From the NCBI RefSeq assembly GCF_020616335.1, contig NZ_CP085051.1, positions 1 through 64,000 of the forward strand: a stretch of DNA of 64,000 nucleotides, in the 5' to 3' direction. Each line of letters starts with the position of its first letter. The stretch's first letter is position 1. Source of the DNA: Corynebacterium uberis. GTDB lineage: Bacteria; Actinomycetota; Actinomycetes; Mycobacteriales; Mycobacteriaceae. Below the pieces are notes generated by a model that worked only from the letters and a program-made list of their open reading frames with translations, searched no databases and had not been told where the DNA came from. Below are positions 1 through 64,000 of the stretch, piece after piece. A program made the translations under genes and the position numbers.

Positions 1-1668
1 GTGGCGGACCACCAAGACCCGGTTGACCCTCTCCACCAAACCTGGGCACACGTCGTCGACGAACTCCTGCGTCGCTCCAACGACCCCGCCTCCGACGTAC
101 CCCCCGTCAGCCACCGCATGCTCGCCTTCCTGCGCCTGGCCCAACCCATCACCATCGTCTCCGGATACGTCGTCCTGGCCACCCCACACCAGATGGCCAA
201 AAACGTCGTCGAAGTCGAACTCGGCCCCCACATCGCCCACATCTTCTCCGAGCAGATGGGCCAGCCCTGCGGCCTGGCCGTCAGCATCGACCCCAACGCC
301 GGCCAACACCCCGCAGCAGCTACTGCACCCGCCACACCGCCCGCCAACCCAGAACCGGACAACCCACCCGCACCGCTGCCTCCCGCCGTCACCACCCAGA
401 CCGCCGAAGCGCCGGCACCGAGCGTGACCCCCGGGGCGTCGATAAGCCAACCCGCACCACAACTGCCCGCCCAACCCGTCATCGATGCCGAACCCGCCGT
501 TCCCGCCTGGGCCACCACCCACGGGCCCGCGCAACCCGCCGACGACGACCAACCCACCCCCAGCCAACCTGACCTGCGGCCCGCCAGGCGCATGCCGCGC
601 GAACAACCCGCGCACGACCCCAACCGCCAAACCTCACTCAACCCGAAATACACCTTTGAGACCTTTGTTATCGGCTCCTCCAACCGCTTCGCCAACGGCG
701 CAGCAGTAGCAGTCGCCGAAAACCCCGCCCGCGCCTACAATCCACTGTTCATCTCCGGAGGATCCGGGCTAGGCAAAACCCACCTCCTCCACGCCGCCGG
801 ACACTACGCCAAACAACTGCAACCCTCGCTGCGCATCCAATACGTCTCCAGCGAAGAATTCACCAACGACTACATCAACTCCGTGCGCGACGACCGCCAG
901 GAATCCTTCAAACGGCGCTACCGCAACCTGGACATCCTCATGGTCGACGACATCCAATTCCTCCAAGGCAAAGAAGCCACCCAGGAAGAGTTCTTCCACA
1001 CCTTCAACGCCCTACACCAAGCCAACAAACAAATCATCCTGTCCTCCGACCGGCCCCCCAAAGAACTGACCACCCTGGAAGACCGCCTGCGCACCCGCTT
1101 CCAAGCCGGCCTCATTGCCGATATCCAGCCACCAGACCTGGAAACACGCATCGCCATCCTGATGAAAAAAGCCGAAGCCGACGGCACCCGTGTCGAACGC
1201 GACGTCCTCGAACTCATCGCCTCACGCATCGAATCCTCCATCCGCGAACTCGAAGGCGCCCTCATCCGCGTCTCCGCATTCTCCTCACTCACCCACGAAC
1301 CCATCACCATGGCCATGGCCGAAGCGGCACTCCACGACATCATGCCGGACGCCGATGACGTAGAAATCACGCCCAGCACCATCATGGAAACCACCGCCGA
1401 CTACTTCAACATCACCCTAGAAACCCTGTGTGGCCAGGGAAAAACCCGCGCAGTCGCCCACGCTCGCCAGCTGGCCATGTACCTGTGCCGCGAACTAACC
1501 GACCTGTCGCTGCCGCGCATCGGCGAACAATTCGGCGGCAAAGACCACACCACCGTCATGTACGCCGAACGCAAAATCCGCAAAGAAATGCAAGAAAAGC
1601 CGGACACCTACAACGAAATCCAGCGCCTGACCCAGACCATCAAGACCCGGGGGCGCACCGGCGCCTAG
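1..1668 (+). CDS. dnaA: Chromosomal replication initiator protein DnaA
   Basis: DnaA binds 9-bp DnaA boxes in oriC, melts the origin and loads the replicative helicase. The reading frame opens with GTG at base 1, where chromosome numbering normally begins, and gives 555 residues. Visible in order: an N-terminal domain I (about 1-95), a long Pro/Ala-rich linker (about 95-215), the AAA+ domain with Walker A GGSGLGKTH near residues 253-261 and Walker B ILMVDDIQF near 312-320, and the C-terminal DNA-binding domain with the DnaA signature GGKDHTTVMYAE near 511-522. The linker gives extra length, as is usual in high-GC actinobacteria. Its promoter lies upstream of the window. The linker contains one inverse copy of the recurrent GCTTATCGACGCC motif (about base 434). 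Confidence 0.98.
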   Translation: MADHQDPVDPLHQTWAHVVDELLRRSNDPASDVPPVSHRMLAFLRLAQPITIVSGYVVLATPHQMAKNVVEVELGPHIAHIFSEQMGQPCGLAVSIDPNAGQHPAAATAPATPPANPEPDNPPAPLPPAVTTQTAEAPAPSVTPGASISQPAPQLPAQPVIDAEPAVPAWATTHGPAQPADDDQPTPSQPDLRPARRMPREQPAHDPNRQTSLNPKYTFETFVIGSSNRFANGAAVAVAENPARAYNPLFISGGSGLGKTHLLHAAGHYAKQLQPSLRIQYVSSEEFTNDYINSVRDDRQESFKRRYRNLDILMVDDIQFLQGKEATQEEFFHTFNALHQANKQIILSSDRPPKELTTLEDRLRTRFQAGLIADIQPPDLETRIAILMKKAEADGTRVERDVLELIASRIESSIRELEGALIRVSAFSSLTHEPITMAMAEAALHDIMPDADDVEITPSTIMETTADYFNITLETLCGQGKTRAVAHARQLAMYLCRELTDLSLPRIGEQFGGKDHTTVMYAERKIRKEMQEKPDTYNEIQRLTQTIKTRGRTGA

Positions 1669-1767
1669 AAACCACGGGGCTGGTGCGGCGCTGCGGTGCT
1701 GCGCCTGTGTTGCGGCCGGCGCTGCGGCGCTGCGGTGCTGCGGTGCCTGGCTGCGGTGCCGGAATTT

Positions 1768-1846
1768 TTCGAACATGTCGTAACCTGCCGCGGAAACTAA
1801 ATTCTGACCTGCGAAAACGCCGGCGCCGAAAAATCCGTGCAGACAT
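1768..1846 (+). repeat. TTCGAA-bounded intergenic repeat, copy 1
   Basis: Starts TTCGAACATGTCGTAA, contains the internal direct repeat CCTGCCGCGGAAA / CCTGCGAAAA, and ends GTGCAGACAT. Same family and orientation as copies at 1953, 10266, 10452, 24924, 25101, 25264, 39009, 39471, 39657, 43751, 43947 and 44143; the copy at 48631 is inverted. The right-hand TTCGAA terminus is not retained here. It lies between dnaA and the first DnaA-box module. Confidence 0.9.
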
Positions 1847-1952
1847 CAGATGACCGCATGACCGCAGTGCCGCACGTTGTGCTGGGTGCGGCGGCCGGGG
1901 CGGCGTCGATATGCGGCAACCCGGCACAACAGCCGCCGCGCAGTGCCAGATA

Positions 1953-2031
1953 TTCGAACATGTCGTAACCTGCTGCGGAAACTATTTTCTGACCTGCGGA
2001 AACGCCGCCCCCGGAAAATCCGTGCAGACAT
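1953..2031 (+). repeat. TTCGAA-bounded intergenic repeat, copy 2
   Basis: Second copy, 185 bp after copy 1, in the same orientation. The DNA between the copies (about 1847-1952) and the DNA after copy 2 (about 2032-2104) resemble each other, both running through a GACCGCATGA...GTGCCGCACGTT...GGGGCGGCGTCGATA block, so the repeating unit is about 185 bp and not only the 79-bp core. Confidence 0.9.
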
Positions 2032-2146
2032 CAGACGACCGCATGATCACAGTGCCGCACGTTACGCACGGTGCGCAGCCCCGGGGCGGCGTCGATAAGC
2101 AGAAAAGCGACCGCGCGCCGTGGCCGACCGTGACCGGTGAAAACAG

Positions 2147-2200
2147 TTATCCACAGTCTCCACAGGTTTGTCCACAACTGTGTAATTACACAAATGTGAC
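2147..2200 (+). promoter_or_regulatory. DnaA-box module A (upstream copy)
   Basis: Contains a perfect DnaA box TTATCCACA at 2147-2155 and TTGTCCACA at 2168-2176, then an AT-rich palindromic stretch TGTAATTACA. The same arrangement and nearly the same bases recur at 3923-3975. By location between dnaA and dnaN this is part of, or derived from, the origin region. Confidence 0.8.
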
Positions 2201-2258
2201 TACATGTTGCACGTCGCCAACGTGGCTCCTGCACTACGAAGAAATGCGCGCCCACAAC

Positions 2259-2963
2259 TCACCGCGAAACCTCCTGTGCACTGCGCGCACCCGCAGGTGG
2301 AACGCCAATTTCTGCGATGCTGTGGCCGGCGCAGTGCACCCGGGTAACTGCCGCTGCGCGCACTCGCGACAGAGCGAACCAGCGGATGGCGTTGCGCATG
2401 CGACACCACGCGACGAGGTACCAGCACCCGCCGGTGGCGGCAAAGATGATCGGCTCGACGTCGCGGCGGGATTCTTCGCCGGCGGCGGTGGTGTATTCGA
2501 TGCGTGCTACGCGCTGATCGGTCATCGCTTGTTCCAGCGCGGAGCGGATCACGCGGGGGCATGCCGGGCCGGGGTCGACCCAGACTCGGTGCGCTAGTTG
2601 TTCGGCCTGCCTGCGGGTGTGGGGGTCGAGGGCGGCCAGTATTGTGGCGGCCCCTGCCGCGGCGAGGTCGGCGTAGGGGGCGTTGGCGGCTGCTGTCACC
2701 GCCGCTACCAGGGCCATCGCTTGGGCGGGTGTGAGCCGGATCGGGGGTAGTTCGGCGCCTGGTACCAGGACGTATCCGCCTCCGGGTCCGGGCCGCGACC
2801 AGATGGGTAGGCCTGCGGTTTCTAGGGCGGCGATGTCGCGTTTGATGGTGCGCACGGATACCTCGAAACGCTGGGCGAGCTGTTCGGCGGTCATTCCGTA
2901 GGTGCCGCGGCGGCGAAGGGCTTCTGACATCGCGTGGAGTCGTTCGGATCGCTTCACACCCAT
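2259..2963 (-). CDS. WYL-domain transcriptional regulator (DeoR-like HTH)
   Basis: A 234-residue regulator. The N-terminus has a winged HTH (about residues 1-60; TAEQLAQRFEVSVRTIKRDI), followed by a linker and a C-terminal WYL-type sensor domain with the pattern RIEYTTAAGEESRRDVEPI and WYLVAWCR. WYL regulators sense small ligands or nucleic acid and usually control adjacent genes; here the divergent hydrolase 67 bp away is the obvious candidate target. I chose the ATG at 2963, which begins MGVKRSERLHAM, because the 44 residues upstream (a Cys/Leu/Trp-rich run) do not look like protein. It is transcribed against dnaA and dnaN and sits inside the dnaA-dnaN interval, which is atypical for the genus. 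Confidence 0.85.
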   Translation of the reverse strand: MGVKRSERLHAMSEALRRRGTYGMTAEQLAQRFEVSVRTIKRDIAALETAGLPIWSRPGPGGGYVLVPGAELPPIRLTPAQAMALVAAVTAAANAPYADLAAAGAATILAALDPHTRRQAEQLAHRVWVDPGPACPRVIRSALEQAMTDQRVARIEYTTAAGEESRRDVEPIIFAATGGCWYLVAWCRMRNAIRWFALSRVRAAAVTRVHCAGHSIAEIGVPPAGARSAQEVSR

Positions 2964-3030
2964 ACCGTGCCATAATTCATGCCATAAATAGTGACATACC
3001 GCTGTCCACCGTGTCTGGCACCATCGCGCT

Positions 3031-3876
3031 ATGACTTCCCACAGGCACGCACACAAGCACACGCACAAGCACACGCACAGACCCCCAGCGCTCATCCTTG
3101 TTGCTGGTCATTGGCTCGGCGGGTGGGCATGGCAGCAGGTTGTCGATCACCTCACCAACGCCGGCCTGCAGGGCGTTGCGCTGACCTTGCCTGGCCTCGA
3201 CGCCGCCGATCCGGCGCGGGCAACCAGGACGTTGGCCGAGCAGGCCGACGCCATCGCCGAGGTGGCCGCGCACCTTGCCGCCGAAAACATCGAGAACACC
3301 GAGAACACCGAAAACGCCGCGAGCGCCAAGCCGATCCTGGTGGCCCATAGCGGTGCGAACGGCCCGGCGAGCATCGCCCTGGATCGCCGCCCTGATCTTT
3401 TCGGCCGGGTCGTGTGGGTGGATTCCGGCCCTGTCTCGCCGGGCGGCGTCTTCGATCCGACGTTTCCCGATTCCGCTGAGCAGCTAGCCCTGCCCGCTTT
3501 CGACGTCTTAAGCACGCGCGCCAGCCTCGCCGGGCTCTCCGCCGCTGATCTGGAGCGTTTTCGCCGCCACGCCGTCCCCGAGCCGGGTCCTGTGATTCGC
3601 GGGGTCGTTGAATTGCACAATCCCGCCCGCCGGCACGTGCCCAGCACGCTGGTGTGCTGCTCGATTTCCGGCCGCCAGCTCATGGCCATGGCGCATGCGG
3701 GTCATCCCATGTTTGCCGAGGTCACCACCCTGACCGACCTGACCATCGTGGACCTGCCAACGGGTCACTGGCCGATGTGGAGCCGTCCCCGCGACCTGGC
3801 ACGCCTGCTTATCGACGCCGCCGTGCCCACCCCCGCACCCTCCAGCACCGCGAGCACGCCGCCCCCGGGCCTGTGA
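3031..3876 (+). CDS. Alpha/beta-hydrolase with His-rich N-terminus
   Basis: A 281-residue alpha/beta-hydrolase fold protein resembling the salicylate-esterase/EstC-type group (ALILVAGHWLGGWAWQQV near the start). The nucleophile elbow is AHSGANG with Ser107; the catalytic His is probably in LPTGHWPMW near the C-terminus. The exact substrate cannot be read from sequence. Residues 3-17 form a His/Lys/Thr run (HRHAHKHTHKHTHR) encoded by a short tandem DNA repeat, and about residue 86-96 there is a second repeat-encoded run (ENIENTENTEN). Both are probably expanded microsatellites; the His run might bind metal. It is divergent from the WYL regulator and is flanked downstream by the second DnaA-box module. 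Confidence 0.8.
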   Translation: MTSHRHAHKHTHKHTHRPPALILVAGHWLGGWAWQQVVDHLTNAGLQGVALTLPGLDAADPARATRTLAEQADAIAEVAAHLAAENIENTENTENAASAKPILVAHSGANGPASIALDRRPDLFGRVVWVDSGPVSPGGVFDPTFPDSAEQLALPAFDVLSTRASLAGLSAADLERFRRHAVPEPGPVIRGVVELHNPARRHVPSTLVCCSISGRQLMAMAHAGHPMFAEVTTLTDLTIVDLPTGHWPMWSRPRDLARLLIDAAVPTPAPSSTASTPPPGL

Positions 3877-3922
3877 CCTGTCTGGTGCAGGGTAACGCGA
3901 ATCCTGACCAGGCAGATCGCGG

Positions 3923-3975
3923 TTATCCACACTTTCCACAGGGTTGTCCACAGACGTGTAATTACAAGAATGTAA
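3923..3975 (+). promoter_or_regulatory. DnaA-box module B (downstream copy)
   Basis: TTATCCACA at 3923-3931 and TTGTCCACA at 3944-3952, followed by TGTAATTACA. It matches module A at 2147-2200 at most positions, including spacing. The pair frames the WYL regulator/hydrolase insertion. Confidence 0.8.
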
Positions 3976-4129
3976 CTCAGTGTTCTTACTCTCAAAAACG
4001 GCGTCATCCGCGCGCGGCGGGCCGCCCCGCAGCCGCGCAACGCACCCCCGCACTCCCCGAACCCAGGGCTCCTGTGACCGCCTCTAGCTACGAAAGAAAA
4101 TAACAAAACCCCAGGTCAGCCCTGTGGAG

Positions 4130-4360
4130 GGTGCTGTGAGACACAACGGTTGGATGGTGGACAGCCTGTGGACAACTCGACAAGCCCACGAGTTATCCAC
4201 AACCCCCCGATGTTGTCCACCGGTTGTCCACACTCCATCCACACGACGAATCGCCGAGCCGAGCAGCATCGATACCCCCTGCTCCACAGAGTGCACAGGA
4301 CTTACTGCCGTTACTAAAAATTTTCCTGAACTTAACTAAGAAAGACAGGGCGTGTGGACA
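4130..4360 (+). other. oriC: Probable replication origin, DnaA-box cluster (oriC)
   Basis: This gene-free stretch before dnaN holds DnaA boxes on both strands: TGTGGACAA 4167-4175, TTATCCACA 4193-4201, TTGTCCACC 4213-4221, TTGTCCACA 4224-4232, and a weaker TGTGGACAG near 4353. Beside them is an AT-rich run (about 4311-4345, ACTAAAAATTTTCCTGAACTT) that could be the unwinding element. Location between dnaA and dnaN is the standard actinobacterial one. Together with the module at 3923 it forms the best origin candidate in the window. Confidence 0.85.
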
Positions 4361-4612
4361 GGTTGAACGCGACGTCGCTAAGCAACGAACACGAAGTGAG
4401 CCGATCCGAGCGCCTGCGGGCGCCCCGGTGACCGGCGAATCACACAACTTGGCAAACCCGTAGGCTGTGCCGGTACCTTGGAGTTGTTATTTGATCCACG
4501 TCCGTGGCGGGCAGCGGTGACCGCGCAGCCGCGCCAGTGTGTGGGTTGCGCACCGTGGGTTGTGTTATTTGGTCAGTTAGTTACCGTTTTCGGCGCGAGG
4601 AGCTTGAAACAC

Positions 4613-5800
4613 ATGGAGTCAGGGCACATCTCTTTCCGGGTTGCCAAGGATGACCTGGGCGATGCGGTTGCGTGGGTGGCCCGCAACCTCCCCACAAAAG
4701 TTGCGCAGCCGGTGCTGCGCGCCATGCTCATCACGGCCGACGATGAGGGCCTAGAAATCGCCGGCTTTGACTACGAGGTCTCCACCAAAGTTCGGCTGTC
4801 CGCCCAGGTCAGCCAGCCCGGACGCATCGCCGTAGCCGGCAAACTCATCGCCGAGATTTCCAACACCCTGCCAAACAAGGACGTGGAGATCCGCGCCGAC
4901 GGCTCCGTGGCCGTCATGGTGTGTGGTTCCTCCCGCTTTGAGCTACCCATGATCCCGCTGGATGACTACCCGCAACTTCCCACACTGCCCGAGGTCACCG
5001 GCACCATCGACCCGAAGCTGTTTACCCGGGCTGTCACCCAGGTAGCCGTGGCCGCCGGCCGGGATGACACCCTGCCCATGCTCACCGGCGTGCACATGGA
5101 GGTTTCCGGAAGCAACGTCGAACTGGCGGCCACGGACCGTTTCCGCCTGGCGCTGCGCACCTTCGAGTGGAATCCCGCTTCCCCAGACGTGTCAGCCAAC
5201 CTGCTCATTCCGGCAAAGACGCTGCTGGAAAACGCGCGCACGCTGGACCCGCAGACTTCTGATCCGATTGACATTGCGGTGGGTACCGGCGACCAGATTG
5301 GCCGCGAAGGACTTTTTGGTGTTCATACCGATAATCGGGAAACCACCACCCGCATGCTCGACGCGGAATTCCCCAACATCAAGCCGCTGCTGCCTAAAGT
5401 GCACACCTCTGTGGCAACGGTAGAAATCGCGCCCCTTTTGGAAGCCATCCGCCGTGTCTCGCTGATGACGGAACGCAACGCGCAAATTCGCATGCAGTTT
5501 TCAGAAGGACAAGTCATCCTGTCCGCCGGTGGTTCGGATTCCGGCCACGCGGAAGAACCCCTGCCCTGTGCTTTCACGGGTGCAGATGAACTCCTCATCG
5601 CCTTTAATCCCAGCTATTTGAAGGACGGCCTGGGTGTCATTGACACCGACCGGGTGGTCTTTGGGTTCACCGAGCCCTCCCGCCCGGCCATCCTGGTGCC
5701 CGAACCCGATGAGCTGCCGGAGGCCAACGCGGACGGGACGTTCCCAACGCCGCAGACGGACTTCACCTACCTGCTCATGCCGGTGCGACTTCCGGGCTAA
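4613..5800 (+). CDS. dnaN: DNA polymerase III sliding clamp, beta subunit
   Basis: The ring-shaped clamp tethers Pol III to DNA. The 395-residue product starts MESGHISFRVAKDDL and shows three repeated clamp folds, ending TYLLMPVRLPG, the usual C-terminal segment of the family. The frame is open further upstream to about 4478, but the ATG at 4613 is preceded by GAGGAG at 4598-4603 and gives the family-typical N-terminus. It is followed by recF after 225 bp; that gap carries short repeats of ACCTGGG/GGCTAACC with hairpin potential but no T-run. Confidence 0.97.
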   Translation: MESGHISFRVAKDDLGDAVAWVARNLPTKVAQPVLRAMLITADDEGLEIAGFDYEVSTKVRLSAQVSQPGRIAVAGKLIAEISNTLPNKDVEIRADGSVAVMVCGSSRFELPMIPLDDYPQLPTLPEVTGTIDPKLFTRAVTQVAVAAGRDDTLPMLTGVHMEVSGSNVELAATDRFRLALRTFEWNPASPDVSANLLIPAKTLLENARTLDPQTSDPIDIAVGTGDQIGREGLFGVHTDNRETTTRMLDAEFPNIKPLLPKVHTSVATVEIAPLLEAIRRVSLMTERNAQIRMQFSEGQVILSAGGSDSGHAEEPLPCAFTGADELLIAFNPSYLKDGLGVIDTDRVVFGFTEPSRPAILVPEPDELPEANADGTFPTPQTDFTYLLMPVRLPG

Positions 5801-6025
5801 CCAGGGCCCACCCAGGCGAACCCAGGGGCTCACCTGGGGCTAACCCTGACCCGCAAGAGCTCAGGCCTCACCTGGGCTAACCAGCTCAATCAGGGGGTGC
5901 GCGGGGCGCAGGCCAGCGGATTCCCTGCGGAGTGGAGAAAACAGCAGCTAGGTGCCCTGATCGCGGCCGTACCCACAGTCGCGCACGGGACCTATGAGGA
6001 GACCCACGAGGAGAGGTGTTCTGGG

Positions 6026-7234
6026 TTGTATGTCAGCCACTTATCGCTGCGGGACTACCGGTCCTGGGCGCAGCTGAGCATCGACCTGGAGCCGGGGGTG
6101 ACCCTGTTTGTTGGCCGCAATGGCTTTGGCAAAACAAATATTGTTGAGGCCTTGGGGTATGTGGCGCATTTGAGTTCGCACCGGGTGTCGTCGGATGCGC
6201 CTTTGGTGCGTGAATCCGCCCCGAATGCGCGGGTGTCTGCCACGGCTATTAATCAGGGCCGCGAGCTGACCTCGCACGTGTTAATTAAGCCGCATGGGGC
6301 AAATCAGGCGCAGATTAATAGGACGCGTTTGCGTTCTGTTCGTGAGGTGTTGGGGGTGGTGCGCACGGTGTTGTTTGCGCCGGAGGATTTGGCGTTGGTG
6401 CGTGGGGAGCCGGAACAGCGGCGTCGTTATGTTGATGACATTATTGCTATGAAGTGGCCGCGTTTGGCGGGGGTGAAGGCTGATTATGACAAGATTGTGC
6501 GGCAGCGCAACGCGTTATTAAAAACCGCTTCTGGCGCGCTGCGTCGTGGTTATGATTCGGAGTCCGGCGCGGATGCGCTGGCCACGTTGGATGCCTGGGA
6601 TGGGCGTTTGGCGGCACTGGGTGCCCAGGTGATTGTGGCGCGCAGGACGCTCATTGATGCGCTTCGTCCGCACGTTGAGCAGGCGTATGCGGCGTTGGCG
6701 CCGGAGTCGCGCCCGGCGGGTATTGCCTATCGTTCCAGCGTGGAGGGGGAGGATTGTCGGGATGTTGCGGAGGTGGAGGCGCAGCTGCTGGCGGGGCTGG
6801 GTGCTGCGCGTCCGCGGGAGATTGAGCGGGGGTTGAGCCTGGTGGGCCCGCATCGTGATGATGTGGAGATCACCCTGGGCACCCAGCCGGCTAAGGGTTT
6901 TGCTTCGCATGGGGAGACGTGGTCGTGCGCGATTGCGTTGCGTTTTGGGGAGTTGGAGTTGCTGCGGGAGCAGGGCTCGGATCCGGTGCTCATTTTGGAT
7001 GATGTCTTCGCGGAGCTGGATGCGCGCCGCCGGGAGAAGTTGGTGGCGCTGGCTACGAGCGTGGAGCAGGTGCTCATCACTGCGGCGGTGGATGAGGATT
7101 TGCCGGAGAACTTGGAGGACAAGATCATCGCCCGGCATGTGGTGACGGTGGCTGATACGCCGTCGGGCCGGGTGTCGGTGCTCGGGGAGCAGGCGCCTGA
7201 GCCCGGCGCCACGGGGGATGGCCAGGATGACTGA
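6026..7234 (+). CDS. recF: DNA replication and repair protein RecF
   Basis: RecF is an SMC-like ATPase that helps load RecA at single-strand gaps with RecO and RecR. The 402-residue product has Walker [10 protein letters not shown] near residue 30, a signature region [12 protein letters not shown], and Walker [14 protein letters not shown] near residue 325. I chose the TTG at 6026, giving [14 protein letters not shown], the expected N-terminus, with GAGGAGAGG about 9 bases upstream; no ATG or GTG fits as well. Its stop overlaps the start of the DUF721 gene, so the two are translationally coupled. Confidence 0.95.
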
Positions 7235-7883
7235 CCAGTCCGACCCGATTGACCAGGCGTTTGCCGCGATGCGGGCGGCGGCGAAGCGGCGCGGCGGCAC
7301 GGTGCCGCGGCTGGGTAGTAAGCAGGGCAGCCAGCGTCGGAAGCGCTCGGAGGGGCAGCTGTTTGCCGCGCTTTCCGACGCCCCCTCTGCCGCGCCGTCC
7401 GCACCCATCTCCGGCACTGCTGTCACGCCTGGCGTGACCATCCCTGGGGTGCAGGTGCCTGCCGGTTCTCGTCGGCGCCGGGGACGGGGGATGCCCACCG
7501 GCCGTGACGGGCGCAGGATTCCGCGCAGTAGGGACGTCGATAAGCTGGGTGCGATCCTGGGTGCGGAGATTTCGCGGCGCGGCTGGGGGCGCGGCATTGC
7601 CGGCGGGTGGGTTGCCGGGCATTGGGAGGAGCTGGTTGGGCCGAAAATCGCTGCGCACGCGACGGTGGAGATGATTAAGGGCACGACGCTGTTTATCACC
7701 TGCGATTCCACAGCGTGGGCGACGAATTTGCGGCTCATGCAGCGCCAGATTTTGCAGACCATTAGGGGCAAGGTCGGCGCGGATGTGATCACGGAGTTGA
7801 AGATTTTTGGGCCGAAGGCGCCGTCGTGGCGCAAGGGGCCGCTCCACGTGAAGGGCCGCGGACCGCGCGATACCTACGGCTAG
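7227..7883 (+). CDS. DUF721 family protein (DciA-like)
   Basis: A 218-residue protein in the recF-gyrB slot of actinobacteria. The C-terminal half (about 95-205) has the DUF721 pattern: [34 protein letters not shown] then [23 protein letters not shown] and [11 protein letters not shown]. Related DciA proteins in many bacteria act with the replicative helicase; that role here is inferred from family and location. The N-terminal half is Arg/Ala-rich and low-complexity. The start ATG at 7227 overlaps the recF stop (ATGACTGA). An in-frame ATG at 7218 is possible. Confidence 0.85.
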
Positions 7884-7986
7884 GATCCCGCCAGCCGTCG
7901 GCGACGTACCGGCCGCTGCGCTAGGCGCGACGTGAAGGGGCCATCAGCGTTCCAAAGCCCCTGCCGCGTGGGGGGTTACGTACGTG

Positions 7987-7992
7987 TAGAAT
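7987..7992 (+). promoter_or_regulatory. Probable -10 element of gyrB
   Basis: TAGAAT preceded by GTG, 45 bp upstream of the gyrB start, within the only gap before gyrB. The leader then carries GAGGAG at 8020-8025. No clear -35 element is visible. Confidence 0.5.
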
Positions 7993-7994
7993 GA

Positions 7995-10106
<2,112 letters not shown>

Positions 10107-10126
10107 CTGGCTGGCTACTGCTGAAC

Positions 10127-10158
10127 ACACCCCGGGCCGCGCGGCTCGGGGTGTTTTT
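10127..10158 (+). terminator. Rho-independent terminator of gyrB
   Basis: ACACCCCGGGCC...CGGGGTGT stem (10127-10154) running into TTTTT, 20 bp after the gyrB stop. Confidence 0.9.
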
Positions 10159-10265
10159 GTGCGTTTATCGCCTGCTTTTCGCCTGCTTATCGACGCCCCG
10201 CGTCCCCCCGCGGTTGCTGCGCCTCACCGCGCGGTTGCTGCGCGGGGCTGTGCGGCCGGCTGGTA

Positions 10266-10344
10266 TTCGAACATGTCGTAACCTGCCGCGGAAACTAATT
10301 TCTGACCTGCGGAAATGCCGGCGCCGGAAAATCCGTGCAGACAT
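10266..10344 (+). repeat. TTCGAA-bounded intergenic repeat, copy 3
   Basis: TTCGAACATGTCGTAACCTG start, ends GTGCAGACAT. Downstream of the gyrB terminator and of a GCTTATCGACGCC motif at about 10186. Confidence 0.9.
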
Positions 10345-10451
10345 CAGACGACTGTATGACGGCGGTGCCGAACGTTACGCACGGTGCGGCGCTCCGGGGC
10401 GGCGTCGATATGCGGCAACCCGGCACAGCGGCCGCCGCGCGGTACCAGATA

Positions 10452-10530
10452 TTCGAACATGTCGTAACCTGCCGCGGAAACTAAATTCTGACCTGCGGAA
10501 ACGTCGCCCCCGGAAAATCCGTGCAGACAT
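10452..10530 (+). repeat. TTCGAA-bounded intergenic repeat, copy 4
   Basis: 186 bp after copy 3 in the same orientation. The linker between them repeats the GACGAC...GTTACGCACGGTGCGGCGC...GGGGCGGCGTCGATATGCGGCA block seen after copies 1 and 2. Confidence 0.9.
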
Positions 10531-10623
10531 CAGACGACCGCATGATCGCGGTGCCGGACGTTACGCTGGGTGCGGCGCCCCGGGCGGGCGTCGAGAAGCA
10601 GGAAAACGACGCCCGGCTCGCGC

Positions 10624-11070
10624 TTACTTGGCGTGCTTTTCAATAACCTCGCCGAGCTCGGGGAGCACGGGGGTGACAATCTTCTCGGCCTTGCCGCGCA
10701 GGGACTTGTACACGCCGGCTACGGGGCCGGGGAGGTTGTCGGTGTTGCGGTCGGCGACGTTGAGGAGGGCGTCGCGAGCTTCTTGGTCGTGCGCGGCCAG
10801 GTAGTCGCCGAAGTTGCCTGCGGCAGCGGCGTCGTCGTTGGTGTAGCCGTTCCACAGAGGCGCCAGGGACTCGAGGAACTGGGGGAGGAGCTTGTTGATG
10901 CCGCGCTCGATGAGGGATTCATCGACTTTTGTGGCTCCTTTAACGGCGGTCTTCAGGGCGGTGCCGGACAGGCCGCTTTGGTTATCGATGGTCTTCTGGG
11001 TCAGCGCGGCGAGGTCGGCGACGAGGGCATCGCGGCGGTCTGGTTGGGTCAGTTCGTTGAGGTCAGTCAT
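10624..11070 (-). CDS. Conserved actinobacterial hypothetical protein
   Basis: A 148-residue soluble, mostly helical, acidic protein starting MTDLNELTQPDRRDALVADL. It resembles a small family conserved in corynebacteria (I recall it as DUF6918, not checked). Residues about 60-110 contain KLLPQFLESLAPLWNGYTND and FGDYLAAHDQEARDALL. I chose the ATG at 11070 because it follows an AAGGAGAAACC ribosome-binding site; residues encoded further upstream look non-coding. No catalytic motif is visible. It is convergent with gyrB, with repeats 3 and 4 between them. Confidence 0.75.
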   Translation of the reverse strand: MTDLNELTQPDRRDALVADLAALTQKTIDNQSGLSGTALKTAVKGATKVDESLIERGINKLLPQFLESLAPLWNGYTNDDAAAAGNFGDYLAAHDQEARDALLNVADRNTDNLPGPVAGVYKSLRGKAEKIVTPVLPELGEVIEKHAK

Positions 11071-11255
11071 GGTTTCTCCTTGCGTTGAGTGGGTAGGGGT
11101 AGAGAAAAAGGGACTTTCATGGCCTGCGCGTTTGGGGCGCGCGGGTGATGAAAATCCCTCAAGATGTTGTGGCTCTTCCGCCACAGGAGTTAACTGTAAC
11201 CACAACAGTCACATACTGTACCGGAAGTGCCTGGCGCGTCGCCACATCGGGCACC

Positions 11256-11531
11256 TTACCGCGTGGCAGGCTCGTATAAGTCCCGAAGCACGTTAGTTGC
11301 CACAGTTGCCATCAGATCGTTATCCGCGTCGAGGGGGCGCAGGGCAAGGATCTGTCTGCGCAAGCATGTGGCCTGACTATCGACGTCGCGGTGCACCGGG
11401 ACCCCACGCAGGCGTGCGGTTGTCGCGGCGGCGCATGCGGCGAGGTCGGCGTAGGTGCGCACGCGGGCTCCGGTGTGGGCGCAGACGGCGTCGGCAATGG
11501 TGACCAGGTCGTCGAAGCTGAGTCCGGTCAT
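11256..11531 (-). CDS. Doc/Fic-like toxin with degenerate active site
   Basis: A 91-residue protein whose layout matches Doc toxins (Fic fold): LSFDDLVTIADAV, then TYADLAACAAATTARLRG, then a helix ending in the Fic-motif position. In active Doc the motif is HxFxDGNKR; here the aligned stretch is RPLDADNDLMATVA, so the catalytic His and the Lys/Arg of NKR are absent. Active Doc phosphorylates EF-Tu; this one is unlikely to do so. It overlaps the antitoxin gene by four bases (ATGA), the usual toxin-antitoxin arrangement. The family assignment is by eye; a diverged or inactivated Doc is the best reading. Confidence 0.65.
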   Translation of the reverse strand: MTGLSFDDLVTIADAVCAHTGARVRTYADLAACAAATTARLRGVPVHRDVDSQATCLRRQILALRPLDADNDLMATVATNVLRDLYEPATR

Positions 11532-11731
11532 GGGTGGAGGCGTGTTTCGGCGTCGCGGTATTCGGCGAGGTTGTCGTGGGCGAGTTGGGCGACGTGGGCG
11601 TCGGAGAGTGTGCGGGCTGCTTCGGCGATGATGGCGCGGAGGGCGGCTTCGTGTTTGGAGCAGCCGTGTGCGGTGGCGAGGAGGCGCAGGGCGCGGTCGG
11701 TGGGGGCGTCGAGACGCAGGGTCATGGCCAT
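11528..11731 (-). CDS. Ribbon-helix-helix antitoxin
   Basis: A small DNA-binding antitoxin, first gene of the pair. The N-terminus MTLRLDAPTDRALRLLATA is a ribbon-helix-helix pattern (beta strand then two helices), and the C-terminal tail (about 35-67) would contact the toxin. Three in-frame ATGs exist (11740, 11731, 11725). I give 11731 because a -10-like TGATAC in the operator would make the transcript begin close to it; the choice is weak. Such antitoxins repress their own operon, and a perfect palindrome lies directly upstream. Confidence 0.7.
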   Translation of the reverse strand: MAMTLRLDAPTDRALRLLATAHGCSKHEAALRAIIAEAARTLSDAHVAQLAHDNLAEYRDAETRLHP

Positions 11732-11740
11732 GGCGCACAT

Positions 11741-11757
11741 GGTATCACGGTGATACC
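11741..11757. promoter_or_regulatory. Palindromic operator of the toxin-antitoxin pair
   Basis: GGTATCAC-G-GTGATACC, a perfect 8-bp inverted repeat with one central base, directly abutting the first possible antitoxin start codon. Size and position fit an autoregulatory site for a ribbon-helix-helix antitoxin. It also lies about 75 bp upstream of gyrA. Confidence 0.7.
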
Positions 11758-11786
11758 GCCTCAGCCCGGGGAAAGTCGCAGACGGC

Positions 11787-11792
11787 TATTAT
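11787..11792 (+). promoter_or_regulatory. Probable -10 element of gyrA
   Basis: TATTAT in the 76-bp gap between the toxin-antitoxin operator and gyrA. gyrA therefore has its own promoter, separate from gyrB. Confidence 0.5.
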
Positions 11793-11832
11793 GGGACTGT
11801 CTGATAGCCACATCGAGCATTGAGGTGACAAT

Positions 11833-14436
11833 TTGAGCGACAACACCGGTGGCACCGGCGAGGACCTCTTCGACCGCATTCATCCCATCGATATCAATGA
11901 GGAGATGCAGTCGAGCTACATCGACTACGCCATGTCCGTCATTGTGGGCCGCGCGCTGCCTGAGGTCCGCGATGGCCTCAAGCCCGTCCACCGGCGCATT
12001 TTGTACGCCATGTTTGACTCGGGCTACCGCCCGGAGCGCGGGTATGTGAAGTCGGCGCGCCCTGTCTCGGACACGATGGGCCAGTTCCACCCGCACGGCG
12101 ACTCGGCGATTTATGACACCCTGGTGCGCCTGGCCCAGGACTGGAATATGCGCTACCCGCTGGTAGACGGCCAGGGCAACTTTGGTTCGCGCGGCAATGA
12201 CGGCCCGGCCGCCATGCGTTATACGGAGTGCAAGCTCACTCCGTTGGCTATGGAGATGGTGCGCGATATCCGCGAGGATGCCGTCAATTTCTCCCCGAAC
12301 TATGACGGCAAGACCATGGAGCCGGACGTCCTGCCGGCGCGGGTGCCTAACCTGTTGATGAACGGCTCCGGCGGTATTGCCGTGGGCATGGCCACCAACA
12401 TTCCGCCGCATAACCTGCGCGAGTTGGGCGAGGCCATTAATTGGCTGCTGGATAACCCGGACGCGAGCGAGAAGGAGGCCCTGGAGGCGTGCATGGAGCG
12501 CGTCAAGGGCCCGGATTTCCCCACCGCGGGGCTGATCATTGGTGATCAGGGCATCAATGATGCCTACACCACGGGACGCGGGTCGATCCGGATGCGCGGC
12601 GTGACCACCATTGAGGAGGTGGGCAATCGCCAGACCATCGTGATCACGGAGCTGCCTTTCCAGGTCAACCCGGATAATTTGGTCTCCAACATCGCTGAAC
12701 AGGTGGCTAGCGGCAAGCTGGCGGGCATCTCCAAGATTGACGATGAGACCTCGGATCGCGTGGGCCTGCGCATTGTGATCACCCTCAAGCGCGACGCGGT
12801 GCCGCGCGTGGTGCTTAACAACCTGTTCAAGCACTCGCAGCTGCAAACCAATTTCGGCGCGAACATGCTCTCCATTGTCGATGGGGTGCCGCGCACCCTG
12901 CGCCTGGACCAGATGCTGCGCTACTACGTCGCCCACCAGATCGACGTCATCGTGCGGCGCTCCCAGTTCCGCCTGAACAAGGCGGAGGAGCGCGCCCACA
13001 TCCTGCGCGGCCTGGTCAAGGCCCTCGACGCCCTCGATGAGGTCATCGCGCTCATCCGCGCGTCCGCCACCGTGGACATCGCGCGCAGCGGGCTCATGGA
13101 GCTTCTCGACGTCGACGAGGTACAGGCCGATCACATCCTCTCGATGCAGCTGCGCCGCCTGGCGGCCCTGGAGCGGCAGAAGATCATCGACGAGTTGGAA
13201 GAGGTCGAGGCAGAAATCGCCGACCTGAAGGACATCCTGGCCTCCCCAGCCCGCCAGCGCGCCATCGTGCGCGACGAGCTCGGCGAGATCGTGGAGAAGT
13301 ACGGCGATGAGCGGCGCACCCAGATCGTCGCCGCCACCGGCGACGTCTCCGAGGAAGACCTCATCGCCCGCGAGAACGTGGTGGTCACCATCACCTCCAC
13401 CGGGTACGCCAAGCGCACCAAGGTGGACGCCTACCGCAGCCAGAAGCGCGGCGGCAAGGGTGTGCGCGGCGCGGAGCTGAAGTCTGATGACGTGGTGCGC
13501 CACTTCTTTGTCAGCTCCACGCATGATTGGATCCTGTTCTTTACCAACTTTGGCCGCGTCTACCGCCTCAAGGCCTATGAGCTGCCGGAGGCCTCCCGCA
13601 CCGCGCGCGGCCAGCACGTGGCCAACCTGCTGGAACTCCAGCCGGAGGAGCGCATCGCCCAGGTCATCCAGATCCAGTCCTATGAGGACCAGCCCTTCCT
13701 AGTGCTGGCCACCGCCCAGGGCCGGGTGAAGAAGTCCCGCCTGGCGGACTATGAGACCAACCGCTCCGGCGGCCTGATTGCCATCAACCTGGCCGAGGAT
13801 GATCGCCTCATCGGCGCCGCCTTGTGCAACGAGACCGATGACCTGCTGCTGGTCTCTGAAGAGGGCCAGGCCATCCGCTTTACCGCCGACGATGACCAGC
13901 TGCGCCCCATGGGCCGGGCCACCGCCGGCGTGAAGGGCATGCGCTTCCGCGGCGATGACCAGCTGCTGGCCATGTGCGTGGTTACCGAGGGCGGGTCCCT
14001 GTTGGTGGCTACCACCGGCGGCTACGGAAAGCGCACGGACATGGAGGAGTACAACGTCCAGGGCCGCGGCGGACTGGGCGTGGTCACCTTCAAGTACACG
14101 CCCAAGCGCGGCAAGCTCGTTGGCGCCCTGGCGGTCCAGGAGGACGATGAGATCTTTGCCATCACCTCCGCCGGCGGGGTGATCCGCACCCGCGTGGATC
14201 AGATCCGCTCCTCGGCGCGGGCGACCATGGGCGTGCGCCTGGTCAACCTGGAGAAGGGCGTGCAGCTGCTGGCTATTGACCGCAACGTCGAAGGTGAGGG
14301 TGAAGAAACGGCCGAAGCGGTAGCCACCGGCGCCGTCGATGGGCCCGCCGACAAGGACAAGGGCGCGCAGGCCACCTTCGCGGACATCCCCGGGGTAGAA
14401 TCTGACGCAGCTTCCGGCGAGCCTGAAGAAAAATAG
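11833..14436 (+). CDS. gyrA: DNA gyrase subunit A
   Basis: The DNA breakage-reunion subunit of gyrase. The 867-residue product starts with TTG ([18 protein letters not shown]), preceded by GAGGTGA. Catalytic Tyr130 is in AAMRYTE. The quinolone-resistance region reads [12 protein letters not shown] with Ser91 and Asp95, the residues of susceptible gyrases. The C-terminal pinwheel domain contains the GyrA box QKRGGKG near residue 537, which marks gyrase rather than topoisomerase IV. The C-terminal about 45 residues are acidic and low-complexity. DUF3566 and two tRNAs follow, the conserved actinobacterial order. Confidence 0.98.
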
Positions 14437-14500
14437 GCACCAGTACCAGCACGCTCCAGTAGGTACCGTTAGGTACCAGAAGGCAAAGGACTAATCCACG

Positions 14501-14836
14501 ATGGCCCAAAGACAAGTAGTAGTCGCCAGGATCGCCCCGGCCTCAGCCTTTAGAGTTGCCCTGGCGCTATCCCTGGTCGGCCTAGCCGCCTGGATCCTGT
14601 GCGTGGTGGTCCTCTACTTCGGCATGGAGGCCGCGGGCGTGTGGGACAAGGCCAACGGCATCATTGGTGGCATCGGCGGCGAGGAGGTCATCTCCTTCGG
14701 CATGGTGGTCAGCGTGGCCGCCCTGTTCGGCGCGGTCTTTGCCATCCTGATGACCATCCTGGCGCCCATCGTCGCCCTGATCTACAACGCCGTGGTGGAT
14801 CTCTTCGGCGGAATCGGGTTGACGCTCCACACCTAG
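14501..14836 (+). CDS. DUF3566 membrane protein
   Basis: A 111-residue membrane protein that follows gyrA in actinobacteria. Two or three hydrophobic segments are visible: about 15-42 (FRVALALSLVGLAAWILCVV) and about 65-100 (ISFGMVVSVAALFGAVFAIL then LAPIVALIYNAVVDLFGG). The conserved WDKANGIIGGIGG loop between them is typical of the family. Function is unknown; in this short form the N-terminal cytoplasmic tail is nearly absent. It is 64 bp after gyrA and probably co-transcribed. Confidence 0.88.
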   Translation: MAQRQVVVARIAPASAFRVALALSLVGLAAWILCVVVLYFGMEAAGVWDKANGIIGGIGGEEVISFGMVVSVAALFGAVFAILMTILAPIVALIYNAVVDLFGGIGLTLHT

Positions 14837-14859
14837 GAAACGGGCGGTGAGCAGGGAAT

Positions 14860-14889
14860 TTGTGTTCACCGCCACGCTCTGGGTAGAGT
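14860..14889 (+). promoter_or_regulatory. Promoter of tRNA-Ile/tRNA-Ala
   Basis: TTGTGT (14860-14865), 18-bp spacer, TAGAGT (14884-14889), 15 bp before the tRNA-Ile gene. Confidence 0.6.
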
Positions 14890-14904
14890 TACAACTCGTT
14901 CCAC

Positions 14905-14978
14905 GGGCCTATAGCTCAGTCGGTTAGAGCGCATCGCTGATAACGATGAGGTCGCAAGTTCGATTCTTGCTAGGCCCA
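14905..14978 (+). tRNA. tRNA-Ile (GAT anticodon)
   Basis: Acceptor GGGCCTA pairs with TAGGCCC; the D arm has AGCTCAGTCGGTTAGAGC, the anticodon loop reads CTGATAA with GAT, and the T arm contains GTTCGATTC. The discriminator A is at 14978 and a CCA is encoded at 14979-14981. Confidence 0.96.
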
Positions 14979-14990
14979 CCAAGGAACGAT

Positions 14991-15063
14991 GGGGCATTAG
15001 CTCAATTGGTAGAGCACCTGCTTTGCAAGCAGGAGGTCAGGAGTTCGATTCTCCTATGCTCCA
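14991..15063 (+). tRNA. tRNA-Ala (TGC anticodon)
   Basis: Acceptor GGGGCAT pairs with ATGCTCC; the anticodon loop CTTTGCAAG carries TGC; the T arm has GTTCGATTC. No CCA is encoded. It lies 9 bp after the encoded CCA of tRNA-Ile and shares its promoter and terminator. Confidence 0.96.
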
Positions 15064-15079
15064 CAGCATCGTTCACCAC

Positions 15080-15116
15080 AACCCGGTTCGCCACAACACT
15101 GGCGCGCCGGGTTTTT
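15080..15116 (+). terminator. Terminator of the tRNA pair
   Basis: AACCCGG (15080-15086) pairs with CCGGGTT (15107-15113) and runs into TTTTT. Confidence 0.85.
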
Positions 15117-15217
15117 GCATAACTGCCTCCACCGGCTCACCACCATGACAGGCGCCACAGCCCACCTATGACTTTTGGCACGGGTGCCCGCCCGCCGGCC
15201 CGCGTGTACTGGGTGGC

Positions 15218-16108
15218 ATGAATGCACCGCTGCTGTCACTGCGCACCATCCACCAACGCTTCGGGCCCGTCGTGGCGCTAGACGGGGTGAGCATGGAGGC
15301 GTTTCCCGGCCAGATCGTGGGCCTGCTGGGCCCTAATGGTGCCGGTAAATCTTCGCTTATCGACGTCGCCCTCGGCCTCACCGCACCCACCTCCGGGGAG
15401 GCCCTGCTGTGCGGGGTTGCCCCGCGTGCGGCGATTCGGGTCGGGCGCGTGGGCGCTCTGTTGCAAAGCGGGGAGTTGGTGCCGGGGCTGAGGGTGCGGC
15501 GCACGGTGGAGACGGTGGCGTCGACAATGCGCAGCCACATTGGGGTGGAGGCGGCGCTGGAGGCCGCGGGGATCGCGGATCTGGCGGGCCGGAAGGTGGG
15601 CACCTTATCGGGTGGGCAGCGCCAGCGGCTGCGTTACGCGTTGGCGCTGTTGCCGGACCCGGACGTGCTCATTGTCGATGAGCCGACCACCGGGATGGAC
15701 GCCCAGGCGCGCCACCACCTGCTAGCAGAACTCCAGCGCCAGGCCTCCCGCGGGCGGGTGATCGTCATGGCCACCCACTACCTGGCCGAGGCGCAGCAGG
15801 TGTGCGATCGCATCGTGGTGCTCAGCAAGGGCCGGGTGCTCATCGACGGCCCGACTGACCAGGTGCGCGCGCGGGTGAACCGCAAGACGGTGGTGGCGAC
15901 GGTGCCCACGCACTGGGTGCGTGAGGTGGGCAGCGATGCGCAGGTGGTGGGGGCGTCGACAAGCGACGGGTGGGTGCGCATCCGCGCGCAGGTTGCCGAT
16001 GGCGACGGTCTAGCAGCGCGGATCCTGCAGGCCGGCGGCCACGATTTAGAGATCACCCAACCCAGCCTGGAAGACACATTTGTGCAGCTCACGGAGGAAG
16101 ACCAATGA
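15218..16108 (+). CDS. ABC transporter ATP-binding protein (ABC-2 exporter)
   Basis: A 296-residue ATPase of the DrrA/CcmA-like exporter group. Walker A is GPNGAGKSS near residue 38, the signature is LSGGQRQRL, Walker B is VLIVDEPTTGMD, and the switch His is in MATHYLAEAQ. The C-terminal about 80 residues form the regulatory extension common in this group, ending QPSLEDTFVQLTEED. TGTACT lies 7 bases before the ATG, so the mRNA is probably leaderless. The stop overlaps the start of the permease gene (ATGA), and permease, kinase and regulator follow in one coupled operon. The cargo is unknown; a drug, lipid or peptide is possible. Confidence 0.9.
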   Translation: MNAPLLSLRTIHQRFGPVVALDGVSMEAFPGQIVGLLGPNGAGKSSLIDVALGLTAPTSGEALLCGVAPRAAIRVGRVGALLQSGELVPGLRVRRTVETVASTMRSHIGVEAALEAAGIADLAGRKVGTLSGGQRQRLRYALALLPDPDVLIVDEPTTGMDAQARHHLLAELQRQASRGRVIVMATHYLAEAQQVCDRIVVLSKGRVLIDGPTDQVRARVNRKTVVATVPTHWVREVGSDAQVVGASTSDGWVRIRAQVADGDGLAARILQAGGHDLEITQPSLEDTFVQLTEEDQ

Positions 16109-16863
16109 CCTTTACCCTGCTGGAAATCCGCCGCATGCTGGCGGATAAGACCACGCTGTTTTTCTCCACCGCGCTGCCGGTGGCGATGTACCTGATGTTC
16201 GGTGCGCTCCAGCCCTTTGCCCAGGAGGAACTTGGGCGTGCGAGCGTGGGGGCGCGCGTGCTGGTGAGCATGACGCTCTACGGGGCGCTCGTGGGGGTGG
16301 TGGCCACGGTGGGCACGAGTGTGATTGAGGCGAGGCAGGGGTGGGCGCGTCAGCTTGCGCTCACGCCGCTGAGCCCGCTGCACCGCACGCTCACACAGCT
16401 GGCGGCGGCGCTGGTGGCAGGAGCTTTCCCGATCGTGGCCACGCTCACCGTCGGCGCGTTAACCGGGGTGCGTATGCCCGGATGGTGCTGGTTCGCCGTC
16501 GCCGGGCTATGCCTGATCAGCACGGTGCCCTGGGTGTTCTATGGGTTGGCATGGGCGCTGGCGTGGCCGCGCTCGGCGGCGGTGGCCGTGGCGAGCACGC
16601 TCATTGTGGTGCTGGGGTTCGCCGGAAACATGTTCACCCCGCTGCCTGCTGACCTGCTGGGTTGGGCGCGCTGGACGCCCACCTGGGGCGTCAACGTCCT
16701 TGCCGGGTACCCGGTGGCCCAAGGGCTGCAACCCATCCAGGATCCTCCCTACCTGGTGGCTGAACAGTGGTGGCCGGCGCTGCTCAGCGCGATCATGTGG
16801 ACGGTCATGTTCGCGCTGAGCTGCGCAGTAGTGGCATTCTGGCGTCGTGAACACAAGGCTTAA
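16105..16863 (+). CDS. ABC-2 type transporter permease
   Basis: The 252-residue membrane partner of the preceding ATPase, with six predicted transmembrane segments (for example LFFSTALPVAMYLMFGAL, LVSMTLYGALVGVVATVG, LAAALVAGAFPIVATLTVGA, and a last one near FALSCAVVAFW). The start ATG at 16105 overlaps the ATPase stop. The conserved loop PADLLGWARWTPTWGVN precedes the last span. Its end overlaps the GTG start of the kinase gene by 17 bases, evidence that exporter and two-component system are made together. Confidence 0.88.
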   Translation: MTFTLLEIRRMLADKTTLFFSTALPVAMYLMFGALQPFAQEELGRASVGARVLVSMTLYGALVGVVATVGTSVIEARQGWARQLALTPLSPLHRTLTQLAAALVAGAFPIVATLTVGALTGVRMPGWCWFAVAGLCLISTVPWVFYGLAWALAWPRSAAVAVASTLIVVLGFAGNMFTPLPADLLGWARWTPTWGVNVLAGYPVAQGLQPIQDPPYLVAEQWWPALLSAIMWTVMFALSCAVVAFWRREHKA

Positions 16864-17974
16864 GGGCGCGTGGCTGCGGGAGATCGACTGGTTTTCGGCA
16901 GCCATCGCCGGGATCTGGTTGGTCATGGCGCCCGTCATCTCCATCGCCGTGGCACGTAGTGCGGCCCCGGCCTGGAAGGTGTGGTGGTCCGCGCTGAGCG
17001 TGGCGCTGTTTTGCGTGGTCTACCTGGCCGCATTCGCGTTTGGGGCCACCCGCCCGCGCCGGGTTCCGCGCCACGCCCGTTGGTGGGTGTGGTGGTTGGC
17101 GCTCATCGCGGTTGCGGCGCTGAGCAGCGTGGGCGTGGGTTTCCGGGTGATCTACCTGAGCAACTTCCTGGTCGCCTTCGTGGCGTTCCAGGCGCCCTTC
17201 TGGTGGGCGGTGGCGGGAACGGCGGCGTGCATGGGGCTGTCGCTGGTGATTAGCTTCGCGCATTCCTGGGGTGAGACGGAACCCGGTTCGGTGCTCATGG
17301 GGCTGGCCATTCCCGTCATCCTGCTGGTGATGGGGCGGCTGATCGTGCACCAGACGCGCCTCGAGGAGCTGACCCGCGAGCTGGAGCTTGCCCAACAGCG
17401 CGAGGCCATGGCCCGCGACGTCCACGACCTGCTGGGGCACAGCCTGACGGTGATCAACCTCAAGGCGGAGCTCGCGCGGCGTTTGCTGGACATGCAGCAT
17501 GCCGACGCCGCCCGCGGCGAGGTCGCAGCCATCGCCCAGCTCTCACGCACCGCGCTCCACGAGGTCCGCGAGACCGTCACGGGCACCCGCCAGCCCACAC
17601 TGAAGGCCGAACTTGCCGCCGCGCGGGCAGCAGTGCAGGCGGCAGGCGTAGACGTGACGGTCACGGACCTGCGCCCCCACGCAACCCCTGTTTTGTCCTC
17701 GGCTTCCGGCGAGCCTGCTGCCGAGGGCTTGTTGGCGTGGGCGCTGCGCGAGTCCGTGACCAACGTGGTGCGCCACGCCCACGCCCGCTCCTGTGCCATC
17801 ACGCTGGGTCCGGGATGGATAGAAATCCGCGACGATGGGCGCGGCGGCGCGCAGGTTGGCGCAGGTACGGGGCTTGCGGGACTCATCGCGCGTTGCGACG
17901 CCGCCGGCGCCACCGTGCGCATCACCTCCCCCGCAGGCGGTGGCACGGTGGTACGTGCGGAGGTCGGGCCATGA
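16847..17974 (+). CDS. Two-component sensor histidine kinase (NarL-partner type)
   Basis: A 375-residue membrane kinase starting with GTG at 16847. The N-terminal half has about five membrane spans with short loops and no large extracytoplasmic sensor domain. The HisKA_3 dimerisation region reads REAMARDVHDLLGHSLTVINL with phospho-acceptor His193; the ATPase domain has ESVTNVVRHAHA, IRDDGRGG and GTGLAGLIAR. This is the DesK/LiaS-like class, which often senses membrane stress. Its location in an operon with an ABC-2 exporter suggests it controls that exporter. The stop overlaps the regulator start (ATGA). Confidence 0.92.
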   Translation: MNTRLKGAWLREIDWFSAAIAGIWLVMAPVISIAVARSAAPAWKVWWSALSVALFCVVYLAAFAFGATRPRRVPRHARWWVWWLALIAVAALSSVGVGFRVIYLSNFLVAFVAFQAPFWWAVAGTAACMGLSLVISFAHSWGETEPGSVLMGLAIPVILLVMGRLIVHQTRLEELTRELELAQQREAMARDVHDLLGHSLTVINLKAELARRLLDMQHADAARGEVAAIAQLSRTALHEVRETVTGTRQPTLKAELAAARAAVQAAGVDVTVTDLRPHATPVLSSASGEPAAEGLLAWALRESVTNVVRHAHARSCAITLGPGWIEIRDDGRGGAQVGAGTGLAGLIARCDAAGATVRITSPAGGGTVVRAEVGP

Positions 17975-18588
17975 CCATCCGGGTCCTGCTTGCCGATGAC
18001 CAAGCCCTCGTGCGCGGCGCCCTCGCCGCCCTGCTGTCCATGGAACGCGACATCGAAGTCGTCGCCCAAGTAGACAGCGCCGCCGGGCTTGCCGAACACG
18101 CTCAGCGCAGCCGCGCAGACGTCGCCCTGGTGGACATCGACATGCCCGGCGGGGGCGGGTTTGCCGCCACCGAGCACCTGCGCGAGGACTACCCGGCGTG
18201 CCGAGTACTCATAGTCACCACCTTCTCCCGGCCCGGATACCTCGCCCGCGCCCTGGCCGCCGGGGCACGCGGCTACGTGGTCAAAGACGCCCCGCCCGAA
18301 GAACTTGCCCAGGCCATACGCCGCGTCCACTCCGGACTGCGTGCCATCGACCCAGCACTGGCCGCCGAATCCTGGGCCACCATCGCCTCGCCCCTGACAC
18401 CCCAGGAAGAGCAAGTAGCCCGCCGCGCGCTGCGGGGCCTAAGCCCCGGTGACATTGCCCAGGACATGGGCATATCTGCCGGTACTGTGCGCAACTACAT
18501 CTCCGCGATCATTGCCAAGACGGGCGCGGGCAACCGCTTTGAAGCGGTGCGGGTGGCCGAGGAGCGGGGGTGGATTCTCCCGGGATAG
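17971..18588 (+). CDS. NarL/LuxR-type response regulator
   Basis: A 205-residue response regulator. The receiver domain (about 1-120) has the acidic pair in LLADDQALVRGAL, the phospho-acceptor Asp55 in VALVDIDMPGG, and Lys in GYVVKDAPPEEL. The C-terminal LuxR HTH (about 142-200) reads LSPGDIAQDMGISAGTVRNYISAII. It is the cognate partner of the upstream kinase. Likely targets include its own operon; no repeated operator is obvious upstream of 15218. Confidence 0.93.
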   Translation: MTIRVLLADDQALVRGALAALLSMERDIEVVAQVDSAAGLAEHAQRSRADVALVDIDMPGGGGFAATEHLREDYPACRVLIVTTFSRPGYLARALAAGARGYVVKDAPPEELAQAIRRVHSGLRAIDPALAAESWATIASPLTPQEEQVARRALRGLSPGDIAQDMGISAGTVRNYISAIIAKTGAGNRFEAVRVAEERGWILPG

Positions 18589-18761
18589 GGCGGGTGCTGG
18601 TGGCCCGTGGGGGACAGCAAATTTCAGTGCGTCTACCTGCGGGAATCGTGCTCTAAACGTTGATCGATGTTGACGGGTTTGCCAAGGTGATGCATCATTC
18701 AACCAAGGGGGCTGAGTGCTCTGTTCCCTATGATGTTCTACCGAATGATGAGGAGTAGGTC

Positions 18762-18986
18762 ATGGAAAACGCAACGCTTAATGAGCACTGGATGACCCAC
18801 AAGCAGGTCCTGGAGCGGCGAAACTTTATCTCCGAGAAACTTCGAAACCTCGATTATCTTGTGGATGAAGGTGTTCCACTTTCGCGGAAGGATCTTGATG
18901 ATTTAGCTTCTATTGGTGCGCTCTCGGTGGGGGATCGTCGTCTTTATGATGAACTCTGTGCGCTTGATTTTCTTGTTGAAGACTAA
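18762..18986 (+). CDS. Small hypothetical protein, first of a two-gene cassette
   Basis: A 74-residue, acidic, helical protein starting MENATLNEHWMTHKQVLERR with GAGGAG upstream. No known domain is recognised; heptad-like Leu spacing (FISEKLRNLDYLVDEGVPLS) suggests a small coiled-coil or partner-binding protein. It lies 29 bp before the next gene. Both genes have lower GC than their neighbours and look imported. Small size and pairing are compatible with an antitoxin or immunity role, which is inference only. Confidence 0.6.
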   Translation: MENATLNEHWMTHKQVLERRNFISEKLRNLDYLVDEGVPLSRKDLDDLASIGALSVGDRRLYDELCALDFLVED

Positions 18987-19015
18987 GCACTAGGTATCAG
19001 AAGGGGGGCGGCCTG

Positions 19016-19705
19016 ATGAGGCTAAAAGAACTAGTCGATGAGTTTAAAGATCAACTAAAGTCTACACTGATAGATTCGTTTCCATTGGTGGATGTGGAGT
19101 TTCATTCCTACGGTGACATCAATGCTGAACGATACACGTTGCAGGTGAATTTCCCCCTCAATTTTAATCCTCCTGGAGGTCCAGCATATCCTTCCGGACT
19201 ATACTCTGCATTCGTAGTGTACAACCTTTTTCTCAGTGGGCGTAGTAAAAATCTAGCAGTGGCTAGGTCATGTTTTAGCCTAAAAGTTGGTACTGCCCCG
19301 GTCTTAAGGTTTGACTACGAAAAAGAAAAAAGCTCTCATCCGGCAGCCCATCTTCACTTTACTGGGGTAGGGAACTGGCTTAGCCCTGCGCTAATGATTA
19401 ATCGACCGAACAAGGATTCCCGGCAGGGAAAGCTAGAGGCGTTGCATATACCGGTCGGAGGACACCGTTTTCGTCCGAGTATCGAGGAGTTTATCTACTT
19501 CCTGATCAGGGAATGCGGATTTGAGGGTAAATTCGGGTGGGAGGAACGTATTGTAGTGACACGGGATTCATGGCGGGACATACAGCTTTGTGCCGCGGTT
19601 CGGGATAATCCAGATGTGGCGGCGCAGACACTTAAGAGTATGGGTTATGGGGTGTCATTACCTGAAGGAATCACTCCGCCGAAAAAACGCGATCTTGGCT
19701 GGTAA
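19016..19705 (+). CDS. Hypothetical protein, second of a two-gene cassette
   Basis: A 229-residue soluble protein starting MRLKELVDEFKDQLKSTLID, with a strong AAGGGGGG ribosome-binding site. The centre has a His-containing segment SSHPAAHLHFTGVGNW, then LEALHIPVGGHRFRPSIEEF and YFLIRECGFEG. I have an impression of similar HLH...LHIPVGGRRFRP proteins in other actinobacteria, but know no function for them. The coding GC is lower than flanking genes, consistent with horizontal transfer. The HxHxH pattern might bind metal. A toxin or defence role is possible but unproven. Confidence 0.65.
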   Translation: MRLKELVDEFKDQLKSTLIDSFPLVDVEFHSYGDINAERYTLQVNFPLNFNPPGGPAYPSGLYSAFVVYNLFLSGRSKNLAVARSCFSLKVGTAPVLRFDYEKEKSSHPAAHLHFTGVGNWLSPALMINRPNKDSRQGKLEALHIPVGGHRFRPSIEEFIYFLIRECGFEGKFGWEERIVVTRDSWRDIQLCAAVRDNPDVAAQTLKSMGYGVSLPEGITPPKKRDLGW

Positions 19706-19775
19706 ATCGCAGCAGTTAGGTCGGGGCACACCGCCACCAGCATGCCCCGCCCTGCCCCCGCGGCTCACCCCACCG

Positions 19776-20798
19776 CTACAGCGTGAGCAGCACCTTGGTG
19801 GCGCGGCGTTCGTCCATCGCCTTGTAGCCTTCGGCGGCCTCTTCGATGGGCAGCTCGAGGTCGAAGACGCGTCCGGGGTTGATCTGGTCGGTCATGATCA
19901 GGTCGATGAGTTCGGGGAGGAAGCGGCGTACGGGGGCGGGCCCGCCGAGCAGGCTGACGGTGGAGTAGAACAGGTCGATGCCGTCGAGTTCCACGCCGTG
20001 GGAGACGCCGACGAAGCCGACGTGTCCGCCGGGCCGGGTCACGCCGATGGCTTGGTGCATGGATTGGTCGGTGCCTACGGCTTCGATGGTGCAGTGGGCG
20101 CCCAGCCCGTTGGTGAGTTCTTTAACGCGGGCGATGCCCTCGCCGCCGCGTTCTTCCACGATGTCGGTGGCGCCGAATTCGCGGGCGAGCGCCTGCCGGG
20201 CGCTGTGCCGGGACATGGCGATGATGCGTTCGGCGCCGAGTTGTTTGGCGGCGAGCACCCCCATGAGTCCGACGGCGCCGTCGCCAACCACGGCGACGGT
20301 TTTTCCGGGTTCTACTTCGGCGGCGACGGCGGCGAACCAGCCGGTGCCGAGGACGTCGGAGGCGGCCATGAGGCTTTTAGTTTGTGCGGCGGTGGGGGTG
20401 CCGGGGACGGTGACTAGGGTGCCGTCGGCAAGCGGGATGCGTGCGTAGTCGGCTTGGGTGCCGATGGAGCCCATCATGACTTGGTCGACGCAGCGGGATT
20501 GGAAGCCGGATTGGCAGATTTCGCAGGTGTTGTCGGAGGCGACGAAGGATCCGACGACCAGGTCGCCGGGGCTGACGGTGTGGACCTCGGGGCCGATTTC
20601 TTCGACGACGCCAACGTATTCGTGGCCCATTTGGGCGGGCCCCTGGACGTCTTCGGCGCCGCGGTAGGGCCACAGGTCGGAGCCGCAGATGCAGGTGGTG
20701 GTGACGCGGATGATGGCGTCGGTGGGGTCGATGAGCTGGGGTTTGTCGATGTCTTCGACGCGGATGTCTCGGGGTGCGTGGATTCTCACGGCGCGCAT
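19776..20798 (-). CDS. Zinc-dependent medium-chain alcohol dehydrogenase
   Basis: A 340-residue MDR-family dehydrogenase using zinc and NAD(P)H. Catalytic-zinc ligands are in CICGSDLWPYRG and MGHEYVGVVEEIG. The structural-zinc loop is reduced: CEICQSGFQSRC keeps three Cys. The Rossmann motif is VAVVGDGAVGLMGVLAA. The start at 20798 follows a GGAGACCCCC site. The sequence resembles the glutathione-independent formaldehyde/alcohol dehydrogenase-like group; the substrate is not clear. It is divergent from a second MDR enzyme, with a palindrome between the two. Confidence 0.88.
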   Translation of the reverse strand: MRAVRIHAPRDIRVEDIDKPQLIDPTDAIIRVTTTCICGSDLWPYRGAEDVQGPAQMGHEYVGVVEEIGPEVHTVSPGDLVVGSFVASDNTCEICQSGFQSRCVDQVMMGSIGTQADYARIPLADGTLVTVPGTPTAAQTKSLMAASDVLGTGWFAAVAAEVEPGKTVAVVGDGAVGLMGVLAAKQLGAERIIAMSRHSARQALAREFGATDIVEERGGEGIARVKELTNGLGAHCTIEAVGTDQSMHQAIGVTRPGGHVGFVGVSHGVELDGIDLFYSTVSLLGGPAPVRRFLPELIDLIMTDQINPGRVFDLELPIEEAAEGYKAMDERRATKVLLTL

Positions 20799-20816
20799 GG
20801 GGGTCTCCTTCTCATC

Positions 20817-20840
20817 ACAATTAGGTACTACCTTAATTGT
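20817..20840. promoter_or_regulatory. Palindromic operator between divergent dehydrogenases
   Basis: A near-palindrome with arms ACAATTAGGTA and TACCTTAATTGT (one-base bulge), AT-rich in a GC-rich setting, 19 bp upstream of the zinc dehydrogenase start. It looks like a site for a small winged-helix repressor (HxlR/MarR class); no such regulator gene is adjacent. Confidence 0.6.
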
Positions 20841-20924
20841 AGCCCGGTGGCGCGCCCCCGGCTTCTGTGCGACCATGCGGAAGATACGAGCAGAGCACAC
20901 GCTACAGAAAGGCCGAGCCTCACC

Positions 20925-21944
20925 ATGCGCGCAATTGTTCACACCGAATTTGGAAACCCCGCCGAGGTCCTGCACGTGGAGGACCGCCCGATTCCGGAGC
21001 CCGGCCCCGGCCAGGTGCGCGTCAAGGTGACGCTGGCGCCGATCCACAACCATGACCTGTCCACGGTGCGCGGCACGTACGGCTTCCGCCCGCAGCTGCC
21101 CGCCCCTGCCGGCACGGAGATCGTGGGGCTTATCGACGCCCTCGGGGCCAACGTCGCGCACTTGCGTCCCGGTCAGCGGGTGGTTTCCGGCACGCACTTT
21201 GGCGTGTGGGCAGACTACGCCGTGGTGGATGCCGCAGGGGTGATCCCGGTGCCGGACCAGCTGGACGATGCCACCGCCGCCCAGCTGGTGGCCATGCCCT
21301 TTAGCGCGGTGACGCTGCTGGACTTCCTCAACGTTGAGCCCGGCCAGTGGATTGTGGTCAACTCCGCCAACGGCACGATTGGTCGCCTGCTGTCCCAGCT
21401 GGCCGCCGCCCGCGGGGTCAACGTGGTGGGCCTGGTGCGCCGCGATGCCGCCACGCAGGGCCTGGACCGGGTGGTCTCCACGCAGCAGGAGGACTGGCGC
21501 GAGCAGGTCGCCGCGATCACCGGCGGGGCGGACATTGTGGCCGGGGTGGAGTCGGTGGGCGGTCCGGCGGCCAACCAGGTGCTCAAGCTCCTGGCGCCTG
21601 GGGCCACGCTGGTGACCTTCGGGGCGATGTCAGAAAAGCACATGGAGCTTTCGGCCGGCACGATCATCTTTAAGGACATCACCGTGCGCGGCTTTTGGGG
21701 CAAGCGGGTGGCCGAGCAGATGCCGCAGGACAAGAAGATGGCGCTGATCGGCGAGGTTATTCAGCGCGTGGCGGAAGGCTCCGTGACCCTGCCGGTAGAC
21801 CAAACCTTTGCGGCCGACGATGTTCAGGAGGCCGTGCGCGCGAGCCTGGCGCCGGGCCGCAGCGGCAAGGTGCTGTTGCGCTTCTCATGTGGTGACGGTG
21901 AGGGCGGGGGCATGACGGTTACCCCCGCCTACCCCCGTCGATAA
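20925..21944 (+). CDS. Quinone oxidoreductase-like MDR protein (zinc-free)
   Basis: A 339-residue MDR-family reductase resembling quinone oxidoreductases and mitochondrial-type 2-enoyl-CoA reductases. MRAIVHTEFGNPAEVLHVED starts the GroES-like domain; zinc ligands are absent. The NADPH site is NSANGTIGRLLSQLAAARGV. The late motif FWGKRVAEQMPQD is typical of the enoyl reductase-like branch. The last about 18 residues (rich in Gly and Asp) go beyond the usual end and overlap an inverse copy of the recurrent GCTTATCGACG motif. It is divergently transcribed from the zinc dehydrogenase and probably shares its control. Confidence 0.85.
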   Translation: MRAIVHTEFGNPAEVLHVEDRPIPEPGPGQVRVKVTLAPIHNHDLSTVRGTYGFRPQLPAPAGTEIVGLIDALGANVAHLRPGQRVVSGTHFGVWADYAVVDAAGVIPVPDQLDDATAAQLVAMPFSAVTLLDFLNVEPGQWIVVNSANGTIGRLLSQLAAARGVNVVGLVRRDAATQGLDRVVSTQQEDWREQVAAITGGADIVAGVESVGGPAANQVLKLLAPGATLVTFGAMSEKHMELSAGTIIFKDITVRGFWGKRVAEQMPQDKKMALIGEVIQRVAEGSVTLPVDQTFAADDVQEAVRASLAPGRSGKVLLRFSCGDGEGGGMTVTPAYPRR

Positions 21945-21990
21945 GCGCAGGACAAGGCGACTTAATCGATCAAGAAGCGCACATACCCGT

Positions 21991-22020
21991 TTGACCAGGC
22001 GCATTGACCTGCGGTTATCT
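21991..22020 (+). promoter_or_regulatory. Promoter of the sugar ABC operon
   Basis: TTGACC (21991-21996), 18-bp spacer, TTATCT (22015-22020), only 6 bases before the GTG start of the binding protein. A leaderless transcript is likely. Confidence 0.65.
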
Positions 22021-22026
22021 GGCTGA

Positions 22027-23046
22027 GTGAACCTGCACAAACCTGTCTACACATTCGTGGCGCTGCTGACCGCACTGACGACGCTGACGGCGCTGACGGC
22101 GTGCTCGGCAACCGGGGGCGCACCGCGGACGGACCCCAACGCGGCCGGCGGGGGGACCGTGGACACCCCCCGAATGACGGTGGCCATGATCAGCCACGGC
22201 GCGCCGGGCGATACGTTCTGGGACCTCGTGCGCAAGGGAGCTGAAGACGCCGCCCGCAAGGACAACGTGGAGCTGCGCTACAGCGCGGACCCGCAGGCAC
22301 CCAACCAGTCCAACCTGGTGGATTCGGCCGTGGACGCCGCCGTGGACGGCATCGCGGTGACCCTGCCCAACCCGGACGCCATCGGGCCGGCGGCGCGCCG
22401 GGCGGTGGACAAAAAGATCCCCGTCGTGGGACTTAACGCCGGGATGAGCCGCTACCAGGATTACGGGCTGTCCGCCTTCTTCGGCCAGGACGAGGCCCTG
22501 TCCGGGCAGCGCGCCGGCGAGCGGCTGGCCAAGGACAACGGCGGCAACCCGGGCAAGGTGCTGTGCGTCATCCATGAGCAGGGCAACTCCTCCCAGGAGG
22601 ATCGCTGCGCGGGGCTGCGCAAGGGCCTCGGCGGGGCCGGGCAGGTGGATATCCTCTACGTCAACGGCATGGACCTTACGGCCACGCAGGCGACCATCCA
22701 GGCCAAGCTGTCCCAGGACAAGCAGGTGCGCTGGCTCATGGGCCTGGTCGCCCCGGTGGCGCTGCGCGCGGCGGACGCTAAGGATGCCGCCGGGCGCGGG
22801 GACGTGCACATTGCCACCTTTGACACCAATGCGGAGCTGGTCGCGGCCATCAAGAAGGACCGGATCGCCTTCGCTGTGGATCAGCAGCCCTACCTTCAGG
22901 GCTACCTGGCGGTGGATGCGCTGTGGCTGGCCAAGCGCAACGGCACCACGGTGGGCGGCGGCCAACCGGTGCTCACCGGCCCGAGCTTTGTAGACAAATC
23001 CAACGTAGACCTTATTGCGGATGCCGCGAAGGCAGGGCTGCGATGA
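22027..23046 (+). CDS. Sugar ABC transporter substrate-binding lipoprotein
   Basis: The 339-residue extracytoplasmic binding protein of a ribose/CUT2-type importer. The signal peptide ends in the lipobox LTAC, so Cys about 26 would be lipidated. The mature protein has the periplasmic-binding-protein type I pattern: MISHGAPGDTFWDLVRKGAE, DGIAVTLPNPDAI, PVVGLNAG and a late DQQPYLQGYLAVDAL. It starts with GTG at 22027. Its stop overlaps the permease start (ATGA), so the three transport genes form one coupled operon. Sugar specificity (ribose, myo-inositol or other) cannot be decided from sequence. Confidence 0.92.
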   Translation: MNLHKPVYTFVALLTALTTLTALTACSATGGAPRTDPNAAGGGTVDTPRMTVAMISHGAPGDTFWDLVRKGAEDAARKDNVELRYSADPQAPNQSNLVDSAVDAAVDGIAVTLPNPDAIGPAARRAVDKKIPVVGLNAGMSRYQDYGLSAFFGQDEALSGQRAGERLAKDNGGNPGKVLCVIHEQGNSSQEDRCAGLRKGLGGAGQVDILYVNGMDLTATQATIQAKLSQDKQVRWLMGLVAPVALRAADAKDAAGRGDVHIATFDTNAELVAAIKKDRIAFAVDQQPYLQGYLAVDALWLAKRNGTTVGGGQPVLTGPSFVDKSNVDLIADAAKAGLR

Positions 23047-24004
23047 CCCAGCGCAATCTCAAGGGCCTGCTGCGCCGCCCGGAGCTGGCCAGCCTCATCG
23101 GCGCGGTGGTCATCATCGCCGCGTTTAGCATCGTCGCCCCGCCGTTTCGCTCCTTCGAGGCGGCCTCCACGGTGCTCTACGCGTCCTCGACCATCGGGAT
23201 CATGGCCCTGGCCGTGGGCCTGCTCATGATCGGCGGGGAGTTTGACCTCTCCGCCGGCGTGATGGTGACCACCGCGGCACTGGCCGCCACCATGCTCAAT
23301 TACAACCTGCACCTTAATAGCTGGGTGGGCGCCGGAATTTCGCTACTCATCGCCCTGACCATCGGGGCGCTCAATGGCTTTTTGGTCACCCGCACAGGCA
23401 TCCCCTCATTCCTTATTACCCTGGCGGCATTTCTCATGCTCCAGGGCGTCAACCTGGCGGTGACAAAGCTGGTCACTGGGCAGGTAGCAACCCCCATTAT
23501 TTCGGACATGGAAGGCTTCAACTCCGCCCGCGCGGTCTTTGCCTCCACCATCGACCTGGGGCCGATCAGCGTGCGCATCACGGTGCTGTGGTGGCTGACC
23601 TTTGTGGCGCTGGCCACGGTGCTGCTCAACCGCACCCGCTGGGGCAACTGGATCTACGCGGTCGGCGGAAACGCGCAGGCAGCACGCGCCGTCGGCGTGC
23701 CGGTGCGCGGGGTGACTATCGCGCTGTTTATGGGCGTGGCCTTCGCCGGATGGTTCGTAGGAATGCACACGCTCTTCCTTTTCGATTCCATCCAGGCCGG
23801 CCAAGGCGTGGGCAATGAGTTCCTCTATATCATCGGCACCGCCATTGGCACGGCAATCGGCGCGCTCATATTCGGCGTGACCAACCAGGGCATTGTGTAT
23901 GCCGGCTGGAACCCAGATTGGTTCAAATTCTTCCTCGGCGCAATGCTGCTTTTTGCGGTGGTCACCAACACCTCGGTGGCGGCCTGGACCAGAAAGGCCC
24001 GATC

Positions 24005-24008
<4 letters not shown>
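23043..24008 (+). CDS. Sugar ABC transporter permease (CUT2)
   Basis: A 321-residue integral membrane protein of the RbsC/BPD_transp_2 family, with eight to ten spans. Characteristic segments: GLLMIGGEFDLSAGVMVTTA (cf. LTGGIDLSVG in RbsC) and AVGGNAQAARAVGVPV in the cytoplasmic coupling region. The start and stop codons overlap those of the neighbours on both sides. Confidence 0.93.
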
Positions 24009-24778
<770 letters not shown>

Positions 24779-24923
24779 TCGACGCCCCGGCCGCGCGCCG
24801 GTGCGCTGGCCCTGCGGCGCCGCCGCCGCGCTGGCTTTGTCGCGTGCTTACGCGTTCCGCCGCACCGTTTCGCGGCGCCGTCGCTCTGCGCCTCGCTCTG
24901 CGCACCGTTTCGCGGCGCCTGGC

Positions 24924-25003
24924 ATTCGAACATGTCGTAACCTGCCGTGGAAACTAAATTCTGACCTGCGGAAATACGGCGGCCAAAAAATCCGTGAAGA
25001 CAT
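24924..25003 (+). repeat. TTCGAA-bounded intergenic repeat, copy 5
   Basis: First of three head-to-tail copies after the sugar ABC operon. It contains the GGCGGCCAAAAAATCCGTGAAGACAT right half, the version shared by copies 5-7. Confidence 0.9.
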
Positions 25004-25100
25004 CAGCCGACATAGCGTCTGCGGTGCTGTACGTGACGCGGCATGCGGTGCTCCGGGGCGGCGTCGATATGCGGCACAGCAATCCCGCGGGCGCCTGATT

Positions 25101-25179
25101 TTCGAACATGTCGTAACCTGCCGCGGAAACTAAATTCTGACCTGCGGAAACGCGGCGGCCAAAAAATCCGTGAAGACAT
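25101..25179 (+). repeat. TTCGAA-bounded intergenic repeat, copy 6
   Basis: 177 bp after copy 5, nearly identical to it in the core, with a GGGGCGGCGTCGATATGCGGCA block in the linker upstream. Confidence 0.9.
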
Positions 25180-25263
25180 CGCGCGCAGTACGTGCGGCAT
25201 AAGCGACATTCGGGGCGGTGCTGCGGTTGCGGCCGGGTGCTGCGGGTGCGCGGTCGGCTGCTA

Positions 25264-25342
25264 TTCGAACATGTCGTAACCTGCCGCGGAAACTAAATTC
25301 TGACCTGCGGAAATGCGGCGGCCAAAAAATCCGTGAAGACAT
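25264..25342 (+). repeat. TTCGAA-bounded intergenic repeat, copy 7
   Basis: 163 bp after copy 6. The core is nearly identical to copies 5 and 6; the linker is shorter and less conserved. Confidence 0.9.
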
Positions 25343-25442
25343 CGCCCCCGGAACCAGCAAGTAAAGTCGATGATGCCGCACATGATAGAACCCCGCCCCG
25401 GGCGGCGATCATGCCGCAGGCGGGGCGGGGTGCAGTAGTTCT

Positions 25443-25465
25443 TAAAAAAGCTAGGCGCGAGCCTA
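25443..25465 (-). terminator. Terminator of the 25463-26467 gene
   Basis: Read on the minus strand, TAGGCTCGCGCCTA forms a short stem beginning at the stop codon, followed by GCTTTTTT. A larger GC-rich hairpin (ACCCCGCC...GGCGGGGT) lies further on at about 25390-25431. Confidence 0.65.
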
Positions 25466-26467
25466 CTTCTTCTTGGGGTCGTCGTCGTGGACCTCGTAGG
25501 TGGCGTCGATCTTTTCGCCGTTGGTCTCCTGCTCGTCGAGGGTGACCGCGGGGGTGGGGTTGGGCTCGGCGTCGGTCTTGGCTTCTTCGGCGGCGGCGTC
25601 GGCGGCGTCAACGTCGGTCTTCGCCTCGGCCTTAGGCGCAGGCTTGGCGTCGCGGGTCACCTGGTGGGATCCGGCGGCGGCCTTTTCCTTGCCTACTTCG
25701 GCGCGGTGGCGCTCGAGTTGTTCGTCGAGGGAGGCGGCGAGGTCGTTGGCTTCGGTTTTCGGCGCAGGCTTGGCGGCGTCCTCAGTCTTATCACCCTCCG
25801 CAGCCTTCCCAGCCGCGGCATCAGCGCTGGTGGTGGTATAGACCAGCTTGGATTCGCTGGGCTGGCTGGTGGGCCGGGAGTATTCTTCGACGCGCGGCGG
25901 GGTGGTGTCTGCGGCTTGTTTGCGGTTGGTCCACCAGTAGTAGGCGGCGCCGATGATGGCGGCGAGGAGGGTAACGATGCCCAGGTTGCCCCAGAAGCCG
26001 CGTCCGGACTTGGTGTCCGTCTTCTTCTTGAGCTGCTTCTTGGCGTTCTTGGCGGCTTTCTTCGCGTCCTTGCGGTTGAGCTTGCCTTGTGCCTTGGTGG
26101 CGGCCTTGTCGGCGGCTTTTTGGGCGCGCTTCTTGGTGCGCTTGGACAGTTTTTTGGATTTGGCGGTGGCCTCTTCTTGGGCTTCGGAGGCTTGTTTGCC
26201 AAAGTCTTGGGCCTTGTCTTCGAGGGCCTTCTTGGCGTTGTCTAGGCGCTTGCGGGCGCGGTTGGTGACTTTGCCGGCTTGGTCTTTGGTGTCTTCGAGG
26301 AGCTGGTGGCTTTTGTCTTTGATGTCGTCGGTGACGTCGTCGTAGGAGTCGGCGGCTTCGACGAGCTTGTCGTAGGCTTGGGCGGCCTTGCGGTCGCGGA
26401 AGTCGGAGTATTGGTTCCAGGCGCGTCGGGCCGCGGTGAGCCCGACCCTTAGGGTGGTGCTGTTCAT
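25463..26467 (-). CDS. Lys/Ala-rich single-span membrane protein
   Basis: A 334-residue protein of unknown function. Residues 1-165 are a long Lys/Ala-rich, probably coiled-coil region ([34 protein letters not shown]), followed by one transmembrane segment ([18 protein letters not shown], about 170-188) and a long acidic, disordered C-terminal tail rich in Ala, Glu and Asp. The start ATG at 26467 ([17 protein letters not shown]) follows GGGAGACC. A similar membrane-protein gene precedes ppiA in C. glutamicum, as I recall. It is divergent from ppiA. Confidence 0.8.
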
Positions 26468-26554
26468 GGTCTCCCTCACTGTGGGTCAGTTCTGGTTCCT
26501 AGAGTAATCACTTCCTTCGGCGCGCGGGGGCTGGTGGTGGTTAGACTGGTGGGC

Positions 26555-27085
26555 ATGACTGCTAAGACCGCGACCGCTGTGTTGCATACGAATCGTGGCG
26601 ATATTGCCATTGAGCTGTTTGGAAATCATGCGCCGGTGACGGTGGAGAATTTTGTGGGCCTGGCTAAGGGCACGAAGGACTATTCGGAGAAGAATGCGTC
26701 TGGGTCTGCGGAGGGTCCGTTCTATGATGGGGCGATTTTCCACCGTGTGATCAAGAACTTCATGATCCAGGGTGGGGATCCGACGGGCACGGGCATGGGT
26801 GGCCCGGGCTACAAGTTCAATGATGAGTTCCACCCGGAGCTGCGTTTTGATCGCGCGTACCTGCTGGCGATGGCGAATGCGGGCCCGGGGACGAATGGTT
26901 CGCAGTTCTTCATCACTGTTGCCCCCACGCCGCATCTGAACAACCATCACACGATCTTCGGTGAGGTGACTGATCCGGAGTCGCAGAAGGTTGTGGATGC
27001 CATTGCGACGACGAAGACGGATCGCATGGATCGCCCGACTGAGCCGGTGGTCATCGAGTCAGTGGAGATCATCGAGGGCGAGTAG
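26555..27085 (+). CDS. ppiA: Peptidyl-prolyl cis-trans isomerase, cyclophilin type
   Basis: A 176-residue cytoplasmic cyclophilin that speeds proline isomerisation. Core motifs are present: [37 protein letters not shown] and HHTIFGEV. No signal peptide. TAGACT sits 7 bases before the ATG at 26555, so the transcript is probably leaderless. It is located before the rhomboid gene as in other corynebacteria. Confidence 0.95.
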
Positions 27086-27202
27086 TTCGCTTTTCGACGC
27101 CCCCTCAACGCAACCGTAGGCATTCTCAGCGCCGCAGCCTCCCGCACGTGAAGAGCGTGTGGTTGAGCTGCGGCGTTGGTGTTTCTGGGTACGCTGTGGC
27201 CC

Positions 27203-27880
27203 ATGAGTTATGTGCGTAGTTTGTCTCAGGCCCCGGTGACGGCGGTGTTGACGGGAATCATCGTGGTGGTGTGGGTGGTCACTGCGGTGCAGGCGGGTTC
27301 TGCGATGGAGGTGGCGGGGTCTTCGGTTGCGGAGTCGTGGATTTTGTATGGTCCTGCGGTGGCCACGCAGGGTGCGGGGTTGTGGCGCGTGGTGGGCAAC
27401 ATGTTCATTCACTTGGGCCTGCCGCACATGGTGCTTAATGGTTTCATGCTGGTGGTTATTGGGCCGGTGGTGGAGCGTGCGGTGGGTAGTGCGCTGTTTG
27501 GGGCGATTTTCCTGGTCTCCGGGTTGGGGGCGAGTGCGGCTGTGTTGGCGATGAACCCGTTGACGCCGACTGCCGGCGCTTCTGGGGCGCTGTATGGGCT
27601 GATGGCCGTGTTGGTGGGCCTGGCGGTGCGTGGCGGCGGGGGCAGCCAGCTGGGTGGGGCGTTGTCCTTGGTGGGTGTGAATGTGGTGTATACGCTGATG
27701 AGCCCGGGGGTGTCGCTGTGGGGCCATGCGGGTGGGTTGATCACGGGGGCGGTGATCGCCGTGGTGATTGTGGTGGCGCGTTCGCGGGGGGTGCGCGCGG
27801 CTGGCGTTGCGGGGGTGGGCGTTGTGGTTGTGGGGTTGTTGGCCTGGCTGGTGGCTAGCCCGGTTGTGGCGTTGGGGTAG
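27203..27880 (+). CDS. Rhomboid family intramembrane serine protease
   Basis: A 225-residue membrane protease with about six spans. The catalytic pair is Ser127 in GASGALYG and His175 in WGHAGGLITG. The HxxxN region of rhomboids is present as HLGLPHMVLNGFML. TACGCT lies 7 bases before the ATG, again a leaderless arrangement. Substrates are unknown. The gene is followed by a DnaA-box-rich, gene-free stretch. Confidence 0.9.
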   Translation: MSYVRSLSQAPVTAVLTGIIVVVWVVTAVQAGSAMEVAGSSVAESWILYGPAVATQGAGLWRVVGNMFIHLGLPHMVLNGFMLVVIGPVVERAVGSALFGAIFLVSGLGASAAVLAMNPLTPTAGASGALYGLMAVLVGLAVRGGGGSQLGGALSLVGVNVVYTLMSPGVSLWGHAGGLITGAVIAVVIVVARSRGVRAAGVAGVGVVVVGLLAWLVASPVVALG

Positions 27881-27902
27881 CTGTCCACAGCGTTGTGCAC
27901 TG

Positions 27903-28139
27903 TTGTCCACTGCGGGGCTCGGGGGCGAGTTATCCACAGGAGTTATCCACAGTGTGGATAACTACATTTTTGTCATTTACCGAACGTTTCCGCCCTATAA
28001 GGTGGGTTCACCAGTCACAACCGGGGCAGCTTCGAACACCCCACCGCCCTGTGGACACTGGGGGAATCCGGGTTGTGCACGTGTGGATAACTCTGTCTCA
28101 GGCCCGTGTCCACAGAGTTTCCCCCAGCCTGTGGATAGA
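27903..28139. promoter_or_regulatory. Second DnaA-box cluster, about 24 kb from oriC
   Basis: This gap of about 385 bp between the rhomboid gene and crgA holds TTGTCCACT 27903-27911, TTATCCACA 27930-27938, TTATCCACA 27943-27951, TGTGGATAA 27953-27961, TGTGGATAA 28082-28090 and TGTGGATAG 28131-28139. The three boxes at 27930-27961 are perfect and almost contiguous. No reading frame is convincing here. It could titrate DnaA, reactivate it, or regulate neighbours. Confidence 0.8.
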
Positions 28140-28216
28140 ACATTTCAGCGCTTGTGCTCAAGCAGCCCGGCTCTCCGCCGCGGCGGCAGGCGGCATGGGT
28201 CCAGGCCCGCAGGGCA

Positions 28217-28251
28217 CAAAAAAACCGCCGTTGCGCGCTAGGCAACGGCGG
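28217..28251 (-). terminator. Terminator of crgA and the kinase operon
   Basis: CCGCCGTTGC (28225-28234) pairs with GCAACGGCGG (28242-28251); on the minus strand the stem runs into a T-run (complement of 28217-28224). Confidence 0.9.
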
Positions 28252-28265
28252 GAAAAGGGGGGTTT

Positions 28266-28541
28266 CTAAGAACGCCACCCCATGGTCATGAGGAGGCCGA
28301 TGATAAACAGCCCGAACCCGATGGCGTAGTTCCATTGGGCCAGGTCCACCATGAAGGGGATGGACGGCCCGGCGAGGTAGTTGACAATCAGCCACGCCAG
28401 CCCGGCGACCATGAAGCCAAACATGAGCACCTTGTACCACACGGGGGTGCCGCCGCCGTTGATCTTGACCGGCGTGCGGTTGGCCGTGGAGCTCATGGTG
28501 GCCAGCGGGGCGGTGGATGCGGAGATCTTGGACTTGGGCAT
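28266..28541 (-). CDS. crgA: Cell division protein CrgA
   Basis: A 91-residue membrane protein of the actinobacterial septation machinery, which interacts with FtsZ, FtsI and related proteins in mycobacteria. Two transmembrane segments are visible ([20 protein letters not shown] and [17 protein letters not shown]) with the conserved [11 protein letters not shown] and GPSIPF loops. I place the start at 28541 ([10 protein letters not shown]). It is immediately downstream of pknB and reads in the same direction, ending at a strong terminator. Confidence 0.92.
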
Positions 28542-28669
28542 GAAGGGCACCTTCGGTGGGTTAGCGGTTGTAAAGAACTTCGACGTGTGTGCGTGGCGCA
28601 CGGTCGGGCACAGTCTATCAGGAGGCTGTGCCCGGGGCCGTGCGCTGACCGCTCGTGGGTCAGGGGGAC

Positions 28670-30733
28670 CTAACGGACGAGGTTGAGCAGGTTGAAATCG
28701 TACATCTGGACGGTGATGAGGTCGTCGCGGCGCATCTCGGTGCCGGGGCGCGGGGAGACGTGGGCGACGGTGTCGCGCTGGGCGGGGTCGGTGGTGGGCA
28801 CCGGGTCACCTTGGGCGAGTGCGCTGTCGGGTGCTTTCCAGCCGGCGTCGTGAAGCTTGCGCAGGGCGTCACCGCGGCTGAGCCCGGCGACGTCGGGAAG
28901 CACGAACAGTTCCCCGTTGGATACCTGCACGTCCACGGTGGCGGTGTGATCGACGGTGTTGCCGGCCTGGCGTACCGCGACCACGGTGTCCTTGTCCTCG
29001 GTGGAGTCGACGTAGACGATCCGCGCGCGCAGCCCCAACCCGTCGAGGGTGGTTTGCGCGTCAGACAGCTTCATGCCGGCCAGGTTGGGCACGGAGACCT
29101 GCTTGGGGCCCGAGGAGACGGTGATGGTCACCGGGGAGCCCTTGGAGATGTGCGCGCTGGCCGGCGGGTCCTGGCTGAGCACCAGTCCTTGGGCGGTGGC
29201 GTCGGAGGGTTCCTCGGAGACCTGCTCGTTGAGCACCAGGCCGGCGGACTTGAGCGCCTGGGCGGCGCCCTCGATGGTCATGCCCTTGAGGTTGGGCACG
29301 TCGGTTTGTTCCTTGCCGGAGGAGACCACCAGTTCCACCGACGTGCCGGGCCGCAGCGCGGAGTGGGCGGTGGGGTTGGTGCGGATGACCACGTCCTGGG
29401 CGATGGTGGGGCTGGGCTCTTCCTTGACGGTGACGCTTAAGCCTAAATCTTCGAGCTGCTTTTGGGCGGGGCCGCGTTTCTTGTTGGTCACGTCCGGCAG
29501 TTCGATGGTGTCGGAGGCCTGGGAGGAGGAGCTGCCGGAGCCGTCGTTGTTCTTGTTGGAGGCGTAGTCGTAGGCGAAGGCGCCGCCGACGCCGATGACC
29601 ACCACGGCCAGGATGCCGGCCACCCAGGCGGGCCAGTGGCTGGAGGTCTGCTGCTCCGGGGCGGCGTGCCGGGTGGAGGCGGCGGCCTCGGTGCGGCCGG
29701 TGGGGGCTACCTCGCCGCGGGGGCCGCGCTGCTGGGCGGGGCGCTGCTGCGTCGGGCGCTGTTGGCCGGCGGCGCGCCGGGGTCCGGGTTGGGCGGGGGT
29801 GACCTGGGTCGGGGCGGCGTCGTTAAACGCCTGCGTGGGCGCGACGCCGCCCGCACCGGTGGAGACGTGGGAGCGGGCCGCCTGGGTGACGGCGTTGCGG
29901 GAGAGCAGCTCCAGGTCGGCGGCGAAGTCGACGGCCGTTTGGTAGCGGTCTGCCGGGTGCTTGGCCATGGCGGTGAGCACCACGGAGTCGACGTTGACGG
30001 CCGCGGTCGGGGTCAGGTCGGGGATGGAGTGGGAGGGGGCGTCGGGGTCTTCTTGGACGTGCTGGTAGGCCACGGCGAAGGGGGTGTCGCCTTCGAAGGG
30101 GGGCCGGCCGGTGATCAGTTCGTAGAGCACGCAGCCCAGCGAGTAGATGTCTGAGCGGGCGTCGGCGTTGCGGCCGCGGGCCTGCTCGGGGGAGAGGTAT
30201 TGGGCGGTGCCGATCACCGCCGCCGTCTGGGTCATCGCGGAGCTGGTGTCATTAAGCGCCCGGGCGATGCCAAAGTCCATGACCTTCACCGCGCCGGTGT
30301 TGGTGATCATGATGTTGGCGGGCTTGATGTCGCGGTGAATGATCCCGGCGTCGTGGGAGGCTTGCAGGGCCTGGGCGGCGGGGATGAGGGTGGCGGCGGC
30401 GTCGGCGGGGCTCATGGGCCCGTCTTCGCGCACAATGTCGCGCAGCGTCCGGCCGAAGACGCGTTCCATGACGATGTAGGGCACGGAGATGCCGTCGATC
30501 ATCGTCTCGCCGGTGTCATAGACGGCGACGATGGCCGGGTGGTTGAGCTTGCCGGAGTTTTGGGCCTCGCGGCGGAATCGTTCCCGGAAGTTGACGTCGC
30601 GGGCTAGCTCCAGGCGCAGGACCTTCACGGCGACGCCCCGGCCCAGGAGGGTGTCCTGGGCGGCGTAGACGTCGGACATTCCTCCGGTGCCTATGACCTC
30701 GCCGAGTTCATAGCGTTGCGCGATGGTGCTCAT
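28670..30733 (-). CDS. pknB: Serine/threonine protein kinase with PASTA domains
   Basis: A 687-residue transmembrane kinase that senses muropeptides or lipid II and phosphorylates division and wall-synthesis proteins. The kinase domain (about 9-275) has [20 protein letters not shown] and DFGIARAL. After a Pro/Ala/Gln-rich juxtamembrane stretch there is one span ([22 protein letters not shown]), then four PASTA repeats outside the cell ([37 protein letters not shown]). It starts at ATG 30733, 4 bp after the pknA stop, in one operon with pknA, pbpA, rodA, ppp and the FHA genes. Confidence 0.97.
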
Positions 30734-30737
30734 CTAT

Positions 30738-32597
30738 TTACCTACCCCCGTCCGTGAGGTTATCTATTGCATCCGCCGCCCCGGAGACCAGGGCACCGGC
30801 GGCGTCTTCTGCGCCGCCGTGTCCGGCTGTTCCGGCGCCTTGGCCGGCACCGTGGTCCGCGCCGGCGGGTTGGTCGCCGCCGCGCGCCGGGTTGGTGTCG
30901 CCGGAGTTGGCGTCATTGTTGCCGGCGCCGGTGCGAGCGGTGTCGCCGTGGGCGCGGGCGTGGGCGGTGGATCGGGCGGGGTTGTCCTTATCTTTGTCTC
31001 TGGCGGCGTCGTTGCGGCGTTGCGACGCCGGTTCAGCGGGGTCGCCTGCTTCGTCGCCGTCGCCTTCATCTACTGCTGCGTCATCCGGGTTGGAGTGCGC
31101 GGTTTCCACGATGGTGGTGGCCTGGGTTTCTGTCACGTATTGGGTGACGATGGCGGGTTCGGTGGGCGTGGGGGTGGTGGATGCGGCGGAGTCGCCGGAC
31201 CCAAAAAAGTCCATGGAGTACAGCCCGTAGCCTACAGCCCCGAGGACGGCGATGGCGGCGGCGATGGCCAGGCCCACGCCGAAGCCGCCCTTCTTCTGGT
31301 CCTTCGAGCCCGTGCCAGCGGCGCCGCTGCCCGTGCGGGAGCCTGCGCCACCCGCGGCTCCGGCGGCGCCGGCCCCCGGCGCAGCGGCCTGGGCACCCTG
31401 AGCGGCTTGGGCGGCCTGGGCCGCCTCGGCTGCCTGGGCATCACCCGCACCAGCCCCAGCGCCGGCTCCAGCCAGCGCGGCGGCACCCGCAGCGCCAGCC
31501 CCGGCGGCGGCCCCCGCGACGGGCGGGTTGGCCACCTGCCCGAGCAGGGCGGTCGCGGAGGTGGGTGAGGGTTCGGGTGCGGGCCCGGCGACGGCGGCGG
31601 TGCGCGGTTGCGGGGGGCGCGCGCCTAAGCGCACCCGCGAGATGGCGTTGGCCAGCTCGGAGCCGTCGGCGTAGCGGGTGTTGGGGTCCTTGCGCAGGGT
31701 GATGCCAATGAGTTCGCGGGTTTGCGCGGTCACGGCGGTGGGCAGCTGCGGCGGGGCTTGGTTGATGTGGGCGAGCACCACGGAGACGGAGGAGTCGCCG
31801 GTGAAGGGGCGGCGCCCGGATAGGATCTCGTAGCCGACCACGCCCAGGGAGTAGACGTCTGAGGTGGCGTAGACCTCTTGGCCTTGGGCTTGTTCGGGGG
31901 AGACGTATTGGGCGGTGCCTACCACCATGCCGGTGCGGGTCAGGGGCACGGCTGCGGCGGCTTTGGCGATGCCAAAGTCGGTGATCTTCACCTGCCCGGC
32001 CTGCGTGACCAGGAGGTTTCCTGGTTTGATGTCGCGGTGGACTAGGCCCATGGAGTGGATGACGGCGAGCCCGTGGGCGGCTTGTTCCATGACGTCGAGG
32101 GCCATGTCTTCGCTCAGGCTGCCTTCGCGGGCGAGCAGGTCTGCCAGGGATTCGCCGCGGACGTATTCCATGACGATGAAGCAGAAGACGGTGCCGGTGG
32201 GGTCGGGGACTTCGCGGTAGTCGAAGGTGCGCACGACGTTGTCGGAGTCGATGTGTTCGGCGGCTTCGGCTTCGTTACGGAAGCGCTCCAGGAATTCGGT
32301 GTTGTTGGAGAATTCGGGGCGCAGCGCTTTGATGGCTACTTCGCGGTCGTGGGCGACGTCGTCGGCAAGCCAGACGGTGGACATGCCGCCGTGGCCGATG
32401 ACCCATTGCAGCCGGTAGTCGGGTCCGATGAGTCCCTGGATGCGGTCGCGGTGCGCGTCGTCGCTAGGTGGGGTGCTTATCGACGCCCCCTCGTCCGGCT
32501 GTCCTGCCGCTCCTGCGGGTTGTTGGGGCGTGCGGGTGCCGTGGGGGTCGGGCGGCCAGCCGCCCTGTGTCCAACCGGTGGTGTTGTTCTCAGTCAT
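30738..32597 (-). CDS. pknA: Serine/threonine protein kinase PknA
   Basis: A 619-residue transmembrane kinase acting with PknB in control of growth and cell shape. The kinase domain (about 57-320) has GHGGMSTVWLADD, HRDIKPGNLLVTQ and DFGIAKAAA. It is followed by a long Ala/Gly-rich low-complexity linker, one transmembrane segment (GVGLAIAAAIAVLGAVGYGL), and an Ala/Asp/Asn-rich extracytoplasmic tail without PASTA domains. The linker makes the protein longer than many homologues. The start ATG at 32597 follows GGAGAACACCG. It is 16 bp from pbpA. Confidence 0.95.
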   Translation of the reverse strand: MTENNTTGWTQGGWPPDPHGTRTPQQPAGAAGQPDEGASISTPPSDDAHRDRIQGLIGPDYRLQWVIGHGGMSTVWLADDVAHDREVAIKALRPEFSNNTEFLERFRNEAEAAEHIDSDNVVRTFDYREVPDPTGTVFCFIVMEYVRGESLADLLAREGSLSEDMALDVMEQAAHGLAVIHSMGLVHRDIKPGNLLVTQAGQVKITDFGIAKAAAAVPLTRTGMVVGTAQYVSPEQAQGQEVYATSDVYSLGVVGYEILSGRRPFTGDSSVSVVLAHINQAPPQLPTAVTAQTRELIGITLRKDPNTRYADGSELANAISRVRLGARPPQPRTAAVAGPAPEPSPTSATALLGQVANPPVAGAAAGAGAAGAAALAGAGAGAGAGDAQAAEAAQAAQAAQGAQAAAPGAGAAGAAGGAGSRTGSGAAGTGSKDQKKGGFGVGLAIAAAIAVLGAVGYGLYSMDFFGSGDSAASTTPTPTEPAIVTQYVTETQATTIVETAHSNPDDAAVDEGDGDEAGDPAEPASQRRNDAARDKDKDNPARSTAHARAHGDTARTGAGNNDANSGDTNPARGGDQPAGADHGAGQGAGTAGHGGAEDAAGALVSGAADAIDNLTDGGR

Positions 32598-32613
32598 CGG
32601 TGTTCTCCTTTAC

Positions 32614-34053
32614 CTACCTGGCTGCCTGCAGGGCCGCGTTGAGGACGGCTCGTCCGATGGGGGAGGCGACTTTGCCGCCGGTGGCGGAGGCGCCGAGCGA
32701 TCCGCCGTTTTTGACTACCACGCCGACGGCGACGTCTGCGCCGTCTTGAGGGGCGAAGGCAACGTACCACGTATGCGGCGGGGTTCCGGCACCGCCGTGT
32801 TCGGCCGTGCCGGTCTTTGAGGCGATGTCTTGCCCCGCGTATCCGGAGGTGGAGCGTTCGGATCCGCGCATGAGTTCCTTAATCTGTGCGGCGATCTCCG
32901 GGGTGACCGCCTGGTTGAGCTCCTTGGGCTTGACCTTGGAGACCTCCTTGAGGTCGGGGCTGGTTACCCGGGAGACCAGGTGGGGTTCCATGCGGGTGCC
33001 GCCGTTGGAGATCACCCCGGCCATGAGAGCGGCTTGCAGGGCGGTCATGGTCACGTCGCGCTGCCCGATGGAGGACTGGCCCAACGCGCCCTGGTCCGCC
33101 AGGTCGCCGAGGGTGCCGGGGGTGGTGGTCACGCCGAGGTCGTAGCTTTCTCCGATGCCAAAGGCGTCGGCGGCGTGGCGCAGCTTATCGGCACCTAAGT
33201 CCAGGCCCATTTCCACGAAGGCGGTGTTGCAGGACAGGGCGAAGGCGGTGGCCAGGGTGACGGGCCCGCCTTTGCCGCAGGGCTGCCCGGCATAGTTGGT
33301 CAGTGTTTGGGTGGTGCCGGGCAGGGTGATTTCCGGTGCGCCGGTGAGCTGGGAGTTGGCGTTGTATCCGGCTTCCAGTCCGGCGGCGGTGGTGATGATC
33401 TTGAAGATGGATCCGGGCGGCAGGGACTCCTGGGCGGCGTGGTTGAGCAGGGGGTCGCCGTCGGAGGTGGTCAGCTCCGCCCAGGCGTTCTCGGCGGTGT
33501 CTTGGTTGACTATGGAGTTGGGGTCGTAGGAGGGGGTGGACGCCATGGCCAGGATCTCCCCCGTGGAGGGCCGCAGGGCGACGACCGAGCCTTCGTAGCC
33601 GGCGTCGGCAAGCTGATGATAAGCCAGCTCCTGGACCTGGGGGATGAGGGTCAGCTCGACGTTATTGCCCTTGGGCTTGCTGTCGATGAGGTGGTCGAAG
33701 AACTGGCTGGCGCCGACCTCGGTGCCGTTGAGCACGCCGTTGTAGCTGGATTCGATGCCGGCGGCGCCGTAGACGTCGGACAGGTAACCCAGCACGTGGC
33801 TGAATGCCACCGGGGAGTTGTCATAGCTGCGCTGGTAGTAGCCGTTATCGTCCGGATGCGAGCTGGCCAGGACCTGCCCGCCGGCAGAGATCTGGCCGCG
33901 GGGGATGGCCTTGGCCTCGTAGAAGTTGCGCCGGTTGAGCGCGTTGTGGGCGTACTTGTCTTGGGAGAATGCCTGGATGATGGTGAGGTTGATCAGCAGC
34001 ACCAGGATCATCAGCAGCGCAAAGATGGAGGTGAATCGCAGGGCGCGGTTCAT
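32614..34053 (-). CDS. pbpA: Class B penicillin-binding protein PbpA
   Basis: A 479-residue peptidoglycan transpeptidase with one N-terminal membrane anchor (FALLMILVLLINLTIIQAF). Transpeptidase motifs: SIFK with nucleophile Ser215 and Lys218, SCN, and SKTGTAE. The N-terminal PBP dimer-like region contains YQRSYDNSPVAFSHVLGY. Its start overlaps the rodA stop by four bases, so synthase and glycosyltransferase partner are translationally coupled, as expected for a SEDS/class B PBP pair. Confidence 0.96.
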   Translation of the reverse strand: MNRALRFTSIFALLMILVLLINLTIIQAFSQDKYAHNALNRRNFYEAKAIPRGQISAGGQVLASSHPDDNGYYQRSYDNSPVAFSHVLGYLSDVYGAAGIESSYNGVLNGTEVGASQFFDHLIDSKPKGNNVELTLIPQVQELAYHQLADAGYEGSVVALRPSTGEILAMASTPSYDPNSIVNQDTAENAWAELTTSDGDPLLNHAAQESLPPGSIFKIITTAAGLEAGYNANSQLTGAPEITLPGTTQTLTNYAGQPCGKGGPVTLATAFALSCNTAFVEMGLDLGADKLRHAADAFGIGESYDLGVTTTPGTLGDLADQGALGQSSIGQRDVTMTALQAALMAGVISNGGTRMEPHLVSRVTSPDLKEVSKVKPKELNQAVTPEIAAQIKELMRGSERSTSGYAGQDIASKTGTAEHGGAGTPPHTWYVAFAPQDGADVAVGVVVKNGGSLGASATGGKVASPIGRAVLNAALQAAR

Positions 34054-35471
34054 GAGCGTCGCACCGTCCTTCCAGCCGGGGGTTCCGCGGTGACTTGGGG
34101 GAACAGTCCGGTCCCGGAGGGATCGTCAGACACTCCGGGATTCAAGGCGGACTGGCCGGAGCCGTCGGTGGCTCCCGGCGGCGGGGTTTGCGGGGTGCGC
34201 GCGGAGTGGGAAATGCGCAGCAGGATGCCCAACAGCACGTAGTTGGCCATGAGCGAGGACCCGCCCTGGGACATAAATGGGGTGGTCAGGCCGGTCATGG
34301 GCATGAGGGCCGAGATGCCGGCGATGACCACAAAGACCTGAACAGCCAGCGTCAGGGACAACCCGGCGGCGGCGAGCTTGCCGTAGGAGTCGCGCACCTC
34401 CATGGCCACGCGCAGGCCGCGGGTGACAAACAGGGCGAAGAGCAGCACCACGGCGCTCAGGCCGATGAGCCCCAGCTCCTCACCCACGGCGGCGAGGATG
34501 AAGTCCGAGTGCACCACGGGAATGATGTAGGGGTAGCCCTTGCCAATCCCGGTGCCGGTGATGCCGCCGAAGGACATGCCAAACAGGGCCTGGGACAATT
34601 GCAGGCCGCTGCCGTCATAGTTGCCAATGGGGTCAAGGAAGTTGGCCACGCGGGCCTGAATCTTGGTGGAGATGGTGTAGACGGCGGTGCCGCCCACCGC
34701 CACCAGGACGGTGCCAATGAGCAGCCAGGAGGCCCGCCCGGTGGCAAAGTAGAGCATGCCCAGCACGGTGGTAAACAGCAGCAGGGCGGGGCCGAAGTCA
34801 TTGGACCCGGCCATGATGAGGATGGCAATGCCCCACACGGCCAGGATCGGCGCGAGGTCGCGCAGGCGCGGAAAATCCAGGCCCATGAAGCGGTAGCCGG
34901 CCACGGTAAACAGGGCGCGCTTGTTCACCAACAGTTGGGCGAAGAAGAGCAGCAGCAGGATCTTGGAGAACTCGCCGGGCTGCACGCTCAGCGGCCCCAG
35001 GCTGACCCAGATTCGGGCTTCCTCATTGGCGGGGGAGAACCAGAAGAACAGCGGCAGGATGAGCAGGCCCAGGCCCAGCAGGCCCAGCAGGTAGGAGTAG
35101 CGGGTCAGGCTGCGGTGCTCGCGCACGATGGCCAGCACCGAGATGAGCAGGATGATGCCCACCACGGTCCACATCACCTGCCGCTTGGCCATGTTGGTTC
35201 CGCCTTCAAGGTCCAGCCGGTAGATGATCACCAGCCCGATGCCGTTGAGGGTGGCGGTAATGGGCAGCAGCAGCTGGTCGGCGTGGGGCGCCAGGAAGCA
35301 CAGGGCGATGTGTGCGATGGAGAAGATGAGAATAAACCCGCCGATGATCCAGGCGATCTCCTTGCCCAGGGCGTTGCCTTGGGCCAGCTCCAGGTTGGCC
35401 AGCAGGGCGGCGACGATGAGCGTTGCCAGGATGAGCAGGCCCATCTCGCGTTTGCGGGACAGCAGCGCCAT
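34050..35471 (-). CDS. rodA: SEDS peptidoglycan glycosyltransferase, RodA/FtsW family
   Basis: A 473-residue polytopic membrane protein that polymerises lipid II. About ten to twelve spans are visible. Family regions include FFWFSPANEEARIWVSLGPLS (near QPGEFSKILLLLF), GNYDGSGLQLSQALFGMSFG, GTGIGKGYPYIIPVVHSDFI and the late PMTGLTTPFMSQGGSSLMANY. It starts at ATG 35471 directly against the ppp stop codon and overlaps pbpA at the other end. The pairing with pbpA, rather than with ftsI, favours the elongation role. Confidence 0.95.
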   Translation of the reverse strand: MALLSRKREMGLLILATLIVAALLANLELAQGNALGKEIAWIIGGFILIFSIAHIALCFLAPHADQLLLPITATLNGIGLVIIYRLDLEGGTNMAKRQVMWTVVGIILLISVLAIVREHRSLTRYSYLLGLLGLGLLILPLFFWFSPANEEARIWVSLGPLSVQPGEFSKILLLLFFAQLLVNKRALFTVAGYRFMGLDFPRLRDLAPILAVWGIAILIMAGSNDFGPALLLFTTVLGMLYFATGRASWLLIGTVLVAVGGTAVYTISTKIQARVANFLDPIGNYDGSGLQLSQALFGMSFGGITGTGIGKGYPYIIPVVHSDFILAAVGEELGLIGLSAVVLLFALFVTRGLRVAMEVRDSYGKLAAAGLSLTLAVQVFVVIAGISALMPMTGLTTPFMSQGGSSLMANYVLLGILLRISHSARTPQTPPPGATDGSGQSALNPGVSDDPSGTGLFPQVTAEPPAGRTVRRS

Positions 35472-36986
35472 CTATTTCACCTCCCGGCAATTGACTCCGG
35501 GTTTGGCGCGCTGGGAATCGGCCGCATCCTTGGCGGCGTCCTTGGCTTCCTTCGCCGGGTCTGTGGGGGCGTTCTTGGCGGCATCCTTGGCGTGTTCCTC
35601 TGGGGTTTCGCCGGTGCGGGTGACGCAGACGGGCAGGGCCTGGTCGGCGAGGCGGCGCAGCTGGCTTGTTACTTCGTCGTAGCTGGCTGCGGGCATAGAC
35701 TCCGCGGAGTCGCGGACGGATTCCGGCAGGTCGTTGATGCTAAAGGGGTGGCAGTTCGCGTGGTTGACGTCGGCCATCTGAATGGCGGCGTCTTTGCTCA
35801 GGCAGGCTACTTGGTAGGGGCTGTGGAGGTCGTGGCCAAAGACGGTGTAATTCAGCCCGTGGTGGACCACCAGGTCGTGGTGGTCGTCGGTGGCCAGGAA
35901 GTAGGTGTGGTTGGCGGTGCTAAAGACCCACCAGCCGCCGCCGATGGCGGCGATGGCCAGCACGAGGGTGGTGATCAGGGCGCCCCAGCGCAGGCCGGAG
36001 CGGCGGGAGGACCCGCGCGAGTCTGCCGCGGCTGCTGACTCCGCGTCGGCGTCGGCCTGCGGGTTCGCGCCGGCAGGCCCTGGCCCCGCAGGCCCCGCCC
36101 CGGCAGCCCCGGCAGCACCAGCACCGGCTGCGCGGGCCTGGCGCAGCGCTGCGGCGCGCCCGGCGGCGGTGTCGGGGTGGGTGGCTTCGGCTTGCTCGCC
36201 TTGGAGGGCCCCTGCGGTGGCGGGGACGGTGGGCAGGGCGGCGCGGGCGGCGTCGGAAAGCGAATCCTCGTCGACGACTTCGGCGACCACGACGGTGACG
36301 TTGTCCGGGCCGCCGGAGCGCAGGGCCAGTTCGATGAGCCGCGCGGCGGCGTCGTCGGGGCTGCCCTGGCCGAGGGTGTCTTCGATGGTGGAGTGGGTGA
36401 CGGGGTCAGACAGGCCGTCGGAGCACAGCAGGATGCGGTCGCCGACACGGGCATCCAGGGTGGTCAGGGTCGGTTCGACGGGGCGGCCGGTGTAGGCCTT
36501 GAGGATCAGCGAGCGCTGCGGGTGCGTGGACACGTCCTCCGGGTTGAGGCGGCCCTCGGCGACGAGCGATTGCACGTAGGTGTCGTCGATGGTGATCTGG
36601 GTCAGCTCACCGTCGCGCAGCCGGTAGCCGCGGGAATCGCCGACGTGGCACAGCCCAAATTCGTGGCCGTCGAAGGCCAGCGCAGTCAGGGTGGTGCCCA
36701 TGCCCTGGGTTTCGGGGCGGCGGGTGATTTCTTCGGCGATGGCGGCATTGGCGTCGTCGGCAACCGCTGCGAGCAGCGCCAAGACATCATTGTCGCCGGG
36801 GTCCGCGTCGAGCTTTTCTAGGTGGGTGATCATGATCTGGGAGGCGACCTCACCCGCGGCGTGCCCACCCATGCCGTCCGCCAGGGCCAGCAGGTGCGGG
36901 CCCGCGTAGGCGGAGTCCTCATTGTTGCCGCGCACCAGGCCACGGTCAGAGGCGACGGTGTAATTGAGCTTCAGGTGTGCGGTCAC
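35472..36986 (-). CDS. ppp: PP2C-type serine/threonine phosphatase Ppp (PstP)
   Basis: A 504-residue phosphatase that reverses PknA/PknB phosphorylation. The PP2C domain (about 5-235) has the metal-binding motifs VRGNNEDSAY, ALADGMGGH, CHVGDSRGYRL, LLCSDGLSDPV and GGPDNVTVVV. A Pro/Ala/Gly linker leads to one transmembrane span (GALITTLVLAIAAIGGGWWVF), then an extracytoplasmic domain of about 165 residues. The GTG start at 36986 overlaps the fhaB stop (GTGA). It is translationally coupled to fhaB and abuts rodA. Confidence 0.95.
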   Translation of the reverse strand: MTAHLKLNYTVASDRGLVRGNNEDSAYAGPHLLALADGMGGHAAGEVASQIMITHLEKLDADPGDNDVLALLAAVADDANAAIAEEITRRPETQGMGTTLTALAFDGHEFGLCHVGDSRGYRLRDGELTQITIDDTYVQSLVAEGRLNPEDVSTHPQRSLILKAYTGRPVEPTLTTLDARVGDRILLCSDGLSDPVTHSTIEDTLGQGSPDDAAARLIELALRSGGPDNVTVVVAEVVDEDSLSDAARAALPTVPATAGALQGEQAEATHPDTAAGRAAALRQARAAGAGAAGAAGAGPAGPGPAGANPQADADAESAAAADSRGSSRRSGLRWGALITTLVLAIAAIGGGWWVFSTANHTYFLATDDHHDLVVHHGLNYTVFGHDLHSPYQVACLSKDAAIQMADVNHANCHPFSINDLPESVRDSAESMPAASYDEVTSQLRRLADQALPVCVTRTGETPEEHAKDAAKNAPTDPAKEAKDAAKDAADSQRAKPGVNCREVK

Positions 36987-37453
36987 GGAACCAGCCTCAC
37001 AGTCGTGCGCCCAACGCGTATCGACGTCCCCGTCGCCACGCGCTCAGGCTGATCAATCCGGGTGCCCGCGACGAACGTTCCGTTGCGGGAGTCCAAGTCT
37101 TCAACAAACCAATCAGAACCGCGCCGGAACAGCCGGGCGTGGCGGCCGGACGCAAAGTCATCGCCCAGCACAAAATCACAGTCCGGGCTGCGGCCCATGA
37201 CCACTTCCCCGATCGTGGAAATATCCATGTACGAGCCCTGGAGCGGGCCCTCGACGATGGTGATCTGGCGTGCAGGTGCCTTACGCGTATGGGCGGCGCC
37301 GTCGCTGGCCCCGTTGCGGGCGCGCCGCTGCCCGCCACCGAACCCGGACGCCGCGTTGGTATCGCGCCCCATCGAGCGCAGGGCAACCAGGATGAACAGC
37401 CACAGCAGCACTAATACGCCGATGCGGAAACCCGTGAGGGCCAGTGAGTCCAT
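36983..37453 (-). CDS. fhaB: FHA-domain membrane protein FhaB (FipA-like)
   Basis: A 156-residue protein with one N-terminal membrane span (FRIGVLVLLWLFILVALRSM) and a C-terminal FHA domain that binds phosphothreonine: VVMGRSPDCDFVLGDDFASG, RHARLF and DLDSRNGTFVAGTRI. It is a known PknA/PknB-circuit adaptor in mycobacteria. Its stop overlaps the ppp start. Confidence 0.93.
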   Translation of the reverse strand: MDSLALTGFRIGVLVLLWLFILVALRSMGRDTNAASGFGGGQRRARNGASDGAAHTRKAPARQITIVEGPLQGSYMDISTIGEVVMGRSPDCDFVLGDDFASGRHARLFRRGSDWFVEDLDSRNGTFVAGTRIDQPERVATGTSIRVGRTTVRLVP

Positions 37454-37480
37454 GATGCTCCTAAAGAATCGTCTGACAGG

Positions 37481-38380
37481 CTACGCGCCCTGGGGCCAGA
37501 CTATGCGGACCTCGATGTGAGAGTGGCCGATAGTGATGACGTCGCCATCAGCAAGCAGCCAGTTGTCCACCGGGGTGTCATTAACCGTGGTGCCATTCGT
37601 GGACTGTAGGTCCGTGAGCACCGCGTCTTGGCCATCCCAGGACACCTCAGCATGCTGACGAGACACCCCAGTATCCGGGAGCCGGAAATCGGCGTCATTA
37701 GACCTGCCGATGATGTTGGAGCCCTCCTGAACGAGGTACGTGCGCGACGAGCCATCCTGGAGCAAAAGGCTGACCGTCGGAGACACCGGCGCCGGAGGGC
37801 GCCGGCCTAGCGAACCAGTATTGGACTGCCCCCGCGACGGGGACTCAAAAAACTCCGTGCGAGCAGAGTCATGCTGATAGGGGTCGTAGGAATTCATCTC
37901 TCCACCTTCATCACGGCCGGACGTGGCGTTGCTAGCTGCCGGTGCATTCGCCTCCCGCGGCGGATACGCCGCGATGGCATCAAAACCGCTATCTAACTGC
38001 GGGTCCGCGTCCTGATACGACGACACCCGCAACTGGCCCGTCCGCAGCCCAGACTCCTCAGCAATGCGCACCACCACCGGGCCGGGCAACGCCCACCCAT
38101 GGTTACGACAAAACCGCGTCATCTGGTCAGCAAAATCCTGGGCCAGGTAGGCGTTGGTCTGCGACAAGTTCTCCAAATCCTTACCGCTAACCCCCACCTC
38201 AAAGACATTGGGCGCCTCCGGGCGCCCACGAGGAAACTCCAGATTGTCCTCGATCTCCTGCTTGAGCAGCTCCTCGATCTCCGCCGGGACCAGGCGGCCA
38301 CCGAAAACCAAGGCAAAGCTGTTGTCAAGGCCACGCTGGAGCGCACTATCCATCTTGGCCAGATTGCCCAGTAGAGACAT
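37481..38380 (-). CDS. fhaA: FHA-domain protein FhaA with DUF3662 domain
   Basis: A 299-residue cytoplasmic adaptor. The N-terminal DUF3662 domain (about 1-125) has the family signature LLKQEIEDN, and the C-terminal FHA domain (about 205-299) has NIIGRSNDADFRLPDTGVSR, QHAEVSW and DLQSTNGTTVNDTPV. The intervening linker is disordered. In mycobacteria FhaA binds the pseudokinase region of MviN. The start at 38380 (MSLLGNLAKMDSAL) follows an AAAGGAGG ribosome-binding site. It is first in the seven-gene operon running to crgA's side. Confidence 0.93.
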   Translation of the reverse strand: MSLLGNLAKMDSALQRGLDNSFALVFGGRLVPAEIEELLKQEIEDNLEFPRGRPEAPNVFEVGVSGKDLENLSQTNAYLAQDFADQMTRFCRNHGWALPGPVVVRIAEESGLRTGQLRVSSYQDADPQLDSGFDAIAAYPPREANAPAASNATSGRDEGGEMNSYDPYQHDSARTEFFESPSRGQSNTGSLGRRPPAPVSPTVSLLLQDGSSRTYLVQEGSNIIGRSNDADFRLPDTGVSRQHAEVSWDGQDAVLTDLQSTNGTTVNDTPVDNWLLADGDVITIGHSHIEVRIVWPQGA

Positions 38381-38774
38381 CGGCAACCTCCTTTCCACAA
38401 CACCTCGACCAATCTTGCACCAACAGACCCGACACACCACGACGCCTGCGCAGCTGGAGCGTTGCAGCTCTGCTGGGCTGCTGGAGCGCTCGCGTTGCTG
38501 CGCTGCTTGAGCGGTGCTGTGCTGCTGCACTGCTGCGCTCTAGCGTTGCAGCGTTGCTCTCGCGTTGCCGCGCCGCGGTTTCGGGGATGCGGAATTATGC
38601 GAGTCTAATCGCTCCACGGCAACGAAACCACACGTGCACCCCAGTATAGAGGGGTGCGCTACCCACCTACAGGACGTGCACTGGCTGTCGTCGCTTATGC
38701 GCGTGACCTTGCGATTTGTACTTCGCAGCGCGGTGGTATAAATTCTGGGGAGTCGCAAGCGCGGCCACTTGTTT
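38381..38774. other. Divergent promoter gap between fhaA and tRNA-Leu
   Basis: About 390 bp without a credible gene. Bases 38450-38575 are a low-complexity run of GCTGC and GCGTTGC repeats. On the minus strand CATAAT near 38598 could serve fhaA. On the plus strand TATAAA at 38737-38742, preceded by TTGTAC at 38716-38721 with a short 15-bp spacer, is the likely promoter of tRNA-Leu. Confidence 0.5.
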
Positions 38775-38859
38775 GGGCGAGTGGCGGAATTGGCAGACGC
38801 GCTGGCTTCAGGTGCCAGTGTCCTTTACGGACGTGGGGGTTCAAGTCCCCCTTCGCCCA
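38775..38859 (+). tRNA. tRNA-Leu (CAG anticodon)
   Basis: Acceptor GGGCGAG pairs with TTCGCCC; class II tRNA with a long variable arm (TGTCCTTTACGGACG). Anticodon loop CTTCAGG carries CAG; T arm GGTTCAAGTCC. No encoded CCA. 85 bases. Confidence 0.96.
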
Positions 38860-38866
38860 CAGTTTG

Positions 38867-38912
38867 AACCAGGATCAGTCTCCTCGTGTAGGAAGCTGGT
38901 CCTGGTTTTTTG
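38867..38912 (+). terminator. Terminator of tRNA-Leu
   Basis: AACCAGGATCAG pairs with CTGGTCCTGGTT and is followed by TTTTT. Confidence 0.9.
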
Positions 38913-39008
38913 TTTGCGTGCTGTCTGCGCGCGTGCGGCCGTGCGTGACTGCGTGCGGGAGGCGGGGCGTCGTTAAGCCTGGGTTTGGCGACACTGCGGC
39001 GGCGGGTA

Positions 39009-39087
39009 TTCGAACATGTCGTAAGCTGCCGCGGAAAGTAAATTCTGACCTGCGGAAACGCGGCGGCCGAAAAAACGATGAAGACAT
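39009..39087 (+). repeat. TTCGAA-bounded intergenic repeat, copy 8
   Basis: Single copy between tRNA-Leu and the CHY zinc-finger gene, with AACGATGAAGACAT at the right end. It differs from the consensus at GTAAGCTGCC and GGAAAGTAA. Confidence 0.88.
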
Positions 39088-39121
39088 CTGCCGGTCGGCG
39101 GCGGCGCTACGCTTAAGTGTC

Positions 39122-39442
39122 ATGGAAGTTACGGGCCGGCCGCGCATCCGTGGGGTGGGGGTGGACGCGCAGGGTCGGTGCGCGCATTATCACCGCGAGG
39201 TCGATGTGGTGGCGCTGTGGTGTGTGACGTGCCAACAGTTTTGGGCGTGCCACGCGTGTCACGAGGAGTTGGCCAACCATCGGTTTGGCCGCGCGCCGGT
39301 GCGCGGGGTGGCCGCGGTGCTGTGCGGGGCTTGCGGTTTCACGATGGAGGCGGCGCAGTATCAGTGCGTCACGCAGTGCCCGGCGTGCGGGCATGGCTTC
39401 AATCCGGGGTGCGCGGCTCACGCGTCGCGCTACTTTATGTAG
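39122..39442 (+). CDS. CHY-type zinc-finger protein
   Basis: A 106-residue protein rich in paired Cys and His: CAHYHREVDVVALWCVTC, WACHACHEELANH, CGACG and CPACGHGFNPGC, which match the CHY zinc-finger arrangement and would bind about three zinc ions. The bacterial family has no assigned function; in eukaryotes the domain occurs in ubiquitin ligases. TACGCT lies 8 bases before the ATG, so a leaderless mRNA is likely. It is framed by repeat copies 8 and 9. Confidence 0.88.
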   Translation: MEVTGRPRIRGVGVDAQGRCAHYHREVDVVALWCVTCQQFWACHACHEELANHRFGRAPVRGVAAVLCGACGFTMEAAQYQCVTQCPACGHGFNPGCAAHASRYFM

Positions 39443-39470
39443 CTGATGGCAAGCGGTGCGGCGGTGGCCA

Positions 39471-39549
39471 TTCGAACATGTCGTAACCTGCCGCGGCAAG
39501 TAAATTCTGACCTGCGGAAACGCCGGAGCCGAAAAATCGATGAAGACAT
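39471..39549 (+). repeat. TTCGAA-bounded intergenic repeat, copy 9
   Basis: Starts 29 bp after the CHY gene stop. Right half CGGAGCCGAAAAATCGATGAAGACAT. Confidence 0.9.
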
Positions 39550-39656
39550 CAGACGACCGCATGACTGCGGTGCCGCACGTTACGCGCAGCGCGGTGCCCC
39601 GGGGCGGCGTCGAGAAGCGAAAACCCAGTACAACCGCCTCCGCGCAGCGCCAGTTA

Positions 39657-39735
39657 TTCGAACATGTCGTAACCTGCCGCGGAAACTAAATTCTGACCTG
39701 CGGAAACGCCGGCGCCGGAAAATCGATGAAGACAT
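39657..39735 (+). repeat. TTCGAA-bounded intergenic repeat, copy 10
   Basis: 186 bp after copy 9; the linker again contains GACGACCGCATGACTGCGGTG and CCGGGGCGGCGTCGAGAAGCG, as after copies 2 and 4. Confidence 0.9.
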
Positions 39736-39922
39736 CTGCCGCTCGCAGGCAGGCGGCTACGCGCCAACCCGGCGGCCACCAGCGGCCACCGGCGGCTACG
39801 CGCAGCCAGAAGCAGCCGCCGCACGCCGTCATGGCGCGGACAGGGTTAGGCTATGTGGTGAGGTGCGCGAAATCCGGCTTCGCGTGCTCTGTTTCTGCAC
39901 ACGTACGGAAAAGAGGATTCCC

Positions 39923-40366
39923 ATGAACATTCCTTCGATACTGTTGCGCGGTTTTACCGGCGCGTTCATTTTGCAGTCTGGCCTGGGGAAGCGCGGTATG
40001 GACGTGGAGGGCTATAAGGGGCTGCAGGAGATGGCGGCGACGGGTATCCCGAAGCTGGGCGAGTTGGATCCGGAGGATTTTGGCGCGTTCATCACGTACA
40101 GCGAAATTGGTATTGGTTCGGCGTTGTTGTGCCCGGTGGTGCCTAATAAGTTGGCGGGTGCGGCGTTGGGGGCGTTCAGTGCTGGGATGTTGAGCATGTA
40201 TTTCGGTAATCCGGCGATGACTCAGGATGATGGTATTCGGCCTTCGCAGGAGGGGACGCCGCTGGCTAAGGATGGTTTTATGGCCGCGATTGCTGCTGCG
40301 TTGTTCTTCTTGCCGGGGAAGAAGAAGTCGCTGGGCGATAAGCTGAAGGCGAAGCTGGGTAAGTAG
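39923..40366 (+). CDS. DoxX-like membrane protein
   Basis: A 147-residue protein resembling the DoxX/SURF4-like family, with hydrophobic segments near residues 5-20, about 58-100 ([20 protein letters not shown]) and about 118-135 ([14 protein letters not shown]), and a basic Lys-rich C-terminus. Start [20 protein letters not shown] follows AGAGGA. Corynebacterial homologues are often annotated as hypothetical membrane proteins; no redox motif is visible. Confidence 0.75.
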
Positions 40367-40381
40367 GTTTTTGCAGGTCAG

Positions 40382-40414
40382 ACCGGGCGCGTGGGGGTGT
40401 GCGCCCGGTTTTTT
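40382..40414 (+). terminator. Terminator of the DoxX-like gene
   Basis: ACCGGGCGC (from 40382) pairs with GCGCCCGGT and continues as TTTTT. Confidence 0.9.
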
Positions 40415-40481
40415 GCTTGTCGACGCCCCCTCCTCCCGCATGTGAGCATCCGCCTGCGGGTAACTTCTGTTCGTCAATCAC

Positions 40482-40494
40482 TGAACACCGTTCA
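40482..40494. promoter_or_regulatory. Candidate BioQ operator upstream of bioB
   Basis: TGAAC-ACC-GTTCA, a perfect 13-bp palindrome 66 bp before bioB. In C. glutamicum the TetR-type biotin regulator BioQ binds a TGAAC-N3-GTTAC motif (from memory); this is one base from it and fully symmetric. It would make bioB biotin-responsive. Confidence 0.7.
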
Positions 40495-40560
40495 AGGCGG
40501 CGCGCTAAGTTAAGAGGCGACCAAGGACGTTTCCTTACACACTCCGGAGAGGAACACCCC

Positions 40561-41556
40561 ATGAACGCCGTATTGGACCGCGCCCGCACGCACGCCCTGG
40601 ACCAGGGCATAGGCATTAACCAAGCAGATATCCAGGCAATTCTGGAGCTGCCCGAACAAGAAGTAGCCCAGGCCCTCGACCTGGCCCACCAGGTGCGGCT
40701 GCGCTGGTGTGGCGACATGGTGGAGGTAGAGGGCATTATTTCGCTGAAGACTGGCGGGTGCCCCGAGGATTGTCATTTTTGTTCCCAGTCGGGATTGTTT
40801 GAGTCGCCGGTGCGGGCGGTGCGCCTGGATATCGATGAGCTGGTTGAGGCCGCCAAACACACCGCGAAGACGGGGGCGACGGAGTTTTGCATTGTCGCCG
40901 CGGTCAAGGGCCCCAATGAGGCGCTGATGCGCCAGGTCATTGAGGCGATCGGGGTCATCGAGAGGGAGGTAGACATTAACGTCTCGGTGTCCATCGGCAT
41001 CCTCACCCAGGAGCAGGCGGACCGGCTCAAGGAGGCCGGCGCGCACCGCTATAACCACAACATTGAAACCGCTCGCTCGTTCTTTCCCCAGGTGGTGACC
41101 ACCCACGCGTGGGAGGACCGCGTGGCTACTTTGGAGCGGGTGCGCCGGGCGGGCATGGAGGTGTGCTGCGGCGGGATCATCGGCATGGGGGAGACCATTG
41201 CCCAGCGCGCGGAGTTTGTGGCTCAGCTCGCGCAGCTCGCCCCGGAGGAGGTGCCGCTGAATTTCCTGGACCCGCGCCCCGGCACGCCTTTTGCGCACCG
41301 GCCGGTCATCCAGCCCCCGGAGGCCCTGCGCGCCATTGCTGCCGCCCGGCTGGCCATGCCGCGCGCCGTCATCCGCTACGCGGGCGGGCGCGAGTTGGCC
41401 CTGGGCCCGGAGGGTGCGGAAAAGGGCCTGCTCGGCGGCATTAACGCCCTGATCGTGGGCAATTACCTGACCACCCTGGGCCGGCCGATGGAAACGGACA
41501 TTGACATGCTGGGCCGCCTGCATCTGCCCATCCAGGCGCTGAGCAAGGTGGTCTAA
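40561..41556 (+). CDS. bioB: Biotin synthase
   Basis: A 331-residue radical-SAM enzyme that inserts sulfur into dethiobiotin. The radical-SAM Cys triad is CPEDCHFC (Cys67, Cys71, Cys74). Further family motifs: [38 protein letters not shown] and [10 protein letters not shown]. The ATG at 40561 has GGAGAGG upstream. The stop overlaps the start of bsaP by one base (TAATG), so both are co-translated. No bioA, bioD or bioF lies nearby. Confidence 0.97.
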
Positions 41557-41840
41557 TGAGCCCGGTGCGCTTTGACCCCTTCACCGGCGCGGAGCTGGCT
41601 TCGCTGGCTTCGTCTTCTTCGCTTTCCGACGCCCCCGCCGCACGTCCCCTGCACCCCGCCGCCGTCGCCGGCCTGGACGTGCCCCGGTTCTGCCAGCACT
41701 GCGGCCGCAAGCTGGTGGTCAAGATCAACCCGTACGGCTGGGAGGCCACCTGCTCGCGCCACGGCAGTGTGGCCGACAGCATCACGGGCGTGCCCAAAGC
41801 TAGTACACCATCTTCTCCACCACCGACTGGTAGGCCTTGA
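41556..41840 (+). CDS. bsaP: Biotin synthase auxiliary protein BsaP
   Basis: A 94-residue small protein with a Cys-rich core ([18 protein letters not shown] then CSRHG). Actinobacterial BsaP proteins form an iron-sulfur accessory protein needed by the bioB of mycobacteria; coupling to bioB supports this name. The C-terminal end overlaps the 3' end of the opposite-strand peptidase gene by 41 bp, an unusual tail-to-tail overlap. The last about 14 residues are likely dispensable. Confidence 0.85.
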
Positions 41841-43167
41841 GGGTCAGCTTCAGGTCGGCCAGGTAGAGCTTTTCATCATGCGAGTGCAGCTCGGCGTTGA
41901 CCTGCGCCAGATCGCGGGCGCGCTCGTGCAGGGCAAAGCCGTAGCCCACCCCGCCGAGGCGGCGGGCAAAGCGCAGGTCAGACCCGCCGGTGGCGTGGAC
42001 GGGCACGATCGCGGCGTCGGGGAAGTGCTCCTTGATCGCGCTCGACATGGCCTCCCACAGGGGCCCGGATGCGGGGGATTCGGTGGCGGGTTCGCTGATC
42101 AGGCGCTCGATGCGCACCGCGTCGGCCAGGGGGCCCAGGGCATCGCGCAGCATGTCATCCACGTCGTCTTGGGTCACGCCTGGCAGCGGCCGGATGTCCA
42201 TCTCGAGGTAGGCGTGCGAGGGCAGCACGTTGATGGGCCCGCCGGCGCGCAGCACGGTCTGCGCGATGGTGGTGTGGGAGGCGGCGTGCGCGTAGGGCGC
42301 CAGCGTGCCCAGCGTCGTGTAGTCCTGCCCGGTGCGCGCGGCGTCGGCAGCCTGCGGGGCAAGCCCGAAGGCGTTAACAAAACCGTGCCACACATCTGAG
42401 TCGGCGACCGGGGACTGGCACGCCGCAATAGCCTGCGCGACCTGCCCAATCAGCGCGATGGCAGACTCGCGCCCATAGGGTGCAGAACCATGCCCGGCGT
42501 CCCCGGTGACGTGCAAGCGGCGCTGCGCCGCGCCCTTCTCGCCGGTGTAGATGACTATGGCATCCGAGCCGTCGGCGGTAGGCAGATGGGAGCCGCCAGT
42601 CTCTGACAGACAGTTGCGCCAGGAGAACGCGTCCGGGTGGTGTTCTGCCAGCCAGCGCGCCCCCAGGCCGCCGCGGGCCTCCTCGTCGGCGCAGGCCACG
42701 AAGGTCAGGTCCGCCTTCGGCGGGGTGCCGGCCTGGGCGCGCCGGGCGGCCTGGCGAGTCACCGCGGCCATGGTGGCGGTGATAAAGAGCATGTCTATCG
42801 CGCCGCGCCCGTAGAGGATGCCCTCGGGGGTGATCTCTGCGGCAAACGGGTCGTGGGTCCACTTATCGACGTCGACGGGGACCACGTCGGTGTGGCCGAG
42901 CAGAGTCAGCGGCTCGGCGCCGGAAGCGCCGGAGCCGCCATCGCCGGCGCCGCCAGCGGCATCAGAGCCCCCAGAACCGCGCACCGTGAACGCTACCGAC
43001 ACCCGCCCGGGCTCCGGCTCGAAGCGCTGCACCTCCACGCCGGTGCCGGCAAAGAAGCGCTCCAGGGTCTGCGCGTTGCGTACCTCTTGCCCGGAGCCGG
43101 GGGTGAAGTCGTTGACGCACGCGTTGCGGATCATCTCGCGGAGCAGTTCTACGGTCTCTTCGTACAT
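41800..43167 (-). CDS. M20 family metallopeptidase (dipeptidase-like)
   Basis: A 455-residue zinc peptidase/deacylase. Metal ligands are in [15 protein letters not shown] (His), YGRGAIDM (Asp) and [17 protein letters not shown] (Glu), with a later His in AGHGSAPYG. The lid domain lies at about 195-320. I place the start at the ATG 43167 ([17 protein letters not shown]); a -10-like TATACC is 9 bases upstream, in the gap shared with the divergent gene. Substrate is unclear: dipeptides, acyl-amino acids and related compounds are all possible. Confidence 0.88.
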
Positions 43168-43192
43168 GTGCCCCAGGGTATAGCCTTGGGTC
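43168..43192. promoter_or_regulatory. 25-bp bidirectional promoter
   Basis: The whole gap between two divergent start codons. GGTATAGCC carries TATAGC on the plus strand (43179-43184, 8 bases before the ATG at 43193) and TATACC on the minus strand (complement of 43177-43182, 9 bases before the ATG at 43167). The two -10 elements overlap and both mRNAs should be leaderless. Confidence 0.65.
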
Positions 43193-43696
43193 ATGTTCGC
43201 TTCGCTGATTGAGGATCTTGCTTCCCGCCCCGCCGCGAGCCTGGACGCCCTGCCGGCTTTGAGCCTGGAGCAGTTGGGCGCGCACCCGGCGGGTCACGCC
43301 AATTCGATTGCCTGGCTGTTGTGGCACACGGGCCGCGAGCTGGATATGCAGACCGCGGAGCTGACCGGTGGGGAGGAGATCTGGACCGCCCGGGGTTTCC
43401 GGGAGCGCATGGACCTGGGGGAGCTTGGCGATTCGATGGGCTACGGCCACACCCCGGAGCAGGCCGCGCAGATCGTGTTTGCGCAGGCCAGCGACCAGCA
43501 GGTGGCGGCGGACTACATCCGCGCCTGTGCGGAGGCGCTGGGGGAGTATGCGCGGGGTTTGAGCCCGCAGCAGTGGGAAGAAATCATCGACGACAGCTGG
43601 GATCCGCCGGTCAGCCGCGGGGTGCGCATTGTTTCTGTGCTTGTCGACGCCCTCGAGCACCTCGCCCAGGCAGCCTACGCCGCCGCGGTGGTCTAG
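43193..43696 (+). CDS. DinB/YfiT-like putative metalloenzyme
   Basis: A 167-residue four-helix protein of the DinB/DUF664 group. Conserved His in GHANSIAWLLWHTGRELDM, the typical N-terminal segment, and a late His in DALEHLAQAAYAAAVV near the C-terminus. Members of this fold include thiol-dependent detoxification enzymes such as mycothiol transferases; role here is inferred from fold only. It shares a bidirectional promoter with the M20 peptidase gene. Confidence 0.78.
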   Translation: MFASLIEDLASRPAASLDALPALSLEQLGAHPAGHANSIAWLLWHTGRELDMQTAELTGGEEIWTARGFRERMDLGELGDSMGYGHTPEQAAQIVFAQASDQQVAADYIRACAEALGEYARGLSPQQWEEIIDDSWDPPVSRGVRIVSVLVDALEHLAQAAYAAAVV

Positions 43697-43750
43697 GAGG
43701 CTAAAGTCCGCCGCCGCGCTGCCGCCGCACGCCGCGCGAGCAGCGTTGCA

Positions 43751-43829
43751 TTCGAACATGTCGTAACCTGCCGCGGAAACTAATTTCTGACCTGCGGAAA
43801 CGCCGGACCGGGAAAATCCGTGAAGACAT
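43751..43829 (+). repeat. TTCGAA-bounded intergenic repeat, copy 11
   Basis: First of three head-to-tail copies in the 600-bp gap after the DinB-like gene; right half CGGACCGGGAAAATCCGTGAAGACAT. Confidence 0.9.
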
Positions 43830-43946
43830 CAGACGACCTAATATCTGCGGTGCTGTGCGTGACGCTGCGTGCGGTGCTCCGGGTCGGCGTGTGCGGTAGG
43901 CGAGGCGTCGTAATGTAGGAAGCGGGAGACTCTGCGGTTGCGACTA

Positions 43947-44025
43947 TTCGAACATGTCGTAACCTGCCGCGGAAACTAAATTCTGACCTGCGGAAATGCC
44001 GGACCGGGAAAATCCGTGAAGACAT
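43947..44025 (+). repeat. TTCGAA-bounded intergenic repeat, copy 12
   Basis: 196 bp after copy 11 and nearly identical in the core; the linker (ATCTGCGGTGCTGTGCGTGA...GGCGTGTGCGG) is also duplicated. Confidence 0.9.
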
Positions 44026-44142
44026 CAGATGACCTAATGTCTGCGGTGCTGTGCGTGACGCTGCGTGCGGTGCTCTGGGGCGGCGTGTGCGGGAGGCGGG
44101 GCGTCGTTAAGTATGCGACAGGCGACTCTGCGGTTGCGACTA

Positions 44143-44228
44143 TTCGAACATGTCGTAACCTGCCGCGGAAACTAAATTCTGACCTGCGCAAATGCGGCGG
44201 CGAAAAAATCGATGAAGACATTTTCGAA
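44143..44228 (+). repeat. TTCGAA-bounded intergenic repeat, copy 13 (full length)
   Basis: A full 86-bp copy, 196 bp after copy 12. It begins TTCGAACATGTCGTAA and ends TGAAGACATTTTCGAA, so the two ends form an imperfect inverted repeat (12 of 16). This copy and the one at 48631 define the element's boundaries. Confidence 0.92.
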
Positions 44229-44298
44229 TGCGGCGCCGCCGCCGCACCGCCGCCGCGCGGGAACAACCGCCGCACCGCCGCGGCGTCGATAAGCAGTG

Positions 44299-45792
44299 CT
44301 AGCGCACGTCGACGAACTTCTTGAGCACCCAGCCGCGGGCGGCGAAGATGATCAGGCCGAGGACGATCGCCCCGATGCCGGTGGTGAGGAAGAACGTCCG
44401 TTCGGCGGCGGCGCCGGCGGTCATGGCGGCCTCGTATTTGCCGCCGAGGATGCCGGACAGGGAGCTGCCCATGGACACGCCCATGAGCCAGGCTGCGAAC
44501 ATGCGGGATTTGAATGCTTCGGGGGCGACCTTGGTGGCCAGCGAGTTGCCGATCGGGGAGAGTAACAGTTCGCCCATGGTGAACAGGAAGAGCAGCAGCA
44601 CCATCATCAGCAGCGGGGTGGACTTGGGGCCGCCGCCGACGTAGGGGAGGAACAGGAACAGGGAGGCGCCGATGATGCACATGGCGACGGCGAATTTGAC
44701 GGGGCTGGACCATTGGCGTTCGGCAAGCTTGGTCCATGCGGCGGCGAAGATGCCGGAGAAGATGACAATGAACAGCGGGTTGATGGATTGGATGAAGTTG
44801 GGGCTCAGGGTGCCTTCGACGAATCCCAGGTTGATGTCCAGGTTGACGCGCTTGTCGGTGTAGAGCGCCAGGACGGTGAACTGGGATTGGAAGATGGCAA
44901 AGAAGAGGACGCAGCCGACCATGAGCGGGATGAAGCCGAGGACGCGGGAGCGTTCGACGGCGCTGGTCAGCTCGGAGGTGCACATCTGGTAGATCATGAC
45001 GATGGACACGGCGAGTGCGATGAGCGTCATCACCCAGGGCAGCTTGTCCAGCGGCAGGATGCCGGAGGTGAGCACGCCGACGGCGACGGCGATGATCGCC
45101 AGGGCGCCGATGATCCAGGCCATGTAGTGGCTGCGGGGCAGCGGGGACGGCACGGTTGCGCCCGCGACGCCGATGGTGGTCTTGCGCATGAGCACGTATT
45201 GCGTCAGGCCGAGCGCCATGCCGATGGCGGCTAGACCAAAGCCGCGGTGGAAGTTTTCAAAGCCCCACGCCCAGCCGGTGAGCAGGGGGCCGAACAGGGC
45301 GCCAATGTTGACGGCCATGTAGAAGATGGAGAAGCCGGAGTCGCGCTTGGGGTCCTCGCGGGTGTACAGGTCGCCCAGGACCACCTGGGCTGCGGTTTTG
45401 ACGCCGCCGGAGCCCAGGCCCACGCACACCAGGCCCAGGGTCAGGCCAAAGAAGCCGGGCAGCAGCGCCAGGGCGATGTGGCCGACCATGACCAGGATGG
45501 CGGAGTAGAACAGGGTGCGTTCGGGGCCGAGGATGCGGTCGGAGATGAAGCTGGCGACCAGGGCCATCATGTAGACGAAGCCGCCGTAGGCGCCGACGAT
45601 GGCTAGCGCGGTGCCTTCGTTGACGCCTAGTCCGCCTTCGCCGACGGAGTAGTAGAGGTAGAAGGCGAGCAGGGACTGCATGCCGTAGAAGCTGAAGCGC
45701 TCCCACATCTCTACGCCAAAGAGGTTGGCTAGCCCCCAGGGTTGGCCTAAGAAGGTGCGCTCGCGCGAGGGGGTCTCGGTGGGCTGTGTCAT
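44299..45792 (-). CDS. POT/PTR family proton-dependent peptide transporter
   Basis: A 497-residue membrane protein with about 14 spans of the DtpT-like oligopeptide:H+ symporter family. The N-terminal PTR2 signature is FSFYGMQSLLAFYLYYSV; the first helix carries the variant EMWERFSFYGM of the ExxER(F)xYY proton-coupling motif. The start at 45792 (MTQPTETPSRERTFLG) was chosen over 21 further upstream residues of unlikely composition. It may supply di- and tripeptides; the nearby M20 peptidase could process them, which is inference. Confidence 0.92.
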   Translation of the reverse strand: MTQPTETPSRERTFLGQPWGLANLFGVEMWERFSFYGMQSLLAFYLYYSVGEGGLGVNEGTALAIVGAYGGFVYMMALVASFISDRILGPERTLFYSAILVMVGHIALALLPGFFGLTLGLVCVGLGSGGVKTAAQVVLGDLYTREDPKRDSGFSIFYMAVNIGALFGPLLTGWAWGFENFHRGFGLAAIGMALGLTQYVLMRKTTIGVAGATVPSPLPRSHYMAWIIGALAIIAVAVGVLTSGILPLDKLPWVMTLIALAVSIVMIYQMCTSELTSAVERSRVLGFIPLMVGCVLFFAIFQSQFTVLALYTDKRVNLDINLGFVEGTLSPNFIQSINPLFIVIFSGIFAAAWTKLAERQWSSPVKFAVAMCIIGASLFLFLPYVGGGPKSTPLLMMVLLLFLFTMGELLLSPIGNSLATKVAPEAFKSRMFAAWLMGVSMGSSLSGILGGKYEAAMTAGAAAERTFFLTTGIGAIVLGLIIFAARGWVLKKFVDVR

Positions 45793-46053
45793 GGTTTGTA
45801 TTATTGGCCTTCCCCACGGTTGGTGTGCACTTCGCCGCGGCTTATGCCCCCTCACCTGCGGCAGAAGCGCAGGCAGTGCCCTATTGTGATCTGCAACACA
45901 CTAGCTGCTTATCGACGCCCCCGCGTCCCCCCGCTACCGCGCGCCCGTCGCCGTTTGGCGGGTGGGCGGGCGCCGTTTGGCCCCGGGGTGCTGCCTGTGG
46001 GCGGCGCGGGCGGGGTGGCCTGGTGCGGCCTGTTGCTCCGGCTGCGCGCGGCC

Positions 46054-47643
46054 TCAGCGCAGGATCCGCTTGCCCGCCTTGAGCAGGCTGGTCATGGTGC
46101 GCGCCTGCGCGGCGGCGCCGGTGCCGGTGAGGTTGGTGATCGGCATGAGCCGCTGCTGGGCCACCGTGCGGGTTTCGGTGTATTTGAGCAGCCCGGCGTC
46201 GCCGTGGCGGCGGCCCTGCCCGGAGCGCTTCCACCCGCCCATGGGCGCGCCGGTGGACGCCCACGCGGCGGCGAAGCCTTCGTTGATGTTCACGGTGCCG
46301 GCGTGGAGCTGCGTGGCGATGGCCCGCCCGGTGGCCGGGGCGGCCCAGACGGAGGCGTTGAGGCCGTAGTCGGTGTCATTGGCGTGGGCGATGGCCTCGT
46401 CGATGCTGGCCACGGCCTGGATATAGACCACGGGGCCGAAGACCTCCTCGCGGTGCAGGCGGGCGGTGGCGGGGACGTCGGTAAGCACTGTGGGGGCGTA
46501 GAAGGCTTCGCCGAGCTGCGGCAGGGGGCGGGCCCCGGTGAGCACGCGGGCGCCGCTGTCGATGGCGTCGCGCACCAGCTCATCGACGTGCCGGGCGTGC
46601 TCGGAGGAGATCAGCGAGCCCACCGCGGTGGTCCACTCGCGCCCCGGCCCGATGCGCAGCGCCTTGGTGGCGGCGACGAACTGCTGGGTGAACTCCGCGG
46701 CCACCTCGGCGTGGACGTAGATGCGCTCAATGGAAATGCACAATTGTCCGGTGTTGGCAAAGCAGGCAGAAATGGCGCCGGGAACGGCGCGGGCGAGGTC
46801 CGCATCCGGGGCAATAATCAGCGGGTTTTTACCGCCCAGTTCTGCGGAATAACCAATCAGGCGCCGCCCGGCGGTGGCGGCCAATTCCGCACCGGTAGCA
46901 GAAGAGCCGGTGAACATGAGGAAGTCACAGTGCTGGGCAATTGCCTGGCCCACCACTGTGCCGCGCCCGGTGACGGGGATGAACACGTCGTGCGGCACGC
47001 CGGCCTCGTAGAGCAAGTCCAGGGCCTTGAGCGCAGTCAGCGGGGTCTGGGAGTCCGGCTTGAGCACGGCGGTGTTGCCCATGGCCAGGGCGGCCAGGCC
47101 GTCAGAGACCGCCAGGGTCAGCGGGTAGTTCCAGGGGGCGATGATGCCCACCACGCCGACCGGCTCGCGCTGGATACGCGTGCGGGTCAGCAGCGGCAGG
47201 GCCGCCCCACGGATGCCGGCAGAGCGTTCCCGCAGCAGCCGACCTGCGGCATACGCGCAGTGCCGAGCGGTAATAGCCACGTCCATGACCTCCTCGAACG
47301 CGCTCATCCGGGACTTGCCGGACTCGTCCTGGATGAGGTCTAACAATTCGTCTTGGCGGTCTAAGACGAGGTCGTGGTAGCGCAGCAGGATCTCCCGGCG
47401 CCGGCTGATGGGCAGCGCAGCCCAGGCGGGTTGGGCGGCGCGCGCCCGGGCAAACGCAGCTTGGGTGTCTTCCTGGGTGTGAGCGGGCACCGTGCCCAGG
47501 ACCGCGCCGCTGGTCGGGGAGGTCACGGTGATGGCGTCGGGGCTTTCCGGGGCGGCTTCCGGGGCGGCTTCCGGGGCGGCGGCTGCGCTTTCCGCGGCGC
47601 CGCCGGCTGCTGCTGAGTTTTCTGGGCCTGCCGGGTTGGTCAT
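46054..47643 (-). CDS. Aldehyde dehydrogenase, succinate-semialdehyde type
   Basis: A 529-residue NAD(P)-dependent aldehyde dehydrogenase resembling GabD-type enzymes. Catalytic Glu in YSAELGGKNPLII, nucleophile Cys in FANTGQLCISIERIY, cofactor region GVVGIIAPWNYPL and MFTGSSATG. Residues about 2-36 are an Ala/Pro/Glu stretch encoded in part by 12-bp tandem repeats (complement of about 47539-47580), probably disordered. A gabD paralogue followed by an SDR occurs at a similar place in C. glutamicum, as I recall. Succinate semialdehyde as substrate is likely but not proven. Confidence 0.88.
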   Translation of the reverse strand: MTNPAGPENSAAAGGAAESAAAAPEAAPEAAPESPDAITVTSPTSGAVLGTVPAHTQEDTQAAFARARAAQPAWAALPISRRREILLRYHDLVLDRQDELLDLIQDESGKSRMSAFEEVMDVAITARHCAYAAGRLLRERSAGIRGAALPLLTRTRIQREPVGVVGIIAPWNYPLTLAVSDGLAALAMGNTAVLKPDSQTPLTALKALDLLYEAGVPHDVFIPVTGRGTVVGQAIAQHCDFLMFTGSSATGAELAATAGRRLIGYSAELGGKNPLIIAPDADLARAVPGAISACFANTGQLCISIERIYVHAEVAAEFTQQFVAATKALRIGPGREWTTAVGSLISSEHARHVDELVRDAIDSGARVLTGARPLPQLGEAFYAPTVLTDVPATARLHREEVFGPVVYIQAVASIDEAIAHANDTDYGLNASVWAAPATGRAIATQLHAGTVNINEGFAAAWASTGAPMGGWKRSGQGRRHGDAGLLKYTETRTVAQQRLMPITNLTGTGAAAQARTMTSLLKAGKRILR

Positions 47644-47765
47644 GGGTGCTTCTTCCTTCGGCGATGTGGTGCTGTGTACTCTACCTGAGCAGATACTTTT
47701 GGGCAGCTAACTTGTTGCTGGCTGAACTGTGCCGTATTTTTTTGGACGTTTGAGGGAGACCAACT

Positions 47766-48518
47766 ATGCCGAACACCATCTTCATCTCCGGGGCCGCCCA
47801 GGGCATTGGGGCTGCTACCGCGCAGCGTTTTCTTCAGGCGGGCTGGAAGGTGGGCGCTTACGATATCGCCCCCGTGGATTACGGCCACCCGAACCTGCGC
47901 GCGGGCTACCTCGACGTCACGGATGCCGATTCCTGGGACGCCGCCCTGGCCCAATTCGCCGACTTCACCGGCGGCACATTGACCGCCCTGGACAACAACG
48001 CCGGCATCATCACCGACGGCCCGCTGGCCCACGCCGACCCGCATTCCGTCGCCGCGGTCATCGATGTCAACTGCCGCGGCGTGGCCTTAGGTGCGCGCGC
48101 CGCCCACCCCTACCTGCGCGCCACCAAGGGCGCCCAGCTGGTCAACATCTGCTCGGCATCTGCGATCTACGGCCAGCGCGACGTGCTGGTCTATAGCGCA
48201 ACCAAGTTCTTTGTCAAAGGCTTCACGGAGGGCCTGCGCCTGGAGTGGCGCAAGGACGGTATCCGCGTCGTCGACGTCATGCCCCTGTGGGCCAAGACCG
48301 GCCTGGCGCAGGTGGAGGCCAAGTCCACGCGCACCCTGGGCGTGCACATCACCCCGGAGCTGGTCGCCGATACTGTGTTCAGCGCCGTCACCCCGCGCGG
48401 GCCCTGGCAGCGCGGCAAGATCCACTACGGAGTCTCCGCGCCGGACAAGCTGCTGTACTGGGCGCGCTCCGTCAGCCCGGACCGGATCTCGGAGCTGGTC
48501 AACCGCTGGATTGTCTAA
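47766..48518 (+). CDS. Short-chain dehydrogenase/reductase
   Basis: A 250-residue classical SDR. Cofactor motif SGAAQGIGAATA (TGxxxGxG variant with Ser first), NNAG (LDNNAGII), catalytic Ser in NICSASAIYG and the active-site pair YSATK. The N-terminus lacks the Arg pattern of NADPH enzymes and has Asp in AYDIAPV, suggesting NAD. The start has GAGGGAGA upstream. It is divergent from the aldehyde dehydrogenase gene; substrate unknown. Confidence 0.9.
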   Translation: MPNTIFISGAAQGIGAATAQRFLQAGWKVGAYDIAPVDYGHPNLRAGYLDVTDADSWDAALAQFADFTGGTLTALDNNAGIITDGPLAHADPHSVAAVIDVNCRGVALGARAAHPYLRATKGAQLVNICSASAIYGQRDVLVYSATKFFVKGFTEGLRLEWRKDGIRVVDVMPLWAKTGLAQVEAKSTRTLGVHITPELVADTVFSAVTPRGPWQRGKIHYGVSAPDKLLYWARSVSPDRISELVNRWIV

Positions 48519-48630
48519 TTTTTTGCTTATCGACGCCCCCGGCTGCGCGGTTCGCGCGCCGCCCAGCCCGGCGCCGCTCGCCGCGCCCAGCCCCGCACTA
48601 CTCGCCGCGCGCCGCCCAGCGCCGCGCGCA

Positions 48631-48716
48631 TTCGAAAATGTCTTCATCGATTTTTTCGCCGCCGCGTTTCCGCAGGTCAGAATTTAGTTTCCGCGGCAGG
48701 TGACGACATGTTCGAA
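48631..48716 (-). repeat. TTCGAA-bounded intergenic repeat, copy 14 (inverted, full length)
   Basis: The only copy in opposite orientation, 86 bp, TTCGAAAATGTCTTCATCGA at the left end and GACGACATGTTCGAA at the right. Both TTCGAA termini are intact. It lies between the SDR gene and a small membrane-protein gene, after a GCTTATCGACGCCCCC motif at about 48526. Confidence 0.92.
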
Positions 48717-48786
48717 AGCAACCGGGGTAGCGCCCCACTAGTCTGAGGCTTCAACGGCCCCGGCAACCGAGACAGACGGAGATGCA

Positions 48787-49059
48787 ATGATGAACCGAGA
48801 CAAGTTCACCGCAGCGTATATGGCCGTCGGTGCTTTCCTGTGCTTCATGTCGTGCGCCGTGGCAACTTCCCGGCAGCGCCCCGTGCTGGAGTGCGTGCTC
48901 TCGTTCGTTTGTGGAGCGTTGTTGGTGTTTGTGGGCTACAGGGCGCTGCGGCGTTACCAGCGCGAGCAGCACGACACCGGCGGGGATGCTTCGCACCGGT
49001 CTGCGGGCACACGCGCTGACGCAGGCGCGGATCCAGCGGCGGATTCAGACGCGGGCTAG
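48787..49059 (+). CDS. Small two-span membrane protein
   Basis: A 90-residue hypothetical protein with two hydrophobic segments (about 8-26, YMAVGAFLCFMSCAVA; about 34-51, CVLSFVCGALLVFVGY), a basic stretch (RALRRYQREQ), and an Ala/Asp-rich tail. Two adjacent ATGs (48787 and 48790) follow CGGAG; either could be used. No family recognised. Confidence 0.6.
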   Translation: MMNRDKFTAAYMAVGAFLCFMSCAVATSRQRPVLECVLSFVCGALLVFVGYRALRRYQREQHDTGGDASHRSAGTRADAGADPAADSDAG

Positions 49060-49153
49060 ACCGCCGGCGGAAAGCCGCACAGCCGCACAGCCGCGCACCC
49101 GCACACTCGCGCACCCCTGCCGCCTAGCCTCCCCTGGGCTACCCTTATGTTCC

Positions 49154-50608
49154 ATGAGCTCAGGCACGAAAAATCCGCAGGCAGGCACGCCGCAGAACCG
49201 GGACGATTCCCTGACCCCCGCCCAGGCGGTCGCCAGTCTCTGCGACCTCTACGACAACGCCGCGGCCACTGCCCGCGAGATTTTCGCCACGGGTGATTAT
49301 GAGCGTTACCGCCAGGTGGTCTACCCGCGCCTGACGGTGGAGATCCATGATTGGCATCCGATCGATCGTTCGCAGCCGTTTGGCTACGTGGATGAGGCGG
49401 GCACGTATGCCGCGGAGTTGTCTAAGCCGCATCTGCTGCGCGCCTACTTGACCGAGCAGCTGACGCACCTGGCCAACAATTACACGTGCACGATCTCGGT
49501 GGGGCCGTCGGACAGCCGCATTCCGCCGGAGTACATCGAGGGCCTGGGTGATGTGGGGGAGGCGCGCCGGGCCGGCGATTTGGGCGATGCGGTGCCGCGC
49601 CCGACGCTCGATGAGGTCCACGATGCGATCATCGACGCCGATTGGGCTACCTTCCACGCCCCCGTGCGCCCGCTGTTTCACTTCGGCCCCCAGCGCTTTG
49701 ACATCGCGTGCGCGCGCATTGAGCATTACACGGGCATCGCCCCGGATTCGGTGCAAAAGTACATTTTGTTTACCAACTACGCCATGCACACTCGCGAGTT
49801 CGTGGCCTTCGCGCTGGAGCAGCTGGCCACGCCGGGCTCGCGCTACAGCGCCCTGCAATTGCCCAACGGCACGTGCCTGCGGCCGCACGATGAGCTGCCT
49901 GCGCAGGCGGATATCGACGTCGATTCGCGCACCCAAATGCCCCGATTCGACCTGGTCACCCCGGCTGGCGATGGCATCACCATGATCAACATCGGCGTCG
50001 GCCCGTCGAACGCCAAAACGATCACCGACTGCCTGGCCGTCCTGCGCCCGGAAGCCTGGATCATGATTGGCCACTGCGCGGGCCTGGACGGGCGCATGCG
50101 CATCGGCGACCTCATCCTGGGCAATGCCTACCAGCGCCAGGATGCGCTTCTCGACGCCCCCATCCCCGCCGATGTGCCCATCCCTGCGGTCCCGGAGGTG
50201 CAAAGAGCACTAGAGGCCAGCGTGGAAGCCATCTACGGCGAGGACAACACGCTCATGCGTACCGGCACTGTCTTAAGTACCGGGGACCGCAACTGGGAAT
50301 GGCGCACCCCCCAAGAGCTGTGGGAATGGCTGCGCGGCTCCACCGCCGTGGCCGTAGACATGGAATCCTGCACGCTAGCCGCCAACGGCTACCGCTACCG
50401 CATCCCCTACGGCACACTGCTCTCGGTTTCCGATCTCCCCCTCCATGCCGTGCCCAAACTACCCGCCCAGGCACAGGCTTTTTATTCAAACAGCAAGAAA
50501 GCACACGTCATGTGCGCGGTTCGTGCTGTAGAGTATCTGGCACAGAACCCGGCTCGCCTGCGCACCCGCAAGCTGCGTAGGACGATCGGGGAGGTGGCGT
50601 TTAGGTAG
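49154..50608 (+). CDS. amn: AMP nucleosidase
   Basis: A 484-residue enzyme hydrolysing AMP to adenine and ribose 5-phosphate. The N-terminal regulatory domain (about 15-190) is followed by the phosphorylase-like catalytic domain: MINIGVGPSNAKTITDCLAV, WIMIGHCAGL, GDLILGNAYQRQDALLD and VAVDMESCTLAANGYRYRIP, YGTLLSVSDLPLH. TACCCT is 8 bases before the ATG at 49154, a leaderless arrangement. The last about 100 bases are duplicated, in decayed form, at 58321-58425. Confidence 0.94.
   Translation: MSSGTKNPQAGTPQNRDDSLTPAQAVASLCDLYDNAAATAREIFATGDYERYRQVVYPRLTVEIHDWHPIDRSQPFGYVDEAGTYAAELSKPHLLRAYLTEQLTHLANNYTCTISVGPSDSRIPPEYIEGLGDVGEARRAGDLGDAVPRPTLDEVHDAIIDADWATFHAPVRPLFHFGPQRFDIACARIEHYTGIAPDSVQKYILFTNYAMHTREFVAFALEQLATPGSRYSALQLPNGTCLRPHDELPAQADIDVDSRTQMPRFDLVTPAGDGITMINIGVGPSNAKTITDCLAVLRPEAWIMIGHCAGLDGRMRIGDLILGNAYQRQDALLDAPIPADVPIPAVPEVQRALEASVEAIYGEDNTLMRTGTVLSTGDRNWEWRTPQELWEWLRGSTAVAVDMESCTLAANGYRYRIPYGTLLSVSDLPLHAVPKLPAQAQAFYSNSKKAHVMCAVRAVEYLAQNPARLRTRKLRRTIGEVAFR
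50506..50608 (+). repeat. amn 3'-end repeat, left copy
   Basis: The 3' end of amn, including the run GTGCTGTAGAGTATCTG. It aligns over about 105 bp with 58321-58425, which lies beyond a block of low-GC and IS-derived DNA. Confidence 0.75.
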
Positions 50609-50815
50609 TGTTTGCCGCTAAAGGTAAATTACGATAATCAATATTTGGAGAGCGAACAGAAGATTGAATAGTCCTCAAAAGATGGCCGTTACCGCACAAG
50701 GAATCTAAAAAGAGATTTGGACGGATTCGAATATCTTGAACTTTGAGACAAAACCCAACTAGCAAGCGTCAAGGTAAATTAAGTAAGGCCAGCTTAGCCG
50801 GTGGAAGGTTGTAGT

Positions 50816-52030
50816 ATGATCGCTACCTTTAGCGCATTAATATCCCCGATAATTCAATCAATTGACTTCATATCCAAAAGGCAGGAACGGAGAGATAACA
50901 AGCTAATTCAAGAACGCGAGATAAGATACCACAATGCTCTATTAGCTAAAACCGAATTGGAGATCCGCAGACTCTTTGATAAAGGATTAATAGATGCTTT
51001 AACACTTTTGCGATCACCCAAAAGTATAGAGCGGGTGATTGGGATAGACAGATTGGCACATTGCGCTGATGAGAATCCTACACAGAATCAACACATAGTA
51101 ACCGTCATCTGCGATGCTTTGTCATCTGAGGAAAATCGTAGCGACTACTTAGTTCAACGAGAAGTACTCCAACAAATAGCTTTTCGGACTCGACCCAAAT
51201 CTTCTGAAGATAACGACCTGTCACAAAACTCGTGGATACAGTGTGAATTTGAATTCCGAAACGTAGAATTCCAGGAAGAAGCACTGTTTGAAGATATGGA
51301 AGCGTCGAAGCTTAGCTTTGTGGGGTGTAAATTTAAGTCACTCTTTACAGTGTTCAACACTAAAATCGATAACAGCTTTGAACTTCGAGATTCGAAATTT
51401 TACAACGTTGCAATGATATCTAACTCACGATTCGGCAACTTGAAGGCTAAAAATAACGAATTCAACAAATCTACCTTCTTTTCGACGATATCATTTGAAG
51501 ACAACTTTTCTTTTAAACAAAATCAAGCGCACATGGCTTGTAGTACATTTTCTTCCATCTCTGGAACAGGAACGTTAAGTATGGTGGAAAATAATTTTGA
51601 GACTCTACAGATGTATGATATTCTGGCAAGGGAAGGGATAGAAATAGTCAAATCTACCATCTGGGGAATGATGCTCATGCGGGGCGTACGTTCGGGAGGG
51701 CGAACGTCAATTAGCAATACGAGTACCTTTAATATAATCGCGATACATGGTTGCAAATTTCCATTTTTCGAATTGGATAATAATGCAATTCTGGGCGGTG
51801 TATATATGGTGCAATCCGATTTGCATACAACATCTGGTTTCCAGCAACTTAAGAATTGTAACACGGTAGCTCTACATCACGTGGTGATTCGAGAAATTGA
51901 TGCGGAAATAGTAGTTCCACTAATATTTACAAATGGGGTTGCGGGGCATGGGAGTCTGGAAGATATAGCAAAATTTAAGAAATGGGGCATGGATAAAATT
52001 CCCGATAGTGCTGTTACTATCACTTTGTAA
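50816..52030 (+). CDS. Pentapeptide-repeat-like protein, low GC
   Basis: A 404-residue protein of strongly low-GC codon use, unlike the amn gene before it. N-terminal hydrophobic segment (IATFSALISPIIQSI), then a charged helix, then from about residue 140 a long series of short segments such as CEFEFRNVEFQEEALFEDM, KLSFVGCKFKSLF and NSFELRDSKFYNVAM. These fit a beta-helix with a pentapeptide-like pattern. No enzymatic motif is seen. I take the ATG at 50816; a GTG at 50801 is an alternative. It is probably cargo of the island, possibly defence-related; the function is unknown. Confidence 0.65.
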   Translation: MIATFSALISPIIQSIDFISKRQERRDNKLIQEREIRYHNALLAKTELEIRRLFDKGLIDALTLLRSPKSIERVIGIDRLAHCADENPTQNQHIVTVICDALSSEENRSDYLVQREVLQQIAFRTRPKSSEDNDLSQNSWIQCEFEFRNVEFQEEALFEDMEASKLSFVGCKFKSLFTVFNTKIDNSFELRDSKFYNVAMISNSRFGNLKAKNNEFNKSTFFSTISFEDNFSFKQNQAHMACSTFSSISGTGTLSMVENNFETLQMYDILAREGIEIVKSTIWGMMLMRGVRSGGRTSISNTSTFNIIAIHGCKFPFFELDNNAILGGVYMVQSDLHTTSGFQQLKNCNTVALHHVVIREIDAEIVVPLIFTNGVAGHGSLEDIAKFKKWGMDKIPDSAVTITL

Positions 52031-53212
52031 ATTATTATTCTTTGGCGACTGCCTTAAGGATCTCGATGACCGCTATGAATCGGAACATACCTTGTTCGCG
52101 GTTTGGCTGGTTCTATTCATTGCCATCCTGGTCAAGGGGTCGTTCACGGAATTTTATGGGATCTTGATGTCTCGCTTCCAAAGCCGAAGCATTGACTTAA
52201 GGATACACTTATTCTTTTGGGCCTGGACGCCCGATGGCCATTTGAAAGGGAAAGCGTAAGGCGGCTAGACTACACAAGGATCGCCAGACTTCTTTACTAT
52301 GGCAGCTTTATGACGTGCGGCTTCCAGTTCAAATCTTCGGCTTGCTCATGTCGATCAATGTGAAATAGCACTCGACGCGGCCGTGTGTCGGTGTCGTTTG
52401 AGATTGACTTATGCTCTTGCTTCGCCAGTAATCTTCCGAAAACAGCTAGCCCCGAAAGTCCGTTTTGAACTATTAAATCATCGTGCTGAATTATGGGATC
52501 TGCCGAGTACGCCCTCTAAGGTGAAAAGGTCTTATGGCGGGTACAGGTTTAAATTTGATTCACACTGATGTACCGGCAGATCTTTATTGGACGGTAAATG
52601 GTCCGCTCGAAAGGGCCGCGCTCAGCTCTTCGTTCTTGCTAATATTCTGCGCAGAGGCTAGTCTCTGACTATTTATAAAAGATTTAGACTAAGTATAGTA
52701 GATCTCGAAAAGAGGTGCTACGCAACAAGATGGCTTTCCATGGCGAATATGTTATATCCTTTCGCAGATCATAAATTTGTTTGCTAGAGCCACGAGGCAA
52801 TACAGATATACCGGGGACCCGGACTGGGTTCGCAGTCATTTGCGGAGCAACCCTCGACTGGAGAATGCCACTAAGCCTAATGCGGACCTCAGGTCCGTTC
52901 GGCGATAACTGCAACACCTTCGAAATGACACAGGTCCTTAATGGTGCCGCCACGGTTCAGGGACAAGCCTCTTTTTCGCGAAACCAGTTGACTTCGGCTC
53001 TCACTAGACGGTATATCGTGATAGAAGGCAAAACGAGGAATGTAAGGAAATATGTATGGCTATTGGGAAATTGGTGTGTAGGCCTGCGGGAACGACGCTT
53101 GGCGTGAGGGTGGGCTCGACGGGTCCAGGCATGCCAGGATAGGGCTGTTTTAGTTCATTTACCGTTGAGGCCTTCACGTGTCCTACCTACGTGCTCGACC
53201 CCCTAGTTTGAT
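52031..53212. other. Decayed low-GC DNA without a convincing gene
   Basis: About 1.2 kb. A short frame at 52008-52259 encodes a hydrophobic stretch (FAVWLVLFIAILVKGSF) and may be the remnant of a membrane protein. Short frames at 52383-52568 (plus), 52684-52953 (minus) and 52781-53107 (plus) have no recognisable similarity. I see no intact gene. Confidence 0.5.
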
Positions 53213-54481
53213 GGCTTTTCTAGGCGTTTAAAAAGCGCAGTCCTGTTCGTTGGGGGCAGCGCATCGACGCTGATCATGCCTATTTAAAGTGTCGGCAGGC
53301 AACGCGTGACCCATGGGTCTTGCGTGAGGGAAACAAGGGGTAAGCCGTAGAAGTGTTTTTCGCAAATTGACGCACGTCCCGTTAGGTGAACGCCGAACAA
53401 CTCTGGTCGCGTGTGTAACGCGCTGCAGATTCGATGAGTGTGCCAGGCCGTGGCGGCAAGAAATGAGCCGGGCCGCTCTAGCCTGGTGTGTTTGTCTCGC
53501 GCCACGGTGGTGTGGGGACTGAAATGCGCTCGTCATAGTTAGGACGAGCAGGAAGCAGACCGCCAGTCATCTTGATGTTGATTGGTATACCGTGAACACT
53601 GCTGCTGGTGAGGCTACGCGCAGGTTATTGATAAATACCGGTACGGCCGGCAGGAGTGAGGATGATCGGTGTCGATGAGCATGTCTGGCGCCGCAGAGGT
53701 GCAAATAAGTACGTCAACGTGATTATCGATCTGACTGCTGTGAGCAACTGGACGGGACTGGCATGACTCCTGGATAAGGTATCTGGAGGTTTACAGGCTG
53801 TTTTCGCCCGCCGGTTCTCCGCTCACAGTGATGATTAGAACCACGAGTCGAAATCGTCGAGATGAGGGGACTAAGCGAATTTGAAATCGAGAAGGTGGAG
53901 AAGCTACCTGATGCACAGTCTGTGATGGACCCTTCTCACGTGGTTCAGGTTGCCGGTAGTGTCCTCGAGCAGTGCCTACAACGCATTCAGCAAGAAACCC
54001 TAGGGCACCGAGACTGCAAAATGACGCGTTCTGTGTGACTCGATGAAGACTGCTGACAGGTGCTCGCCTAGCCACCCCAATCCAAGAACATCGTACCACC
54101 GTCCAATTCGACCACCTACCGAATGTATGCGTTGAAGCCACATTGGGTGTCTACTAACCCCATCACGAAATGGTGTCGCGCAGACCGCCAACGAGTAAAA
54201 TCGTATTTCTAAGGTCTGGTCACAACGATCACCCAACACGTCCCAGCCGAAATTGCTGATATACGCAAACTGGGACCCACCTTAAAAAGACACTACAACG
54301 ACATCTTGGCCTACTTCGACCACTCCAAAACCAGCAACGGACCTACCGAAGCCATTAACGGGTGACGCGAGAGCATGCAGGATTCCGCCATTGGATTCTT
54401 CAATATCCACAACTACATCACGCAAAGCCCCCCGAATGAGGTGGCTTCAGGTAGAAAGCACACCCTTAATTCCGAAGAGCC
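53213..54481 (+). pseudogene. Decayed ISL3-family transposase (copy 1)
   Basis: Fragments in order along the plus strand match an ISL3 transposase (IS31831/IS1207-like): about 53652-53764 gives IGVDEHVWRRRGANKYVNVI, about 53890-54020 gives LPDAQSVMDPSHVVQVAG and RIQQETLGHRDCK, and about 54217-54417 gives VPAEIADIRKLGPTLKRHYN, DILAYFDHSKTSNGPTEAIN and IGFFNIHNYIT. Stops and frameshifts interrupt it throughout, for example TGA right after the PTEAING segment. The right end at 54464-54481 reads, inverted, GGCTCTTCGGAATTAAGG, like an ISL3 terminal repeat; GGCTTTTC at 53213 is a tentative left end. Confidence 0.75.
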
Positions 54482-54484
54482 TCT

Positions 54485-55156
54485 TTAGTCTTCCTTGTTA
54501 CAAGAAACATCTAAGTACTCCTGCGAGGCAACATCAACCAATTTTCTAAGTGAGTCCTCCATCTTTGGGCCTATCGCATTCGTTCCCATAGCGATCACCC
54601 CGACGGGATCTTGCCCCTCACCCTCAGCGTTTAGTAATTCCCCGTATTCCTCGTTAGTACTTTCCCTTAAATTGCGAACGGCAGTCCTTACTCGCGCGTT
54701 AGAAATCTCGAGGTCCGCAAAATCAAGCCCGCGTATAATTGCGCGATAAAATCCTAGTAGTTGTTCGCCTTTAACAACATATTGTCTAAATTTAGAACCG
54801 TCTTCATCTGGGTCGTTGACTGGAATGCCCACTCGTAAGTTACCAAGTTCGGGAAATTCCTCCTTGAAAACATTTATACATTCAGCCACCGCCCGGCGTT
54901 GTCGTGTCAAATCCTCACGTTGTAGTTGATCACGGCGTTCCTGCTCACGTCGGTCGTCGTCGGCCTTACGCCTAGCGTCCTCGGCCGCTTGGTCAGCCAG
55001 GCGTCGTTTGTCGGCCGCCGTTTGGTCAGCTCGGCGTCGTTCGTCGGCCGCGCGATTGTTCCACCACGTAGTGACAAGCACACCACCCAGGGCAATGAGG
55101 GCAACCAACAACGACACGCCAATTTGAGATGTGAACCACGAAGAAAACGCTTGCAC
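54485..55156 (-). CDS. Membrane-anchored coiled-coil protein
   Basis: A 223-residue protein: N-terminal span (about 12-31, GVSLLVALIALGGVLVTTWW), then a highly charged coiled-coil of Arg/Asp/Ala (AADERRRADQTAADKRRLAD), then a globular C-terminal region of about 130 residues. I chose the GTG at 55156 because TATACT lies 6 bases upstream (leaderless), and residues encoded further upstream look spurious. The stop codon is 3 bp from the end of the ISL3 remnant, so the gene may have been trimmed by that insertion. Similar short membrane proteins are common beside mobile elements in actinobacteria; function unknown. Confidence 0.7.
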   Translation of the reverse strand: MQAFSSWFTSQIGVSLLVALIALGGVLVTTWWNNRAADERRRADQTAADKRRLADQAAEDARRKADDDRREQERRDQLQREDLTRQRRAVAECINVFKEEFPELGNLRVGIPVNDPDEDGSKFRQYVVKGEQLLGFYRAIIRGLDFADLEISNARVRTAVRNLRESTNEEYGELLNAEGEGQDPVGVIAMGTNAIGPKMEDSLRKLVDVASQEYLDVSCNKED

Positions 55157-55290
55157 AAAGCAAGTATAGAGGCGTTGGCCCCTACCCACGTACCACCGGC
55201 ACCCGTTCAACGCCACGAATCGCATTTTCCATCTGCGTGTTTGCAGCCCAAGGCGGCGGTGATGGTGGCTACCGACTCACCTCGACGGGG

Positions 55291-56600
55291 GTCTGCTGCT
55301 CGTTTAGGTGACAGTTTGTAGTCACGCCGCCAGTGCGGCGGCCGCGTTGATGATGGTTTCGAATTCCAAGGCAGTCAACCAGCCGGATCGGCTTTGGCGG
55401 CGTCGACGGTGTTAGGCCCGCTCAAACCAGATGAACACCGCGCCGCGCAGTTACCCACGGGAGTCCAGCAGCGGCAGTCGAAGGCTGTACTTCTGCAGCA
55501 CAGCGAAAAACGATTCCATGGTCGCATCGTCGCCGTTCGAACCCACCCTGCCCATGAGAGCCGACCATGTCGTGAGCAGTCAGGCCCCGCAACAACTACC
55601 GACTGCGACAATGGATACTCCTAGCGGAGTAGTCGATGCAGCCGGTGACCTCGCTGCGCATCGCGGGTGGCATTATCGACTGCTTCAGCAGCAAGGCGGG
55701 CCTTTATCGTAGAATCGATGGACTAGCTTACGACGTCGCCGCCTGAAGGCGTCGTTGATGGCACAGCAGGAGGAGAGTTTTGTCTCTGCGGTGTTGTCTT
55801 CGCTGATGTCCACCAGTCAGAGTTCGTCGGGCGGATTGGCAGCGAACAAGTAGCGCGTGCGCCCGTCCTAGGTGGACCACGGCGCAGAAAGATCGTCATG
55901 GGCCGGCGGAGCTGGCTTCTTGCCGTTGGTGCTGAGCTTCTTGTCGAACGCACTCCACCAGCTGTTTTCCAGACGCGGTTGTCCACGCGATTCGATTCGG
56001 TCATCGTCTCACCCGCCTTACGGGCTTCGTCGGTGAGGAGCTAGGACCCGAATTCGGGGTCGTCGCGGTGTGTGTCGAACAGCGCGTTCGCACGTTACGC
56101 CTCGACGAAATCGCGGGGCGTGGTGGGGACTGCCAACTACCGGTAGTAGGGCCGGCGGGCGGCCTTTTAAATATCCGGCACGACACCCTGCCGGCAACCG
56201 CGTCAGCGGCGAGTTCGGCAACGAGCAAGTATACATCGTTGTTATGACAGGATTGTTTGCGCCAGATACGCCGCTGCACACCGCACGAACTCGTTATCCT
56301 ACTCGAGGAGCCGGTTGCGCTTCTTTAACTCACGGATCCGCACTTTTTCAGTTCGTGACTGGATGGGCCGGGTGGCCTGGTGAAATGTCGGCGCGCCGGA
56401 GCCGCCTTGTAAGCGTCACGGGGTGGGCACCAAAAGCTTTCGCGGTATTTTCGATCGTTACTCTCAGTTCGCGGTTGCGGGCGACACGCACGACATCATC
56501 GTGAAAACTAATAGGGTTACGGCTTGCCATGAGGATCAACCTTCCAGGCCTGGGCCTGCCAGGCAAGCACGATCAGATGTCACCTAAACGTGCGGCAGAC
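55291..56600 (-). mobile_element. IS3-family insertion sequence remnant with both ends
   Basis: A 1,310-bp element bounded by 23-bp terminal inverted repeats: GTCTGCTGCTCGTTTAGGTG at 55291 and, inverted, GTCTGCCGCACGTTTAGGTG from 56600. On the minus strand an orfA-like start MASRNPISFHDDVVRVARNR at 56530, with the helix AKAFGAHPVTLTRRLRRADI, is followed by frames resembling IS3 orfB: DPEF-like, then NGKKPAPPAHDDLSAPW-like and ATMESFFAVLQKYSLRL-like segments, ending near 55324 (WLTALEFETIINAAAA). Frames are broken by stops and shifts, so it is inactive. No clear target duplication. Confidence 0.8.
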
Positions 56601-57089
56601 GCTTAAGCCGACCTTCACAGGCGTTGCAATTAACAAGGACTTCACGGACATCTACACCGATCCCATTGATGTTCATCCTCATTGCCCCGCCTATAAGCTA
56701 GAAAACAAGTACCGCGATAAAGGTCAAACGCTGCTCGACAGCTCTACCACAAGCTGGCTACCCAATACTGCTCCACGTCAGTATTCTTCGTTTCAGCTGC
56801 ACAGCCAGCAATGCGGTCGCTAGATCTTCCAGGCGAACCTTTCCCGCACGGACCCTGGTGCCAGAGTCACAAAGCGTATGGCGTACTGGACTCAGCAGCG
56901 GTTATGTATTTGCGAGGTAGGAGTCAGCCACGTTGGCCAAGGCCTCGGCCTTGACTGTGGCATGTGGCGTCTGACCTGATCAAATTCAAAGTCAAAAACC
57001 CACCTACCGAAAAGATCCACTACCGGATCGATCAGGTAGAACTGCTCGAGGCTGATTGCCTTGCATGGAGTCATACCTGCAGGCTAAGG
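56601..57089. other. Gene-free decayed DNA
   Basis: Short frames only (for example 56590-56823 plus, 56892-57074 minus), none recognised. It may include more of the downstream ISL3 element's 5' part, but I cannot show it. Confidence 0.4.
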
Positions 57090-57859
57090 GCGCTTATCGA
57101 ACTATATGATCGTAGTTGGTGATCTGACTGCGGTGATCAACCAGTCCGGGTCAGCCAAGCTGGTTGGCCCAGTGCTCGGAAGATCTGATGACGTGCTCAG
57201 ATAGTGGTTTGAACGGCACATTGATCAGCGAGCTTAAAGAAAGTCACACAACCTGTTGATCGACGGGTTTACCGGCTACGCATCAGTTGTCAAAGAAAAT
57301 CTACCGGGTACAATACGAATTATGGATATGTTCGAAATGGTCGCACGTGCAGGGGAGGGGTTCATCTCTTCAAGCAACGCGTGGCAATTGTGGCACACCA
57401 ATAAATCTACTCAATAAGAACCGCACGGTACTCTTACCCGATATTGGTTGCTGGCGAAGATGGAAAAAGTCGTCCTGGCTTCCTATGGGTCACCGATTCC
57501 AGTGATATCCGCCTGCACGGGGCCCGGCGGTATTACCAAGCAGCTACAACGACCCTAACCGCGCACACACGGTGGGACCACAATGACCCAGATCATCAAC
57601 AATCTACGGACAGGAGTGCCTGATGGAATGGACGAACTACGCCAGCCGGGGCGTTCCCTCCATCGTCGCCGCGAGGAAATCTTGGCGCTCTTTGGCACCG
57701 GAGCATCCAGCGGTCCCGACGAAGGGATCAATATCAGAGGCGATCACCTGCAGGGAAGCGCCCTAGGTTTCCGAAACATTGGGCACTACATTCTGCTGTC
57801 CCTCTTTCACTTCGGAGGTCTGCACGCGGACACCAATTAACTCCAAAAGCCGAAGAACC
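57090..57859 (+). pseudogene. Decayed ISL3-family transposase (copy 2)
   Basis: A second rotted ISL3 transposase, N-terminus missing. In order: GDLTAVINQSGSAKLVG (about 57120), LIDGFTGYASVVKENLPGTI and RIMDMFEMVARAGEGF (about 57258-57360), and MDELRQPGRSLHRRREEIL, ALFGTGASSGPDEGIN, LQGSALGFRNIGHYILLSL (about 57627-57815). Between these are stops and shifts. The right end at 57841-57859 reads, inverted, GGTTCTTCGGCTTTTGGAG, an ISL3-type terminal repeat. It differs enough from copy 1 to be a separate insertion. Confidence 0.72.
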
Positions 57860-58320
57860 AATTAAATGGATACTTCTTTCGGGCTAGACTCGAGGAATGA
57901 CGTCATTCTTTTAATATTCTGGGCCGGAGGCAATCGACTTCGCGGCTTACCTTATTTACCCAAAAAGAAGGTGGACCTTTCTGATGTATGCAGGTGGGAG
58001 GAAAAAACGGCTTTCTCCTCCATATCCAGAGGTTCCAAGCCAATCTAGTACGCGCCCCTCAAGGTACGATGCCCATAACTGGCGCGATTCGACAAACTTC
58101 AAATGAGCCATGCTTTCCTTTCCTTAACGTAGTTGATTGAAGTAGCAGCGTTAGATAATACAAAAATATAACCTGTTGGATGAACCCAGGGGAGGGCTTA
58201 CGCCATGAAAACCTATCGTTGTGTGGTTATGGTTCTTGACTGGGCCTAGGATTGCGCCTGTTTGCAGGGGCCGAGCTGCTCCCTCAAACACGGACCTGCT
58301 ATCGAGGACTTAAAAACTTG
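57860..58320. other. Gene-free stretch before the amn repeat
   Basis: About 460 bp with no supported gene. The short frame at 57866-58048 is unrecognised. Sequence near 58290-58320 begins to resemble amn just before the clearer duplicate. Confidence 0.4.
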
Positions 58321-58425
58321 CGTCATGTACGCCGTGGGTGCTGTAGAGTATCTGATACAGAACCTGGATCCCCTGCACACACACCTAATCCGTGTAGGTC
58401 TTTCTGGGAGGCGACGTTTCGATAG
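58321..58425 (+). repeat. amn 3'-end repeat, right copy (decayed)
   Basis: Matches 50506-50608 through CGTCATGT, GTGCTGTAGAGTATCTG, ACAGAACC, CGTGTAGG-like and GGGAGGCGACGTTT, with an out-of-frame end and several substitutions. It is therefore an old, non-coding duplicate of the amn terminus on the far side of the island, 10 bp before the next gene. Confidence 0.75.
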
Positions 58426-58434
58426 GGGAGACCT

Positions 58435-59142
58435 GTGAGTGCATTATTTAAGGACGATGAGGGCGCAAAACTCAGTGCAGCCAACGAGAACATTTTCAAC
58501 GGAGGCATATTATGGGCTTTGGGTATCTTTCTTTTCTTAGGTTTGTTTGATACACTATTTGGGGATCTTTATTCACCTACATGGCGTTCTAAGGCATCCG
58601 ACATTTTCGGGCCAATGACCCTATGGGTGACGATTGCGGTGGCGCTAATAGGTGCATTTCAAATCTTCTTAAGTCGTGAACTTGCAAAACGTGGCAGCGA
58701 TTACGGCAATGTGTCTAAAGCAATACTGGTTTTCCTTACGATACTTCTATTTATCCTCATAAGGTACTCAATGGTACGCGAGACTAGGTTAGTCGGTTGT
58801 TCTCCATGGGATTTAGCCGAAAGGTACCGGGGTGAATGGGGCACAAGATACGGGTGCTTTATAACACGTTTGCACGAGTGGGATCTTTCACAAATAGTTT
58901 GTATATTTGCAGGGGCTTTTATACTTTACACGTCTTTAGAAATGGCACAGGGATATTGGTTTCGAAAATTATCGCTCGATGAGAAAATTAAGCAGGCCGC
59001 AAAGGATGATTTTCTGCCATTTGCTACTTTATGTCCTATACTCAGGTTTCGACGATTCAGGAGATTGCGGATATTAACCGCGAGGAATGGAAACGCGTTA
59101 AGGCCAAAGCGAGGTTTCTTCAGTCGGGTGGATTGCTCATAA
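58435..59142 (+). CDS. Multi-span membrane protein, low GC
   Basis: A 235-residue hypothetical starting with GTG (MSALFKDDEGAKLSAANENI), GGGGAG 6 bases upstream. Four probable spans: GILWALGIFLFLGLFDTLF, MTLWVTIAVALIGAFQIFL, AILVFLTILLFILIRY and IVCIFAGAFILYTSLEM. The last about 37 residues (Arg-rich: RFRRFRRLRILTARNGNAL) look like out-of-frame reading of the next gene, with which it overlaps by 112 bp. The natural protein may end earlier, or a frameshift has changed its C-terminus. Family unknown. Confidence 0.65.
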   Translation: MSALFKDDEGAKLSAANENIFNGGILWALGIFLFLGLFDTLFGDLYSPTWRSKASDIFGPMTLWVTIAVALIGAFQIFLSRELAKRGSDYGNVSKAILVFLTILLFILIRYSMVRETRLVGCSPWDLAERYRGEWGTRYGCFITRLHEWDLSQIVCIFAGAFILYTSLEMAQGYWFRKLSLDEKIKQAAKDDFLPFATLCPILRFRRFRRLRILTARNGNALRPKRGFFSRVDCS

Positions 59143-59771
59143 ACTGGGATAAACGCTTCCATACAGTGGCAATTCCTCTCATTTTAGGAGGAGCTTTCGT
59201 TGTGTCTTTTCTTGTTTTTCTAGTTTTAACATTTGTTTATCATCAAAAGTATGACTTGGGAAGCTTGGCACGGAACGCACTTTTTATATCATCGTTGTGT
59301 CTTCTATATTTATGTGCGACACTCTTGTTGTGGCGACCAATAGTTTTGTTCCGGCTCCTCAAAAAAGAGAAGGCGGCCTTGGCCGACGAACAACCAGTTC
59401 CGGCGGATGATGTGGCAAGGCTCGGTATGGGCCTACTGATTCGAAACCTAAGAAGTCAGATGTCCGGATTTTGGCTGGAATTTCTTTTGGGAGTAATGAT
59501 CATCATGGTATTATTGCTGGACATCGGGTCATGGATTTGGTTTTCAAATAATAGAGCCGCTATTGCCGTAGTCTATTTACTACCGATTATTTCTACCGGT
59601 ATAGCCTTTCATATTGCGGCTGGGCGGTACATAATTAGCGATTCTAAACTCAAGAGGGAAGCGGCATACTACAACATTTTTGTGGCGATCGCAGGAAATA
59701 ATTGGCCGCACGTTTTGGAAGGATTGATCTCTGATAATAATTGCCAAGGGATAGGTGCAGAATCTGAATAA
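59031..59771 (+). CDS. Second multi-span membrane protein, low GC
   Basis: A 246-residue hypothetical starting MSYTQVSTIQEIADINREEW. Spans: TVAIPLILGGAFVVSFLVFL, ALFISSLCLLYLCATLLLW, FLLGVMIIMVLLLDIGSWIW and AVVYLLPIISTGIAFHIA, with a soluble N-terminal helix of about 40 residues and a C-terminal soluble tail. It overlaps the preceding gene in another frame by 112 bp. Together the two may form a membrane complex; low GC groups them with the island. No known domain. Confidence 0.65.
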   Translation: MSYTQVSTIQEIADINREEWKRVKAKARFLQSGGLLINWDKRFHTVAIPLILGGAFVVSFLVFLVLTFVYHQKYDLGSLARNALFISSLCLLYLCATLLLWRPIVLFRLLKKEKAALADEQPVPADDVARLGMGLLIRNLRSQMSGFWLEFLLGVMIIMVLLLDIGSWIWFSNNRAAIAVVYLLPIISTGIAFHIAAGRYIISDSKLKREAAYYNIFVAIAGNNWPHVLEGLISDNNCQGIGAESE

Positions 59772-59909
59772 AATGTTTGCTGTTGCTGCACTTGCATTCC
59801 CTAAGTGAAAATTCATTTTGGCGCCTATTCCTGTAAAATTGAAGGACTTCGTCCTGTCCAAACCCCATCCCCCTGCGCCACCAAAGTGTGACCCACTACC
59901 CTAGACCGC

Positions 59910-62897
59910 ATGACCCGTGAGACCCCTACAACCAGCTTCCTTGACTCGCTAGCCCCCGGGGCGCTGGTCCTAGCCCGCGACGAGGAATGGATGGTCACCT
60001 CGGTGGGCCCATCAGAAGATGGGGGACAGGTGGTGCACGTGCGGGGGATGTCGGAGTACGTCAAGGATCAGCAAGCAACGTTCTACACGGCCTTGGAGCC
60101 CACGCTTGAGGTGCTGGATCCGCGTGAGGTGACGGTGGTGGCGGATGAGTCGCCGCGGTATCGCAAGTCGCGGATCTGGGTGGAGTCAATCCTGCGCAAC
60201 ACTCCGGTGCCGCTGTACCAGAGTTACCTTGAGGTCTCGGGGGAGATGCTCATGCACCCGCTGGGGTATCAGCGCGATGCGGTGCGTAAGGCGCTGTCCG
60301 TGACTAATATTCGTCCGCGCCTGCTGTTGGCGGATGCGGTGGGCCTGGGCAAGACCCTAGAAATCGGCATGATCCTTGCCGAACTTGTTCGAAGGGGGCG
60401 CGGGGAGCGCATCTTGGTGGTCACGCCTCGGCACGTGCTGGAACAGTTCCAGCAGGAACTGTGGGCGCGGTTTGCGCTGCCGCTGATCCGCCTGGACTCG
60501 CAGGGCGTGCAGCGCGTGCGCCAGAAGCTTCCGGCCTCGCGCAACCCGTTCACGTACTTCCCCCGCGTGATCGTCTCCCTGGATACGTTGAAGTCCCCGA
60601 AGTACCGCGCCCAGCTGGAGAAGGTGCGTTGGGACGTGGTGGTGATGGATGAGATCCACAACGCCACTAACCGCTCTACGCAGAACAACCAGCTTGCTCG
60701 GACGCTGGCTGCCACGACGGAGGCGTTGATCCTGGCTTCGGCAACCCCGCACAATGGTGACCCGGATTCCTTCAAGGAGATCCTGCGCCTGCTGGAGCCC
60801 ACCAGCGTGGGCCCGGACGGGACCATCGACCAGGAGGTGGCCCAACGGTTGATTATTCGCCGGCATCGCCACTCCCCGGAGGTGGCCAATGAGGTCGGCG
60901 CGGACTGGGCAGAGCGCGCAGAGCCGCGCAATATCCTCGTGCCCGCCTCCCCGGAAGAAGACGCCGTGCTGGCGGAGCTCAAGCACACGTGGATGGATAA
61001 CCCAGCCACCACGGGCGCGGACCGGCTATTCCCGTGGACCCTGCTCAAGGCGTTCTTGTCTAGCCCTGCCGCGCTGGAGGAGACGGTGCACAACCGGCTG
61101 CGCACCCTGGGGCAATCACGCCCGCAGGAGGCCCAAGCATTACAAAAACTCCAAAAACTCAACGCAGAAATCACGCCGAAAAAGTCCGCGAAGTACCAGG
61201 AGTTGCGTGCCTACTTGGACGCGATAGGCGTCGGCAAGCATTCCCCCACGCGGGCAGTAGTGTTTTCGGAGCGCGTGGCCACGCTGCGGTGGTTGCAGGA
61301 CAATTTGAGCAAGGATTTTGGTCTTGGTGCCGGTGCGGTAGAGATCATGCATGGCGGAATGAACGATCAGGAGCAAATGGCGGTGATCGATTCGTTCAAG
61401 CGGGAGGAGTCGCCGATCCGCATTTTGGTCACGGGGGATGTGGCCAGTGAGGGCGTGAATCTGCACGCGCAGTGTCATGATTTGGTGCATTTTGATATTC
61501 CGTGGTCGCTGATTCGCATTCAGCAGCGCAATGGGCGTATTGACCGTTATGGGCAGCGCACAAGCCCGGCGATTGCCACTTTGTTGTTGGATCCGCAGAA
61601 TCCGGATATGCCGGGCGATGTGGGCGTGTTGGCGCGCCTGGTGGAGCGCGAGCATGAAGCGCACAAGCTGCTCGGGGATGCGTCTCCGCTGATGGGGCGG
61701 TATTCCGAATCCGGGGAGGAGGCGGTGATCCGCGATGTGGTGCGCGGGCAGCGTGATTTCAACGCGGCAGTGGCCACCCCGCAGGACTTTGCTCATGGTG
61801 ACTTTGAGGATGAGCTGTTGGCTTTGCTGAATAACAAGGAGCTGGCCAAGCAGAACAATGCGGCGCTGGGGCAACCGGACAGCGCATCAAGCGACGCGCC
61901 GGAAGAAGAACTCCAGCGCACCTCCTTGTTTGAGCACCAGATTGATTACCTGACGGACGCGCTAGCGGAGGCCTTCGATGATCCGTCGAGAGGCCCAGAC
62001 TATGGGGGAGTCTCCTTCAAGGTTCACAGTAATGGCACCGCTAATTTGCGCCCGCCGGTGGATTTGCAGCGCCGTCTGGATTTCCTGCCGCAGGACTACG
62101 TGCGCGAGCGCCGCGTCAAGGAGGACTTGGCGCTGGCCACCACGCCTGAGCAGGGGCAACTGCAATTGGACATGGCGCGGGCGGGAAAGTCCTCTACAAC
62201 CTGGCCGCTGGCGCATTTCTTAGGCCCGCTGCACCCGGTCACACAGTGGGCGCAGGAGCGCGCGCTGTTGTCCATGGGCCGTGGGGAAATTCCCGCGGTC
62301 AGCTTGGCCACAAATGAGCATTACCATGGCGAGCGCATTCTCATTGCGCTGGGCACCATCACAAATGTGCGCGGCCAGGTGGTTACGCGCTCGTTCATGC
62401 TGGTCAAGGACGATTGGTTTGGCCCGGAGGTGACCGTGGTGGAAAACGCCACCGAAACCTTAGAACAGTTGGGCTTAACGCAGCAGGCAATCAACACCGG
62501 GGACACGCAGATCCCGGAAGACACAAAGAAGTGGGTGCGCGATGCCTGCGATGCCGCAAGCGGGCGAATGGAATTGCCCCGGTACGCCGCCACGCAGCAG
62601 GCGGATAAGCGGATTAATGATTATCTTCGGCGCGCCGAGCGGTGGGAGGACAGCGCCGAAGGCATGACTCGCATTCCGGGTTTGGTGCGCCGCAGGCAGC
62701 AGGTTGAGGCGGGCCGTGCGCTAGCGGAATCGCTCAAGCCCAAGGACACGTTTGTCCGCCCGGTGCTGGTCATCCTCCCGGCAGCCGAAAGCACCGCCGA
62801 AAGCACCGCCGAAAGCACCGCCGAAAGCACCGCCGAAAGCACCGCCGAAAGCACGGCAGCCGAGAACACAGCAACAACCCACACGCAGGACTTTTAA
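59910..62897 (+). CDS. SNF2-type helicase, DISARM DrmD-like
   Basis: A 995-residue DEAD/SNF2 superfamily-2 helicase. Walker A ADAVGLGKT with Lys148, DEIH box at residues 247-250 (VVVMDEIHNATN), SATPHNGDP (motif III), and the C-terminal helicase lobe VTGDVASEGVNLHAQCHDLV, FDIPWSLIRIQQRNGRIDRY. This pattern resembles the SNF2-like DrmD of class 1 DISARM and RapA-like helicases. TACCCT is 7 bases before the ATG (leaderless). GC and codon use are host-like, unlike the preceding island. The C-terminus contains a 12-bp tandem repeat. The next gene resembles a methyltransferase, supporting a defence operon. Confidence 0.82.
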   Translation: MTRETPTTSFLDSLAPGALVLARDEEWMVTSVGPSEDGGQVVHVRGMSEYVKDQQATFYTALEPTLEVLDPREVTVVADESPRYRKSRIWVESILRNTPVPLYQSYLEVSGEMLMHPLGYQRDAVRKALSVTNIRPRLLLADAVGLGKTLEIGMILAELVRRGRGERILVVTPRHVLEQFQQELWARFALPLIRLDSQGVQRVRQKLPASRNPFTYFPRVIVSLDTLKSPKYRAQLEKVRWDVVVMDEIHNATNRSTQNNQLARTLAATTEALILASATPHNGDPDSFKEILRLLEPTSVGPDGTIDQEVAQRLIIRRHRHSPEVANEVGADWAERAEPRNILVPASPEEDAVLAELKHTWMDNPATTGADRLFPWTLLKAFLSSPAALEETVHNRLRTLGQSRPQEAQALQKLQKLNAEITPKKSAKYQELRAYLDAIGVGKHSPTRAVVFSERVATLRWLQDNLSKDFGLGAGAVEIMHGGMNDQEQMAVIDSFKREESPIRILVTGDVASEGVNLHAQCHDLVHFDIPWSLIRIQQRNGRIDRYGQRTSPAIATLLLDPQNPDMPGDVGVLARLVEREHEAHKLLGDASPLMGRYSESGEEAVIRDVVRGQRDFNAAVATPQDFAHGDFEDELLALLNNKELAKQNNAALGQPDSASSDAPEEELQRTSLFEHQIDYLTDALAEAFDDPSRGPDYGGVSFKVHSNGTANLRPPVDLQRRLDFLPQDYVRERRVKEDLALATTPEQGQLQLDMARAGKSSTTWPLAHFLGPLHPVTQWAQERALLSMGRGEIPAVSLATNEHYHGERILIALGTITNVRGQVVTRSFMLVKDDWFGPEVTVVENATETLEQLGLTQQAINTGDTQIPEDTKKWVRDACDAASGRMELPRYAATQQADKRINDYLRRAERWEDSAEGMTRIPGLVRRRQQVEAGRALAESLKPKDTFVRPVLVILPAAESTAESTAESTAESTAESTAESTAAENTATTHTQDF
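62784..62855 (+). repeat. 12-bp tandem repeat in the helicase gene
   Basis: Six units of GCCGAAAGCACC (last one ends in G), encoding AEST repeats near the helicase C-terminus. Unit number could vary between strains without changing frame. Confidence 0.95.
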
Positions 62898-62906
62898 GGA
62901 ACTCTC

Positions 62907-64000
62907 ATGGCGCATTCTGATTCCATCATCAACGTTGAAGAGTTTATTAGCGATTACTACCTCACCACCGATGACAAGGGGAAGTCTTTCGGCGCGCGGG
63001 TGGACGCCTGCATCAAGGAGTGGAAGGCGCAGGATCAGCCGGGCGCTTTTGATCGGCTGAAGTCCCAGCGCTCCACGTTGCTTAATGCCATGACTTCGGG
63101 TGACGCCGCGACCATTAATGCGCAGTTGCGCGAGGTGTTGGGCTATGGGCAGCCGACTCCGACCACGGTGGAGACCGCCCACGGCACCTTCCTGACCACC
63201 CCGCTGTGGCGTGCCCCGGGTGTGATGGCTTTCGACGCCCCGGTGTTGACCTCCGAGGAGGCGCTGTCCGATGAGGCCGCGGCCATCGAGGTGGCGGTGA
63301 GCGCGCGCCGCCCCAAGCAAGCCACGTCACCAGAGCCCACGCAGCCCGAGCAGCCACCGCAGCAAGACGAAAGCACCAAGCACGAACCCCGCACCCCCGC
63401 CGCCCTGATCGGCGAGCTGTTCCTCAGCGTGGAGGCCCCGCAGCTCATCGTGGTTTTCGCGGGCCCGTTTGTGTTCTTGGCGCATAAGGATTCGTGGCAT
63501 TTGGGCCGCTACCTGGCCTTTAACGTGGCTCTTGCCCTGGAGCGCGGGGATACTAAGGTGCGCGGCGAGTTGGCGCGCATTGCGGTGGCGTTGAGTCGGG
63601 AGAATGTGCAGCGCGGCCCGCAGGGGACGGGTATTGAGTCGTGGTGGCAGGTCACGCTGGATGAGTCGTTGGAGCATTCGGTTCAGGTCTCTGAGACGCT
63701 GCGGGTGGCGGTGCGTGAGTCTATTGAGGTGTTGGGCAATGATGTGTTGTCTCGGGTGGCCCGCCAGGGCGGCGATCCACTGAAGGTTGATGGGGCGCAG
63801 CTGACGCGGGAGGCGTTGCGCTATTTGTATCGGATTTTGTTTGTTCTTTTTGCGGAGACCCGCCCGGAGTTGGCTATTTTGCCGGTGGGTACGCCGGAGT
63901 ATGACTCTGGTTATGGGTTGGCGCGGATTCGTGAGTTGATTGTCCATGAGCCGGTGGGTGTGGCTCAGGAGGAGGGCACGCATCTGTATGAGTCGTTGCG
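62907..64000 (+). CDS. Large DNA methyltransferase-like protein (partial, N-terminal part)
   Basis: Frame open from ATG 62907 to the window end: 364 codons, no stop, truncated on the right. It starts MAHSDSIINVEEFISDYYLT 9 bp after the helicase stop. Around residues 290-345 the text ALRYLYRILFVLFAETRPEL and YGLARIRELI matches the N-terminal part of large Class I SAM-dependent adenine methyltransferases of the Eco57I/DrmMI/PglX kind. The catalytic NPPY motif would lie beyond the window, so the activity cannot be confirmed. A Pro/Gln-rich linker lies at about 132-160. Position after the helicase supports a DISARM-like operon. Confidence 0.75.
   Translation, partial: MAHSDSIINVEEFISDYYLTTDDKGKSFGARVDACIKEWKAQDQPGAFDRLKSQRSTLLNAMTSGDAATINAQLREVLGYGQPTPTTVETAHGTFLTTPLWRAPGVMAFDAPVLTSEEALSDEAAAIEVAVSARRPKQATSPEPTQPEQPPQQDESTKHEPRTPAALIGELFLSVEAPQLIVVFAGPFVFLAHKDSWHLGRYLAFNVALALERGDTKVRGELARIAVALSRENVQRGPQGTGIESWWQVTLDESLEHSVQVSETLRVAVRESIEVLGNDVLSRVARQGGDPLKVDGAQLTREALRYLYRILFVLFAETRPELAILPVGTPEYDSGYGLARIRELIVHEPVGVAQEEGTHLYESL

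Follow-up and report, generated by a model that had tools for sequence, protein, structure and literature searches.

Background

In E. coli the IHF-binding BIMEs known as RIB and RIP are short intergenic repeats in which outer repeats surround a site for a host protein, and IHF sites also occur at lambda attP, at cos and at E. coli oriC. In B. subtilis the ram sites of RacA and the parS sites of ParB are multiple sites concentrated around the origin.

Here we describe a 79-bp element of Corynebacterium uberis that, like RIB and RIP, consists of short intergenic repeats with outer repeats around a host-protein site, putative in this case. The likeness is one of arrangement, no IHF-consensus site being known here, and the element departs from RIB and RIP in outer repeats that differ between lineages, in a strong clustering at the origin and in the lack of a RAYT/Y1 transposase. 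With ram and parS it shares multiple sites concentrated near the origin, but it is longer and composite, its core is also found in phages and plasmids, and the parS palindromes of the genome are separate sites. The core word in turn resembles IHF sites in being found in attachment regions, at phage ends and in origin DNA; it is nevertheless a different and longer word, its binder is putative and integrase or tRNA neighbours make up a minority of its contexts. We propose, with a probability of about one half, that this sequence is a DNA element of the replication-origin region with several protein-binding sites, maintained by vertical descent and not a jumping element, a reading whose protein and function we infer from sequence comparison.

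Copies and architecture of the element

The window is the whole stretch of 64,000 nucleotides that was analysed. A sequence-only reading had reported 14 copies in it, all of which are present, with one start shifted by one base (24925, not 24924). The features are as follows:

1768..1846, + strand, 79-bp element copy 1, downstream of dnaA, oriC side
1953..2031, + strand, 79-bp element copy 2, 185 bp after copy 1
10266..10344, + strand, 79-bp element, convergent gap, downstream of gyrB
10452..10530, + strand, 79-bp element, same array as copy 10266
24925..25003, + strand, 79-bp element, convergent gap
25101..25179, + strand, 79-bp element, same array as copy 24925
25264..25342, + strand, 79-bp element, same array as copy 24925
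39009..39087, + strand, 79-bp element, downstream of tRNA-Leu (38775-38860)
39471..39549, + strand, 79-bp element
39657..39735, + strand, 79-bp element
40367..40381, - strand, core word outside elements, the sole such case among the genome's 33 core words
43751..43829, + strand, 79-bp element, convergent gap
43947..44025, + strand, 79-bp element, same array as copy 43751
43983..43997, + strand, example of the 15-bp core word YTGACCTGCRNAAAY, inside copy 43947
44143..44228, + strand, 86-bp form with TTCGAA at both ends
48631..48716, - strand, 86-bp form with TTCGAA at both ends, inverted

By reading of the sequence, TTATCCACA-like words lie at about 2140-2190, 3' of copy 2.

The earlier reading had staked its claim on the copies not being confined to the window, and a whole-genome search indeed finds 33 near-identical copies at 14 loci, in short arrays and with conserved blocks at fixed spacing. 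The 20-mer TTCGAACATGTCGTAACCTG has 32 matches in the whole genome at up to 3 mismatches (reversed control 0); the TTCGAAC start is missing from the 33rd copy, at 2332975(-). Conservation extends over a unit of 79 bp, with no indels in 32 of 33 copies, the one at 363577 being without the segment that contains the second direct repeat. Conservation along the unit is uneven, with 43 of 79 columns invariant across 32 copies while an 11-column GC-rich patch (columns 51-61) holds 114 of the 200 minority letters. The internal direct repeat CCTGCCGCGGAAAC / CCTGCGGAAAC described earlier was borne out. TTCGAA itself is enriched in the window, with 29 occurrences where 10.4 would be expected. The description of the element as TTCGAA-bounded with terminal inverted repeats applies to copies 44143 and 48631 and not to the other 31 of 33, as the sequence-only reading had partly said, because a second terminal TTCGAA is present in just two copies; the 12-bp inverted ends TTCGAANATGTC are likewise found in 2 of the 33. 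Most copies are intergenic as claimed, the exceptions being three (39471, 39657 and 2332975) that lie within weak ORFs of a home-made gene caller, and those ORFs are probably spurious.

Distribution around the origin

Ten of the 14 loci are no farther than 101 kb from dnaA (binomial p 8e-9; KS p 2e-6), and the clustering persists when loci nearer than 20 kb are merged to eight (KS p 0.0016). Orientation agrees at 11 of 14 loci (p 0.029) but at only 5 of 8 after merging. Five palindromes that resemble parS with up to 2 mismatches are located at 2495631-2530180, and element arrays lie on either side of them; the ParB parS site TGTTTCACGTGAAACA has no match in the window at up to 3 mismatches and five sites elsewhere in the genome.

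Six of the 14 loci are located between convergent genes, an arrangement shown by 20% of the gene pairs that a home-made caller predicts (p 0.046). Promoters are not expected in such gaps, which argues against the copies being operator sites of a transcription regulator such as the WYL/HTH protein whose gene lies between dnaA and dnaN. The gene in question, at 2259-3095(-), does adjoin copies 1 and 2, and the conserved blocks resemble binding sites. The occurrence of the core in phages, plasmids and other genera is however too wide for one local regulator, and we regard this explanation as very improbable. The LexA/SOS box is a full palindrome, TCGAAC-N4-GTTCGA, of which the element consensus holds the left half only; the resemblance to a LexA half-site thus looks incidental, as had been suspected.

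Element families in other Corynebacterium lineages

A sister family of 111-bp inverted-repeat elements around the core word is found in six species, corresponding to 5 of 10 chosen genomes (G114, G115, G081, G195 and G197) plus G131. Its terminal inverted repeats are 16 bp or more. In G114, a single contig, there are 15 copies at 11 loci (KS p 5e-4; p 0.077 for origin clustering when merged to 7), and 10 of the 11 are mirror-oriented. A third family was located in G067 at +130, +192-193 and -318 kb relative to the dnaA end (9 copies found), again mirror-oriented. Both lineages carry origin-side arrays in mirror orientation, built of different elements around the same word. With respect to replication, the direction of the word in both is opposite to that in C. 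uberis.

Sister-family positions match across species, with at least two species in 8 of 9 locus groups (35 loci), and in all 17 pairs the element ends show higher conservation than the flanking DNA. Pooled identities are 535/544 for ends, 231/255 for the core, 969/1100 for the middle and 3366/5100 for flanks, over 17 pairs that come from 8 groups and are not independent; the core is less conserved than flanks in 2 of 17 ortholog pairs. C. uberis itself is without a close relative in the genome set, the best DnaN identity being about 80%. In the match list one G232 region is seemingly without G114 elements and has a shorter gap; we did not count it as an empty site.

The position of the arrays on either side of parS and the mirror orientation in three lineages would fit a polar roadblock to replication forks or condensin (SMC) flanking the parS cluster. 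In C. glutamicum, SMC is reported to build up beside parS, and replacement of the DNA there abolishes this accumulation (PMC7083940), which would fit as well. Nevertheless the direction of the word differs between lineages, and we find a roadblock decidedly unlikely. The varying orientation between lineages and phages also led us to reject Chi-like and polar-only readings.

Transposon and RNA explanations

MITEs are short and multi-copy like the present element, and the sequence-only reading had proposed a MITE-like non-autonomous element. The transposase of such an element would be gone or unrecognised, the arrays would be nested or local duplications and any function would have come later. 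The mostly intergenic position of the copies, the 12-bp inverted ends of two of them, the inverted repeats of the sister family and a core word common in phages and plasmids are all compatible with this view. Target-site duplications, however, are no more frequent than in shuffled flanks, either for the 33 copies of C. uberis or for the 15 of G114, and no Y1/RAYT transposase was found in the C. uberis genome, the same search being positive in 5 of 14 control genomes (Y1_Tnp was the one family searched genome-wide). Given these two results a MITE is not supported; the matching positions and conserved ends of the sister family and the clustering of loci at the origin also speak against it, and we judge a transposon unlikely. 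The scanned genes between the two complete copies (44143 and 48631) include no transposase. The accompanying suggestion of a REP/BIME-like DNA-binding structure fits as an analogy; RAYT/Y1 is lacking, and the palindromic fold typical of REP/BIME units was absent from the two plain copies folded.

Copies often lie downstream of genes, where an RNA element such as a terminator, an attenuator or a 3' UTR structure could act. In the sister family, very good folds are obtained for two type A copies (z -7.0 and -7.6), and the 86-bp copies of C. uberis have z of -1.73 and -3.06 (48631 being -3.06). In contrast, both plain copies folded are at shuffle level (43947: 0.12 on the + strand and 0.81 on the - strand; 25264: -0.53), and a type B sister copy reaches only -1.87. 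The GCCGCG...CGCGGC stem seen earlier in some copies is therefore not general. By eye, the inverted ends of several sister-family copies carry single-sided changes, which speak for sequence over RNA pairing, and an Rfam search of the window returned three tRNAs and nothing else. An RNA element is, in our estimate, highly improbable.

The core word in genomes, phages and plasmids

Comparison of the 80-bp element with plasmids and phages gave no full copy, and a weak 20-base phage match led to the recognition of the core word. YTGACCTGCRNAAAY is present in 155 of 226 Corynebacterium genomes, C. uberis included (6 matches for the reversed control, by reading of the table), and the 16-mer in 57 of 298 genomes of the order, again including our own (reversed control 0). 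Taken by itself, the word shows a modest bias toward the origin across the genus (at least 86 matches, KS p 8e-5, tested on matches listed for 32 genomes with a dnaN position, G114, G067 and others being left out), and no orientation rule is apparent (48 of 86 among the matches listed). In the first 100 kb of four relatives the core is not part of any multi-copy family. Two clusters of a short palindrome are present in G236, and a single core flanked by inverted repeats lies at 69.7 kb in G104.

By reading, core-word contexts adjoin DnaA-box-like words in oriC-like DNA, and in some cases integrase or tRNA genes. Long inverted repeats are found in 7 of 24 Corynebacterium contexts, five of the seven being one family. 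The context test took 72 phage places from at least 80 viral loci and left out L234 (our own) and the AAAG-type genus matches L213, L220, L226 and L233; these last four appear to represent a single coding gene.

The word is found in 551 phage records, many of them close relatives and 548 with actinobacterial names. Its 22-base form marks actinophage genome ends, lying within 200 bp in 51 of 60 listed records and at 46-57 bp in 43 of 60; some phage attachment regions contain the core as well. Among 122 plasmid records at least 108 are actinobacterial by genus name, 6 are gammaproteobacterial and 8 belong to genera not shown. We dropped an attP-only reading of the core: tyrosine integrases match 5 of 60 phage neighbour ORFs (hand-picked among the ORFs listed, not a random draw) and 1 of 40 Corynebacterium neighbour ORFs, and tRNAs lie within 400 bp in 9 of 140 contexts. 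Exact TTCGAACATGTCGTNACC matches (46 genome-contig, 5 viral-contig) were set aside as chance by reading, their flanks being unlike the element in a flank set that possibly leaves out C. uberis itself.

An open-access literature search returned no description of the core word or the repeats. A sequence match in the phiJoe phage paper is a primer (PMC5311408).

Proposed role and implications

The core shared with other Corynebacterium, viruses and plasmids suggests a common putative DNA-binding protein and not a jumping element. We hypothesize that a conserved actinobacterial protein, probably architectural and IHF-like in role, would bind the core, that the lineage-specific outer repeats would bind a second factor and that the arrays may help to shape or anchor the origin domain. 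The element would then work like the IHF-binding BIMEs of E. coli and be placed like the ram sites of B. subtilis. The mIHF/sIHF family is a first candidate only; mIHF is reported to bind DNA without sequence preference (PMC3724605), and this is the weakest link of the IHF reading.

More tentatively, it is conceivable that YTGACCTGCRNAAAY is an unrecognised site at which a pan-actinobacterial protein bends or bridges DNA. Phages would use it at their ends and attachment regions, as would plasmids and oriC, and Corynebacterium would assemble from it arrays that evolve fast, are mirror-oriented and give the origin domain its organisation around parS.

If true, actinobacteria may have a sequence that serves as the specific address of a host architectural protein, and non-coding DNA common to many actinophages and plasmids would be explained. 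Three lineages that have the core in common and little else would be an instance in which chromosome-organising DNA turns over fast, and the folding of the Corynebacterium origin domain would become directly testable by array deletion.

Distribution of a 79-bp repeat around the origin

The window starts at dnaA (DnaA 1-1668, DnaN 4478-5800, then GyrB and GyrA) and forms positions 1-64000 of a genome assembled as a single contig of 2,533,318 bases. The sequence-only reading described 14 copies of an intergenic element in this window and we recovered all 14. The whole genome contains 33 copies at 14 loci, a locus being one copy or a short array.

Element loci by distance from dnaA, with strand in brackets where noted
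Plus side: +1.8, 10.3, 25, 39, 43.8, 48.7 (-), 76.4 (-), 90.7, 356 and 363 kb
Minus side: -691 (+), -201 (-), -72 (-) and -65 (-) kb

We found an indel-free 79-bp unit common to 32 of the 33 copies, with 43 of its 79 columns invariant. An 11-column GC-rich patch holds 114 of the 200 minority letters, a pile-up not expected from a recent neutral burst. The TTCGAA boundaries previously ascribed to the family hold for two copies and fail for the remainder of the 33. These sole two bounded copies (window 44143-48716) are inverted and face each other about 4.4 kb apart, with peptide transporter, aldehyde dehydrogenase and short-chain dehydrogenase genes between them; the pair is a possible inversion substrate.

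Ten of the 14 loci are no more than 101 kb away from dnaA (p 8e-9), and when loci nearer than 20 kb are merged, 8 remain and the origin clustering gives a KS p of 0.0016. Element direction corresponds to replication direction at 11/14 loci (p 0.029), or 5/8 after merging. Because five parS-like sites are located between about -38 and -3 kb from dnaA, the element arrays flank parS on both sides. Convergent-gene gaps hold 6/14 loci compared to 20 % of gene pairs (p 0.046, using a home-made gene caller).

Other features of the window

A WYL/HTH regulator gene (2259-3095, -) lies between dnaA and dnaN, and dnaN matches at 4478, while many relatives with complete genomes have this match at around 2-3 kb. 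The gene at 59910-62897 (+) encodes a large helicase of the SNF2 type, related to DISARM DrmD with a score under the cut-off of the DrmD model; its surroundings may hold a defence island.

The 13-mer GGCGTCGATAAGC, which comes after several 79-bp elements, resembles a DNA-uptake-type word. It occurs 296 times in the C. uberis genome (reversed control 0). Per-genome counts in 15 further members of the genus run from 0 to 130, and 9 genomes from other genera together yield a single match. The window contains 9 exact matches and 24 with one mismatch, compared to 0.10 expected, and these fall in both coding and intergenic DNA.

Exact GGCGTCGATAAGC positions in the window
435, 2088, 3807, 10185, 21128, 32475, 44282, 45907, 48525

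The core word and sister families in Corynebacterium

The element start word gave one 2-mismatch match among 40 other genomes, and exact element words matched, as judged by inspection, unrelated DNA only in two large sequence collections. This absence says little because the genome set holds no close relative of C. uberis (best DnaN identity about 80 %).

The element encloses a 15-base core word that is also found elsewhere. Counting C. uberis, TCTGACCTGCGGAAA is present in 26/242 genomes of the genus, its 16-mer in 57/298 genomes of the order (control 0) and the looser YTGACCTGCRNAAAY in 155/226 genomes of the genus (6 control matches, read by inspection). Within C. uberis, 32/33 YTGACCTGCRNAAAY matches fall inside elements. 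In other Corynebacterium the core word can be flanked by repeats, inverted or direct, whose sequences differ strongly. Of 24 contexts, 7 have an inverted match of at least 11, five of these being one family. The inverted figure is 3/30 for order-level contexts; phage contexts give 9/72 inverted and 12/72 direct, compared to 4/400 and 9/400 at random places. Across 32 genomes the origin bias of the core word is modest (86 of the matches listed, KS p 8e-5) and no orientation rule was found (48/86 matches).

In six species the core word is enclosed by 111-bp elements, ATGTCCCAAAT...ATTTGGGACAT, that have the outermost ATGTC...GACAT letters in common with the 79-bp unit and differ in the remainder. 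Pooled identity is 98 % for the ends, 91 % for the core, 88 % for the middle and 66 % for the flanks, with conservation above flanks in 17/17 pairs for the ends and 15/17 for the core. One single-contig genome (G114) carries 15 copies at 11 loci, clustered at the origin (KS p 5e-4; p 0.077 merged to 7 loci) and mirror-oriented in 10/11. A third family, in another Corynebacterium genome (G067; 9 copies found), has arrays at +192 and -318 kb, also mirror-oriented. With respect to replication, the core word of both genomes points opposite to that of C. uberis, which makes a simple polar function of the word unlikely.

Nature of the element

The proposal of a MITE-like, non-autonomous mobile element is not supported: target duplications were not found above shuffled flanks, the C. 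uberis genome has no Y1 transposase, and the 111-bp family keeps matching places across species in 8/9 locus groups. A structured RNA is disfavoured, since the two plain C. uberis copies that were folded do no better than shuffles, although the type A copies in the 111-bp family fold very well.

A 22-base form of the core word matches 551 phage records (548 actinobacterial by name, 3 unlabelled); those inspected individually represent four phage genera. Among 60 records listed, 51 carry it <=200 bp from a genome end; the distance is 46-57 bp in 43 records, and both orientations occur. By eye, a run of core-word variants in both orientations lies within about 500 bp of the right end of the genome of Gordonia phage Bantam. 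Plasmid records number 122, at least 108 actinobacterial and 6 gammaproteobacterial. Other contexts adjoin integrase or tRNA genes, and further ones DnaA-box-like words (by inspection). This set resembles the contexts of E. coli IHF, hence the proposal of an IHF-like role; against it, mIHF is reported to bind DNA without sequence preference (PMC3724605).

SMC roadblocks and arm bridging are described for C. glutamicum (PMC7083940), and a tie to the elements is a lead only. Taken together, these results show that the repeat family is real, constrained, origin-side and built round a wide actinobacterial word. We infer that a conserved protein binds the element, and the bound arrays would take part in origin-domain organisation.
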